This document shows, piece by piece, positions 1 through 64,000 of a stretch of 64,000 nt of DNA. The position numbers and the translations under genes are program-made. Below the pieces are notes generated by a model that worked only from the letters and a program-made list of their open reading frames with translations, was not told where the DNA came from and did no database searches. The DNA is from Hysterangium stoloniferum (lineage: Eukaryota; Basidiomycota; Agaricomycetes; Hysterangiales; Hysterangiaceae), in the NCBI GenBank assembly GCA_015178975.1, contig WHVD01000239.1, positions 1 through 64,000 of the forward strand, given 5' to 3'. The first letter of the stretch is position 1, and each line of letters begins with the position of its first letter.

Positions 1-105
1 CCTATTATCATCTATATCCGACAACGATAAGCTCTATCAGCCTTGTTCGCACACGTAGAGTACACAACCACAAATCGGATCCGGAATGACATTGACAGAT
101 CGCAC
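1..105 (-). repeat. Dispersed repeat copy shared with 48710-48815
   Basis: Read on the minus strand, this segment matches the plus strand around 48710-48815 closely, with shared stretches such as CATTCCGGAT, TTGTGTACTCT and ATATAGATGATAATAGG. Both copies lie downstream of a small-peptide gene or relic in the same relative orientation. An ORF on the minus strand (8-244) covers the segment, but it is not supported as a gene because the match to 48.7 kb is not frame-conserving. It could be the 3' flank of an ancient duplicated unit or part of an unrecognised element. Confidence 0.6.
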
Positions 106-550
106 AAGATACATCAGCCGGGAACGGTGGCTTAACAGATAGACCACTTGTCCAATAGGAATATTGAGGAATTTCTCTAGGCGCGCTATCCTCGGAGTGG
201 CTTTCATTGAGGTAGCCTATCATGTACGTCGTTCGACCTACCATTACAATTTACAAATCTTCTATTGTCTGCTGACGAAAAATATTTGTTGGTTGCGACA
301 TTGAGTTGGCAACAATAATATTCTTTGAACGAACAATGCCAGAGGGGCGTTTTTCCCAAGCCACTTTCCGGCTGAACTATACAAATTTCAACAATGGTAA
401 TATCGACGTAACAATCTCAACATATTCCCCTGCGATAAGCTCGTTTATTTTAGTCATGAATACCTTGTGAGACCATCAAGCTATGGAATAGCTATCGAAG
501 GTTGCACACAAATACCCACCAATATGCAAGTCACTTCTAGGTATGATTTA

Positions 551-736
551 CTAGCACAGCTCCTGATTGCCAATGGGTTCACCGGTCATATAATGCGGCA
601 AATGTAAGAGTGGTAGCAGGGATGGGTATGTAGGCAGGAAATTGTCAATATGAATCGTCGTTGGATTCTCGATGGCATCCAACGGAACAGAGAATGCAAA
701 TAATATAAGAGCGAAGGGCTGAGTAAGCGTAGTCAT
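551..736 (-). CDS. Divergent small secreted-peptide candidate (61 aa)
   Basis: This is an ATG-started 61-codon ORF. Residues 4-18 are strongly hydrophobic (TLTQPFALILFAFSV), which fits a signal peptide, and a short proline- and leucine-rich tail with one C-terminal cysteine follows. The stretch ENPTTIHID can be aligned by eye with ATPTCVIID or TTPNLVIIND in the type A peptide genes elsewhere in the window. It sits upstream of the 1-105 repeat just as the 47.96-kb gene sits upstream of the 48.7-kb copy. It lacks the GGPG motif of the other members. It may be a divergent or decayed member, or a chance ORF. Confidence 0.35.
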   Translation of the reverse strand: MTTLTQPFALILFAFSVPLDAIENPTTIHIDNFLPTYPSLLPLLHLPHYMTGEPIGNQELC

Positions 737-1555
737 TTTTAGAGAAATTTGGCCGAAGACGCTTTGATCATGTCGTCGGGTTGGGTACTATTGTAATGTG
801 ATGATGCCACTGGCATGGATCAAATACTGCAAATGAGGATCCCTATTACGGTACCTAGAATTCTAGTAGTCATCATAGATCGGGGGATGAATCATAGGTG
901 TGGCATCTCAAACTAAGTCCATAATTGCCCTGAAATGCAGGTATTATGCGCATCAGCACTCATTCTTTCTTAGAGGTGATCAATCAACGCAGACTTGTCA
1001 AATTCATATCACAGTGAGGACCGTTAGCCATGTATCCCAGGCAGATTTAATTATTTCCGGCATTTCACAGCAAACAATAGGTGTAGCGTTATTGCACCGA
1101 TGTCAGCGACGTTATGCAGTGACAAAGAAATTCATCTTAATCATAAGGTTGTGAATATCACCATGACTCAGACCAGAGATTTATATTCGGATCTAGTTGA
1201 TGGCCACATTGTGTTTTGAATACAATGTGCCCTGTAAGTCTCCGAGATCATTCAAAGGACCAATACAGAAATACATATTAGTGCGTACACATTCAACAGG
1301 CTATAAAGGATTCAATCGACCATCAGACATCAATAATGAACTGTTCAGTCACTGTTACATAACTGTAATGTCCAGAGAGAGATAGTGTTTCTATGTCAGA
1401 AGGCAGTTTGAATTTGTGAATCCATTGGCAGCCACAAGTTGAAGTTACACCTAGTGTTCTGTTGGTTCGTATTGGGAGGAAATATATCTATATTAATCCC
1501 CAACCGTAGCCATTACAACGAGAGTATTTTTTTCCATTTAGCCGCACGAGGGAAC
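737..1555. other. No recognisable gene
   Basis: Short ORFs exist here (for example 900-1154 and 1197-1385, plus), but none has a recognisable motif, splice structure or relative in the window. I see no repeat or promoter I can defend. Confidence 0.5.
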
Positions 1556-1725
1556 CGAGAAACAAACTCTGTGACGTCCCAATTCTACCTCTTGAAGGTG
1601 GCACAAGAGGGAAGTCGGGCAACCAGCGCAGGCTTGTTTTTACAATATACACAAGCTATTTAGTACAAGATAAAGACAACGGGAAAAAGGCAAAAAGAGC
1701 AGATAAAAGAGGTATGAGGGGTTCC
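1556..1725 (-). pseudogene. Decayed type B small-peptide gene
   Basis: On the minus strand the sequence around 1645-1570 matches the type B genes at 17638 and 47963. The frame reads LPDFPLVPPSRGRIGT, compared with RPDSPPLPRSGGRIGT in the intact copies. The N-terminal hydrophobic part (about 1725-1660) is only vaguely preserved. The GGPG terminus is lost and the frame is disrupted. It lies inverted relative to the main array, next to the 551-736 ORF. Confidence 0.6.
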
Positions 1726-2600
1726 TTGGGCTAAACAAAATAGTACATCTCGTCAGTAGTACATCGTCAGTTCTTCGAGGTATAAACTGCAAGCGTTCTG
1801 AAGTCAATTGCGTCCAGATAGTCTAGTCTGTACAAAGGTCAGTCACGGATAGAATAAAGCACGATGGCTTCTCACAAAATAATCCTAGAGCAGATCATCC
1901 GGAACGGATAGAGGAATGAGACTGAATGGTAAATAAGTTGGTTGGACACAATGGCTAACGGCTGAGTATAAACGAGAGTTCGTGACAGTGAATTGAGGGA
2001 CCAACAACTCACACTTTTGTCGCTTGCAAGGAATTAATATCCGTTCTGACTGGTATATAAGGATGTGAACGATTTGAACTGTCTTTTGTCCTGGAATGAC
2101 GTCTGGTCTGTAACAATAAGCGGTGTTAGAGACAGTGATATAAAGAAATAATACTGTACATACACCAGTCATTACGGATTGATCCATCGTTATTCGTTTC
2201 ACGACACTCCATGGATCCAGGACGTCTGGGAGAAAGTGGCCAGCAAGCCTCATAATCAACAAAGTGTGTTGGAAGAGTGGAATCAGGGCTTACATTTGCA
2301 CATCCAGTCGCACTTCCTCATCGTGGCCCGTACCGTCTCACAACACAGGATCATAAACGATCTGACTTACTGACTTCTTAGACACCAAGCTGTGCAATGT
2401 AGGTTAACGACGTAGGTGGGAGTTACGATGGAAGCGACGGGCTTACTATATCCTCAAACACGAAAATTAGCCTTCAGAGCCCCACCTCAAAATAAGAAAG
2501 GGACGAAATAAGATGCACACATTAAAAATGAAGAAATAAAGACAAAGAGAGAGAGAGAGAGAGAAGAGAAGAGAAAGCTGAGAAGGATAGGGAACTCCTT
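1726..2600. other. No recognisable gene; GA-rich simple repeat near 2545-2580
   Basis: A 125-codon open frame on the minus strand (1885-2262) has no recognisable domain, and antisense frames overlap it. A purine-only GAGA tract runs at about 2545-2580. I do not support a gene here. Confidence 0.45.
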
Positions 2601-2628
2601 TATTTGTGCCTCTTCCCACCCTTTTTTG

Positions 2629-5600
2629 TCACCGGCACCGGTTTAGCCTTGCGCAGGCTCGGAGCTGGTGTAGGGGGGGGGGGAGTTCGTCCTGGAGGTG
2701 CTCGGACGCAGGCGGTGGCGATAGCGGCAGCGGAGACGGAGACAGAGGCGGCGCGACTGCACTCTGGGGCGGTTGGGACAACCCTTCCGATATCTCGTTA
2801 TGAAAACTCGGATCTGGTGTAGGGAGTTGGAGTTCGGCCTGGAGGTCCTCGGACGCAGGCGGTGGCGGCAGCGGAGACGGAAGCAAAGGCGGCGCGCCCG
2901 CACTCTGAAGCGGTTCATGAGATAATTCTTCCGAGATTTCGTGATGAAACTCACCAGTGGGACAAACAGCGACGGTGCAGCGACCCTCTCCATCACTGGT
3001 AATGGATGTGAGAAGTATGTCGATGCCGGCCGAGAAGTCTATATTTTTATTAACAGAAATCAATTTTTATGTCTTTCGGGAGAAAGCTTTATCAAAGTAA
3101 CTTACCAAGGCCGAAAGGTCCAAGGTAGGGCGTTTTTTTTGGGGAGTGCCACTAGCATGCCTCATATTGCTACGCCTTCTTCCAGGTCCAGTCATATCCG
3201 CAGCAGCTTGCTCGGCAGAGGAAGTGGTCGGTAATACAAACGCCGAGTTTTGGCTTCCATTCACGATCCTTTGCTTTACGGGAACGTTAATAACATGGTC
3301 ACGACCGGCTATGTGAAATTTCACTCACAAGTTCCTCCACACTAGCCGGAAAAGTGTCCTTGTCCTTCTCGTGCTTATCTTTCTCATCCTGAACCTTTTG
3401 CTCGGATTGAAGCCTGCGCGACACGAGATATGATAATGACAAAATAATCAAACCGAAGCAATACCTACTCAGGATGGTCCATCTGATCCGAGGAGTCTTC
3501 AACCTTTGTAATAGACACCACGGAAGAGTCGTTGGTAGGCTTGAAGGAGTCAAACTGCTGCTTGCGCGCATTAGCGCCATGTTAACGGAGAGCTACACAC
3601 ATGTTGACTTACAGGAGTCTCCATTTTATTCAGGAACAAATCCATGGCTTCCACGAGACCCCCAACACTGAAACGTGATAAGATGGTGAATATTAAATTT
3701 GGGCGTGAAGGACACCTACGGAATAGACTTCTGCCCATCGTCAGACCTGTTGACTTGTGATTATATTGCTGTCTCTTGGGATAGAAGTGAATAAACGTTA
3801 CCTTATCAGCGTCTCAGGTCTCTTGTCACCACTGAGTTGTGCAGACGCCGGAATCAATCCTGCTATATGGAACGCAAATGTTAGTACTTCATAATGAAAA
3901 GGAAGTCGAATTAGCCACCTTCTGCGGCTTGCTGTTCATAAATCCTGTCATCATTTACCAAAGTCGTGTCACCACTGTCAAAAGACGAGTCGGCCTGACA
4001 TGGTACGTCGGAGTCAACGGATGCAGTTATCGGGAGCGTCGCCGATGGTGCCACAGGCATGTCTGCAATGATCGTGCGTTCGGATAAGTTGTGATGAAAA
4101 TCATAGGAAATATTGATGCACAACGAACCAAATGCCTCGACCTGAAGATCTTTCTCACCGCATGTGACCGGAATACCGCCTACGGAGATGTCTACCCCCG
4201 CGTTAGCCGATGTCGTATCACCACTGTCTAGGGGGGAGTTGGCCTGACTTGAAAAGTCGTGATGAGCCTATGTACTTGGTAAAAACGTCACTGGTGGAGC
4301 CGCAGGGAGGGAGAGAGGAATGGGATTGACAGCGTGATCTTCAAAAGTAATAATATTTTAAAGTAAGTGTACGATAAAAATGATGAAATATGCTGCACGA
4401 ACCTGGAACCGCATCACTGGATCTGTCATGGTGCTGAACGTGACCCTTCTGCACAGTGCCGTTAATATCCGCCGTATGTTCTGCATTCATGGCATCCAAG
4501 GACTTTGCTGGGTTGACCTGTGCGTGACCGCTGCGGTCATTCGCAGCGGGTGCACCACTACTCCTGACCGGAACACCCACATCGGCAGCATTGAGTGTTG
4601 TTACTGCCGCCATAGGAAGCTTCGCGTCTTTGTTCTCTGACCCCGTCCTTAACTCCACCGACGTGGTGACGGCAAGTGATGGGGAAGATGAAATGGTCAC
4701 GGTCACTGGGACGGATGACGCGATGACAACGACAGCTATCTGTTTAAATAGTAGTCTTCCCAGACGTCGCAGCAAGACATGTACAATGACAGTGAGTACC
4801 ATGAATGCAATCACGCAACACACAAATGTAAGAAATGCGGTGCGAAACGCCGAAACATGGCTGGATTAATTCAGAATCAATCAGCAAACATTAAGTATAC
4901 GTGAGTGCCTAAAATCTCACCGTCTCTTGAGCTCAGGACAGACAGTCTCCTCGATGTGTTTGACCAACACAGTTGGGAACTGGGCGACGAGTAAGCTCCT
5001 CTTTCCCATGTAATCGTTGAGCGTAATCATTGTCCCAAGGCTTTCAGTCGCGAGGGGATACAATCTGTCAAAAAGAACACTTGCATGAGCACGAGATAAT
5101 ATTTATGGAAAGAGGAACTGTGACTCACACATCGCCATAACAGACAACATGCAACGAGCGTGTGAGGGTATTATCGGGAAGCAGGCGAACCGACCTCCTT
5201 GCCTCATTAAGATCAAGGCCGAAATCGAAGAGAAACCTACACGCAGTGAACATGCTGGAGAAGATGTTGTACCTCACATCAGTGTCGATACCAGGAAGCC
5301 TCCCCTCCAACGCGATGGACAATCCCGTCATCTTGTCCAAAAACCCAAGTTGCCATGCTGCAATCAAGTGGCGGAGAAGAAGAGAGAACAACGACCGAGA
5401 GACCAGAAGGGATGTTGTGGCGAAGGAGGCCCTATGGCGAATGTAAGTATAAGTGGCGGTGGCGGTGGAGAAGGAATGGGAAAAATGCTTACGGCGTTGA
5501 TAGAACAATATCTGTCAACATCATAGACAATATGGCCCCAATGCGAGGAGTCAATGACTCGATGAGGCCGACCCCCAACATATATTTGTGAGAAAAAGTG

Positions 5601-5743
5601 CCACCACGATCCCGATGAGGACCGCGGCGGGTTTGATGGAACGCAAAGGATCCATCGATTTGTGGAAGAGGTGGAGGCGGTTTGTAAGATAGGTTTAATG
5701 GGGGGTGATACTGGTTCAGAGTAGGTGGAGAATAAGGCTGCAC
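2629..5743 (-). CDS. Multi-exon probable membrane protein with repetitive C-terminal tail; one in-frame stop
   Basis: I can join about 12 exons with GT-AG introns of 50-67 bp in consistent frame: 5743-5493, 5431-5129, 5064-4921, 4860-4403, 4338-3919, 3862-3802, 3746-3720, 3667-3613, 3557-3469, 3413-3329, 3273-3106, then 3038 down to about 2629. The first half holds hydrophobic segments (LLVSRSLFSLLLRHLIAAW, then VCCVIAFMVLTVIVHVLL), suggesting a membrane protein. The tail is acidic and proline-rich with internal repeats: SxxDSGDTT twice, and FHHxxSE-type segments three times. TAG at 4268-4270 interrupts exon 4338-3919 although the same frame stays open afterwards. It could be a nonsense mutation, a sequence error, or the true end of a shorter protein. 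An alternative N-terminus (MDPLRSIKPAAVLIGIVVAL) lies one frame away before a G5 run at about 5570. I do not recognise the family. The last exon boundary is uncertain. Confidence 0.6.
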
Positions 5744-5749
5744 CTGTGA

Positions 5750-5864
5750 CCCATGTTATAGCTCCGTGAGCCCAATGAAAGAATGGAGCAGAGGCACAGA
5801 GGGCTGGGAGCGAACATATCACAAATGCAGTTGAAGGATCCTGCCAGGATGAATGCTCGATCAC
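5750..5864 (-). repeat. Sequence shared with 57948-58070
   Basis: The minus strand here reads ...TTTGTGATATGTTCGCTCC and continues with about 100 bp clearly matching the plus strand at 57948-58070. Both copies translate to FVICSLPAL(C/H)AS(A/T)PFF, so either an old coding piece or an element fragment has been copied. It abuts the 5' end of the membrane-protein gene. Confidence 0.55.
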
Positions 5865-6045
5865 TTGATGGCAGAGCTTAAAAGGGGAAACATTCTTATT
5901 ACAAAAAATATCTATGAATGGAATTAGTCCGCTCCAGTATGCTAAGGCATCTCTGAGAATATTTTCACTATTTTAGGAAATTTATTTGATCAGTTATAAA
6001 ACATTTAATGGGAATTATCAAAACATTGGGACAGTTTGTCACCCA
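5865..6045. other. AT-rich spacer, nothing recognised
   Basis: This is an intergenic AT-rich stretch between the membrane-protein gene and the decayed peptide gene. No coding or repeat signal is visible. Confidence 0.5.
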
Positions 6046-6540
6046 CTGTCCCCTCTACTAGCTCCCAGTCTCATTCTCCCCTTCTCATTATCAACGATCC
6101 TGCTGATACTCAAAGCACTGGCTCATAGTATTACACCCATCAACCATTAAAAGAGTTTCATACTAAGATTGGGGACCAGGTGGTGGGCTATCTAACCAGA
6201 TATGAGCAAATGAGCATGTAGGTTATGAATAAAGTAGACTGTCCATGACCTAACTGATTGCATGATTTCACAATGGCATTAAATAATATAGATAGTGAGA
6301 TAGTGAGAAGGTGGTGTGCTCCGTGATGTGCACCGTGGAAATTACAATGTATAGCTTTTACTCCTTTTTTTCGGGGTTTTTTTACAGACTAGTGCTTGGA
6401 ATAAATTTATGTCTACCTAATTATAAGTTGGATTATGTGAGCTAGTCAATTATAGTGTTGAAATAATCTGGCGCTGCTCTCAAGACAAATTAACTTTCCG
6501 TTTGAGAGAGTGAGAGGACATTAACCCGTTACAAATTGAT
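6046..6540 (+). pseudogene. Decayed type A small-peptide gene with its 3' flank
   Basis: The segment aligns with 16310-16700 and 46990-47390. It keeps CATTATCAACGATCC, ACTCAAAGCACTG and GGACCAGGTGGTGGG (the coding sequence of the GGPGGG motif), followed by the shared 3' flank with TGTCCATGACC and AACTTTCCGTTTGA. The start codon and signal-peptide part are unrecognisable, and in-frame stops occur (for example TAG after the ACTGGCTCA stretch). The relic is followed, as in the intact pairs, by sequence from upstream of a type B gene. Confidence 0.7.
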
Positions 6541-6689
6541 GAGGGGAATATTACCCAGTAAACCGGTTGCAAATACGGTCAAACACCCTCGAATGCTTTC
6601 GAGCCCCTTACAGCTCGCAAACCTAAATCCTCAATATCTAATATAAAGCTTTGTGCTTGGAATCCAAATTAAAATTGGTGTTTGGTCGT

Positions 6690-6990
6690 CGACCGGTTGG
6701 GCATGCGGCAGACGACTATGTAATAACACCGCTTCACCACAGCGCCCTCTGATAGGAGCTCGGAACCGTGGCGGCCGTGGAGTCACCAGCACTAAACTTA
6801 ATGTAAGAGAAGAACAGGTGAGACAACACATATTAAGTTTCCATGAAGGCAGGTTTTTGACACCTCAAACATATGACATTTCGTATTCAGACATAGACTC
6901 AACCGCGATCTTTGATATCTGTTGCTATTATAAAACAGGCCATTTTAACAAGGAATATTTAAAAATTCCTATTTGGACACATCTGATTGA
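6690..6990 (+). pseudogene. Relic of the region upstream of a type B peptide gene
   Basis: This matches 17340-17510 and 47690-47830, which precede the intact type B genes. Shared blocks include ATGTAATAACACCGC/ATGTAACACCGC, CACCACA, GTGGCGGCC and CAACCGCGAT. The coding part itself is not recognisable downstream. Together with the 6046-6540 relic this shows that an A-B pair once stood here. Confidence 0.5.
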
Positions 6991-8362
6991 ACTGAAAATA
7001 TTCGGCGGTTTACTGTAACAGGGCGGTCGGCCTTTATCATGAGAAGAGATCGTTTGAACAGCCACCAGTAACGATGTCAACAACATCTCAATAGTGAGGC
7101 AGAGGCAGCTGTGCGGCCTTCACTGGTGCTGTATGAACTGAACTGTTCCGCATAGCATGATTATTTTGGTAGACTGGAGATCACGGATATATAGGAGGAC
7201 GTGGAGAGACGTATAATGTATTGAACCTATTAGTCATGGCAATGTTCTCCAAAGATAAAGGACCTTACCACAGGAGCGTGCTAGAACATTCCATTTAGAG
7301 TTTTGAGGGGTTGACTGTAAAATCCGGTAGGAGGAATGTTGGATATGGACGATGTTGCCACCCATTTCCGACTTTACTTAATATCCACGCATGCAATATT
7401 CCAGGAGAAGCTCATTTCTCTTCCATAACTTTATCTTAGCTTGTAATCCTCTTCTACATGTAGTCCATCTGCTATTTCACATATCCCACAGCAGTTAAGA
7501 CCTGTATTTACACATGATACAGTGCACCATAGCTGCACTAGCACTTCCAGCATCTTAATTGATCTCTCTCTCTCTCAGTCAGGGAACATGTTCAAGGTAA
7601 TATATAAGTGACATTCACACAAGTTAGATACCATCCCCACACATGTTGGGTTTAGAGAGCCACCCTGCCCCACAAAGTGTTTGTATGAGGCCATTGTTTG
7701 TCAAGAAGTGCCAGTCATGCCCTGTCACCCAAATAGTGTGATTTTTACCTCAACATAACCCTTTCTCAGCATGACAAAATGCCCCAGTTCTATGAAATAT
7801 ATGGAGGCTCCACTACACAAGGCCCGAATGCCTGACGTTCAGTGCAGATTGTCGTTATTGAATTGAAAAAGACAGACAATAGTTTGGGGAGCGCAACATG
7901 GATAACACGCATATATCGTGTCAAACGTCTTACAAAGATGGATGTCGTCTTTTCATGTTTCATCGACCTACTACTGAAGGCCACGATCCTTCAGGTCTCT
8001 CAAGGTATCACAATTCCGAATGAAACCACCTTGCATTTCTGCATTAATAGACTGATGACCTGTTCGGCGGGCTGCCGCTAACAACGAATGTAAGTACAAC
8101 CGACAACACATGGTGTAAAGTCACTTTATACTTACGACCTATACCTACAGCGGGGCTTACAACTTCAAAGAGCCCTACACTCTATGCGAAGTATAATCAA
8201 GCTCGAGAGGTTTCTTGTTGTCCAGAGACAGGGGATGAACGGACCCATCTTGAGCATCCCTGTCATAATGCATCCGACAATGTTCCCGATGTTGGGTGTA
8301 CCGTACCAGAAAGCGCGGTACACATACCCTGGTCCTATTCTTGCCATCAAGCCGGGAATCTT
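6991..8362. other. No recognisable gene
   Basis: ORFs of 60-80 codons occur on both strands (for example 7842-8081 plus, 8165-8350 minus) without motifs I recognise. A GT-AG intron-like segment is possible near 8089-8150. A CT-rich tract sits near 7563-7578. Confidence 0.4.
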
Positions 8363-8461
8363 ATGTTAGAATATTGCAAGCTGTTGAAAGTGCTCACAGT
8401 CTGACTACACTCAGCTATTTAGTACTGTACAGTAGCTTAGTCATCACATGTATTTAGGTAG
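8363..8461 (+). repeat. Direct repeat, copy 1 of a duplicated segment (copy 2 at 10041-10195)
   Basis: TTAGAATATTGCAAG through TATTTAGGTAG is nearly identical to 10046-10141. Copy 1 continues after the LTR insertion at 9132-9187 (GGGACTTTGTCATCCCCTC), where copy 2 is contiguous (10142 onward). Copy 2 is therefore the unoccupied version of the site interrupted at 8462. Confidence 0.85.
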
Positions 8462-9131
8462 TGTCACAACCGTCACATGTCACATATTGTCACAAACATT
8501 CAAAGGTAACTTTTGACAACTCTTCGACCTATCAAATTCAACTTGACAAAACTGAACATTATTCGACACCATCGAATCTCTTTCGACTTGTCTCATTTCG
8601 ACTTGTCTCATTTCGACTTGTCTCATTTCGACTTGTCTCATTTCGACTTGTCTCATTTCGACTTGTCTCATTTCGACTTGTCTCATTTCGACTTGTCTCA
8701 TTTCGACTTGTCTCATTTCGACTTGTCTCATTTCGACTTGTCTCATTTCGACTTGTCTCATTTCGACTTGTCTCATTTCGACTTGTCTCATTTCGACTTG
8801 TCTCATTTCGACTTGTCTCATTTCGACTTGTCTCATTTCGACGTCATATATGATTTCATAATTAGTTCATAACATAGTCATAATGATATGACGAAAAGCA
8901 TAAAAGGGCTACGAAAGGAGCGAGGGAAGTCAGTCAAAATATCTGTATATTAGTGATATTAGTAATCTATCTTGTCGTAACTTCTTCGACAAATACTTCC
9001 GTGAGTTCTCATGACTGGTAAAAGCCTCTTACTTCATTGACAGGGCGAATATATACTTCGTCGAATGAGGCTTTCGAGTTCGATTAATAGAATATTATTC
9101 AACTTTTTCGAAGAATAATTGATTCGTGACA
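8462..9131 (+). mobile_element. Solo LTR, 670 bp, with TSD GGTAG
   Basis: The element starts TGTCACAACCG and ends TTCGTGACA, so it has TG...CA ends with a short inverted repeat TGTCAC/GTGACA. GGTAG is present on both sides (8457-8461 and 9132-9136). The duplicated segment at 10046-10195 shows the empty site with a single GGTAG. No internal coding region remains, so this is a solo LTR left by recombination. It carries the 15-bp tandem array in its middle. Confidence 0.85.
8581..8835 (+). repeat. Minisatellite, 17 perfect copies of a 15-bp unit
   Basis: TTTCGACTTGTCTCA is repeated 17 times without a single difference; a partial unit TTTCGACGTCAT follows, and degenerate TTCGAC pieces precede it. 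Because 15 is a multiple of three and the unit contains no stop in several frames, long artificial ORFs arise on both strands (repeating SFRLV or EMRQV). They are not evidence of a protein. Perfect identity implies recent expansion or homogenisation inside the LTR. Confidence 0.97.
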
Positions 9132-9186
9132 GGTAGGGACTTTGTCATCCCCTCACCCACAAAATCCCATTGCATATTCTTACAGG

Positions 9187-10040
9187 TTATGGGCCCCGCC
9201 AGTTGCCTCTAATTTGCTTATTGACTGCTGCTATATCTAAACTACACCCCTTTGTCATTGTCAACATTGCTGCTCCTATTTCGAAAATTTTTGTTGGCCC
9301 AATGAGAGGTGAACTTACAAAGTGTGGTATTGGGACTAAAGATACTGTGGAGTGGCAGTGGTATACGGAACATGGTTTATTGGGAATGGACTCACAGATT
9401 GTTGTACCTGTTCCAAGTACATCTATGGGTTTGATGAAGACAACAACATTCAACTTCGAGTTCTGCAAACTGACCTTTGCAAAGTAGCCCTGTTGTCCCA
9501 CGAGTGGCCAGGCTGAAGTATTCTGTTATTTGTAGGGACTAGGAGTTGTGAGCAGGGCTCTGCAGTCTAGCATGTGAAATCTGGGAGGTTAGGAGGATGT
9601 GTACTAGGAATTGTGAGCTGAAGGTACCATTCGACGCTAACGTAGCGGAGGTGTGGTCTGGGAGGTTGGGGGAATGCAGTCTAGGAGCAAGGGTCACTCC
9701 AAGGTTCGATTCAATGCCAAAAGTACCAGATGGATTGCATCTAGTCAGCGCAGCGGGTGTCTTTGATTTTCGGATGGATTGCATCTAGTGGGTGCAGGTG
9801 TATTTTTTCGATTTCGGATGGATTTTCAGACAGATTTTTGGACAAGTTTTTGGACAAGTTTTTGGACAAGTTTTTGGACAGGTTTTGTGTCAAGTCAGCA
9901 CAGGCGTACGTTCGAATTTTGGATGTGTTTTGGACGGGTTTTGCATCGACTGGGTGTATTTTTCTTATATTGAAAAGGGTTTATATTCTTGGTGGGTACA
10001 TATGGATTTCCTACACGTTCTCAACAACATGCAAAGTGGG
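9187..10040. other. No supported gene; small 12-bp tandem repeat at 9841-9890
   Basis: An open frame at 9187-9487 (plus) has no recognised motif and little codon evidence. Near 9540-9680, AGGANTTGTGAGC and GGGAGGTT recur as loose direct repeats. At 9841-9890 the unit GACAAGTTTTTG occurs in tandem about four times. Confidence 0.45.
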
Positions 10041-10195
10041 CGTGTTAGAATATTGCAAGGTGTTGAGAGTGCTCACAGTCTGACTACACTCAGCTATTTA
10101 GTACTGGACAGTAGCTTAGTCATCACATGTATTTAGGTAGGGACTTTGTCATCCCCTCACCCACGAAATCCCATTGCATATTCATACATCTCAAA
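10041..10195 (+). repeat. Direct repeat copy 2, empty site for the 8462-9131 LTR
   Basis: This is near-identical to 8363-8461 joined to 9132-9187. TATTTAGGTAGGGACTTTG here is contiguous, whereas copy 1 is split by the solo LTR. It gives direct internal proof of that insertion. Confidence 0.85.
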
Positions 10196-10786
10196 CCACA
10201 ACAACCTGTCACCAACACGCTTTAGCGTTCCCTCGGCGCTTATGTGCAAAGGGCTTCTAGGTGAGGAAGATGGTACAACGGGAACTCAAGAAGTCCCTCG
10301 TTCTATGCCGAGGTCATATTGGCAGCTTCGTTTTGAGAACATCATCGCTATGGTAGCACCAACCACGCTACATATTCCCACAGACAACTTGGAGGTCTAT
10401 TCTCCCCATCTGTACGGTGACCTTCAAACGAATCGGATCATCGCCAGTAGATTGTGGTCTGTATGCTCGGTCCATGTGCAAAATATCAGATTACGAGGAT
10501 GGTTTTTTGGTTCCCTTGATAAACCAGTTCAAGTCGGGTGGAGGTTGAAGATGCTTCTTTGGGAGTTTGCAGAAGCAGTTGGAGAGGTAGGTATAAGCAA
10601 TTTGGGGTGATAGAAATAATTTCAACTCACTTGTATCATTATATTATATCCAATGCGGTCTTATAGGGCAGCTCGATGGAAGGTCAAGGAATGATTGCAA
10701 GCATAGAAGACACCGGTCCATTCAAGGAGACGCAAAGTCCATCCCTGATGCGTACGATGAAGCACCCACGACAATTTTCTGCTGGT
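10146..10786 (+). CDS. Unrecognised ORF, possibly a spliced gene fragment
   Basis: A 154-codon open frame (10146-10610) has a donor-like GTAGGT after GAGAG at about 10590, and an acceptor TTATAG near 10669. Joining GCAGTTGGAGAG to GGCAGCTCGATG gives about 35 more codons before TGA. The product would be soluble, with aromatic-rich stretches (LRGWFFGSL). I do not recognise a family. It may be a decayed gene exon, since further short frames at 10786-11025, 10992-11180 and 11345-11548 on the same strand do not join cleanly. Confidence 0.3.
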
Positions 10787-11870
10787 TGAGAATTGATTTA
10801 AGGATGCAAGGACAAGGAGTTGGATCAAAGATGACGAAAAACATTTCTGGCGAGTTGCGTATGGGTCGAAGCCTGGCATGTCTCTCGGAGAGCACAAGGC
10901 AGAAGCTCAACAACGCATTCTTCACTTTTTTTCCGGATAGAAGTATTGAATGCAAGGTCGTACATATTAGCCCATACAAAATACACCAACGATGCGCTGC
11001 ACAGCTGCGTGCAGGATGTTACTGATTGGAGGTGCGGCCCATTCAAATAATTCTATTGATAAGGGGAAAGAGCTTCAGCGATCCATTTTCAATGAGAGAG
11101 TAGGTGGTCTAGGACTCACCGCGGGTCTTCTGGACGCCAGTCCTTTGGGCCGAGTATTGTCAGCAGTACTACAGGGATGAGCCTCTGAATCCCTACTCGA
11201 TAAATGGGCAACGTGGCGCCATAAAGCCTTCTCAGAATATACGAATCCACAATCTATCGAAAGTAAAAGCAGTGTGCAAAGAGGTGTTATAGTGAGGATC
11301 CCGCTAACATTTGGACCCATGGTGCAATCGCAGAAGTCCATGGCATGACCAAGTGGTTACAAAAGGCGACTCCTGAGGCCAAAGAGCGTGACAGGGCCAT
11401 GTTCCACTTAATGGCCGACAAGTCAATTCGCGGAGCATTACTGAGCACCTGCGATACTGCATCGGCCGTGGATTGGATGGCTGAATACGAATCGAAGGAG
11501 ACGTTGACTGCCAAACCCGCGATGAGACCCAGTTGGAGTGAGGCTTGATACTTCCAAAATCATGATATGCGCATGCGTAAGGTTACAATTGAACGCGTGA
11601 CTTTCTAACACAGGGACTAAAGGAATGATGCATCCCTTTTAGGCAGCAGAGGACTAACAGTCATCGGGCAGCAGTCGACGTTGACTTTGACGAGCTTCAC
11701 AGCTCTGTCAATAAACTGGTGTAGTATTTCCACGCAACTGAAAGTAAAAATTAGCTTTCAGTTGGCTGGATGTAGGTTAAATTTTAAGTGTTCCACACTG
11801 ACACTAAACTTCGAACTCCAAAGATGCTAAAACCTTCTACCCATAGACTTTAACGCTGAGAGCGGTATTC
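10787..11870. other. Possible remains of the preceding ORF; otherwise nothing recognised
   Basis: Short plus-strand frames (10786-11025, 11345-11548) have coding-like composition but no start, splice signals or motif that would let me join them. I make no functional call. Confidence 0.35.
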
Positions 11871-11920
11871 CACAGTATATAAAGAGTTCTCGACAAGGAA
11901 GTCTCTCATAAAACCATAAG

Positions 11921-11995
11921 ATGCTAATAACACGTCTCGCCGTCATATTTGCCATCGCATTGCTTGCGATGGTGCTATTACCTGAGGGTCACTGA
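11921..11995 (+). pseudogene. Truncated type B small-peptide gene (24 codons)
   Basis: The frame MLITRLAVIFAIALLA matches MLPTSLAVLFSIALLA of the intact type B genes, then diverges and stops after 24 codons. The proline-rich segment and GGPGTGV tail are lost. The promoter region is preserved: TATAAA at 11878-11883, GAGTTCTCGACAA and CTCTCATAA leader blocks correspond to those before 17638 and 47963. The signal-peptide part may still be expressed, but the mature part is gone. Confidence 0.75.
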
Positions 11996-13309
11996 TAAAA
12001 TCGCTGTGCATTAGCCGAGTCACCATCTCAGTGACGATACATTCGCCGAGTCTGAATAAGAAACTTCCCAAAAAATATAAAATACCTTGCCATATGCCTC
12101 CAAAGTCGCCATTACAGTTTCGACCCACTTTCAAGAATACCCATTTTTCAGGGCAAAAACAAAATGCTATCGCTGCGATTTATGGTCTGCTTGATGTCTG
12201 CACTGTATGCATTTTCCAGGTCTTCCACGCCAGACGATGCGTGCGACCGAGATTGCATGACCACGACGATGGCGCCCTCTACACACAGATGTTGGACGCG
12301 TAACCATACCCAATAAAAAGTAAATGGATAAATGGCTGGGGTCTTCCTATGGCTGCCAACCCAGATGGTGGTCATTCCAGCAGGTGGTAAGGAGATTGTG
12401 AGTCTTCAATACTCGCTTAATATTCTCCCTATCAAGTAATAATCTACAGGGGTTACTTTATGGTAGAGAGTTCTAATATTTCTCTGAATATGGGGAGTAT
12501 GAAATACACAGAGGCTTGATAATATGGCTACTAGAGTTATGCGGTGGGGTGGATTCTTCCTTTTGAAGTGTAAAATATGAGATGGCTCCCTGCCGTAGTA
12601 TGACTATAGCTGTACTCGAACGTCAGTGTAGGGATTGTTAATTAGTCACGCACACTTGATTTATTCTGCTTTATTGCAGTCCCTTTGATGATATGTTTTG
12701 GATCGCAATTGGTAACCTACCTGTGTTACATTACAATAAGCCTAGTTCGAGGCACCGCAGCCTGGACTGATTCTTTGCACCGCCTGGTTCAACAGAAAAC
12801 TAAGGCTCCATTATCGAAGGTGGCTTCCCAATTTTCGCGTCTCCGATATGTTGTACCTCCGCTATGACATCTTGCTTGGTCATCTTCTGGAATGCAACCG
12901 ATTAATCCTTGAGCCTTGTGCTTACACGACACTTATTGCAGAGGGATACTCTGTCACCCCCATTGCTTCCAGTGTCTGGGCATCCAGTGCTGCCCCGCTT
13001 GTCAATTTCACACCGTGGCAGTGATAAGCCGTGCTTCGGGTTTTGTAAATTTAATACATGACAGGCTGACGGGATTGGTGTTTAATCCCGCACACATGAT
13101 TATATGAGATAGGGGTGGTATTGGTGTTTAATGTCAGCAGGCTCCGATATCACTGGCTGTCATGAACTCCAACGGTTCTGATCGATCTTTTCATCAATGT
13201 GGCGCCGGCGCTCAGGCTGAACATCTTAATTAAATGTTTATGTAATGATCCAATTAAAACATCGTACCACCAATAGGAACCAGCAAGCAATCAAAATGGC
13301 ATTCACACA

Positions 13310-13797
13310 GAGCTTGGATGAAGGCCGCATACTCCTTAGTGCTCTTCAGAAAGCCATCTGAGTCAGTGCTGCATGTAGAATGACGAAGACAAAGCTCCCT
13401 CCACCAACCATGCATGTGCATTCTTTGGGATTTTTCCTGTCTCTGCTGATACTCGTACTTTGCAACCCACCCTAGAGCTGTGCAGTCCCACACTGATGAC
13501 ACATCCATCGGTCTCGACAGTTGTACATCTACAGCTACCGATACTAGTATTGTTGGTGAGCCGAGACCTGGATCTACAAAACCAACGTGGTAACAAGGCA
13601 GCCAAAACAAGTCCATCAAATCTGACTGTTAAAACAACAGAATATCCCGATGTAGATCGCTCTTTCCTTTTTTTTCTCACGCTCAGATGCCACGGTCCTA
13701 TCACCTATCAGCACAATATTAAAGCTTCCATGCATGGGTATGAACTGTCGTCTATCATATGCCACTACCCAGTCTATTATTTGATGTAAGGATACCC
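13310..13797. other. Unit-1-only block of about 490 bp
   Basis: Unit 2 runs from CATTCACACAGA straight to AATTTCGCTTAAT (19560-19590), while unit 1 has about 490 bp between the same sequences. A 121-codon minus-strand frame (13254-13619) spans most of it, with no recognised domain. It may be an insertion in unit 1 or a deletion in unit 2. I see no clear terminal repeats or TSD. Confidence 0.6.
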
Positions 13798-14135
13798 AAT
13801 TTCGCTTAATTATCATATGCTTCAATGATTTACCGTTACAACTTACGTGTCGCTAATTGAACGAATGAACCACACTTAGGTCTCTATACGTATTTCACTA
13901 AATATTCAAGATACTTTAAGCTGATATTAATATCTCAAGCTCACACTGCATAAATTTGGGCGGATTCCCCATTATATTAAATAGGGAAACCTTAGTCAAG
14001 TACCCCTTACGCAGGAGCACGGCCTTCATCATATTTAAATCTGAGAATTCGTTCGTTGTTGGCAGAACGCGAGAAATACCAATGCCTGTTGACAGGAGTA
14101 CTTCCCAGACAGAAACGCCGTCTGTCGTGTCGCAC

Positions 14136-14142
14136 TATAAAT
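14136..14142 (+). promoter_or_regulatory. TATA-like box of type A gene
   Basis: TATAAAT lies 95 bp upstream of the ATG at 14231. The equivalent TATAAGT at 19928 lies the same 95 bp before the paralogue at 20023, with the sequence between almost unchanged. Confidence 0.6.
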
Positions 14143-14230
14143 CAGACAAGTTGTCGTTAGTGCCGTGTATAGAACCTCTCACAAAACGCATCCTCAAACA
14201 ACTAGCTCTCAGACAGTCTATTATCATACC

Positions 14231-14497
14231 ATGACTTTGCTGCCATTCATCATCCCCGTGCTTTTGGCGGTTTTGGTCTTAAGCAGACCCACCAAGCACA
14301 ATGATATTGAACAGACAACACCGAACCTGGTCATTATCAATGATAATTCTGCTACTAAAAGCACTGCCGCCTATTATTATGACCACGAACCGCATTTATT
14401 AAGAGAGGTTCCTGATTTAACGGGAGGACCAGGCAGTGGGCCCTCTGACGGTAACCCGGTACGTTATACTTCAAATGGACCTAAGCCATTCTATTGA
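14231..14497 (+). CDS. Type A small secreted peptide (88 aa), GGPG motif
   Basis: This is a single-exon ORF of 88 codons. Residues 3-19 (LLPFIIPVLLAVLVLSR) form a signal-peptide-like hydrophobic helix. A hydrophilic region follows with LVIINDN, an AYYYDHEP block, a TGGPGSGPSD motif around residues 68-77 and the tail SNGPKPFY. It has no cysteine, no N-glycosylation-rich region and no CaaX end. The ATG is chosen because all type A copies share ATGACTTTGCTGCC at this point and a conserved leader directly before it. The closest relative is 20023-20274. Its role is unknown; a secreted peptide or peptide precursor is an inference. Confidence 0.75.
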   Translation: MTLLPFIIPVLLAVLVLSRPTKHNDIEQTTPNLVIINDNSATKSTAAYYYDHEPHLLREVPDLTGGPGSGPSDGNPVRYTSNGPKPFY

Positions 14498-15241
14498 TAA
14501 TTTAATGTAAAAAGTGAGAAGAGAGTATTGATATTGACAAAGGCACTGATGAGGATATATATTTCATTCAAATTGCAATGTCATGCGTATATTTTGGGGG
14601 TGTAGACTCCCTAAACATAGATTGGAATGTAATTGTTTCACAATTATAAGTTTGATCGATTATTGAGTCGACTATAAGACTTTGTGGAATCCAAGTTCGA
14701 GTTGACGTGTTGGTGGCCGACCTACCGGATCCATGGCCGAAGTGGCGCAGCACCATTGGTTCATAGTTTGCCAGTCATCAGAGAGCGGCTTTGCTACTTA
14801 TCCTAAATTGTTAATGCTCCGTAAAATAAAATAAAATAAAGAAAAAAAATGAACTTCGTATGACACTCAAGAAATTAGTGCAAAGTAAGGATCGTCCATA
14901 TTAGAATAATCCGAGACCACAACGCTTTCGAAGACTTGTGTGTCCCTAGATTTGGAAGCTGTATACTCATGCTTAGAATTAGCTAGTAATGACTCAAGAT
15001 AAATCTGTGGTGATATGAGGAAGTAGCAAGATGATTCCTGTTGGAGTCTGTCTCAGATGATTGATTCTGAGATTGAATTAAGTAAATTTGGGTATGCATA
15101 TAAAGGTCATGTAGTTAGCGTCATGCAATAGTGTGCTTTTCCCTTATACATTAAGACTCTCAAAATATTCAACAATTCCATTTGAGAAGGTATGTTTTTG
15201 AAAGAATTTCACCGTCATACACTAAGCTTGTATATTAACTA
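14498..15241. other. 3' flank of the type A gene, duplicated in unit 2
   Basis: The sequence is colinear with 20275-20936 and has no ORF of interest. It contains an AAAATAAAATAAAATAAAG tract near 14823 and GATCGTCCATATTAGAA blocks shared by both units. Confidence 0.7.
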
Positions 15242-15250
15242 AACCTTCTT
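15242..15250 (+). other. Empty target site of the copia insertion found in unit 2
   Basis: Unit 1 reads ATTAACTAAACCTTCTTTTC here. In unit 2 the same sequence is split: ATTAACTAGACCT at 20924-20936 and GACCTGCTTTTAATACTCC at 40849-40867, separated by about 20 kb of nested elements. Confidence 0.8.
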
Positions 15251-15299
15251 TTCACACTCCATTCTTAAACTAGCTTCGACTCACCAGGTGCACTTTAAC

Positions 15300-16233
15300 A
15301 CTGCGTCGTCTGGTCGAAGAGCAGTTTGGGGAGTGAATAGAGAACAAGATAGGTCGTCGTGCAGTTTATTTTGCAGTGCGTATTTAAATTGGCATGAAAT
15401 AATGAAATGAAGGTTACTAGTATTTCGCATACTGCCTGTCCTGACGCCACAATGGTGATGGGGATTTCTCTATGCGGCTAAGATGTTTGTGGAGAGGGGG
15501 CTGACCAGTCCTGAGCTGTACTAGGGTATCTGCTCCATCGGTATACTTACCGGGGATGTACCCAGGTACTGACAACACACCCACTAATATTGTCCTGCCA
15601 ATACTAGATATTTTCGCAAGTGTCTAGGGGAATTTCAACGACACAGTTACAGCTACTGATCTTGATTTCGCTGAGAGAAGTCTAAGACTTGGATCTACTG
15701 AAAGGAATCAAGTGATATCGGAGTGGGGCTGCTAGTTCCACAACTGAATGGTTTTTACAGGACGGGCGCACTCACTCTTTAATAAACATCATAATCCCAC
15801 ATTTTTAGCTCTTTATTTTATGACTAAATATCCCATAAATCAATGTTGCGTGAGTCTTTCTAAGCAGCAGAGCGTACCATATTTTTGGACCCATTCTATT
15901 CACTAAGGAAAATTGCACATAATGAAGAGATACCGTCTATGCCAAGGGAAGCTTGGAGATCTGATGTTCAGACTTCATCCGGGCGATAACTAAGAAAAAT
16001 CTTAGTCGGAAACTCCTTGATAAGAAGCACAGTCTGTTGAAATAATCGGTACAGTTGTTGTTGGCAGGGGGTGGGACATCATATATGCCTTTTGAACACT
16101 GCCCAACAACCACTACGTATCACAGCAATGCTGATATAAGTATAAGTCAGAGATCACCCTTTAGTGCAAGGCATAAAACTTCTCACAGACGCATCCTCGA
16201 GCAACTAGCTCTTGGACAGACTACTCACATATC
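15300..16233. other. Upstream region of the A-B gene pair, shared with 46240-46920 from 15553
   Basis: From GGGATGTACCCAGGTACTGA (15553) the sequence is colinear with 46238 onward. I see no gene. TATAAGTATAAGTCAG and GGCATAAAACTTCTCACAG (about 16136-16185) are the promoter-proximal blocks of the downstream type A copy. Confidence 0.6.
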
Positions 16234-16456
16234 ATGACTTTGCTGCCTCATTATCCCCACACTTTTAGTGGTGGTCTCAAGCAGACTTCTCCAGGACAAT
16301 CATATCGAGCATGCAACACCGACACTGGTCATTATCAACGATCCCCCTACTACTCAAAGCACTCCCGCTTATTATTACGATCCTGGTTCAGTAAAGAAGG
16401 TTGTTGACACTGATGGTATTGGAGGACCAGGTGGTGGGGTGACTAACGAGCCATAA
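16234..16456 (+). pseudogene. Type A small-peptide gene with 2-bp deletion in the signal peptide
   Basis: The ATG (16234) and leader are intact, but CTGCCTCATTATCCCC lacks two bases relative to CTGCCGCTCATCATCCCC in the copy at 46923. This shifts the frame after four codons. Downstream the original frame stays open to the stop at 16454-16456, with TLVIINDPPTTQSTPAYYYD and GIGGPGGGVTNEP preserved. Translation from the true ATG gives an unrelated short product. The loss must be recent, because the rest is nearly identical to the 46923 copy. Confidence 0.85.
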
Positions 16457-16732
16457 AGACGGGCATGTAGGTATCATTAAAGTTGACGTCCATGACCTGG
16501 CTGATTGTGCCACAAAGTGATCGAAGAATATCCATAAGGAGAAGGCAGTGGGGGGATAATGGTGATGTAGATTTTCTAGAGATTTTTTGGAATAAAATCA
16601 TCAGTTGGGATGATGTTATTTAGTCCAGTATACTGTTGAAGTAATCTGGAGGTATTCTCAAGACCAAATAACTTTCCGTTTGACAGAGTGAAGGGACGGT
16701 AACTCAAGCCTACTATAAGTGTTTGGCATGGG

Positions 16733-17098
16733 TGTAAGCCTGGCCACCTTACCACATATGCCACCATTCCCAACCACTCTCTTTGTTCGACTACTCAAGC
16801 ATTCCTTGTGCCACCACTCAATTATCCTTGACCATTGTTCTCCCATAGACCTTTATTCTCCCTTTCCTGCCACATCTTCTTTGTCTTCAGACACCTTTTG
16901 TTACCACAAGCTTATTGTTCCAATCAGATATAAATATACATTCCACAGTGATAAGAGGGGAATCTTTTTGACCATAAAATCCTTTCCCACTCTTCCCTAG
17001 GGAGCCTCACATTCATCTTGTATCATACTGCTATTAAAATAAAGAAAACTTAGTCCTGTCCGTGTTGACCGAGTGAGGCTGATAACAACAGCCTTTCA
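16733..17098 (+). mobile_element. Solo LTR (366 bp), TSD ATGGG, element Y family
   Basis: The LTR starts TGTAAGCCTGGCC and ends ACAGCCTTTCA. ATGGG flanks it at 16728-16732 and 17099-17103. Unit 2 has the unoccupied sequence GGCATGGGATAGTTGGG at 47424-47440. It is homologous to the LTRs at 21512 and 26673 in opposite orientation. The insertion therefore post-dates the unit duplication. Confidence 0.93.
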
Positions 17099-17592
17099 AT
17101 GGGATAGTTGGGACTGAAGATACTCTAGGCTTCTATGTCACCGATCTGTCTGGCAAAGGCCGAATTCTCCAACTTATCATTTCATCAATTGGCAATTACG
17201 ACCATCAGATAGCTTTACATATAAATATTACCTCACACTGCTCCAGGAAGGTGGAACGAACGGTATAAATTGTAGTAAATTAACATAATTAAATTATAAT
17301 CCTGGATCAGACAGATAGGATTAGGCGTGGGGTACTCGTGCTTCTATTACCATGTAACACCGCCTCACCACAACACCGTGTGATGAGGTTTCGGCGCTGT
17401 GGCGGCCATGGGGTCAACGGCCTCACTAAAAACTCAACCGCGATTTTTTAATAACAGTTGCCGTCAAAATTGGCCCATTTACTACGGAACGTTCCTGATA
17501 CTTCACACTGAAACTAAACTTCGAACTCCCAAGATATTAAAACACCAGTTTCTACCCACACACTTAAACGCTGAGAACGGTATTCCACAATG

Positions 17593-17598
17593 TATAAA
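17593..17598 (+). promoter_or_regulatory. TATA box of type B gene
   Basis: TATAAA lies 45 bp before the ATG at 17638, within CACAATGTATAAAGAGTTC. The same box sits 45 bp before 47963 and 43 bp before the truncated copy at 11921. Confidence 0.65.
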
Positions 17599-17637
17599 GA
17601 GTTCCCCCGACAATCAACTCTCTCATAACATCATAAG

Positions 17638-17790
17638 ATGCTACCAACATCTCTCGCCGTCCTATTTTCAATTGCATTACTTGCGCCCACACTGGCTGCT
17701 GCTGCCTCGCGGCCCGACTCCCCTCCTTTGCCACGCTCAGGAGGCAGAATTGGTACTGATATGATCGGCGGCCCTGGGACCGGAGTTTAA
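17638..17790 (+). CDS. Type B small secreted peptide (50 aa), GGPG motif
   Basis: This is a single-exon ORF of 50 codons. Residues 2-21 (LPTSLAVLFSIALLAPTLAA) read as a classic signal peptide with an A-rich cleavage region. The mature part is about 28 residues: proline-rich SRPDSPPLPRSGGRIGTDM, then IGGPGTGV at the very end. It contains no cysteine. It lies about 1.4 kb downstream of the type A copy at 16234 (1.18 kb before the LTR insertion). The identical arrangement recurs at 46923/47963. The shared C-terminal (I)GGPGxG motif links types A and B. Function is unknown. Confidence 0.75.
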   Translation: MLPTSLAVLFSIALLAPTLAAAASRPDSPPLPRSGGRIGTDMIGGPGTGV

Positions 17791-17899
17791 CTGTGCTGGA
17801 AGTAAGTTGAATAAGCATTCTTTCCGACTAAGTATCCTAATAAACAAACTTCTATGGCTAGTTTGGGCCCATCTCCCCTACGCCAACTCCTGCCGATGG

Positions 17900-18102
17900 G
17901 AGATAATATTAAAGTTTGTAAGTTCAGAATACGCTTGGCTCGGTTTGGGTACTAAGAACGCGTTGCAAACGTATGAAGTGTGTAGTACAAGTACCTAGTT
18001 TAAGTACCTACTACCGGTAATACGATACCCGGTTACCCATCAATCACATGTTACTTTGTTCGCAAACCCAAAAAATCTAATAGATAGGGGACGGGTAGTG
18101 GC
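17900..18102. other. Unit-1-only segment between the type B gene flank and an LTR
   Basis: Unit 2 lacks about 480 bp here (junction near 48233). The part before the LTR at 18103 holds no ORF and no recognised element; repeated GTACCTA pieces occur near 17990-18015. It may be an older insertion or a deletion in unit 2. Confidence 0.45.
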
Positions 18103-18374
18103 TGTTAAATTTGATGATGAAACACACCTTTTTATAGGGGGAGTCCACCAATTATTGCAACTTTTCATATGAAGATGCTAATTGTGGACCATGTATTTGG
18201 AGGTTAATGTGTGTCAGAACCACTATACACCTCCCAGAGCATCCAACCTATATTGTCAGGAGGTGCTACACTAACTGACACAAGATATTGAGACACAAAG
18301 TACTTTTATTACAAGCTTATTAAACCCTTGTATATTGTGTATTGCAATAGAGTCAACTCATACTATTTTTAATA
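18103..18374 (+). mobile_element. Solo LTR (272 bp), TSD GTGGC
   Basis: The element begins TGTTAAATTTGATGATGAAAC and ends TATTTTTAATA, flanked by GTGGC at 18098-18102 and 18375-18379. It is homologous to 21058-21326, which is on the opposite strand with its own TSD. The TGTT start and 5-bp duplication point to an LTR rather than a MITE. The 3' end is not the usual CA. Confidence 0.8.
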
Positions 18375-19927
18375 GTGGCTACAAATCGTTAAATTACATT
18401 TATATAAGCTAGATATTGAAATTTGTTTGGAGGAATTGGTCGCTATAGGCAATATCATTGTCGTTGTCGAGTTTTGAATAGCACTTGGTTTCACATTGGT
18501 GTTTTCTTCTCAGTTGCCTTGTGCGGCTAGAAGAAAAAAACCAATAGATATACCCTCTTTTTAATGGCTACTATCCAGAGTAATATAGACATATTTTCTC
18601 CTGATACGAACCAAAAGAACACTACGATGCGCGACCGAGATTGCATCCCATGGCTGGCAACTTAGATGGTGGTCATTCCAGCGGGTGGTAAGGAGATTGT
18701 GACTCTTCAATACTAGCTTAATATTCTCCATACCAAGAAATAACCCACAGGAGGTACTTTATGGTAGAGAGTTCTACGCTACTAGTAGAGTTATGCGGTG
18801 GGGTGGATTCTTCGTTTTGAAGTGTAAATTATGAGATGGCTCCCTGTCATAGTAAGACTATAGCTGCACTCAGAAGGTCGAGTAGGCATGATTAATTAGT
18901 CACGCACACTTGATTTATTCTGCTTTATTGCAGTCCCTTTGATGATATGTTTTGAATCGCAATAGGTAACCTACCTGTGTTACATTACAATAAGCCTAGT
19001 TCGAGGCGCCGCAGTCTGGACTGATTCTTTGCACCGCCTGGTTCAACAAGAAAACTAAGGCTCCGTTATCGAAGGTGGCTTCCCAATTTTTGCGTCTCCG
19101 ATGTGTTGTACCTCCGCTATGACATCTTGCTCATCTTCTGAAATACAACCGAATAATCCTTGAGTCTTGTACTTACATGACACTTATTGCAACATTGAGG
19201 GATACTCTGTCACCCCCATTGCTTCCAGTGTCTGCACATCCAGTGCTGCCCCGCTTGTCAATTTCGCACCAGATGACAGTGGTAAAGTCGTGCTTCGGGT
19301 TTGGTAAATTTAATACCTGACAGGCTGACGGGCTTGGTGTTTAATCCCGTACACATGATCGTATGAGATAGGGGTGGTATTGATGTTTAATGTCAGCAGG
19401 CTCCGATATCACTGGCTGTCATGAACCCACAACGGTTCTGATTGATCTTTTCATCAATATCAATTGTGGCGCCGGCGCTCAGGCTGAACACCTTAATTTT
19501 AAATGTTTAATGATCCAATTAAAGCATCGTACCACCAATAGGAACCAGCAAGCAATCAACATGACATTCACACAGACCTAATTTCGCTTAATCTTCACAT
19601 GCCCCAATGGTTTACCGTTTCAATTTACGTGTCGCTAATTGAACAAATGAGCCACACTTAGGTCTCTCTACGTATTTTACTAATATTCAAGATACTTTAG
19701 GCTGATATCACCAATATCTCAAGCTCACACTGGATAAATTTGGGTAGATTCCCCATTATATTAAATAAGGAAACCTTGTCAAGTCCCCCTTAAACAGGAG
19801 CACGGCCTTCATGATATTGGAATCTGAGCATTCGTTTGTTGTTGGCAGAACGCGAGAAAGACCAATGCCTGTTAACACGTTACACAGGAGTACTTCCCAC
19901 ACAGAAGCGCCGCCTGTCGTGTCGCAC

Positions 19928-19934
19928 TATAAGT
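19928..19934 (+). promoter_or_regulatory. TATA-like box of type A gene
   Basis: TATAAGT lies 95 bp upstream of the ATG at 20023, in the same position as TATAAAT before 14231. Confidence 0.55.
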
Positions 19935-20022
19935 CAGGCAAGCTGTCGTTAGTGCCGTGTATAGAACCTCTCGCAAAACGTATTCTCAAACAACCAGCTC
20001 TTGGACAGACTATTATCATACC

Positions 20023-20274
20023 ATGGCTTTGCTGCTATTCATCATCCCCGTGCTTTTGGCGGTTTTGGTCATAAGCAGACCCACCAAGCACAATGATATG
20101 GAACAGACACCACCTAACCTGATCATTATCAAGGATAATGCTGCTACGCAAAGCACTACCGCCTATTATTATGACCACGAACCGCATTTATTAAGAGAGG
20201 ATCCTGATTTTACGGGAGGACCAGGTCCTGGGCCCTCTGACACTAAACGGGTACGTTATACTTCAGATGGATGA
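20023..20274 (+). CDS. Type A small secreted peptide (83 aa), GGPG motif
   Basis: This is the unit-2 counterpart of 14231-14497. The N-terminus MALLLFIIPVLLAVLVISR is a signal-peptide-like helix. LIIIKDN, AYYYDHEPHLLRED and TGGPGPGPSD follow, then a dibasic KR and the tail VRYTSDG. The stop comes five residues earlier than in the paralogue because of a small change in the last codons. The ATG was chosen by alignment with the other copies and the conserved leader (CAACCAGCTCTTGGACAGAC). Its 3' flank is cut by the copia insertion 660 bp later. Confidence 0.75.
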   Translation: MALLLFIIPVLLAVLVISRPTKHNDMEQTPPNLIIIKDNAATQSTTAYYYDHEPHLLREDPDFTGGPGPGPSDTKRVRYTSDG

Positions 20275-20936
20275 CCTAAGCCATTATTTTATTGATAATT
20301 TAATGTAAAAAGTGATCAGAGAGTATTGATATTGACAAAGGCATTTATGAAGATATATATTTCATTCAAATTGCAATGTCATGCGTATATTTTGGGGGGT
20401 GTAGAATTACTAAACATAGCTTGGAATGTAATTGTCTCACAATTATAAGTTGGATCGACTATTGAGTCGATAAGACTTTGCGCTTGGAATCCAAGTTCGA
20501 GTTGACGTGTTGGTCGCCGACCTACCGGATCCATGGCTGAAGTGGCGCAGCACCATTAGTTCATAATTTGCCAGCCATCAGACAGCGGCTCGGCTACTTA
20601 TCCTAACTTGCTAACGCTCCGCAAAAAAAAAAAAAAGAACTTCGTATGACACTCAATAAATTAGTGCAAAGAAAGAATGATCGTCCATATTAGAACAATC
20701 AGAGACCACAACGCTTTCGCAAACTTTGTGTGTCTAGATTCGGAAGCTGTATACTCATGTTAGCATTACTTAGTAATTACTTAAGACAAATATGTGGTGA
20801 TATGAGGAAGTAGCAAGATGATTCCATTTGAGATTGGGCTGAAGGTATGTTTTTGAAAGGAATGTCACATTCGGACGCAGATTCAACCAGGTTCTCTGCC
20901 GCTGTCATACAATAAGCTTGTCTATTAACTAGACCT

Positions 20937-20990
20937 TGTAACAAATATGCTCAGTCTACACGAACAGGCGGTTCGACTATATTTGTTACA
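20937..20990. repeat. 54-bp palindromic mini-element with TGTAACAAATAT ends
   Basis: TGTAACAAATAT at the left end and ATATTTGTTACA at the right end are perfect 12-bp inverted repeats around a 30-bp core. It sits exactly at the outer left edge of the copia insertion and is absent from the right LTR copy at 40563. It could be a tiny MITE or a fold-back formed at integration. Confidence 0.55.
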
Positions 20991-21057
20991 TGTAACAAAT
21001 ACACTATGATACGTCTTTTGGTAAGGTTATCATAACTGGAGATGTGAAGATAGTAAC

Positions 21058-21326
21058 TATTAAAAATAGTATGAGTTGGCTTATTGTAATATACAATCTA
21101 CAAGTGGGTAATAGACTTGTAATAATAGTACTTGTTTGTCAATCAATGTGTCAGTTAGTGAATCACCTTCTGACATGATAGGTAGGATGCTAGTTTAGGT
21201 GTACACTGGTTCTGGCATGCATTAACCTCAGAAAACATGGTCCACAATTAGCATCCTCCTATGAAAAAGTGTGGAAATGGGTGAACCGCCCCTAGGAAAA
21301 GGGTGGTTTCATCACCAATTCCAACA
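21058..21326 (-). mobile_element. Solo LTR (269 bp), TSD GTAAC, inside the copia left LTR
   Basis: The element reads TGTTGGAATTGGTGATG on the minus strand and ends TTTTTAATA, flanked by GTAAC at 21053-21057 and 21327-21331. The right copia LTR has the empty site GATAGTAACTTACCTCAG at 40619-40636. It is homologous to 18103-18374. Confidence 0.9.
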
Positions 21327-21786
21327 GTAACTTACCTCAGTTGACACAAAAAGGTGGCTCAACTGAGGTATAGGGCTGTGACTATGGTAGCTAAATAAGT
21401 TTCAGCTAATATAAGGTCAAACATTGGTATATGTGTTTTAAGGTACAGCACAGCTTGATGTGGTCATATCAGCTTGATGTAGAATTGAGCAGTACTACTT
21501 AGCATGGTCATTGTAAGGCTGTTGGTATCAGCCTCACTCAGTCAACACAGACAGGACTAAGTTTTCTTGATTTTTAAATATCAGTAGGATACAAGGTTAA
21601 TGAAAGGTTCCCCAGGGAAGAGTGGGGAAAGGATTAATGGTTGAACAGAAGATTGATTCTATCACTATAGGATATGGGTTTTTATATCATCAAGGTGAAT
21701 GTGGTGGGAGAACAAAGAACCACATGATCAGGCACAAGGGTGCTACTTAACAATCAAGTGGTGGAACAATGAGTGGTTGATGGGAG

Positions 21787-22591
21787 ATCGAAATAGTAAA
21801 TATCACATAACCGGCTTAAACCTCGGCTGCTAATTCTCCACCGGCCCCTCCACTCGAGAGTATTCGCATCACCAGGCCCCATCTCACCATTCTACACTTT
21901 GAACCTGCAAGTTCAACAATGTACACTATGTACTCTGCCCCCTACTTTCCTTGTGGTTGGTTTCCTTTATACAACAAACACATATGTAATTACATCATGT
22001 CCATTCCTGTTCTGATCCTTTCACCTACTTCCAGCACAGTGACATCCCCAGTGTTCCCCTGATGTTCACCATCAGTCCGTATTAAAGTAAACTGCAAGCC
22101 TGGGGAGCAAGTTGAATGACTCTCTATGTAGGGCAGAGAATGCGACTTAGATAGAGCGGTGTAGAGATAAACCGATGCTATAACTAGGCTTCCAGTTGAG
22201 GTTTCTACTCCTCAACTGGGGCTAACTATATACTATATTACATGGTTAGTGCATGGGTCTGTGCTCACAAGGAACTCGGAACTCCGTCACTAAACTAATA
22301 ATACTATCACGGAAGTCCATGAACCGGTGATAACCTAAGCAGTCACAATACAAGGTATGAGGTCATACTAATAGATGATACCTCATATTCCAACAGTCCG
22401 TACCTTGGCTACAAACCTTTCCACAAGACCATCTTCCCCATTCCTCTGGCACAAGCTTCTCTGATTTCTCCTTCAGCTCTGTCCAGAACCCTGGAAATGT
22501 CATTGAACCTTAACCCTTGTGAAGTTTTCAGAGGGGGGAGGGGTGTAAGCCTGGCCACCTTACCACATACGTCATCACCAACCTGTGATTT
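21787..22591. other. Inverted segment (about 0.8 kb) breaking the left LTR of element Y
   Basis: The left LTR follows the right LTR up to TTGATGGGAGA and then stops matching. The missing 45 bp (GGTTGGTGATGA to CAGGCTTACA) appears at about 22546-22591 in reverse orientation, followed by the polypurine tract. Flipping the segment restores a full-length LTR next to the tract, so a simple inversion explains the arrangement. Confidence 0.65.
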
Positions 22592-23361
22592 CATTGGTGC
22601 GGATTGGCGAGCTTGTAAGAGGCCGGAAAGGGTCGTGAGCATCCTGGCATAATGTACATTACAAGACCACCTTAAATCGTGGGCTTGCCACTGGAGGACA
22701 GAGGAATACATCCGGTAATGCTGGGACTGGAGGTCGAACAGATGAAATACTGAAGTGTGAACACGTCTGAGAAGGTGGTTTTGATGCCCTGTGGGCCAGC
22801 ATTGGGCAGGATTGTTTTGACGGAGAGACTGTCCTGATGGGCAATGGGTGGTATGCAAGAAGAGCGGTGAAACCTGAAGTATTGACACTTGTTGTACTGG
22901 GACAGATGTGGGAAACAAAATAATTGTGGTGGTGGCCTAAGAATGACAAGGAGCGTACAAGGTTGATTGTTCTGGAGAGATTTCGTTCCTTTGCATTTTC
23001 TTACCATCCAAGCATATGCTGGGATAGTTTCAGGGGTAGCATTGAATTTGGTGTGTGTGAGGGTGCAGGAAAGTTCATTTGGATCAAGGGTGACTTGGCA
23101 GCAGCTATCAAGTGTCTTTACACGTTCTTGGGTGAAATGCGCAGGACTAGGAAGATGAGATGGTTTAGGGTTGAATGCATTGATATGCAACAGACATGCT
23201 TGAGCTGGTGGGCGAAGAAGGCATGTGTGGCATTGACATGGAAGAGTTAGAGGTTTGATCAGATGAGACACTGTAAGAACTGTCTGATGGGATGAGGGAG
23301 AATGAATCTTTTTCGGTGTCCAGTATGACAAGGCATAATCCAGAGCAGGGAGGAGAATCAT
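22409..23361 (-). pseudogene. Unrecognised decayed frames inside element Y
   Basis: Overlapping minus-strand frames of 96-229 codons cover this stretch. The strongest pieces are rich in His, Cys and Gln (HTTHCPSGQSLRQNN; HLFDLQSQHYRMYSS). The frames switch between 22409-22918 and 22672-23361, as expected for a decayed gene. Some residues recall the CxC/KDZ transposase family, but I cannot confirm it. It could equally be a degenerate gag-like region. Confidence 0.25.
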
Positions 23362-24600
23362 TATTCATGAGGTCGATAAAAATGGTCTCCCATTTGATGT
23401 GAGTGTTTGGACCACCTGGTTGGCAATGGAGCGGGTTTGACTTGGATGGGATGGTTGGTCGATTTCATCAGGTTTCTCTTCACTGAACTTCATGTATTGA
23501 TGACAGGCCACAGACCAACATTGATGGACTATTGGGGTGTATCGTCAGTGGTAAGCATTGGACATTCTTTCAGTTTGCTGACCTTGACTTCAAACCCTAG
23601 CCATCGACTAGCCATGAGTTCGATCCTTGTTTAATGCACCAGCTATAGGTTGGCTTGGTTTGGTTTGTGGCATTACTAACTTCTTGGCTTGTTTTGTCAG
23701 TGAGGCCTTCCTTGAAGAGTGTAGTTTACATTTGAAGGGTTGTGTATTCAGTGTCAGCTTTGGTTTCAGTTTCTGAGGGCTCCGATGCAGTCGGGTTGGC
23801 TGATGTGGTTGTGGCATCTGTGAAGAGATTGACAAGGAGAGGAGGTATTCCAAGCTGAGGTCTCCTTCTTGTTTCCGATCAAGTGAGCAGTGGCATCAGT
23901 GTAGATGGTGACCGAGGCATAGGAGGATATCTGAAAACTATTAAGTATACCAAATTCTAATATACTCTAAAGGTCATTTAAACATCTGGGATGTGATTCA
24001 AACATAATTTGGTTTTTAAAACTTTCAAAAAGTTTTAAACTCTCTCATACATTACAAACTAAAGAATCTTTCCAGACACAAGTAGACAATAAAAAAAATT
24101 AGTAGTTTGAAACATTAATACTTTTAAAAAATAGATACCTTTAGATAGTCCATTTCATGCATATGTATATTATTGGCACCTCTAAATACATGTATTACTT
24201 CAGAATGGATCTGTCAATCTGAAACAGATTTCTACTTGATTCAACATACCCAGAATATATAGGGGGTTTTACTTAATAAAGACAGCTGTGGTATGAAAAA
24301 TTTCCAATAATATTTTACATATTTTATATGGAAATAACTACGTTACAACTTTTAAAAAACAAAGTACTAATAAAAGTATTAGTAGGCATCTGTAAAAGGA
24401 AGGAAATTATATACAATGGAATTTGTTAAATAACTATGGGTTGTATAAGATGTAATATGGAGAACTATTTCTGATGGTTGTTTTTTGATGACATAATTGT
24501 TTCAGAATAGATATCACTATTTAAAGATGGAGTTTTGTAAAAATAAGACTTTTATTAGTAAATATTTGAGATTATAGTAATTATAAACACCCTCCATAGT
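23362..24600. other. Interior of element Y, AT-rich, no recognised gene
   Basis: Short frames on both strands carry no motif. 23940-24600 is strongly AT-rich with many in-frame stops. Confidence 0.45.
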
Positions 24601-26245
24601 GGATATAGTGGTGTGGTAATGCCAATGGATGTGGTGGCAATGGTAGTGGGTGGCAGTGGTAGTGCAGTAATGCCTATGGATGTGGTGGCAATGGTAGTGG
24701 GTGGCAGTGGTAGTGCAGTAATGCCTATGGATGTAGTGGCAGTGGTAGTGAGCGGCAGTGGTAGTGGTTATGGTAGTGGTTACGGTGATGGTAGCAGTAG
24801 TGGTAGTAGTGGTCACTGTTAGCACTTACAGATGTAGTGGTGCAGTAATGGTAGTGGTAGCGGTAGTTGTGGTCGCTGTTGGCACTTACAGATGTAGTGG
24901 TGCGGTAGTGGTAACAGTTGAAATGCTGGGTATGTTGTTGATGAATGCTGTAATGCTAGACTATGATTGGTGTGTGGCGGTGAATAAAATGCAGGGTGAT
25001 GCAGGTGTTGCTTGGACATCTCAACTTAAACTTGAGGCACTGAATGATGGTGGAGAGGTTGGGATAGAGCACCATCTTTCGACCATAGGTTTGGGTGATG
25101 CTTGGGATGATGAGGTTGGAGTTGATGGCATGATACGAGAGATTGTGTGGATATTTCTATCTATGATGTTATGATGGAATTTTTCCATTTGTGATGTGAT
25201 GGAGGGAGAGAATTATTGGATATCGCTGTCTACCTACAAGTCCTCTACATCTCACAGATTCTTCCTCATTTCTCCTATCTTGTCATGTGAAGAATCGGTC
25301 AATGCAAGCAGTGTTGATGCATGCTGTTTGGGCAAGCGATGAAATCTATGAGGACCTTGACAAGCGACGATGCAAACTGCAAGCGAGGCAGAGACAAGGA
25401 CAAGGATAGTGAGGACGGTGGTGAAAAACTGCATTGTAGGTTTCTACTTTTCCTTGGATGTACGTTGCATATGGTTGTGCATATTGAGCTTCGTTGTTCG
25501 CTTTGGTACTGCAAGCTGATGGTGGAATAGACACGGTAATGCATGAGAGGTCACGAACAGGCAGCAGGTATCCATTGAAGTATTGTGAACTGACATTGAA
25601 ATCAATGCCGACTGAAGTTGCTAGCAGGTTCTGGGTGCATGGAAGGTGTTGAATGTGGTGCAAAGGATGCAGCTCCGATAAGATAATGGAGCAGATGCAG
25701 CTGTGTCCCGAAATGGAGTTGGTTCAACATTGAAGGGTGTTGGGACATTGATGGGTGGCAGATGCAATACCAGCCCTGCAATGTGCTGAGTGGTGGACAG
25801 ATGTGAACAGATGCAATGATGCGCTGAAGTGGAGTGACGGTCATTGAAAGGAATGTTGAAGGGTGGCAGATGTGATACGTGCTGTAGTGGGTAGAGGCAG
25901 CGATGTGTTGTAGTGGGACAGACACGAAGCACAAGGAGTTCAACAAGGAGAGGAGGTAGTCCGAGTTGGGCTCTCCTTCTGTCTCCAAGCGAGCGAGTAA
26001 TGGTGTAGACGGAAGGTGAGATATAAGAGTAGTATGCAGTAGTAGCCTCTTTTCTTCATCTGTCAGTTGTGATAGTGACGAGGCCTCGAGGTGAGAGGAG
26101 CACGTTCAGTGTCTGTATCAGTATCACTTTCTGAAGAGTGCAAGTCGGCGATAATGGGCATTGAGGTAGAGGGTGGTGTAAGTGTGGTGTCTGAGAAGGA
26201 GTCTACGAGGAGAGGAGGTAGTCCAAGGTGGCGTCTCCTTCTCGT
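23836..26245 (-). repeat. Recurrent motif inside element Y (three copies)
   Basis: A block AGGAGAGGAGGTAKTCCRA followed by CTCCTTCT occurs at about 23838, 25946 and 26207. On the minus strand it reads as an ETRRRxxLGL/LLSL-like stretch in three frames. Internal duplication within the element is the simplest reading. The frames 25252-25988 and 26063-26320 (minus) have no recognised domain. Confidence 0.5.
24619..24771 (+). repeat. Minisatellite, three copies of a 51-bp unit, within GGTAGT-rich tract to about 24910
   Basis: The unit ATGCCWATGGATGTGGTGGC continued by AATGGTAGTGGGTGGCAGTG repeats at 24619, 24670 and 24721 with few changes. Further GGTAGTGGT runs extend to about 24910, including a second repeat GCACTTACAGATGTAGTGG (two copies, 24821 and 24881). 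ORFs on both strands are by-products. Confidence 0.85.
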
Positions 26246-26672
26246 TTCCTGGCAGGTAAGTAATGGTGTTGGTGTGTCGGTTAAGCGAGGCAGGATGGAC
26301 GGTTCACGGGTGTGGGCCAAGCATGGGACAGTTCAATTGGTTCAACAATAACATTGTATAACCAATAGACAGTGACAAGTGCAATACTGGCAGCAAGTGT
26401 GTGTGTGATTATGAGTGCAACTGCAACTGTGACATGAAGTTGAAGTTATGATTATGAGGCATTTCAAAATGGCAGTTGATGACAATGACAAAGATGGTGA
26501 CTTGTATGTGCAATAACTTGAAGGTGTTGAATGTGGGTGAAATCAACACAATGATAAACTACGGTTGTGAGAGTTGAATGAGGATGTTGGATGGAAAAAT
26601 GAATGGATGTGAACGAGTCGAAGGTGAGGTGTTTGCCTTGTCAGAAAAGCAAAGTTGATGTCAAAAAAAAAG

Positions 26673-26988
26673 TGTAAGGCTGTTGGTATCAGCCTCACTC
26701 AGTCAACACAGACAGGACTAAGTTTTCTGTATTTTTAAATATCAGTAGGATACAAGGTGAATGCGAGGTTCCCTAGGGAAGAGTGGGGAAAGGATTAATG
26801 GTCAAATAGAAGATTGATTCTATCACTATAGGATATGGGTTTTTATATTGTCAAGGTGAATGTGGTGGGAGAACAAAGAACTGCATGATCAGGCACAAGG
26901 GTGCTACTTAACAATCAAGTGGCAGAACAATGAGTGGTTGATGGGAGAGGTTGGTGATGATGTATGTGGTAAGGTGGCCAGGCTTACA
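26673..26988 (-). repeat. Right LTR of element Y (316 bp)
   Basis: It reads TGTAAGCC...CAGCCTTACA on the minus strand, with TG...CA ends. It is homologous to the solo LTR at 16733-17098 and to 21512-21786. The block GACAGGACTAAGTTTTCT is conserved in all copies. Confidence 0.85.
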
Positions 26989-27019
26989 GTCGTGTAGGCT
27001 TGACATTGACTAGGGCACA

Positions 27020-30000
27020 CAAGTCTGTTTCAACACTCCCCCTGACTCAGCACACTCTTGCAAAGTTGGAATGCAACACAATGTTTGTTGAAAAGCACTC
27101 CAGTCAATGGTTTTGTGAACATGTCGGCAAGGTTGTCAGTGGATGGTATATGGTATACTTCTGTGTCTCCTTCTTCAACACATCCCCATATGTAGTGGTA
27201 TTGTATGTCAATATGTTTGACTCATGTGTTGTGCTTTGTGTTTTTAGTTAGGAGGACTGCCCCTGAATTATTGTTGTAAAGAACAGCTAGCTTCTGTTGT
27301 GGGAAGCCAACTTCATCCATTGCTGCATACATCCATAGTATCTATTTCATGCCTCATGTGAGTGCCATGTATGTATTCCAATTCTGTCATGGACAAGGCT
27401 ACTGTCAGTTGATACTTTGAACACCAAGTGGTAGATCCCCCTGCCTGAATGAATACATACCTGGAACAAGATCAATGTGTGTTGATGTCCCCTGCATAGT
27501 TGGCATCAATATATCCAACTGGGATGAGATTCCTGTATGAACTGCTGTAAGTAATACCATAATTGAGCATCCACTTGATGTAATGGAGGAAATGAGTCAA
27601 TGTGTTCCAATGCACCTTTCCTGGGTTTGAAGCAAATTTGCTAAGTGTGGAAACTGCATATGAAAGGTCTGGTTGTGTTGTGATTTGTGTGTACATGATT
27701 GACCCCAGTATCTCACAATAGGGTTTGTCAGAAATAAAAGTGCGATCCTCAATTGTTTGGGGTGGCTGTTCCTTGGTCGACATGATACCCAGTGGTAATG
27801 GTGTGGTATGGGAGTTTGATTCTGCCATTCTGAAGCATTCGAGGATGCATTCAAGGTATGCACATTGTGATATCCTAATGGTTCCTTGTTCCCTGTTTCA
27901 GTCAATCTGTATCCCTAGGACTAAGTTCACATCCCCCAGGTCCTTTGTTTTGTAAGTCCAGCCTACCTCTTCTTTTGCATCTTTAGCTTCGTCTTTTGAG
28001 GTTGAGATCCCAGTGGTATTGTTGGTCTAAGTGCTTGTAATGATGGTGTTGCCATTTGAATGTCGAGAATGTACTGACAGATCAGCCTTTGACCAATAGT
28101 AACCCAACTTACTCATCTCTTTATCCAAAGGCCCCCACCAATTGTTTGCCCCATCTATCATACTGTATAGTGTCTTTTCCAATTGCCCAACCTTCCCTTC
28201 CTCCTTCACCCTGTCAGGTAGTTCGATATATATTGTGGCTTGAGGGATGGAATTGAGGTATGCTGCAATGTAGTCAATCTGCCACATTTCCATGTTGGTG
28301 GCAGTGGCAATAGCTAGGTTCATTTGTCATACCTTACAACTGAGGCATACATTTTGAAGAAGTCGATGCCAAGGATTTTCATGAAGCCTTTGGCAATGAG
28401 GTGCACCTTACACATGGTGAGTTCACCATTGCCATTGTATTTGTTTGCAAAGGTCCATCAGGTGTTTATTAGTCTGGTGTCATTAGGGCAATCCACTACC
28501 ATCCAAACCCCATGTTTCTTCATCGCTGCCAATTCTTTGTCTATTGGACCCCCCCTCACTGTATGTATTGGGGAGCCAGATGTTTGTTGGGTCTGGGATT
28601 GTTTTGGTATCTGTATGAAAGGCTCTGACTTGGTCATGATCAGTTGTATATGTCTTATCATCTGCCCATGGCTCTCGGGCAGCTTTAGCATTTTGTATAT
28701 TGTTTTCTGAAGTTATCAAGTCCTTGAGTGCCTTGTTGGTACTGGGACACACACAGTGAGTGGCATGGTGCAGGTTCTGTGGCAGTTAGTTCAGGGGCAG
28801 GTGGGGGAATGTTAGTTGGGACTGCATGGCCATGCACTGGTGCTAGTCCTCTGTGAGGCTCATCTGGTCTCTTGCTGATTGGTGTATCGAGTGTAACATG
28901 GTCAGTGTTAGTCATCCCCCCCTCACTTGGCACATCATTCAGCATTTTGTGACTGCAGGTTTCTTTGAAAATGATGTTGTGAGAGCAGAAAATGAAACAG
29001 GTTTCAGGGTCATAAATTCAGTAAGTGTCACGTCCAAAGTGCCCTATGTGTATCCCTTTGATTTATCATGGATCAAGTTTACTCAGTCTGCCTCCAGCTT
29101 CGACTGGGATCTTAGCATAGGCGACACATCCAAGTGGTCATAGGTGTGAGATATTTGGTTTTCTTCCATACCACACCTCAAAGGGTGTCATGTCAGGGTG
29201 TCTAGTGGTGGGAATAAAATCCATCATGTATGTGATTGCCACCAGATTTTGCACCATAGTGATGGTGGGAGGTTGTTTTCATATAGGCAAATGCGAACCC
29301 TTTCAATAATGGTGTAGTGACACCATTGGACAAGGAGGAATAGGCAATGGTGGCCTCATGTATGATACCTTGTTCATTGAGATGTGTGATCCACAATGAG
29401 TTGGTAAATTCAGTCCCTTCATCTGTGTGTATGGTGCACACCTTCATTCCTGTCTGATGCTCAGTTAGTGCTGTGTAATTCCTAAATGCAGATAAAGTCA
29501 CTTCTGCTTCCTTAGTTGACAGAAAAAAAACTTTGTGATGGTTGCTATATCCATCAATGCATGGCATTATGTAACTTCTGCCACCAGTGGATTGCACTCA
29601 GGACAGCCCCCCACAGATTGATATAGGTGTGTTCCCCAATTGCTGTCTCTTGTTTGTCATTAATGTAAAATGGGTGACAAGTGTGTTTCCCCATTATACA
29701 ACCTTCACACATTCCCAGTCGAGTAGCTGTGGTGGTTATTTGCATCCTGTGGACAACATTGTGTTTGGATATGCATTGGACAGTATTGTAATTGATGTGA
29801 CCAAGATGTCGGTGCCAGGTGTCAATATCAGTAGGCCTGTCATGGGATTTGGTGGTGAGGGCACTCATGTGTGTGTTGATTGCAGTTGTCAGGTGCATGG
29901 TCACATTGTGGGGCAAGATGGTATTTGAGAGAGGACCAGTTGGCAGGAAAATCTTGATCCTATAAATTGTCCCTTGTCCCTTCCCATACATGAATGGCCA

Positions 30001-31180
30001 GCCAGCTGGGTTGGTAAAGGTAACCCCTCCCCCCCCAAAAGTCACATACCAACCATTATTGTCAAGTCTCCTGATGGATACAAGATTATGGGATAGTGTT
30101 GGGCAATGGAGTGCATCTCTGAAGGTGAGGTTGATAGTGCATCCATCATACACACATTGTTTGTTAACTGTCTCTTTTCCAAGTATCTGGAAAGTACCAC
30201 CACTGTTTGTTGTGGACCTGTTCTTCCCTGTGTATGGCTCATACAATGTGTAATCATCTATGTTGATGAAAAAATGGTCACTTGCTGCCAAGTCTGTGTA
30301 GGTGATGACCATTGATGTTACTGGTTCCACTTGTGTCATAAGTGCATAAAATTCCCACAACCCAGAGGTGAAGGGGGTAGACAGCACTACTGCCACATTC
30401 ACCATTGGTTTTGGGGGTGTGCTACTCAGTGGTTTCTGCTGTTGTGAGCCTTGATTTCCACTACTCACAACCCCCTTCTTCCTCCACCAATCTGGGTACT
30501 GGCCATCCATCCCCCCCTGGGTTTGAAGCACTTGTCAATGGTATGCCCTACACATTTGCAGTTCAGGTTGGAGCAGGTGTTGGTGGATCAATTGGATCTG
30601 GTTGTCATGAGGGCTTGTGGCAATTGTGTGGTTTGTTTTCTGTGCTGAGTGAGATTGTATTGTATCAGGTAAGGTTCACAATCACTTCCTGTAAGGTTTT
30701 TAGTGAAAACAGTGTCCCAATGAAGGTCCCACTCCTTGGGCATTGAGGTGATCATGATTATATGAAAAATTGAGTCATCCATTTTTCCTCCTTGTGCATT
30801 AACCTTTGCCCACCCTTCCCACAATTGTGCAAAGTGAGTTAAAATATCTGCATCATCAATATGTTTAACTGCATGAAGTTCATTATCAGTGTTTAGCAAA
30901 CCTATGTGACATTTAAGTCAATCATCACTTTGATGTATGCATTGCATTGTTCCCATTCCTCAGGTGAGGGGTTCTTGGATCCCCAGTAGCTTGTCAGTGT
31001 GAGCACAGTGTTGGGGGGGAAGGATTATGGATGGTTCCATCCAGATATCCTTGGACACATCCTGTACCTGCAGTGGACCAAATGGTGTTGTGCCAGGTAA
31101 GCCAGTTATGTCTGTTGAAATGGTATTCTGATGGCAACATGAATAGGGTAGGTTGGTTAGACATTTTTTTACTTTTGGTA
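27020..31180 (-). pseudogene. Ty1/copia gag-pol, decayed by frameshifts and stops
   Basis: Pieces appear in copia order on the minus strand. Gag: FNRHNWLTWHNTIW near 31150, and a knuckle-like CKCVGHTIDKC near 30540. Protease-like: DLAASDHFF near 30280. GAG-pre-integrase: WHRHLGHINYNTV and CEGCIMGKHTC, 29700-29860. Integrase core: DGYSNHHKVFF and HTDEGTEF, 29390-29560; the usual SASNGVAE glutamate is replaced by SSLSNGVTT. Reverse transcriptase: QIDYIAAYLNS near 28270. RNase H lead-in: ILGSIMYTQITTQPDLSYAV near 27690. Frames change at least six times, so it is inactive. The purine-rich GAGTCAGGGGGAGTGTTGAAA at about 27030-27050 (minus) is a likely polypurine tract before the 3' LTR. Confidence 0.85.
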
Positions 31181-31479
31181 CAGTGGCTCAAAAAATTGTT
31201 CCAATGTTTTGTTGTTTTGGAAAGATTGATTCACAATACAAATACCAGAGATCAGACAATTCTCAAAGAATTACCCAATATAGTATAGCATCTTAGCTTG
31301 AACTTGACACTTGGCTTATGTAATTTGAATCCAAATTGGTGGAATAATAAATAAAACAGGATAATCACTCATTGGAATGATTTCTTGACCCTCTATTATT
31401 TTAACAGAAAAGCTACTATTTCAGTGAAAATATAACTTGTAGGAATAATAAACATGTCATGTGACTTTGTTTACATCTG

Positions 31480-32935
31480 TTTGACATGTTGACAGTTGGT
31501 TCAACCATTCCTTAGCCTTTCCTACCACCATAAAAGCTACATTGTTGCAGGTGATGCTTGAAGTGTTCTCAAAGGTGTTCAATAGGATTTAGATCAGGAC
31601 ACTAGGCAGGCCAGGATAGTACTTGAATGACATTGTCTTAAAACCACTGTTTGGCCTTCTTAGATGTATGTTTTGGATTGTTGTCCTGTTGAAAGTAATG
31701 TTTGCCCCCCTCCATTTCTAGCATTCCAAAGCTTTCTACCACTCCATCCTCCAAAATCTCCACATACTGACCAGCATCCATTATTCCCTGAACCTCCACA
31801 AACCTTCCCACACCATTCCACCCCATAGAGCCCCATGCCATGAGATTATTTCCTCCTGCATATTTGACAGTTGGTGTTGTTGTTCAGTTAGATATTGGTC
31901 CCCCCCATTCTTTCCAACCACACACCTTTCCATCAGATCCAATTCAGTTGGTATTAGTCTCATCTGTCTAAAACACCCTTTTGAAGTCCTCCACAGTCCA
32001 GTTTTCATGGTACTGAGCAAACTCAAGTCACTTCTGATGATGAGTCTTCTTCAACATGGATACTTTCTTCTTTATTGCAAAGTAAAGACCATTTTTCTTG
32101 AGTACATTCCTGACAGTTTGTGTGCAGAGTCGATAGATTCTGACCGTTCAATATACGAAGTATAGCGTTTATTCAACTACTACTAGCAGGTATTGACCGT
32201 TCAGTACAATACCGTAGATTACTAGACTGGCCGTACTAGTAAGGAGACACGCAATGTGTCACAAGAGCAACTGTACAGTTGCTCTTGACAGCTAGAATGA
32301 AGAATGAAAGAGTTGACCTTCATGGTACAACTCGTAGCTAGATGTAGATAGATAATCAATGAGAGGCTGAATATCTAAAGTAAAGGGATAATAGCGCGAG
32401 TCGACTATAATGTCGACGAGCGCAAAGACCTTAGAGTGGAACTCGACCTTCGCGGTTCGAGTCCGAAGTCTGTGAGTATGCGAGAGAACACTACCTTTAT
32501 AGGTAGTTGAGACGTTACCCTTGACACCTCTCGCTATTCGACGTCTGGGTCGTTTACGAGGTGGTGTCTGTTGGGTAAAAAGTGTCTATCGTTTGGTGCC
32601 GAGAGCGCCCATATGTATACACAAAGCTTCAAACTACAAAATAAGGGTATGCTCGAAATATAGAAAGAATGTAAATGAAGAAAATAAAAAGTAAATAATA
32701 AAATACTATAATCCAACTATTATTCCTTAGTCCAATTATGCATATATGCATACCCTTCACAGTTTGGGAAGTGACAGAGTTGGAGATGAGAGAATTAATG
32801 AATTGGGTAGCTTGAACAGCATTGTTAAGGTTTCCAGAGCTAATTTAATGGACAATTAACTGTTTATTATAAGTAGTAAGCTTAGAAGGATGGCCAGCTA
32901 GGTTGTTTTCTTTATCTGCGAGCACTTCAGCCTTG
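31480..32935 (-). pseudogene. Tc1-type transposase, decayed and interrupted
   Basis: The minus-strand DDE region includes HYFQQDNNPKHTSKKAKQWF at about 31640-31700, which retains the second catalytic aspartate. Frame breaks lie between it and the upstream frame at 31781-32026. Beyond the LTR at 32121-32761, the helix-turn-helix part continues (GHPSKLTTYNKQLIV) to 32935, with a stop after VH. The gypsy insertion removes continuity with the start. It is inactive. Confidence 0.75.
32121..32761 (+). mobile_element. Solo LTR (641 bp), TSD GTTTG, in the Tc1 transposase relic
   Basis: The element runs from TGTGCAGAGTCGATAG to CATACCCTTCACA, with GTTTG at 32116-32120 and 32762-32766. The transposase frame resumes exactly across it (S-Q-T-V-R-N). 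It has no relative elsewhere in the window. It contains several GTTC/CCGTTCA and TCGAC repeats but no ORF of note. Confidence 0.8.
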
Positions 32936-33356
32936 TGTTAAGGGTGCATACACGGAGGGTTTCTGGAGAAACCCATGGGAAAGCCAGTAGGACTTGACTT
33001 CAGCTTATAGGCTGCACCCTCACGAGATTGTCTTGTCCAATTTCAAACAGGCAGATGGGAATCTGGGGGAGTCTGGGTGGAGTTCGTGGGTCAAGGGGTC
33101 ATGGGTCGAGAGGTTGTGGGTCGAGAGGTCGGGGAGTCCAAATCATGACAGGTCATTGACTATAACAGGAATGGGGCTCAGTTAGAGGGATGATGGGTTT
33201 TCCAAGCAGGGTCTGGTGACTGATGCGTGGGACAAAGTTGGACATAGACAGGGACAGAGTCCAGCGGGAATTCCAGTAAACTGACAATTGGTGCGTATAG
33301 GGTGCAGGTGTGTATAAGTTAGTGCCCGGAGTCCAGCGGGAATTCTGGTCATAACA
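32936..33356 (-). repeat. 3' LTR of the gypsy element (421 bp, internally deleted)
   Basis: It matches 39093-39905 at both ends, with a deletion of about 390 bp at roughly 33140. The conserved core GGACTTGACTTCAGCTTATA is the hallmark of a whole LTR family in this window (also at 39120, 42850, 43285, 44275 and 56640). Confidence 0.9.
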
Positions 33357-33563
33357 GTACCCTCCCTTTATGCCAAAGTCCCAAAGAGGCTCTAGAACTT
33401 GATAAGGTTTTTGTTGGCTACGTGCATGTGTCAAAAGTCATGTCAGTTACATGTATGTGTCATAAAGTCACATGATCTGGAAGGTAAGGTTCAGACATGA
33501 CAAGCCCATATAAAAAATTGAAAAAATGAATTTTTCTTCTTCTTTATTACCCCCATCATCAAT

Positions 33564-34515
33564 ATGGGTCCAAAGCCAATGCCAAGAAAACAAATGCCAA
33601 CCACCAGGCCCTCCACAGGCACTCCATATTGGGCACCTCTCCCCAAATTCTGGCACAGTGAGAGGAACAGCACCAACAATGAGAAGAGGTGGAGAGGGAG
33701 GCCAAGGAGGTCAAGGAGGCCTTGGACAGAGAGTACCAGGTGGCATTGGCCATGGAGGAAGAGGCTGAGAGGCAGAGGAAGAGAGATGAGGTGGAGGCTG
33801 TGCAGGTGGCCACAGAGAAAGCCAGGGAAGCTGTGGACAGGGCCGCGGTTGCCACGGGAAAGGTAAGTTCCACTGTTCCACATGTCGACTTAACTGACTT
33901 GGTTTTTTTCAGCACAAGGCAGCAGAGGTCAAGTCAGAGTCTGAGGGGGAGCCGGAAAGCCCCCATAAAGTGAGTCTTGGGTCCATGGGTTTTTCCAGGA
34001 AACTAACCACCAAACAGAAAGCAAGGAAAGTGGCACCAGTCTGCCTACCTGTGAGGAATGACCCATGGTGTTCTGGTTGTAATGACTGGAATACTGACTG
34101 CAATCGAAAGTCCGGGTGGGGACTGGGCTGCTTCCAGTGTGTGCATCTCAAAGTGAGGTGCTCACTGGTTCATGAGCAGCCCATGGGATCCATGGCATGG
34201 GACATAAGCGGGTTAGACAGTATTTTGGGACTGGATGAGGTTTTGGGGCAGATCGCTGAGGGCATAGAGGCCCAAAATGAGTTGCTTAGGAAGAGCAACA
34301 AGGTGCAGGTAGTGGTGGCGAATGAACTCCGCGGGCTCCGCTCGGAGTTTTGGAAGTTCCTGGTGGAGTTTGGTGGCTATGTTTATGAAGACCCACAGAT
34401 TGGGAGTTCCGAGGATGCCAGTTCAGATGAAGACAGGGTGCCCATGGAGGTAGCGGAGCTCCCTCAGGAGATGGCTGAAGTTGGGCAGAAGCATAGCCCC
34501 ATAAATGTAGATTGA
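33564..34515 (+). CDS. Antisense accessory ORF of the gypsy element: coiled coil plus Zn2Cys6-like cluster
   Basis: It runs opposite to gag-pol, between the 3' LTR and the chromodomain. The first exon ends at 33862 and a canonical intron 33863-33912 (GTAAGT...TTTTTTTCAG) joins it in frame to 33913-34515. Exon 1 encodes a charged helix (EVEREAKEVKEALDREYQVA), likely a coiled coil. Exon 2 encodes C-x2-C-x6-C-x9-C-x2-C-x6-C (from CSGC to VRC), which fits the Zn2Cys6 spacing. A second helical stretch and an acidic end PINVD follow. Two TGA codons (33659-33661 and 33680-33682) stand before the helix, probably former TGG, so this copy is likely broken at its N-terminus. It may encode a DNA- or RNA-binding accessory protein; that is inference. 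Confidence 0.65.
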
Positions 34516-34699
34516 AGAATATAATAAAAAGTTTAATAATGGTTTTTTTTTGAAAATAAAAGTGTGAAAAAACATAAAAATCAAAGTCTGCGGAAAATCC
34601 ACTTAAGGACTTGAAAAACATGTCAGAACTTGTAAAAGCAAAGAGAGACATAGGGTGACAGGGAATAATGAGAATGAGTCCAAATGTAACACAGGGTCC

Positions 34700-35316
34700 A
34701 CAGAGTGTGGTCAAAGAGAAGATAGTGGACCGGGTTTGAGTGGGTAAGCTGTATGAAAGTCAGTAATGATTTCCATGGCATTACTGAGTTCTGTGGCCAA
34801 AATCCATGAAGTTTCTTCATTGGTGCCCTCCTAACCCGCCCACTTGACCAAGTAAAGGAGCTTACAAGTGCATCGACACTTGTTGATTTTCAAATTTAAA
34901 ATTTGTGAGATTTCAAACTCGGGTTCTCCATCAATAATGACCAGAGGGGGCGGAGATTGCATGCAATCTGGGATAGTGTTAGCAGTACAAGGTTCTAACA
35001 TTGAAACATGAAATACAGGGTGTACCGTGCACATGCTATCCAGAAGCTGTAGGGTCCAAGAAACTGAACCTACTTGTGTGATTATTTCAAATGGACCTAA
35101 ATATTTTTCAGTAAGCTTTTTCAATGGATGGGTAGTCTGGAAGAATTGAGCTTTGACAAAAATGTGATCACCAATCTTGAAGTTGGGTGGCAGACTCCAG
35201 TGTTTGTCTGCTGAATGTTGAGATTGCTCTTGGGTGGACTTTATTGCAGTCTGGAGTTCCTCATGGAGCTCTTGGAGGTCTGTGGTGAACTCTTGAGTGT
35301 GGGCAGAGGCGAGATT
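34700..35316 (-). pseudogene. Integrase C-terminus and chromodomain of the gypsy element, with stop
   Basis: The minus strand encodes the GPY/F-type module (KYLGPFEIITQVGS, then VHPVFHVSMLEPC) followed by a chromodomain: EFEISQILNLKIN, LLYLVKWAG, then W in EETSWILA. TAG at 34831-34833 replaces the residue after VKWAG, usually an aromatic or acidic position, and truncates the domain. Chromodomains target integration to chromatin marks in chromoviruses. The frame is separate from the upstream integrase core at 35317. Confidence 0.85.
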
Positions 35317-36300
35317 TCATTCTGGATGTACTGTAATATTTAGATTATATCCTTTATTTGCAAAGAACAGGGAAATGCCAGTAGTGGCCGAGGGTGCATT
35401 GTTGTAAGCAAATTCTGCAAGTGGTAATAAGGATTTCCAATTGTCCTGTTTATAATTGCAATATACATGGAGATGTTGTTCCAATGTCTGATTGACATGT
35501 TCAGTTTGTCCATCGCCTTCTGGGTGATGTCTGGATGTGAAATGTAATTTCATGTCCAAGGATTTCCCGAGGGATCTAAAGAAGTGAGATATGAACTCTG
35601 ATCCTCGGTCAGAAGTTATGTGGGACACAACTCTGTGCTTGGAAAATACATGGATAATAAAAAGTTCTGCTAACTGCATGGATGTAATGGTATCATATGT
35701 AGGAATGAATATACCTTGTTTTGAGAATCTGTCAACAATGACCAGAATGGCAGAAAAGCCTTCGGAATCCAGTAGGTGTTCAATGAAATCCATAGAGATA
35801 GAATTCCATGGGTGTTCCAGTACCAGGAGTTGTTTCAAAAGGCCATATGGCTTGTGTCGCTGGGATTTAGAGCATGGACAAGTAGTGCAGGATTTGCAAT
35901 AGTGCTTAATGAATCCATGGAGTCTGGGCCAAGTATATTCTCTTCTTATTAATGATAGAGTTTTGTTGAACCCAAAATGTCCAGAGAGTGGATGGTCATG
36001 TTTGTACTGAAGGATCCTGAGGCAGAGGCCATCAGAGTCCAGTACATAGATGTGATTGTCAAGTCTAATGAAACCATGCTGGTCGAGAGACCACCAGGGT
36101 TGACTGGGGTCCACGGGATTGTCAAAGTGTGCTTTAGTTATCAGGTCTAGCGGAATTGCCAATAGAATATCTTGATGTAACTTCTCAATATCCATAATGA
36201 TAATTCCACAGACAATGGGATGGATGAGGAAAGTTGCACAGACTGATGCGGTAAGTTGCTGATTTGTGAAAATGGGTTTCAAGTTGTGCAGGTTTACCAT
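35317..36300 (-). pseudogene. Gypsy integrase core
   Basis: An open frame of 327 codons with the zinc-binding HHCC domain (HDHPLSGHFG through CKSCTTC), then the catalytic core. The first aspartate is in SMDFIEHL, the second in TSDRGSEF and the glutamate in DGQTEHVNQTLE. WKSLLPLAEFAYNNAPSATT is the typical distal motif. It ends at TAA-type termination after NITVHPE, before the GPY module. The fragment itself retains all three catalytic residues, but the pol frame is broken on both sides. Confidence 0.92.
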
Positions 36301-36347
36301 GGCATAGTTATTGCTCCCCTCTTTAGGATAGATGTCCCATCATCCAG

Positions 36348-37336
36348 TTAAAGTGTCAGATTTGCTGCTGAGATGGCCAGGTTGAAAGTGGATAGGTATT
36401 CAGACCAGCGGGCCTGCCAGTGGGTCAAAGGTTTTGTAGTAGAAAAGTATTCCAGGTTTTTGTGATCTGTTACAATGTCAATCGGAGTTCCTGAGCCTTC
36501 CAAATAGTGTTGCCACATTTTGAAAGCTGAAAAAATTGCCAGAAGTTCCTTATCATGAACGTCATAATTGAGCTCTGCTCCAGTGAAAGTCCAGGACAGA
36601 AAAGCCACGGGGTGGACTTCTCCATTGGGGTCCTGGATAGACAGAATGGCTCCAAGTGCATAGTCCGAGGTGTCCATTTCAACAATGATTGAGAAGAGAA
36701 GTCCAGTGTCCAATGTGACAGAATTGGAGCTGAAGAAAAAGAATTTTTTAAAAGATTAAAAGCTTTTTGACACTTATCATTAAAATTCCACAGAGTATCC
36801 TTATGCGTAAGATGAGTAAAGGGAACCATGATGTCGGAATATCCATGGATAAACCATCTGTAAAAATTGGCAAAGCTGAGGAAGGATTGTATATCTTTAA
36901 CTTTTCGGGGTTCTGGCCAATCTTTGATGACTTGTACTTTAGTTTCATCCATGCAGAGTCCATCGGGTCCCATTATGAAGCCCAGGTATTCCACGGAGTC
37001 CATGTCAAAAGTACATTTTTTACCATTTGCGAATAAACCATGTTGTCTGAGCCTCCAGAGAACTTCATGGACCTGTTTGTCATGTTCTGCGGGATTCTCG
37101 GAGTAGATAAAAATGTCATCCAAGTAAACAATGATGCATACATCGAGCATGTCAGAGAAAATGTCATTGATAAAATGCTGAAAAACAGACAGAGCATTGA
37201 TGAGTCCAAAGGGCATCACCAACCACTCAAAGGCCCTATAACAGGTTCTAAAAGTGGTTTTCCATCCATCGCCCATGGAGATCCAGACCAAATGATAGGC
37301 ATGAGGTCTATTTTGGTGTAAATCCGGGCATTCCAT
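36348..37336 (-). pseudogene. Gypsy reverse transcriptase (fingers/palm end) and RNase H
   Basis: The minus-strand frame holds [13 protein letters not shown], the catalytic YLDD in IIVYLDDIFIYSE, and YLGFIMGPDGL. RNase H continues in another frame with MDTSDYALGAIL, DKELLAIFSAF and TDHKNLEYF. Frameshifts at about 36690 and about 37315 separate the pieces. Confidence 0.92.
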
Positions 37337-38300
37337 GGAGCATCGAGCAGATCAGATATAAGTGGAAGTGGATACTTATGCTTTTTTGTGACAGCATTGA
37401 GTCCTCTGAAATCAACACATAGTCTAAGTGATCCATCCTTTTTCCTGACAAACAGAACAGGTGCTCCAAAAGGAGACTTTGAGGGTCTGATAAAGCCTAT
37501 GGACAAATGTTCATCCAGGAAATTGCGGATTGCGGAATGTTCTGTGGATGAGAGCGGGTAAATATGTCCTAGGGGTGGCTGGGCACCTTCTTTGAGGTCG
37601 ATTTTTAAGTCATACTCTCTGTGGGGCAGAAGCCAGTCAGCTTTCTGCTTGCTAAAAACATCTGCAAAGTTGTGATACTTCTCCAGGATGCCTTCTACAT
37701 CAGGGGTTTGCTCAGATTTGGATACCGGGGTTGAAAAACCACCAGTTGCTTCATCAATTTTTAAATTGATAGTGAACACCTGAGACCCATCCATTTTTGT
37801 TGTCCTAATAAAAGCTGCAGCATTAATCAGAGAAATAGATGGAGGTGCCATGGGTTCCGGGGAAGTCATGGGTGCCGTAGGGATCACAGGAGTCCTCAAG
37901 ACTGCAGGTGCTGGGAAGGCCATGGATGCGATGGAGGCCATGTTGGGTACAGTTTTCTCAGCTGCCATGGGTGTCTGGAAAGTTATACTGTTAGCTACCC
38001 AGCCAATCAACAGATTGTAGCAGTGTAGCCAGTTGTGCCCTAGGACAACCGAGCAACTTGAGTCTAACTGGGTCACATAGAAAGTGACCAACTGAGATGT
38101 TCCACACGGGAAACAGATGGATAAATCACAAGCTTGGGTGACAACCGAATTACTTGTGCCATCGAAAAGGCAGAGGCTGACGGGATTTATCGGATAAGTT
38201 GACAACAGATTTTTTTGTGTGAATTTTATATCTAAAAAACAATGAGTCGAGGCAGAATCTATCTATAAGGGCTGAAAAAACAAATTTCGGAATCATATTA
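37337..38300 (-). pseudogene. Gypsy protease and N-terminal reverse transcriptase
   Basis: The protease-like active site reads ALID followed, after a 4-base duplication (ATAGATAGATTC near 38255), by SASTHCFLD in another frame. [15 protein letters not shown] is the typical second protease motif. Reverse transcriptase begins with [15 protein letters not shown] sequence and includes [19 protein letters not shown] and [12 protein letters not shown] small deletion after TKIDL (about 37315) ends the frame. Confidence 0.88.
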
Positions 38301-38389
38301 GACATAAGTTTAATACAAAATGTGAATGCAAAAGAGCAGATGCGTTGAGGTGGGTAAACTCTTGAATGTGTGGAGAGGCAATGCAACCC

Positions 38390-38667
38390 CCAACCTGTGT
38401 AAAGTCTGCAGGATTGCTCACTCTTTTTTCGAGTCGGAAGCTGGTTTGTCCTTCGATGGGGTTTCTGTGGAGGTCTTGGCTGTTCGACCCTTTGCAGAGT
38501 TTGCTTTTGCCAGCGGACATTCCAGGACTCAATGACTGGGTTTTCCACACAAGAGACAGAGGTTATTGTCCATACAACATTGTCTTTCTTGTGGGGTCAA
38601 TTTGCCATCGGGTCCAAGCTTGCCTGTGAGGTCGGGTTTTCCAGTTTGCTTGCCAGACTGTTGACCT

Positions 38668-38714
<47 letters not shown>

Positions 38715-39066
38715 GCTAGAAGACTTTTTATCATTCTTCTTGTCGGATTGCATGGAGTTCTGGTTGCTGGTTGATGAGTTGTTGTTGTTGGTTTTATTGG
38801 CCATGGACTTGTTTACCTTGTCTGTGGGGGTCTCGTGGGCAACTTCCACATGACGTTCCCAATAACGTGCATCCACATTTGAGCCTCAAGGTGCATACAG
38901 GACAGGGTTTTTGGCTTGCCATCTTCTCCTTTTGAGACTTTGTCTTTAAGGCGGGACAGCAGACTGGCATAGAATTGGTGGCAGAGAGCAAGATCGCCCT
39001 ACTGACAACGAACTGCAAGATTATTGAATTGGACGATATAGTCCATGATGCGCTGCATGTCCTTCA
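38390..39066 (-). pseudogene. Gypsy gag fragment with zinc knuckle and poly-Asn run
   Basis: The minus strand carries the gag segment MDYIVQFNNLAV near 39040, a stop TAG at 38999-39001 where the related gag at 54.9 kb has TGG, and a poly-asparagine run encoded by a (GTT)n microsatellite on the plus strand (38668-38716). The zinc knuckle CLLCGKPSHSVLEC follows at about 38540. The N-terminal part of gag and the primer-binding region are missing: gag starts within about 30 bp of the 5' LTR, so a large deletion has occurred. Confidence 0.85.
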
Positions 39067-39092
39067 TGCAAATATTAGTGTGACTGTTCTAC

Positions 39093-39905
39093 TGTTAAGG
39101 GTAAACCCGCGGGAAAGCCGGTAGGACTTGGCTTCAGCTTATAGGCTGCACCCTCGTGAGATCATCTTGTCCAATTTCAAATGGGCGGATGGGAATCCCA
39201 GGGAGTCTGGGTGGAGTTCGTGGGTCGAGGGGTCGTGGGTCGAGAGGTTGTGAGTCGAGAGGTTGGGGAGTCGAGATAGATAAGTCGGAGGTCGAGTGAT
39301 AGATGCATTGGAGCCCATGGGCTCTGACTAGTGAAAGCGGTGTAATTCAAAGAGGAGTTTAGAGTGGAAAATGTACTAGATTACTGGGGAGAATCTAAGC
39401 TGATTTTCTGACTGGATTGTATGTACAACATCTGCCAGACTATATAGACTGTGGAATGAATAACATACCAAATCCAGTAATAATGAAAATGAAACTAGCA
39501 AACATAAAACAAGATAAGTAAACACCAAACTTGGTGTTAGGAACGGGATGGAATGGAGTGGAGTCTGAATCGTGACAGGTTATAAAGCCATAATAGGAAC
39601 AGAGTGGGAGCAAAGTCTGAATTGTGACAGGTCATTGACTATAATGGGAATGGGGCTCAGTTAGAGGGATGACAGGTTTTCCAAGTGGGGTCCAGTGACT
39701 GATGCGTGGGACAGAGTCGGACATAGACAGAGATGGAGTCCGGCAGGAATTCCGGTGACTGATACACAAAGTAATGAAGTCAAATGTGGACAGGTCTGAC
39801 GTACAGAGTCCAGTGGGAATTCCGGTAAACTGACAATTGGTGCATATAGGGTGGGGGTGCATATAAGTTAGTGCCTGGAGTCCGGCGGGAATACTGGTCA
39901 TAACA
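39093..39905 (-). repeat. 5' LTR of the gypsy element (813 bp)
   Basis: The full-length LTR starts TGTTAAGGGTAAACCC and ends TGGTCATAACA on the plus strand. Its length matches the 816-bp solo LTR at 55902-56717. Confidence 0.92.
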
Positions 39906-40389
39906 CCTTGATCCTGCTGATTGTAGCCCTTCCTAAATCAGTTTTAGTCTGGATTTGAGTGTAGGAATACTCCTCTTGAAGAAGAAAGATAATAGTAAAG
40001 TGCTGAGTAGCAGAAATAGCTTTCATGGGGGTGGTAAAGACTCAGGAGTGGTTGAACCAACTGTCAATATGTCAAACAGATGTAAACAAAGTCACATGAC
40101 ATATTTATTATTCTCACAAGTGGTTCAGACTTATATTTTTACTGAAATAGTAGCTTTTCTGTCAAAATAATAGAGGGTCAAAAAATTGTTCCAATGAGTG
40201 ATTATTTTGTTTTATTTATTATTCCACCAATTTGGATTCAAATTACATAGGCCAAGTGTCAAGTTCAAGCTAAGATGCTATACTATATTGGGTAATCTTT
40301 TGAGAATTGTCTAATCTCTGGTATTTGTATTGTGAATCAATCTTTCCAACACAACAAAACATTGGAACGATTTTTTGAGCCACTGTATG

Positions 40390-40520
40390 AGCAGGGGTCA
40401 GGTTTGGTTGGTCAGGGCCAGGTTTGGTTGGTCAGGGTCAGGTTTGGTTGGTCAGGGTCAGTTCAGTTGATTGGGGTCAGGTTCAGTTGGTTGGGATTAG
40501 GTTCAGTTAGTTCTGTCAGT
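40390..40520 (+). repeat. Short tandem repeat GGTCAGGTTTGGTTGGTCAG type
   Basis: A 20-bp unit, GGTCAGGTTTGGTTGGTCAG, repeats with variation at 40394-40510 in the copia leader between the Tc1 end and the right LTR. No coding value. Confidence 0.7.
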
Positions 40521-40562
40521 TAGTATCAGTAGTTTTAACAACTTTGATCAGGGCCTATAACC

Positions 40563-40847
40563 TGTAAAAAGTACACTATGATACATCTTTTGGTAAGTTA
40601 ATTGTAACTGGAGATGTGAAGATAGTAACTTACCTCAGTTGAAATGAAAAGGTGGTTTGACTGAGGTATAGGGCTGCAACTACAGTAGCTACAGTGTAAG
40701 TAGGTTTTGGCTAATATAAGGTCAAATGTTGGTATATGTGTTTTAAGGTATGGCACAGTTTCATGTGGTTGTATAAGCTTGATGTAGAATTGAGTAGTAC
40801 TGTACTACTTAGTATGGTCATGTAGGCTTGACATTGACTAGGGCACA
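40563..40847 (-). repeat. Right (5') LTR of the copia element, unoccupied form
   Basis: This 285-bp copy lacks the 269-bp LTR and element Y that interrupt the left LTR, so it shows both empty sites (GTAAC at 40625 and GTCAT at 40818). Confidence 0.8.
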
Positions 40848-41156
40848 TGACCTGCTTTTAATACTCCATTCTTAAACTAGCTTCAACTCACCAGGTGCAC
40901 TTTAACACTGAGTACAATTGGTATACAGTGGGGGGACAAAACTGTTCCAATGATTTTTTATATGTCAAAGAATGTTGAATAACTCAATGAGTACTTGACC
41001 AATTGACCTGAAATTGTTAATTTAGGTAGTCATATATGTTGGCTATATACCCTAAGAATTCTATGACATAAGCATTATTTGTCATCAAACTATAAATCAA
41101 ATACTAATGCAATCTCATTGGAACAGTTTTGTCCCTGTGATATAATCCAATACAAA

Positions 41157-42931
41157 TCATATAATATAGTACTTGGTGTAACCCCCCTTGGCATCCAAAA
41201 CAGCTGAAATCCTTCTAGGCATACTCTCTATCAAATCCTGACAAATAGAAGCAGGAATCCTGTCCCATTCTGTCTGGACCCTTTCCCATAACTCCTGAAT
41301 ACTCCTAGGCTCCACTTCATACTCTAGTAGCCTCTTCTTGAGGTAATGCCAAAGGTGTTCAATTGGATTAAGATCAGCAGATTGAAGGGGCCATATCATG
41401 ACATCAAAATCACTGCCATTAAGCCAATTGGTGGCCTTCTTGCTCTTGTGTTGGGGATTATTTTCTTGCTGAAAGACAATATCCCCAGTCTTCTTCTTGT
41501 AATGCTTGAGAGATTCTTGAAGTTCATCCTCCAAAATGCTAACATAAAGTTCAGCATCCATCCTCCCATCAATCTTGGTGGCATATCCTGGTCCTTCCCA
41601 GAACATACAACCCCACAACATCAGATTCCCCCCTCCAAACTTGACTGTGCCCTCAACCAGACTATCACTGAGCCCCTCTCCTGCTTTTTTCCACACCCAC
41701 TTCCTCCCATCTGACCCCAAATGATTGATTTTAGTCTCATCTGACCAAACAATCCTCTTCCAGTCCTCCAAAGACCAGTTCTTGTGTGCCAATGCAAAGT
41801 CCAGCCTCTCCCTTCTATGCCTTTTTGTGAGTTTAGGCCTTTTCCTCTTCACCACAGCCTTCATTCCAGCTTTCTTGAGTTCTCTATGAATTGTTCTTGC
41901 AGAGATAGACTCTCCATTCATATCTTGTAGGACTTTAGAGGCCTGAGTGGCATGGTCAATCTTCTGGGAAGTGATTTGTTGGATGATGTAATGGGTATCA
42001 GAGGGGGAACATTTCCATGGATAACCTCCAGCTGCTTTGGAGAGGGAGGAAGAATGTTTAGAGCAAATTCTGGATATAGTAGAGACAGAATGACCAGTGG
42101 TAGCAGCTACTTCATGTGCAGACTTGCCCTTGTCAAGTAGAGTAAGAACATGATCAAGTTGAGCAGGAGTGTTACAACTGTGTCACAACCGTGTTGCAAC
42201 CCAACAGTCCCCAAGGTTATTGCCGCCTATTGACATTTAAGTTATCGATCAAGTCATCACATCGGAAATTGTCAGTCTCCCAATGCTGACATATGCTTTC
42301 ATGGCAATCAAACCCCGTTTACACCCCCATCAAATTATACTCATACTATCTGGTTATACTCTGATATGTCCCTTTTTTATTATGATGATCCATTCTATAC
42401 TATGTTTCACATATGCCCATATATACTTGTAACCTGTGGACTATTTCCTTTTCTTGTAATTCTGCTCTCGGTTAAACCATGGCCTCCGAACTTATTGTAA
42501 CTTTCCAGTTCCTAGTCAAGTTTCTTTGTCAGTAATGTTTCCACTCTTCCCTTAGTTAGTATTTTCTAGATGCCAATAATTTGTATATGAACCACTGTAG
42601 TTGTAGATACTAGGCAATCAGAATGTCGACTCAGAGCACCCACATACATCTCTAGAAGTCTTACTCTAAGTATCCCACTTCCCACCTCTGCATGCACTCA
42701 CCTCTCTTCGGTCCCCAACCCCTTGGCCTGACACTCAACTTATCCTTCAGTCCCAATCGGCAACTCACTGTGAGGAACTCATTAGGACTAGTCTTTGCCC
42801 ACCCAAAATTTAAGGACACCCAATGGTTACTTGCGAGGGTGCAGCACATAAGCTGAAGCCAAGTCCTTCCGATTGATCCCCGTCAGCCTTTAGTCAGTTT
42901 TCAGTTCTTAACAAGGAGTGAGAGCTCTCAT
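41157..42931 (-). pseudogene. Tc1 transposase, open frame split only by a solo LTR
   Basis: The first six codons (MRALTP) are at 42931-42914. The 744-bp LTR with its TSD then interrupts. The frame resumes at 42169 and stays open to the stop at 41157, about 345 residues in total, the usual Tc1 length. Helix-turn-helix: LLDKGKSAHEVAATTGHSVS. A second helical domain follows (SARTIHRELKKAGMKAVVKRK). DDE domain: IVWSDETKINHLG (first D), VFQQENNPQHKSKKA (second position) and SADLNPIEHLWHYLKKRL (third, E). The second acidic residue is glutamate instead of the usual aspartate, seen as QQDN in element 1. The gene is therefore broken by insertion and possibly catalytically altered before that. Confidence 0.92.
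42170..42913 (-). mobile_element. Solo LTR (744 bp), TSD AGGAG, inside the Tc1 transposase
   Basis: On the minus strand it runs TGTTAAGAACTGAAAACTG...GTTGTAACA. AGGAG is present at 42165-42169 and 42914-42918. It is homologous along its length to 43228-43949 (opposite orientation) and shares the GGACTTGGCTTCAGCTTATG core of the gypsy LTR family. Confidence 0.95.
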
Positions 42932-43227
42932 GATGTAAACTGATGGGTTGTTGGGATGCTATCACTTGGAGAAGTGAACAGTTGTATATATACCCAATTT
43001 GAACAGGTCACAAGATTTTATTTGCATTTACTTGTGAATAATCAATAAGGTTATGTGCTAATCATGTGACAGGGACAAAACTGTTCCAATGAGATTGCAT
43101 TAGTATTTGATTTATAGTTTGATGACAAATAATGCTTATGTCATAAATTCTTAGGGTATATAGCCAGCATATATGACTACCTAAATTAAAAATTTCAGGT
43201 CAATTGGTCAAGTACTCATTGAGTTAT

Positions 43228-43949
43228 TGTTAAGAACTGAAAACTGACTAATGTCGGTGGCCGACAGGGACCGATCGGAAGGACTTGGCTTCAGCTTATG
43301 TGCTGCGCCCTCGCAAATATCCGTAGGATGTCCTTAAATTTCGGGCGGGCGAAGACTAATCCTAATGAGTACCTTTCGGCGTGATACCAATCGGAATCGA
43401 AGGACAAGTCGAGCGTCGGGCCAAGGGGTCAGGGCCGGGAGTGGGCGAGCGCACGCGAAGGCGGATGGGGGGATTCTTAGTATGAGACTGATACAGGCAT
43501 ATGAGGGTATTCTGAGTCGATATTCTGATTGCCTAGTGACTACAACTACAGCGGGTTCATATACAAGTAACAGGCGTCTGGAAAATACTAATGGGGAGAA
43601 GGGCGGAACACGGTATTAACAATAAGCTTGACTAGGAACGGGAAGTTTATGATTAGTTCGGAGGCCGATGATAACCGAGAGCGGGATTACGATAAAAGGA
43701 AATAGTTCAAGGACTACAAATATAGCTAGACATATGCGAAACATAAGATTGGACGGATCAACATAATAAAGGGGACGTATCAAAGTTTGACCAGACAATA
43801 TGAGTTATTTTGACGTGGGCGTAAATGGAGTTTGATCTTCGCGAAAACATTTGTCAGCTTCGGGGCCGATGGTTTCCGAGAGGATGACTTGAAACGTTGA
43901 CAAGTGGCGATAACCTTGGGACCGATAGGGTTGCGACATGGTCGTAACA
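43228..43949 (+). mobile_element. Solo LTR (722 bp), TSD GTTAT, inside the Tc1 terminal repeat
   Basis: It runs TGTTAAGAACTGAAAACTG...GGTCGTAACA. GTTAT flanks at 43223-43227 and 43950-43954. The uninterrupted opposite terminal repeat (about 40984-40996) shows the original sequence across the insertion point. It carries the core GGACTTGGCTTCAGCTTATG. It is more GC-rich than the 42170 copy, which shows more C-to-T/G-to-A type differences. Confidence 0.95.
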
Positions 43950-44078
43950 GTTATTCAACATTATTTGACATATAAAAAATCATTGGAACGGTTTTGTCCC
44001 TCACTGTATACAGTTGTTAGAATATGATAATGTGATTAACCGTAATCTCATATCTCATCTTGTGACTGTATAGATTCC

Positions 44079-45402
44079 TGTTAAGTTGCGAACAAAGCTC
44101 CACAGATAGTCCCGCAGAGGTTTCCGGTAATTATTCCGAACACACACTTGCTTCCGGGAATTGTCCCATGGAGTCCTCAGGCAATAAGTCCGGGGGAGTT
44201 TCCGGGGATTATTAGTACAAGGGAAGGTGGCATCAGAATAATTACCAGAAAGATATGGCACGGGCTGAGATGGACTTGGCTTCAGCTTATAAGCTGTGCC
44301 CTCGTACACTCATTTGTGTTAGATTTGGAAAATACAATATCTATTAGAATGTCCAAGCTGTTATAAGTCCCTAGTTGGCATCAGTCCAGATGTGGCTGTA
44401 TAAGTCCCAAGGTAGCATCAGAAGGACTTATATAGAATATGTATATATAATCCATAATATCTCACTAGACCAATAGGTCCAGTAGCTCAGTGGTTAAGAG
44501 CACTGCTTATATAAAGCCAGAGGTCCTTGGTTCAATCCCAGGCTGGGTCAATTCTTTTCTATACCTTTAACAATTTGGGTGTCCATATTTCGAGCTGACA
44601 GAATGCAAACAGGAAGATATAGATTCTGGAGTTCCCGTGGGAGTTCCAGGAATTGAGCGTGCAGACAGACAAGAGGACTAGAGACTGTTCAAGGGTCAAA
44701 CTTGTTCGGGGGAAAACTAGTTCGAGATTGAAACTGGATTCTAAGTACATGAATATAGCAGACTTATATAGACTGTGAAATGTAATAATACCAAATCTGG
44801 TATTAATGAGAGGCAGAACTATTAAACATAAAACGAAACAAGTAAATAATAAACTGGGAATTAGGGACGGAATGGAATGGGAGCGGAGAACGAATCATGA
44901 CAGGTCATTTAACCATAACTGGAGCGGGGCTCAGTTAGAGGGGTTCCGGAAGTCCGGTCAGAGTCTGGTGACTTGGTGCACAAGATAGTGTCGGGTATAG
45001 ACAGGTTTGATGTGCAGGAGGTCCGGTGGAGTCTGGTGGGTTTTCTGATGACTGGTGTGTGAGACGCAGAGACAGATCATAACAGGAGCAGGGTTTTATG
45101 CTCTGTTAGAGGGGTTCCAGGAGTCCGGTCGGAGTCCGGTGACTGGTACATAAGACACAGAGTGTCGGGTGTATATAGAGTGGAGTCCGGAGTCCGGTGG
45201 AGTCCGAGGACTGGTGTATGAGACACAGAGGGTTAAGGGTTAGGTGCAGACAGGTGGGGTGCGTATAGAGAGTCAGGCATAAACAAGTTGATGTGCAGGC
45301 TCTGATGGGAACTCCGGTTGTTACTATACAATATAGAGGGTCGGGAGCATGTAGGACGGGGTCTGGGGGCCCAGAGGCTGGCGGGTTTTCTGGTTCCTGA
45401 CA
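44079..45402 (+). mobile_element. Solo LTR of the gypsy family (about 1.3 kb), TSD ATTCC/ATTCT
   Basis: It begins TGTTAAGTTGCGAAC and ends GGTTCCTGACA, flanked by ATTCC (44074-44078) and ATTCT (45403-45407). It contains the family core GATGGACTTGGCTTCAGC and a stretch resembling 39460-39540. It is about 500 bp longer than the other members, and the tRNA-like sequence at 44476 is within the extra part. Confidence 0.65.
44476..44550 (+). tRNA. tRNA or tRNA-derived sequence, anticodon uncertain
   Basis: The acceptor arms GGTCCAG and CTGGGTC pair with two G-T pairs. The D arm GCTC...GAGC and T arm CTTGG-TTCAATC-CCAGG are well formed. An A box (TAGCTCAGTGG) and B box (GGTTCAATCC) are present, and a T-rich stretch follows (ATTCTTTTC). 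The anticodon arm (CTGCTTATATAAAGCCAG) pairs imperfectly, as if one G were missing, with TAT the likely anticodon (isoleucine) if repaired. No CCA is encoded. Its place inside an LTR suggests a tRNA-derived repeat or a captured tRNA gene. Confidence 0.55.
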
Positions 45403-46237
45403 ATTCTGGCCAGTTCACACATGTGATTGTTATATTTAGTTTAGTGTTCACTAGATCCATAGCACGTTCGTGCACAGACCAGTGCACAGACCATGTATAC
45501 TAGTATATAACTAGTTCAGATGAGGAGTAGATCCCTCATCTGAAAGCCTAGTAATATCACTGGTTTAGCATCTACCCGCTCTACTCTTAGTGGCTACACT
45601 CCAACGGTAGAGAGTCCTCGTACTGGGATCACCAGGCTAGCAGATTATTCAAACAACAGTACCTGGACAACCATGTTTATCAAGAATATTATAAACTTAT
45701 GACCACCCATTTTTTTCCACTGCTGTGGTTGCACTGGAAGCTGATTCCCAGTCTCCAACCTCCCTCCTGAACTACCCTCAGGAGGTAATATCATTGTGGG
45801 TATTGTGCATCAGGGATTGGGAATGTCTACACCCATTATGTAGTCTTCCTAGCCTCCCTAGATCTATAGTAAGATTTTATACCAACTAGTAAATAGGGAT
45901 CTTGGGAAAGTAGTGTGTCTAGCTGAGTCTAACCGAGCTAGATGGCTCTAGACAATATAGACAGCATACTTACTGATCTTCCCACTTTCCTGATGTGGAT
46001 GGCTCTAGGATTGAATATTTGGCATTATTCCATTTTGATGACTGAGGTGAGCTCAATCAGAATCACTTACAAATTACGAGCCACAATAAGCTAACATGTT
46101 TTCCTCCTTTCAGTTTATTTAGGGGTCAACCATACATATGGATATCACAAGAAAAATAATGCAATGAAAACTGGAACAGTCAGGGTAATATATCTCTGCA
46201 TGGCCTGATGACCAGCCCAGAATCCTGGAGCAGTTGA
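45403..46237. other. No recognised gene; unassigned sequence before unit-2 homology resumes
   Basis: The region contains a short inverted repeat (ATGAGGAGTAGATCCCTCAT near 45520) and CTCAGGAGG pieces. No ORF above 60 codons has a motif. From 46238 it is colinear with unit 1. Confidence 0.45.
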
Positions 46238-46922
46238 TGAAGTGGGGATGTACCCAGGTACTGACAACACACCACCAGTATTGTCTTGCCAATACTAGAT
46301 ATCTTGGAAACTGTAGGGGAATTTAAACGACACAGTTACAGCTACTGATCTTGGTTTTGCTGAGAGAAATCTAAGACTTGGATCTACTGAAAGGAATCAA
46401 ATGATGTCGGAGTTGGGCTTCTGGTTCACAACAGAAAGGCTTTTCTGTTAATTACAGGACGGGTGCACTCACTCTTTAATAAACATCATAATCCCATATT
46501 TTTAGCTCTTTATTTTATGATTCATATCACATGAATCGATATTGCGTGGGTCTTTCTAAGCAGCAGAGCGTACCATATTTTTGGACTCATTCTATTCACT
46601 AAGGAAAATTATACATAATGAAGAGACACTGTCTATGCCAAGGGAAGCTTGGAGATCTGATGTTCAGAGTTCATTCGGGCGATAACTAAGAAAAAGCTTA
46701 GTCGGAAACTCCTTAATAAGAAGCATAGTCTGTTGAAATAATCGGTACAGTTGTTGTTGGCAGGGGGTGGGACATCATATGTGCCTTTTGAACACTGCCC
46801 AACAGCCACTACTTATCACAGCAATGCTGATACAAGTATAAGTCAGAGACCGCCCTTTAGTGCAAGGCATAAAACTTCTCACAGACGCATCCTCGAGCAA
46901 CTAGACAGACTACTCACATATC

Positions 46923-47147
46923 ATGACTTTGCTGCCGCTCATCATCCCCACACTTTTAGTGGTGGTCTCAAGCAGACTTCTCAAAGACAATCATATCGAG
47001 CATGCAACGCCGACTCTGGTCATTATCAACGATCCCCCTACTACTCAAAGCACTCCCGCTTATTATTACGATCCTGGTCCAGTAAAGGAGGGTCTTGACA
47101 CTGATGGTATTGGAGGACCAGGTGGTGGGGTGACTAACGAGCCATAA
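46923..47147 (+). CDS. Type A small secreted peptide (74 aa), GGPG motif
   Basis: A single exon from ATGACTTTGCTGCC. Residues 3-16 (LLPLIIPTLLVVVS) are hydrophobic and signal-like. TPTLVIINDPPTTQSTPAYY, a DPGP segment and GIGGPGGGVTNEP at the C-terminus follow. It is the intact counterpart of the frameshifted copy at 16234. A TATAAGT box lies at about 46837 and a conserved leader (CATCCTCGAGCAACTAG...GACAGAC) runs up to the ATG. A type B gene lies 1 kb downstream in the same orientation. Confidence 0.78.
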   Translation: MTLLPLIIPTLLVVVSSRLLKDNHIEHATPTLVIINDPPTTQSTPAYYYDPGPVKEGLDTDGIGGPGGGVTNEP

Positions 47148-47962
47148 AGACGGGCATGTAGGTATCATTAAAGTTGACGTCCATGACCTAGCTAATTGTG
47201 CCACAAAGTGATCGAAGAATATCCATAAGGAGAAGATAGTGGGGGGAAAGTACCGGTGATATATATTTTCTAGAGATTTTTTAAAATAAGATTATAAGTT
47301 GGGATGATGTTATTTAGTCCACTATACTGTTGAATTAATCTGGTGCTGTTCTCAAGACCAAATAACTTTCCGTTTGACAGAGCGAAGAGACGGTAACTCA
47401 AGCCTACTATAATAAGTGTTTGGGCATGGGATAGTTGGGATTGGAGATATTCTAGACTTCTATGTCGCCGATCTGTCTGGCAAACGCCGAATTTTCCAAC
47501 TTATCATTTCATCAATTGGCATTTACGACCATCAGATAGCTATACATGTGAATATTACCTCACACTGCTCCAGGAAGGTAGAACAAACGGTATAAATTGT
47601 GGTAAATTAACATAATTAAATTATAATCCTGGATTAGACAGATAGGGTTAGGCGCGGGGTACTCGTGCTTCTATTACCATGTAACACCGCCTCACCACAA
47701 CACCGTGTGATGAGGACTTGGCGCTGTGGCGGCCATGGGGTCAACGGCCTCACTAAAAACTCAACCGCGATGTTTTTTAATGACAGTCGCCGTCAAAATT
47801 GGCCCGTTTACTACGGAACGTTCCTGATACTCCATACTGAGACCAAACTTCGAACTCCCAAGATATTAAAACACCAGTTTCTACCCACAAACTTAAACAG
47901 AACGGTATTCCACAATGTATAAAGAGTTCGCCCGACAATAAACTCTCTCATAACATCATAAT

Positions 47963-48115
47963 ATGTTACCAACATCTCTCGCCGTCCTATTTTCAATCGC
48001 ATTGCTTGCGCCCACACTGGCTGCTGCTGCCCCGTGGCCCGACTCCCCTCCTTTGCCACGTTCAGGAGGCAGAATTGGTACGGATATGATCGGCGGCCCT
48101 GGGACCGGAGTTTAA
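47963..48115 (+). CDS. Type B small secreted peptide (50 aa), GGPG motif
   Basis: A single exon of 50 codons, differing from 17638-17790 at only two residues (AASRPD against AAPWPD). It has the signal peptide LPTSLAVLFSIALLAPTLAA, a proline-rich mature part and the C-terminal IGGPGTGV. A TATAAA box at 47918 lies 45 bp before the ATG. Near-identity between the two units, including the flanks, fits recent duplication. Function is unknown. Confidence 0.78.
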   Translation: MLPTSLAVLFSIALLAPTLAAAAPWPDSPPLPRSGGRIGTDMIGGPGTGV

Positions 48116-48480
48116 CTGTGCTGGAAGTAAGTTGAATAAGCATTCTTTCCAACTAAGTATCCTAATAAACAAACTTCTATGGCTAGTTTAGGCCCATCTC
48201 CCCTACGCCAACTCCTACCGATGGAAGATACGCGCAGCGGCTACAAATCGTTAAATTACATTTATATAAGCTAGATATTGAAATCTGTTTGAAGGCTGTA
48301 GGCAATATTATCGTCGTTGTCGAGTTTTGAATAGCACTTGGTTTCACATTGGTGTTTTCTTCTCAGTTGTCTCGTGCGGCTAACAAAAAAAAAGTCAATA
48401 GATATACCCTCTTTTTAATGGATACTATCCAGGAGTAATATAGACATATTTTCTCCTAATATGAACCAAAAGAACACTAG

Positions 48481-50361
48481 GCACAGTTTTACTTGTGGTT
48501 GCCAGTGGCGTCACAAATTCAAACTGCTTTCTGATTTAGAAAGTCCGTCTCTCTCTCGACATTACAGTTAACAGAGAATCACTGATATGTTCATTATTCG
48601 GAGAACGAATGAGTGCCGATGGTGGGGCATAATGCCAGGGCAACTACGGAGTTGAGGTGCTACACCTGCGATTCAAACCCCTACCCCTGTCCGTTATTGC
48701 AGATGTGGGATCCGTCGACTCAATGACATTCCGGATTTGAATTATGCTTGTGTACTCTGCATGTGCGACCAAGCCCTGGTAGAGCTCATCTGATATAGAT
48801 GATAATAGGAATCATCTATTATCAAAGCAGGGCTGTCGTTGTGTACCGAATTCCGCACCCATTTATTGATTCTTGGCAAACTGACTCGGAGAAGATACAT
48901 GAACCTTCAATTTTCAGATAAGGCAACAGCATTACTTCATGTGTATAGCATTCCCTTGGCTTGAACATGCAAGCTTCAAGTGTATGCAACCGACACGATC
49001 GCCCCATATGCAGTCAATTACTTGTGAATGCTTTTAAATGACATTCTGTAAATGAAAAATGATTGACACCTTGATTGCAAGTCGAGGCTAAACGGAGGTT
49101 GCGGGTCCCGGCTTGATGAACACGATGATTGAACAAGAAGCATATCCCAGGGTGCCCGATGATCATGGCTGGTATTCTATACAACTCTTTGAAAGACTCA
49201 AATTAGACGATTTCCATAGGATCGTTGAGCAGATCTGATTTCATGACGCATCACCTGCAAGCTGTCAGCGAAGATGGGTCATACTTATTTTGCGAGGTGC
49301 ACTGCCAGGACCAGATGCTTCGAAGCATGAGATATTGGCAAAATATAATATATATATGAGAAACGAACTGGACAATATGCACAGACTTCTACAAGCCCAC
49401 AACGAGTCTTTGACGGTCTGACAGCCTGAGCTATGTCCAAAACGGCGCATCTAACCCTCGGTGAAGAAAAGACGTACGCATGTACTAGAAAATTGAATTA
49501 AGACCAATGACGTTTAAATTAGCGTTACATTTAGCGTATTATTATCTACAAGTTGGGGTTTTAGGTATGAAGTTGTACAACCAATCATATGTAAATAGCT
49601 TTTTGAGGTCTGCAGCGATGTTCTGCTATGGCTACACTCTTGCCTCCGGGTTAAAAGTCGACTTGATATGGCAGAGAAAAGTCTTAAATTCAACTATTCT
49701 TTATTTTATGCTCGTTATCTTCCACTTGGAGAGCTTCTCTTCCAGGTGGCAGCAACTTCCGCTGCTCCCAAATCTTACACCAAGGAAATTTATTTAGCCC
49801 TACAACTTGCAGTTGGTAGAAATTCAAGTTACAACAATAATATTTTTTGTTAACCCACAGTTATTTTTCAGCTGTGATTTCACCTATCAAAGCATCTTTT
49901 AGCTTGATTGGGCGAGCCGCAATGAGGTAATTTTCTCATTCGAAGTAATTTCTGTCAACTCACTGACAATGGTGTAGCAATTTTGGTCATACGAACATAT
50001 GCTGTACAGCTGTGACAAAATGATTTTAATGTTATTTATTTGATAAAGAAAAAAATATTTAGCTCTCTTATGTCAACCAAAGCAACTGAGGAGAGAAATT
50101 TGAGAAGATTAAGAAAATAAAAGAAGGTTCCTCTGACTGATGTAGCCTTCTGGCTCCTTGTTTACTGGACAATCCTAGTTGATCACAAATATAATGCCTT
50201 TTGAAAAGTTACATAGTGAAATGTAATCAACTTATTAGGAGCGTCACTCGGTGAAATTTAAGTCATTTCAAACCCCGCCTCAGCCCTTTAACTTTAAGTC
50301 TACAAGACAATAATTGACGGCTAGCACCCTCTAAAGTTTTTGCTCCTACCTATCATCAACA
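48481..50361. other. Intergenic region before CAC2; repeat copy at 48710-48815
   Basis: After the end of unit 2, the segment 48710-48815 matches the minus strand of 1-105. Frames such as 49507-49797 (plus) have no recognised domain. The last 100 bp before 50362 are the presumed CAC2 promoter and leader, with no clear TATA box. Confidence 0.55.
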
Positions 50362-52892
50362 ATGCGCGTCAGAACCTTGGAAATCCGTTGGCATGACCAG
50401 AAACCCATTTCAACTTGCGATTTCCAGCCTACACCACACGCTCGCAGGACGCGACCCACCAAAGAACATGCGGGAAGTTTGTGTTATAGGCTTGCTACAG
50501 GTGGTGAAGACAACAATGTTCGAGTATGTATCCGTCATTAGCACTCTGAAGACGCGTTCCGAGCTGAAATCACTGTCCAGGTATGGTTTGTTCGCCCCAA
50601 CATCCAGACAACTGTAGCAAGTTCCTCGTCTTCAGTTTCACCGTCACCGCCGCACCCACCACGCGTCGAATATCGCTCAACACTTTCTAAACATTCTGCA
50701 GCAGTCAATGTAGTGAGATTTAGTCCGAACGGTGCGTGTGTTTTCTGTTCTTGGTGGTGCTAGGCTTATACTTGGCTCTAGGAGAGTTGATTGCGTCAGC
50801 TGGCGATGGTACGGTATAACTGTCGCGTTGCGTTGACCATATGTACTTACAAGACTTAAGATGGTATGATAATCATCTGGGCGCCGACAGACCGTCCACC
50901 CACAACGGTGTACGGGAGCGAGAGCACGACAGACGAAGATGCGGAGCATTGGAAAGTCCGCATTTCATTTCGGTCTGCAGTTTTACTTTCTTAAAGCGGT
51001 GGTCCGCTATAACATGCTTCTAACAGTTGCACTTCTGCCGAAATATACGATCTTGCATGGAGCCCAACAGGGGAGTATGTGATCGCTGGCAGTACGGACA
51101 ACGCAGCCCGTATTTTCAGCGTTGCCGATGGGACGTGTGTCCGTGAGCTCGCGGAACATAGTCATTACGTGCAGGGGGTCGCCTGGGACCCTATGAACGA
51201 ATTTATCGCAACACAAAGCAGTGATCGCGCTGTACATGTGTATAGCGTGTCAACCAAACATGGCACTTTCGAGACCCACGCGGTTGGCAAGAACTCTCGC
51301 ATGTATTCCCGCCACAGCAGGACCCCAAGTGTCAACACCAGCCGTCCGCGGATGATCCGTCGCTCGTCAACCGCGAGCGATAACGAATCAGCTGTTAGCG
51401 AGTTGGTTCAACGTGAAGATTCCCAGGTCGCTCCACTCACACCCTCTACCTCTATCGCTAGTACTCCAAGCATGTTTCCTCCACCTCAGGTTGAAAGACC
51501 TTCGTCGCGACGATCATCGTTCAGCGGATCGAATGCTGCTGGATCTCCGGCGCCTTCTAGTCATGGTCACTTTGGTCGTTCCCCGTCACCCATGCCCCCA
51601 CTTCCGGCCATTCGACCCCAACAAACCAACAACGCCGCTTGGTCATCTATGAAGCTATACGGCGATGAGAACTTCACCAATTTCTTCCGAAGGCTCACAT
51701 TCAGTCCCGACGGTGCGATGTTGCTCACACCGGCGGGGCACTTTGAAGATCCGTCGATACTTCCAGGGTCATCCCGCACTTCTTCGAAGCAACCGGGACG
51801 AGATGAACAATCCACTCGTGGTCGAAAGGCATATGGTTCCACAGAGGTGGATCTTACGAGCGCGTCGTCTGTATACATCTATACCCGCGCTAATTTTGCC
51901 CGACCGCCAGTAGCCCAACTACCTGGTCACAAAAAAGCAAGTGTGGCTGTCAAATTCTCGCCTGTGCTATACGAGCTACGCTCAGATCTCGCCGTCGAGA
52001 CCGAGATGCTCCCTCCCAAAAGAGTCACCATCGAGCGCGGACAGGATTCAAACGTGGATCTTGATATTGGTGTACCAGTGCTGCCGCCTACTAGCGAACC
52101 TTCTACAGAGCCTGAAAGTTCTACGAAGAGGACTTCGGTGCCCCCTACGTCTACAGCTGCTGCCTCGCCGGTAACCATGTCTGCACCACCACTTCCCCTT
52201 GTGTCTCCTACAATGTCGACGGACGGTCTTCCCCCAGTACATGCTCCCGCACCTTCTGTATCGCATACAAGCATTTTTGCGCTGCCATACCGGATGCTTT
52301 TTGCTATTGCGACCATGGACACAATAACGATCCATGACACGCAGCAAGCGGGTCCGGTTTGTATGTTTACGAAATTGCATTATGACGAGTTTACTGATAT
52401 GGCATGGTATGTACTCCTTTACGCTTTATACTCTTTCTTCTCCGTCCCCCTCCCCTTCCCCCCTTTTTGTTTTTCTGGCGTAATAGACAATTGATCAACA
52501 CCACTCTCCCCAGGTCCCCTGACGGTCAATGTCTAATGCTAACCTCCCGGGATGGTTTCTGTACGATTATCGTACTAGATGAGCATCTCCCTGCATATCA
52601 CACACAGCAGCAGACACTCCAACTCCAATCCCTCGCCCATGCTATCGGGCCACATCAGCACTCGCACGCGCCTGCGCTCACAACACCGGTTCCTGCCAGT
52701 GCTGCTGGAGTAATATCCACTGCATCGCAAGCTCGTTCCCAGCCTATTCCGAGGAAACGCAGCGAGCCGCCAGCGATTAGCATCGCTGGTACATCAACTG
52801 GTGATGAGCAAGGTGAAGAACGCCAGGATCAGGAGCCTCCCAAGAAAAAGCGACGTATTGCGCTGACAAGAGTGGGGGATCTGGATTCGTAA
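50362..52892 (+). CDS. CAC2: Chromatin assembly factor 1 subunit p60/Cac2 (WD40, 736 aa)
   Basis: Six exons: 50362-50523, 50581-50731, 50782-50808, 50861-50972, 51027-52406, 52514-52892. Their lengths sum to 2211 nt, exactly 737 codons. The start MRVRTLEIRWHDQKPIST matches the conserved N-terminus of CAF-1 p60. WD40 repeats are evident: AVNVVRFSPNGELIASAGDD, EIYDLAWSPTGEYVIAGSTD, YVQGVAWDPMNEFIATQSSD, then the family-specific FFRRLTFSPDGAMLLTPAG, LPYRMLFAIATMDTITIHDT and MAWSPDGQCLMLTSRDGF. Low-complexity Ser/Pro inserts lie near residues 240-330 and 430-510. A basic nuclear signal PPKKKRR is near the C-terminus. In yeast and animals the protein, with p150 and p48, deposits H3-H4 on newly replicated DNA. 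It is the only clear housekeeping gene here and looks intact. The donor at 50973 (GTCTGC) is weak. Confidence 0.95.
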
Positions 52893-54239
52893 TCTTCCGT
52901 GAGGACTGCAGATTTTAATATCTTTTTTTGTTTCAAAACACGTTTCTATTTGTTGTCATGAGCTTGGGCTGCCGAACATTGTATTTTATGTCTATATTCG
53001 TTTAATAAAGGCAGCCAGGTGTTTGTCAACCTGTGTGTATGAGACAACGTGTCAGTCATGAGGTAGAATTCAAATTCGGGGGTTGGTCTAGGCGGAGAAT
53101 AAGAGCTCTCATTTTATTTGACAAATTTTACCTCGTGATCTCATTACAGCTGCTAAGGGTGAATTCCCTAAAGTTTAGGATCCAGGGTCTTTAGGTTATA
53201 AATACGATAAGCGAGATGATATGATGAACATAACAGGCAGACAAGCCAGTCATCCTTCAGTGAGTCATTGGTGATTAATGTCAGGTACGCTACAACATGC
53301 ATGTATGCGTAGCAACTTGAAGGGGGGTTGATACTATGTAGACCGTCAGACACCGTCTTCAACGTAGTCTTTACGGCATACAAAGCATGACTCCCGTAGA
53401 CTTCAAGTTGGGTTGATTGATTGATCATACCACAGGTCCGACATCAAACCTCACGGCAGGGTCGGTACGCATTAGTCCTAGAAAAAACCATCACAACAAA
53501 GCCTCATCTCATCGGAGTTCCATATCAAGACGATCAGCATAGATCTACCTACACCTACGATGATAAGGCACGGATTGCACGACATGAAATATGGCGAAGA
53601 CCCACGTTTCATTTGATACATACTTTGGTGGGTGTGTACGTGCCCGTTCATCAAGCAATTTACGGCAGCCTAAAATTCAGCTTAGAAAACGGGTGTGCTA
53701 AGACAAACGTCATCCCCGTATGTGCTGCCTTTCACGTCGATATTTATTTGCACACGTCCAGTCAAAATCCAATCAAACAAATAGGCTGGATCCGGAACCG
53801 TAATATTTGAAATGACATGGACTATTGGGATCCCCAACTTATATATGTAAGAACAGCCATTTGAAATCGGTCCCATGGCTATTATTCACTACATTGGAAT
53901 TATATTAATGGGAGTCATTCATAGATCGGTACCAGCCGAGCAAGTCCTTCAGACCTTCTATAGAAGCCTAACATCTATCTAGTCAAAGCATGATCAGTGA
54001 GATTACCACCACATTTGCTATCATTGCTATCAGCACTTCTTGAGACAGGCTTCATCGACATCTCCACACCTATTAGTGAAAGACATTCCACCAGCAGAAA
54101 CACACATGGAACCAATACAATACCCTATTCCTACATAGTGAAAAAATTTTCATATTTCTGTGTTCACTGAGGTCGGCGACAGAGGCTTATTCCCCAATGC
54201 TATATTCATAATGGGGGAAGAAAGCCATTCTCTGTTAGA
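52893..54239. other. CAC2 3' flank and unrecognised sequence
   Basis: AATAAAGG at about 53003 could serve CAC2 polyadenylation. A 129-codon plus-strand frame (53421-53810) has no recognised domain and is not called. Nothing else is recognised. Confidence 0.5.
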
Positions 54240-55250
54240 TTGTGTACTGCTAACACTGTTACCCAGGGGTTACCCTTGCTATATATGCAGAAGCACTGCA
54301 TGACACAGCCTACCATGGACAAATCACAGTTTGAGAAAATTCCAAAAAATCTAGATGACCCAGAGGAATCTGCAGACACTGACAAAGATAGGAATGCCCC
54401 TATACTGGACTGTGTAATCCCACCAAAGGCCCTGGATGCCACTTCTGAGTTATTAGCAAAGGCTATAGAAACACTTGTGAATTGTCTTGTGGCCAACAAT
54501 AAGAAAGGCCAGGAACCCACATGATCCAAAGTCAATGCACTGGCTCACTGGCTCAAACCCTAACAAATTATCAATTTTTCTCATGCAGTCTCATTTCAAT
54601 TTTCCAGATCAAACTAGCCACATTTACTATGGAGTCCTGAAAAGTCAATTATGCACTTTCATACCTCTTGGGATCCATGTTAAAATGGTTTGAACCTGCA
54701 TCAGCAGACTCATCATAATTGGGACATGTTTATTGAAGAATTGGAAACAAATTTTGGCCCATATGATCTGACCAGAGAAGCCAAGACTAGCCTCACCAAT
54801 CTTTGTATGAAGACAAATTAGTGCATCATGGACTATATTGTGCAGTTCAACAATTTTGTAGCACAATGTCAATGGGGCAACTCTGCACTCTGTCACCAGC
54901 TCTACTCCAGTTTGTCCTCCCACCTCAAGGATGAAGTCTCGAAAGGCAAAAATGGCAAGCCCAAGACTTTGTCCCATATGCAACTGAAGGCTCAGAATGT
55001 GGATGTGTTATCAGGAACAGCACACATAAATTTCCCACAAGGCTTCCACAGACAAGACTAACAAGACTATGACAAACTAACCCAACAACAACAATCCATC
55101 CAATAACAATGCAAACTCCATGCAGTCTTACTGGAAGACAATAGAGTCTTCCAACAACACTAACTCTAGTAACAGCAATGAAGATCAGCAATCTGGTAAA
55201 CAGCAACTGACTGGAAAGCCTGACCTTGCAGGCAAACTTACCCAACAAGA
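54240..55250 (+). pseudogene. Second Ty3/gypsy gag, decayed
   Basis: It is related to the gag fragment at 39.0 kb: MDYIVQFNNFVAQCQWGNSA near 54830, then LKDEVSKGKNGKPKTLS and a poly-Asn/Ser region (54.9-55.2 kb). Upstream it keeps parts the first element has lost (ELETNFGPYDLTREA near 54740; an acidic N-terminal segment at 54320-54400). In-frame stops and shifts occur. The zinc knuckle is unrecognisable. No pol follows; LTR-derived pieces do. Confidence 0.75.
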
Positions 55251-55289
55251 AAGACAGTGTCCCATTGTATGACTGGAAGATCCACCAGA

Positions 55290-55880
55290 CTCCAGCTACT
55301 ACCATATATGCACTCACCCTATATGCACCAGTTGTCAGTTAACTGGATTACCTGCTGGGACCTGGATATCAAGCCTGTTTATGCCCGACCCTCTCTGTCT
55401 CACACATCAGTCACCAGACCCTGCTGGGACCTGTGCATGTCAAAGCCTGTCTATGTCCAGCCCTGTTCCACACACCAGTCACTAGGCTCCACCCAGATAA
55501 CCTGACAGCTCTCTAACTGAGCCCCATTCCCATTATGGTCTAATGACCTGTCATATTTTGGACTCCATCTCCATTCTGTTCCATTCCTAATACCTAGTTT
55601 GGTATTTACTCGTCTTGTTTCATGATTACTTGTTTAGGATCTCATGATTACTGGATTTGGTATGACATACATTCCACAGTCTATATAGTCTGGCAGATGT
55701 TGTACATACAATCCAGTCAGAAAATCAGCTTACATACATGAAGTAACGAAGGTCAAACGTGGACAGGTCTGACATACAGAGTCTGGTGGGTATTCCAGTA
55801 AACTGATAATTGGTGTGTATAGGGTGTGGGTGCATATAAGTTAGTGCCCAGAGTCCGCCAGGAATTCCAGTTGTAACATC
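55290..55880 (+). repeat. Gypsy-family LTR fragments in both orientations
   Basis: 55290-55730 resembles the LTR in gypsy sense (ATATGCACCAGTTGTCAG, GAGCCCCATTCCCATTATGG). 55735-55878 is an opposite-orientation LTR start ending GGAATTCCAGTTGTAACA. They look like two truncated copies. Confidence 0.7.
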
Positions 55881-55901
55881 AAGCATGTGAAGCATACAAA
55901 C

Positions 55902-56717
55902 TGTTACAACCAGAAAACCCACCAGACTCTGGGCACTAACTTATATGCACCCACACCCTACACACACCAGTTATTGGTTTACTGGAATACCCGCCAGACT
56001 CCGGACATCAGACCTGTCCATGCTTGACCTTCGTTACTTAATGTATCAGTCACCGGAATACCTGCTGAAACCCGCACCTGTCTATCTCTGACCCTGTCCC
56101 ATGTACCAGTCACCAGACTCCACTTGGAAAACCCAACAGCACTCTAACTGAGCCCCATTCCCATTATGGTTAAATGACCTGTCACATTTCAGACTCTGCT
56201 CCCACCCTGCTCCTGTTATGGTTTAACTACCTGTCACATTTCAGACTCTGCTCCACTCCATTCCATTCCTAACACCAAACTTGGTGTTTACTTATCTTGT
56301 TTCATGATTACTAGTTTGGATTTCATTATTACTGGATTTGGTATGTTATACATTCCACACTCTATATAGTCTGGCAGATGTTGTACATACAATCCAGTTA
56401 GAAAATCAGCTTAGATTCTCCCCAGTAATCTCAGTACATTTTCCACTCTAATCTCCTCTTTGAAACACACCACTATTTACCTCATCAGAGCCCACAGGCT
56501 CTGACCCATCTATCACACAACCTCCGACCTATCATTACTCGACCTCCAACTCATCACTGCCTGACCCCCGGACTCTCCAGGATTCCTGTCCACCCATCTG
56601 AAATTGGACAACAGGATCTCACGAGGGTGCAGCCTATAAGCTGAAGCCAAGTCCTACCAGCTTTCTTGCAGATTTCTCTGGAAACCCTCCGATAAGCTCC
56701 ATGCATGCAACTTAACA
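55902..56717 (+). mobile_element. Solo LTR (816 bp), TSD CAAAC, gypsy family
   Basis: The element runs TGTTACAACCAGAAAACCC...GCAACTTAACA, flanked by CAAAC at 55897-55901 and 56718-56722. Its length and sequence correspond to the gypsy 5' LTR (39093-39905) read on the other strand. The host sequence resumes in a transposase frame (KHTNKQLERLRSSW). Confidence 0.93.
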
Positions 56718-57115
56718 CAAACAAGCAACTGGAAAGGCTCAGAAGCTCATGGTTGAAGAAGTCACACATTTGCAACTTCTATCCAAAGTACTGTGAACTG
56801 AACTTCATTGAACAATATTGGGGGGCATCCAAGTATCATTATCATTCAATGGCTCACACTACAAACTTTGCAGAAATGGAGAAGAATGTGCTTGCAAGCC
56901 TTGATGCCCACTGCTGCAGATTTGTCAGTGTGTCCCATTTTTCTCATTCTATCCACATGATTCCTGTCAGTCTTTGTAGCTATGCAAGCAGGTCAGCATG
57001 ATTCATCTCAGCCTACACACAAGGCCTTTTGGGGAGCACAGGCTGTTTGGGCTAACAAAAAGTACCATGGCCATCATACATTACCTCCTGATTTCATTGT
57101 TGCTGTCAGGGAGTC
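56718..57115 (+). pseudogene. C-terminal part of a DDE-superfamily transposase
   Basis: The plus strand encodes KQLERLRSSWLKKSHICNFY, then PKYCELNFIEQYWGASKYHY with the final catalytic glutamate in the NFIEQYWG context typical of IS630/Tc1-related DDE endonucleases of basidiomycetes. ENVLASLDAHCCR and, after a stop, SAYTQGL follow. The N-terminal domain with the first two acidic residues is absent (only KHVKHTN survives upstream of the LTR). It is an inactive fragment. Confidence 0.65.
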
Positions 57116-57947
57116 TGTCAAAATGTAATTTACAACTAGTGAGGTACACATAATTTGGCCAGCATTCTTTGTGAAGGCTCAGATGGCCTGCCAGTCCCTC
57201 ACTTGCACCCATTGCAAAAATTTTCAGTTGCCAGGCTCCGGATTTGCCTGTGGGAATGTGATTACATAAGGTGCTGGAAATAGATGTCATCTACTGGAAT
57301 GGACTAAAAAATTAGACCACAGTCTTTGTAATGGGAGTGTTTTCCCCATTTAAGCTCCACTACAGTGGAAATTTTTCCTGTCACCTTTGTCTCTATTAGA
57401 ATAAAGAAGGGAGGTGGATGTGAGACACAAGAAGTGTGAGAGCTCAGACACAGACACAGACACGAACGAGCGAATGCAAATTTCACCAGCACGCACTATG
57501 GACCCACAATGGTACATAACTTGTAACTACTGTGCCGAGTCACTAAATCTAACAGTCTCTTGCCACCATCATCTGAGTGGCCAGCCCTCAAGGTATTGCT
57601 CACCCTTGCCTTGAGTAGTTTTCTTTTTCTTTGGAATCTCCACCTGGACACCACTAGAGTGGTCCATTCATCCTTTCCAACAGGGGGTTTAGAAAATGGG
57701 TGGTACAGATATCCTTCATCCCTTCTTGAAGTCCATCCTGCCTTTCTATCAAACACCCTGGATCTTTGAACCACAATGGCTTATACTGCACTATACTATA
57801 CCTGGACTTCCTTGTCCCATTGCTGCCACATTCCTCTGATTGAACCATAATGGCTATTATACACCATGCCACCCTTGCTGGCTCATCACTGGCTGTGTTC
57901 CTAGATAATCCAGTGACTCTTTGAAGACACAGCTTCTCTGTCTCCCC
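57116..57947. other. No recognised gene
   Basis: Frames of 60-90 codons on both strands show no motif. The sequence reads like decayed transposon or gene fragments in a pyrimidine-rich context. Confidence 0.4.
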
Positions 57948-58070
57948 CTTTTTTCATCCCAGCAGGATACTCCAAAAGCATTCTTCTTGGTGACATTTGT
58001 GATATGTTCACTCCCAGCCCTCCATGCCTCCACTCCATTCTTCTTGTGGGCTTACTCATGTCCCCATCAG
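57948..58070 (+). repeat. Sequence shared with 5750-5864 (minus)
   Basis: TTTGTGATATGTTCACTCCC and flanks match the 5' end region of the membrane-protein gene. See the entry at 5750. Confidence 0.55.
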
Positions 58071-58262
58071 CATGCTTTGTGCAATGGAGCCTGCAGCCCC
58101 CAGATTCGCTTCCACTGGGGGTCCACTCACCAAATACAGACAGAGACAAAGACTTACTGTAAAAGAGAGTGAAGTGCTTGTAGGATGGAGTCCAGGACCC
58201 AGCAGGTTTTCTGGTCCTAACATCCCTCTGGTTCTGAAAACTCAAAAACAGTCTGTGCTTTC

Positions 58263-58760
58263 ATGGCAAAGCAGAAAATTGCCCACACCAAAATAATCCT
58301 CCATGTTGAGACCTTACAGCTTCCCCATATGTATCATGACAATCCAAAAGGTATTTGGGAAAGCCTAAAGCAAGTCCATCAGACCCATGGTTTTGCTACT
58401 CACCTTGCTCTTCACCATTGTCTTCTCTACATGCAGAAATGCAAGAATCATACAATTAATTCTTGGATATCAGAAGTAAAGAATGCTGCTTACAGATTGA
58501 CTGATTCAGGTACAGACATCCTTGAAGAGGACATCATCCTTACACTCTCAGTTGGCCTCCCAGAAACCTATTCCATCTTCATTGTTGCCTTTGACTCTAT
58601 TCCCCCTGACCAACTAACACTCAACAGTGTCATCACATATCTCATGAATGAGGAAGTGTGCCAAAGGCCTTCTGCTGGAATTCATCCCAACCCAGAGGCT
58701 ATACTCATTGTTCACAACAATGGCAAAGTGGTGAGGCAGTGCAGGTGTGGCAAAAATTAA
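58263..58760 (+). pseudogene. Copia-type gag fragment
   Basis: The frame of 165 codons resembles the gag (UBN2/Retrotran_gag) region of Ty1/copia: AHTKIILHVETL, GIWESLKQVHQTHGFATHLA, the helical INSWISEVKNAAYRL, and LTLSVGLPETYSIFIVAFDS. It ends before any zinc knuckle and no protease or integrase follows within the window. It is a truncated fragment. Confidence 0.7.
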
Positions 58761-59676
58761 TGTTATACAATTTTAGTATCACAATTAAGGTTACCTTTGT
58801 TAATATGCACATTATTCATGTTTTTTTTTCAAAAGTTCTTCGCTTCAAGTATGAGCAGTGCATGAAGGTCTCTGATGATGGCAAATTGTCGAGATGATGG
58901 CATGGCACAATTTCTAGGCCAACTAACACATCATCACTCTAGCTTACATTTCACGAAATGTTTAGTCCAAACCTGAAATCTCTGAAATATTCTTCAATAT
59001 ACCCAGCATCAGCTTAATCCTCCTTAACTTAAGCCTTTAACTCTCTTACCAATCGCACTTAGAATATTCTACCTTGTGGTATATAAATCCACCTATTAGT
59101 AGGTCATTTATAGTTAAGCTGAGTTACAGCTTCTAATATCTACTGTGATTTGCACAAGTTTCCAATACAGTCAACTCAATCACATTAATCTGACTTATAA
59201 ATATATAGAATGGAATCTTGTTGTCAATGAGATCACTGGTGGTCACACGAGTTGACAGGACCACAGTGTATTGTCTAGAACTGAGACAGGATACAGGAGG
59301 TTACAGCATACAGTAAGGAAAGAGAGAGAAAACTACCTAGGCTATATACATGTATGATGTGGTCACATGCCAGAACAAAACGAGTGGAACAAAGGAAACA
59401 AGAAACAAAGGGTGAACACATAACAAAGGAGTGAACACATAACAGGAACAATGAGTGAATGCATAAGACTGGGGCGCCAGGCTTACATAGAACTAATCTC
59501 ATTCCAACCAACATTTAGAAAATCTACACCCCAACAAGATATGGATGGCATTGCAACTCCTACGAAACATATTGGCTCCCTCAAGCTCAACATTTCTTGA
59601 TCACTTTTATGGCCACACATACTATCAGTAAGGTAGTCGACGGTCTACTTGAAGTACGACGTACATGTCCATTAAC
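58761..59676. other. No recognised gene
   Basis: AT-rich sequence with a short AACACATAAC direct repeat near 59415-59445. No ORF with a motif. Confidence 0.45.
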
Positions 59677-59883
59677 TCACTCAGGGACAGGAGTCTGAGG
59701 CCCCACACCTGGTCCCCCAATCGTGTTAGGAATGTTAGGATAGGAGCCGGTGATTTGAGTAGGAGCTGGACTATCGATAATGACACACGTCGGTGTTGCA
59801 TGGCCGATATCATTGTGCTTAGGAAGTCTGGCTAAGATCGAAACTGCCAAAAGCAAGGGTATGATGAATGGTAAGAAAGTCAT
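59677..59883 (-). CDS. Type A small secreted peptide (68 aa), GGPG motif, inverted
   Basis: A single-exon minus-strand ORF. MTFLPFIIPLLLAVSILARL is the signal-like start. KHNDIGHATPTCVIIDSPAP, a short TGSYPNIPN segment and TIGGPGVGPQTPVPE at the C-terminus follow. It is the most divergent intact type A copy, with one cysteine and lacking the AYYYD block. The leader is conserved: minus-strand ACGTATCCTCAGAACAACTA and GTGGACAGACGGTTCACATA lead into ATGACTTT. An ATAAAATA box lies about 85 bp upstream. It lies 11.5 kb from the other copies across CAC2. Confidence 0.75.
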   Translation of the reverse strand: MTFLPFIIPLLLAVSILARLPKHNDIGHATPTCVIIDSPAPTQITGSYPNIPNTIGGPGVGPQTPVPE

Positions 59884-61300
59884 GATATGTGAACCGTCTG
59901 TCCACGAGCTAGTTGTTCTGAGGATACGTTTTCAGGAAGTATTTTACTTGGCACTAAGAACGCTATTTTATGTCCTGAATTCACCACTAGAAACTGCGAT
60001 CTTCAGCACCCGTGTGACTTGAATGAGGACATTGATCGGAAGCGTTATGAGTTCATAACAGCCAGAGACATCAGACAGAGAGTGAGTTAAGGAATGATGT
60101 CTGCTGTCACATCCGTAAATGTTCCAATGAGTGGTCCGTGTTGCGAGCTTCTCATGATACAAACACCGAACACGCCTTATGATCCTGGGCCGACGGGACT
60201 GATGCAGCTTTAAGCACTTCCTTCTTTCAATGAATGATGATGTATTTAAACAAATAAGTAAAGTTTTATGGGACGCTGTCATTATTACCGCCCTTAATTA
60301 ATATGAAAGTGGAGGGCCAAGGCAGCACTTCCAGAGTGTGCAAACAAGTACTCGAGACAGCACGACCAGCGGTGCACTCCTCAATTGTCTACAAAGAACA
60401 GCAGCCGTGGGTGCTGTGTATGTGCAAGACTCAAGAGTTAATTGGTGTGAAATTATGAATAATTAGCTGATATCCAATCCTCGATTCAATTGGTCGCACT
60501 CAGAATCTGACCCAACAGCTTGTCAAAATGCAAACAATTAGAGATGTAGAATCACAAAATCACTTTGGAGGTTACTGAATCATTATTTTTCTTGAGAAAT
60601 TTTCAACCAGGCCAAACCGTGAAACACTGGAGGCACCCCAAGATTTTTGGAGTTGCAAAACCTTCAGAAAATCTTGCTATTTGGCCAAATTTGCTAAGCA
60701 TTCTTTGAACTGGAAAAACTGTTCAAAAATCTTGGGTTTTAGTAGGTTTTTCTGAGGACAAAAATTGTATCTGAAAACCCTAAAAATGTTGATCAGGACA
60801 TTCTAAGGAAACATTGTTGGAAATAGCCTATTTTCTGTGGATTTTCTAAATAGGAAAATTCTTAAAAAACCCTGGGTTTTGTTAGGGTTTTTCCACCCAA
60901 CAGAATTCTATTAAAACTGTAATAATTTGCCTAGAGAAATCAATTGAAAACCACATATTTCTACTCAATTTTTTTGCTCAGGGAATTGGGTGAAAACTGT
61001 AGTTTTTTGCGAGGAAAATCTTGTGCCAAGACAAAGTTTTGTTAATGTTTTGTCAAGGGGAAAACCATAATGAAATTGACAATTTAATTATATGGGAAAT
61101 CATTGAATAATTATAGATTTCAATAAGATTTTCCTTGGCCATAAACACTATGGAAATTCAAAAAATGTGTTGGTGAAATCTTGAAGAAATTAACAATTTC
61201 ACATGAGTTTCTTAAAGGTTTTTCAAGATGAGAAACCTTGAACTGATTTTTCCTGATTGAGCATGATTCACAATTGTTTGGAATGGTACAGTGGGATTCA
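59884..61300. other. Upstream region of the 59883 gene and AT-rich lead-in to the satellite
   Basis: A 104-codon frame (59968-60282, minus) is not supported. From about 60590, AATCTTGGGTTTT-like phrases recur irregularly and grade into the satellite. No gene. Confidence 0.5.
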
Positions 61301-61307
61301 CAAATAT

Positions 61308-64000
61308 TTAAGAGGATTGTTTTAGATTCAGGTAGATTCTTTTAGATTCAAATAGATTCTTTTAGATTCAGATAGATTCTTTTAGATTCAGATAGATTCT
61401 TTGAGATTCAGATAGATTCTTTTAGATTCACATAGATTCACATAGATTCACATAGATTCATTTAGATTCAGATAGATTCAGATAGATTCAGAGAGATTCA
61501 GATAGATTCAGATAGATTCAGATAGATTCAGATAGATTCAGATAGATTCAGATAGATTCAGATAGATTCTTTTGGATTCTTTTGGATTCACATAGATTCA
61601 GATTGATTCTTTTAGATTTACATAGATTCAGATAGATTCTTTTAGATTCTTTTAGATTCACATAGATTCAGATAGATTCTTTTAGATTCTTTTAGATTCA
61701 CATAGATTCACATAGATTCATTTAGATTCAGATAGATTCAGATAGATTCAGAGAGATTCAGATAGATTCAGATAGATTCAGATAGATTCAGATAGATTCA
61801 GATAGATTCAGATAGATTCAGATAGATTCTTTTAGATTCTTTTGGATTCACATAGATTCAGATTGATTCTGTTAGATTTACATAGATTCAGATAGATTCT
61901 TTTAGATTCTTTTAGATTCACATAGATTCAGATAGATTCTTTTAGATTCTTTTAGATTCACATAGATTCACATAGATTCACATAGATTCAGATAGATTCT
62001 TTTAGATTCTTTTAGATTCACATAGATTCACATAGATTCATTTAGATTCAGATAGATTCAGAGAGATTTAGATAGATTCAGATAGATTCAGATAGATTCT
62101 TTTAGATTCTTTTGGATTCACATAGATTCAGATTGATTCTTTTAGATTTACATAGATTCAGATAGATTCTTTTAGATTCTTTTAGATTCACATAGATTTA
62201 GATAGATTCTTTTAGATTCAGATAGATTCTTTGAGATTCAAATAGATTCTTTTAGATTCAGATAGCTTCTTTGAGATTCAGATAGATTCTCTTAGATTCA
62301 CATAGACTCTTTTAGATTCACGTAGATTCTTGTAGATTCACATAGATTCTTTTAGATTCAGATAGATTCACATAGATTCAGATAGATTCTTTTAGATTCA
62401 GATAGATTCTTTTAGATTCACATAGATTCAGATAGATTCAGATAGATTCACATAGATTCACATAGATTCACATAGATTCACATAGATTCACATAGATTCA
62501 CATAGATTCACATAGATTCACATAGATTCACATAGATTCACATAGATTCACATAGATTCACATAGATTCAGATAGATTCAAATAGATTCAAATAGATTCA
62601 AATAGATTCAGATAGTTTCTCTTAGATTCACATAGACTCTTTTAGATTCACATAGATTCAGATAGATTCTTTTAGATTCTTTTAGATTCACATAGATTCA
62701 GATAGATTCAGATAGATTCTCTTAGATTCATGTAGACTCTTTTAGATTCACATAGATTCTTTTAGATTCACATAGATTCAGATAGATTCTTTTAGATTCA
62801 CATAGATTTAGATATATTCTTTTAGATTCTTTTAGATTCAGATAGATTCAGATAGATTCAGATAGATTCAAATAGATTCAAATAGATTCAAATAGATTCA
62901 GATAGTTTCTCTTAGATTCACATAGATTCAGATAGATTCACATAGATTCTTTTAGATTCACATAGATTCTTTTAGATTCACATAGATTCAGATAGATTCA
63001 TTTACATTCAGATAGATTCTTTTAGATTCTTTTAGATACAGATAGATTCAGATAGATTCAGATAGATTGAAATAGATTGAAATAGATTGAAATAGATTCA
63101 GATAGTTTCTCTTAGATTCACATAGACTCTTTTAGATTCACATAGATTCAGATAGATTCTTTTAGATTCTTTTAGATTCACATAGATTCAGATAGATTCA
63201 GATAGATTCTCTTAGATTCACGTAGACTCTTTTAGATTCACATAGATTCAGATAGATTCTTTTAGATTCACATAGATTTAGATAGATTCTTTTAGATTCT
63301 TTTAGATTCAGATAGATTCAGATAGATTCTTTTAGATTCTTTTAGATTCTTTTAGATTCTTTTAGATTCTTTTAGATTCTTTTAGATTCTTTTAGATTCT
63401 TTTAGATTCTTTTAGATTCTTTTAGATTCAGATAGATTCAGATAGATTCAGATAGATTCAAATAGATTCAAATAGATTCAAATAGATTCAGATAGTTTCT
63501 CTTAGATTCACATAGACTCTTTTAGATTCACATAGATTCAGATAGATTCTTTTAGATTCTTTGAGATTCACATAGATTCAGATAGATTCAGATAGATTCT
63601 CTTAGATTCACGTAGACTCTTTTAGATTCACATAGATTCTTTTAGATGCACATAGATTCAGATAGATTCTTTTAGATTCACATAGATTTAGATAGATTCT
63701 TTTAGATTCAGATAGATTCAGATAGATTCTTTTAGATTCTTTTATATTCAGATTGATTCAGATAGATTCTTTGAGATTCACATAGATTCAGATAGATTCT
63801 TTTAGATACACATACATTCTTTTCGATTCCAATAGATTCAGATAGATTTGGATAGATTCTTTTAGATTCTTTTAGATTCAGATAGATGCAGATAAATTCT
63901 TTTAGATTCACATAGATTCAGATAGATTATTTTAGATTCAGGTAGATTCTTGTAGATTCAGATAGATTCTGTTAGATTCAGATAGATTCTTTTAGATTCA
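61308..64000. repeat. Satellite of 10-bp units (NNNTAGATTC), at least 2.7 kb, runs off the window
   Basis: Variants of one decamer (AGATAGATTC, ACATAGATTC, TTTTAGATTC, AAATAGATTC) repeat with almost no phase slip for 2.7 kb. The variants are arranged in higher-order blocks: the phrase CAGATAGTTTCTCTTAGATT occurs near 62610, 62900, 63100 and 63490, and TTTTGGATTCACATAGATTC near 61580, 61840 and 62110. It is non-coding. Confidence 0.97.

Follow-up and report, generated by a model that had tools for sequence, protein, structure and literature searches.

The window, that is, the whole 64,000-nucleotide stretch of DNA analysed here, corresponds to positions 1-64000 of contig C156 in the 111-Mb genome (554 contigs) of Hysterangium stoloniferum, a member of the Phallomycetidae that is described as ectomycorrhizal (PMC7550596). 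Pieces of gypsy, copia and Tc1/mariner elements and one CAF1B/HIR1-like gene lie inside these 64 kb, together with two types of very small genes, A and B, their decayed copies and part of a linked DUF6533 gene:

14231..14497, plus strand: type A gene, intact, 88 aa, motif TGGPGSG
20023..20274, plus strand: type A gene, intact, 83 aa, motif TGGPGPG
46923..47147, plus strand: type A gene, intact, 74 aa, motif IGGPGGG
59677..59883, minus strand: type A gene, intact but divergent, 68 aa, motif IGGPGVG, lacking the AYYYD block
17638..17790, plus strand: type B gene, intact, 50 aa, motif IGGPGTG, TATAAA 45 nt before the ATG
47963..48115, plus strand: type B gene, intact, 50 aa, motif IGGPGTG, TATAAA 45 nt before the ATG
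16234..16453, plus strand: decayed type A copy, frameshifted after the first codons, IGGPGGG readable in another frame
about 6081..6213, plus strand: decayed type A fragment with an internal stop (earlier listed as 6046)
11921..11977, plus strand: type B leader alone, the remainder lost
1576..1620, minus strand: type B remnant of 45 bp (earlier listed as 1556)
15552..18624, plus strand: duplicated A-B block, three pieces of which are 90-94% identical to 46244-48479
46244..48479, plus strand: duplicated A-B block with matches on C100, C160, C15 and elsewhere on C156
49230..50037, plus strand: 5' remnant of a DUF6533 seven-transmembrane gene, following the A-B pair at 46.9/48.0 kb

An earlier note on this DNA, made from the letters alone, had listed six intact reading frames (14231, 17638, 20023, 46923, 47963 and, on the minus strand, 59883), and all six are present, each with a hydrophobic leader, as judged by hydropathy, and a GGPGxG motif. 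The layout ascribed to type A holds for the leader and the motif and fails for the AYYYD block in the gene at 59883; the genes at 14231 and 20023 extend 18 and 13 residues beyond the motif. A hydrophobic leader by itself is not distinctive in the window, where 42 small reading frames pass the hydropathy filter, the six genes all ranking within the top 11. Among the five decayed copies in that list, those at 16234, 6046, 11921 and 1556 are real; at 6690 no copy exists, as neither five A/B proteins nor the DNA of four A/B reading frames gave a match there. The divergent candidate placed at 551 has no start at that position, which is instead the end of a 61-aa minus-strand reading frame (736-551). 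This frame was rejected as a third peptide type: it has no GGPGxG and belongs to the duplicated sequence that flanks B on the downstream side, and its counterpart on C15 lacks the ATG at the matching position. The interval separating A from B was likewise read for a further peptide gene, and no conserved reading frame was found in six stretches upstream of B and five downstream of A.

The genome as a whole holds, spread over four contigs, at least eight intact genes of type A and at least five of type B, these counts being lower bounds because the genome searches scored the best candidates only:

Type A, intact, C156: 14231, 20023, 46923, 59883 (minus), 74353 (minus)
Type A, intact, other contigs: C15 26661; C100 15754; C160 53362 (minus)
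Type B, intact: C156 17638, 47963, 71932 (minus); C15 20969, 28554
Type A, decayed: C156 16234 and 6046; C15 18.7 and 37.9 kb; C424; C82

The type B copy on C100 carries an internal deletion, and the decayed A copies of C424 and C82 are part of sequence that matches the first 8.4 kb of the window with an identity of 99.8% or more. A degenerate codon pattern for IGGPGxG has 18 matches in the genome, 12 of them family members, against four for the reversed control pattern; the family is thus enriched among the matches more than chance would give, and the remaining six, read in frame, showed no leader-bearing reading frame. Two copies have public gene models, labelled as hypothetical proteins of Hysterangium stoloniferum (P0001 and P0002). 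The second exon of the B model P0001 was discarded, its frame being broken in 17638 and 47963.

The two types partly occur together, in six same-strand pairs with A preceding B at a spacing of 1-2.3 kb:

Pairs on C156: 16.2/17.6, 46.9/48.0 and 74.35/71.9 kb
Pairs elsewhere: C15 18.7/21.0 and 26.7/28.6 kb; C100 15.75/16.8 kb

Both members are intact in three pairs and one is damaged in the other three, while half of the eight intact A genes (14231, 20023, 59883 and that of C160) are not followed by a B in the next 2.3 kb. Matches to the 2.2-kb A-B block fall chiefly on C156, C15, C100 and C160; short pieces of it occur on C424, C82, C175 and C207, and its other short matches resemble a small dispersed repeat. 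Being low-copy in the genome, the block is not a high-copy transposon. The C100 sequence is 97% identical to the window over 45.7-48.0 kb and about 89-91% over the following 1.6 kb; judged by such identities, the duplicated blocks are of differing age. The birth and death within one cluster proposed in the earlier note is therefore borne out by intact and decayed copies, A-B pairs and blocks of different age, and segmental duplication among transposons would be what enlarges a cluster that also decays.

Precursors of type A have 68-95 aa and those of type B 50-55 aa. All five B copies have a leader with AAAA at its end, then a proline-rich linker, and R or K immediately before IGTD. The tails that follow the motif in type A vary and show no conservation. 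The sequence common to A and B is (T)DxIGGPGxG near the C-terminus, and a profile comparison aligns the two types over no more than 13 columns, at the C-terminus (E 3.5e-4, with a probability of 37%). In none of the six A-B pairs tested, out of 40 possible, did DNA similarity exceed that of shuffled sequences. With x set aside, the remaining six motif positions show 210 synonymous and 23 nonsynonymous codon changes over the 40 non-independent A-B pairs; between 46923 and 17638 every one of these six codons is changed, each time synonymously. Because A and B are otherwise dissimilar and share the motif through mostly synonymous codons, constraint or convergence at the level of the peptide is indicated; the match speaks for a function at that level and supports, as the best evidence available, the view that these are real genes.

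Measures of selection are less decisive. Pairwise dN/dS ranges from 0.11 to 1.43 in type A (28 pairs, two of them above 1) and from 0.16 to 0.67 in type B (10 pairs), and maximum likelihood puts the ratio at 0.81 in A and 0.60 in B (tested against 1, p is 0.25 and 0.11). By segment, four representative A copies give 0.66 for the leader, 0.57 for the middle and 0.80 for the linker with the motif. The selection on copy number or diversity that had been suggested is consequently not upheld, neither maximum-likelihood value being significantly different from 1. These results come close to a dN/dS near one with no homologues outside the locus, which the earlier note had regarded as telling against the family; the motif evidence and an estimate of reading-frame survival stand apart from this. 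In simulations restricted to substitutions and to intact copies, the probability that four A clades stay open by neutral chance is 0.0055 to 8e-5. Since the averaged dN/dS is weak, the argument for selection is only partly supported. All eight A copies have stops in all five other frames, while at least two of the other frames are also open in four of the five B copies. TATAAA or TATATA stands at -45 in all five B copies; the same scan on type A matched two of eight, at about -95.

These data bear directly on a neutral origin, by which duplicated, non-coding DNA would simply carry the reading frames along and drift would give the semblance of a family. A dN/dS not significantly below 1, the numerous dead copies, the variable tails and the lack of relatives among annotated proteins agree with it. 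Against this, shared DNA can hardly explain why A and B carry one motif in codons that differ mostly synonymously, and the reading-frame survival estimate is low. Moreover, the local DNA matches inspected between distant A copies are centred on the reading frame, spanning 20-122 bases before the start codon to about 110-277 after it. A neutral by-product is accordingly considered unlikely. The reading we favour, with slightly better than even confidence, is that A and B are real but lineage-restricted genes for candidate secreted-peptide precursors, in a cluster under birth and death.

As secreted-peptide precursors, they would each be exported by the hydrophobic leader, and the active part would be the (T)DxIGGPGxG core near the C-terminus, some 7-11 residues long. 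The same core in two otherwise dissimilar precursors points to this segment as the likely active peptide, and we infer that the C-terminal core is their product. In type B, trimming probably takes place at the basic residue before the core. The core would then act extracellularly as a signal or effector; expression, secretion, processing and function are all predictions here. Orphan small secreted proteins are common among symbiotic fungi, and the occurrence of one short core in two dissimilar precursors is unusual among them.

Among annotated proteins no relative of A or B was found beyond the Hysterangium stoloniferum genome, the six window proteins have no match in Pfam, the type A alignment has none in PDB, and a search of plasmids with one B protein, of little bearing here, also gave none. 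A literature search found nothing on GGPG in fungal secreted peptides, and among the titles listed for broad peptide and receptor topics none concerned this family.

Several known systems resemble the A/B genes in part. Like MiSSPs, these are small, leader-bearing, apparently species-restricted genes of an ectomycorrhizal fungus; unlike them, they present one motif across two otherwise dissimilar precursors. They could be candidate host-directed symbiosis effectors, mycorrhiza-induced small secreted proteins acting on tree roots. The lifestyle of the species, the frequency of species-specific small secreted proteins among symbiosis-induced genes in the published account (PMC7550596) and the position of small leader-bearing genes within a TE-rich cluster favour this possibility, which we regard as rather unlikely. 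Like KEX2-processed repeat proteins (KEPs), they also combine a leader with a short peptide core, in an agaricomycete. The A/B precursors, however, have one core each and no consistent dibasic site flanking it, and the single core rules KEPs out. Dikaritin-type RiPPs are defined by a UstYa (PF11807) gene in the cluster; none of the 17 UstYa matches in the genome falls on C156, C15, C100 or C160, the four contigs with A/B genes, and this class was also ruled out.

The basidiomycete mating pheromone/STE3 loci also offer a likeness, as tiny precursors are clustered near a 7TM gene, but the 7TM gene linked to A/B has a DUF6533 domain. Basidiomycete lipopeptide mating pheromones are defined by a C-terminal CaaX. 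Twelve of the 13 intact A/B proteins lack Cys at -4; the type A protein of C160 ends in CATK, which is no usual CaaX, and this tail is not common to the other copies. With no usual CaaX in A/B, and with all 15 STE3 exon matches on C553, mating pheromones were ruled out. Several STE3 pheromone-receptor genes are clustered at C553:189684-199876, presumably the mating-type receptor locus.

The 7TM neighbour is a spliced gene on the same strand, downstream of B, with PF20151 scores of 48.6 bits on C15 and 44.5 bits on C156 (curated cut-off 24.1). Four full-length copies were examined: on C15, on C156 (68-70 kb), on C100 (inverted, near the pair) and on C424. In all four, exons 1-4 are open with GT-AG introns, and their pairwise dN/dS is 0.51-0.81 (six pairs). 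For the 3' half no clean gene model was found, and the hand-spliced protein has no annotated match at 1e-5, so the A-B-linked gene may be decayed. A domain of the same kind occurs in SNB1 of Coprinopsis, a predicted 7TM protein; its description leaves open whether it serves as receptor, channel or transporter (PMC10949477). In the A/B cluster DUF6533 belongs to the neighbouring gene and not to the peptide.

This arrangement raises the question of a peptide-receptor cassette, in which A/B peptides would be candidate ligands of the downstream DUF6533 protein, co-inherited in the manner of pheromone and receptor. The order A-B-DUF6533 and its strand are kept on C15, twice on C156 (once with a remnant) and on C100 (with a remnant); among the eight closest DUF6533 copies (at least 88% identity), seven lie on contigs with A/B or the same duplicated segment (C15, C156, C100, C424, C82, C175 and C207), the eighth being a fragment on C464 with no A/B or duplicated-segment sequence within the 8 kb read. 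The domain score and the four open, spliceable exons also favour a cassette. However, the linkage goes back to one ancestral event copied by duplication, and two of the copies adjoining A-B pairs (in the window at 46.9/48.0 kb and on C100) are 5' remnants, in addition to the unmodelled 3' half. DUF6533 is hugely expanded in this genome (at least 150 matches scored among 402 candidates), often in arrays, e.g. on C542, C24 and C535, and a single ancestral adjacency is therefore weak evidence; by our own arithmetic, in a post hoc test, chance adjacency is about 1-4%. A different DUF6533 array, sampled over 10 kb, has four small reading frames that pass the leader filter, none convincing. We consider a ligand-receptor pairing of A/B with DUF6533 very unlikely, and slightly less likely still the more specific proposal of a new kind of cassette, in which A and B, though dissimilar, would both supply one IGGPGxG core to an adjacent candidate DUF6533 receptor. 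If true, the DUF6533 7TM family, large and unexplained in mushrooms, would gain its first candidate ligands.

Other features of the window concern its flanks and repeats. Positions 1-8424 are 99.8-99.9% identical to stretches of C424 and C82, and the first 5.9 kb are 99.8% identical to the end of C175, which suggests haplotypes or a very recent duplication. The near-identity to C82 and C424 ends at 8424, shortly before a 15-bp minisatellite (8577-8842, 17.8 copies, 99%). A tRNA-like gene at 44476-44550 was given no anticodon by ARAGORN and is also a tRNA according to Rfam. From 61323 to 64000, an AT-rich minisatellite with the 10-bp unit TAGATTCAGA, in about 268 copies, reaches the end of the window.
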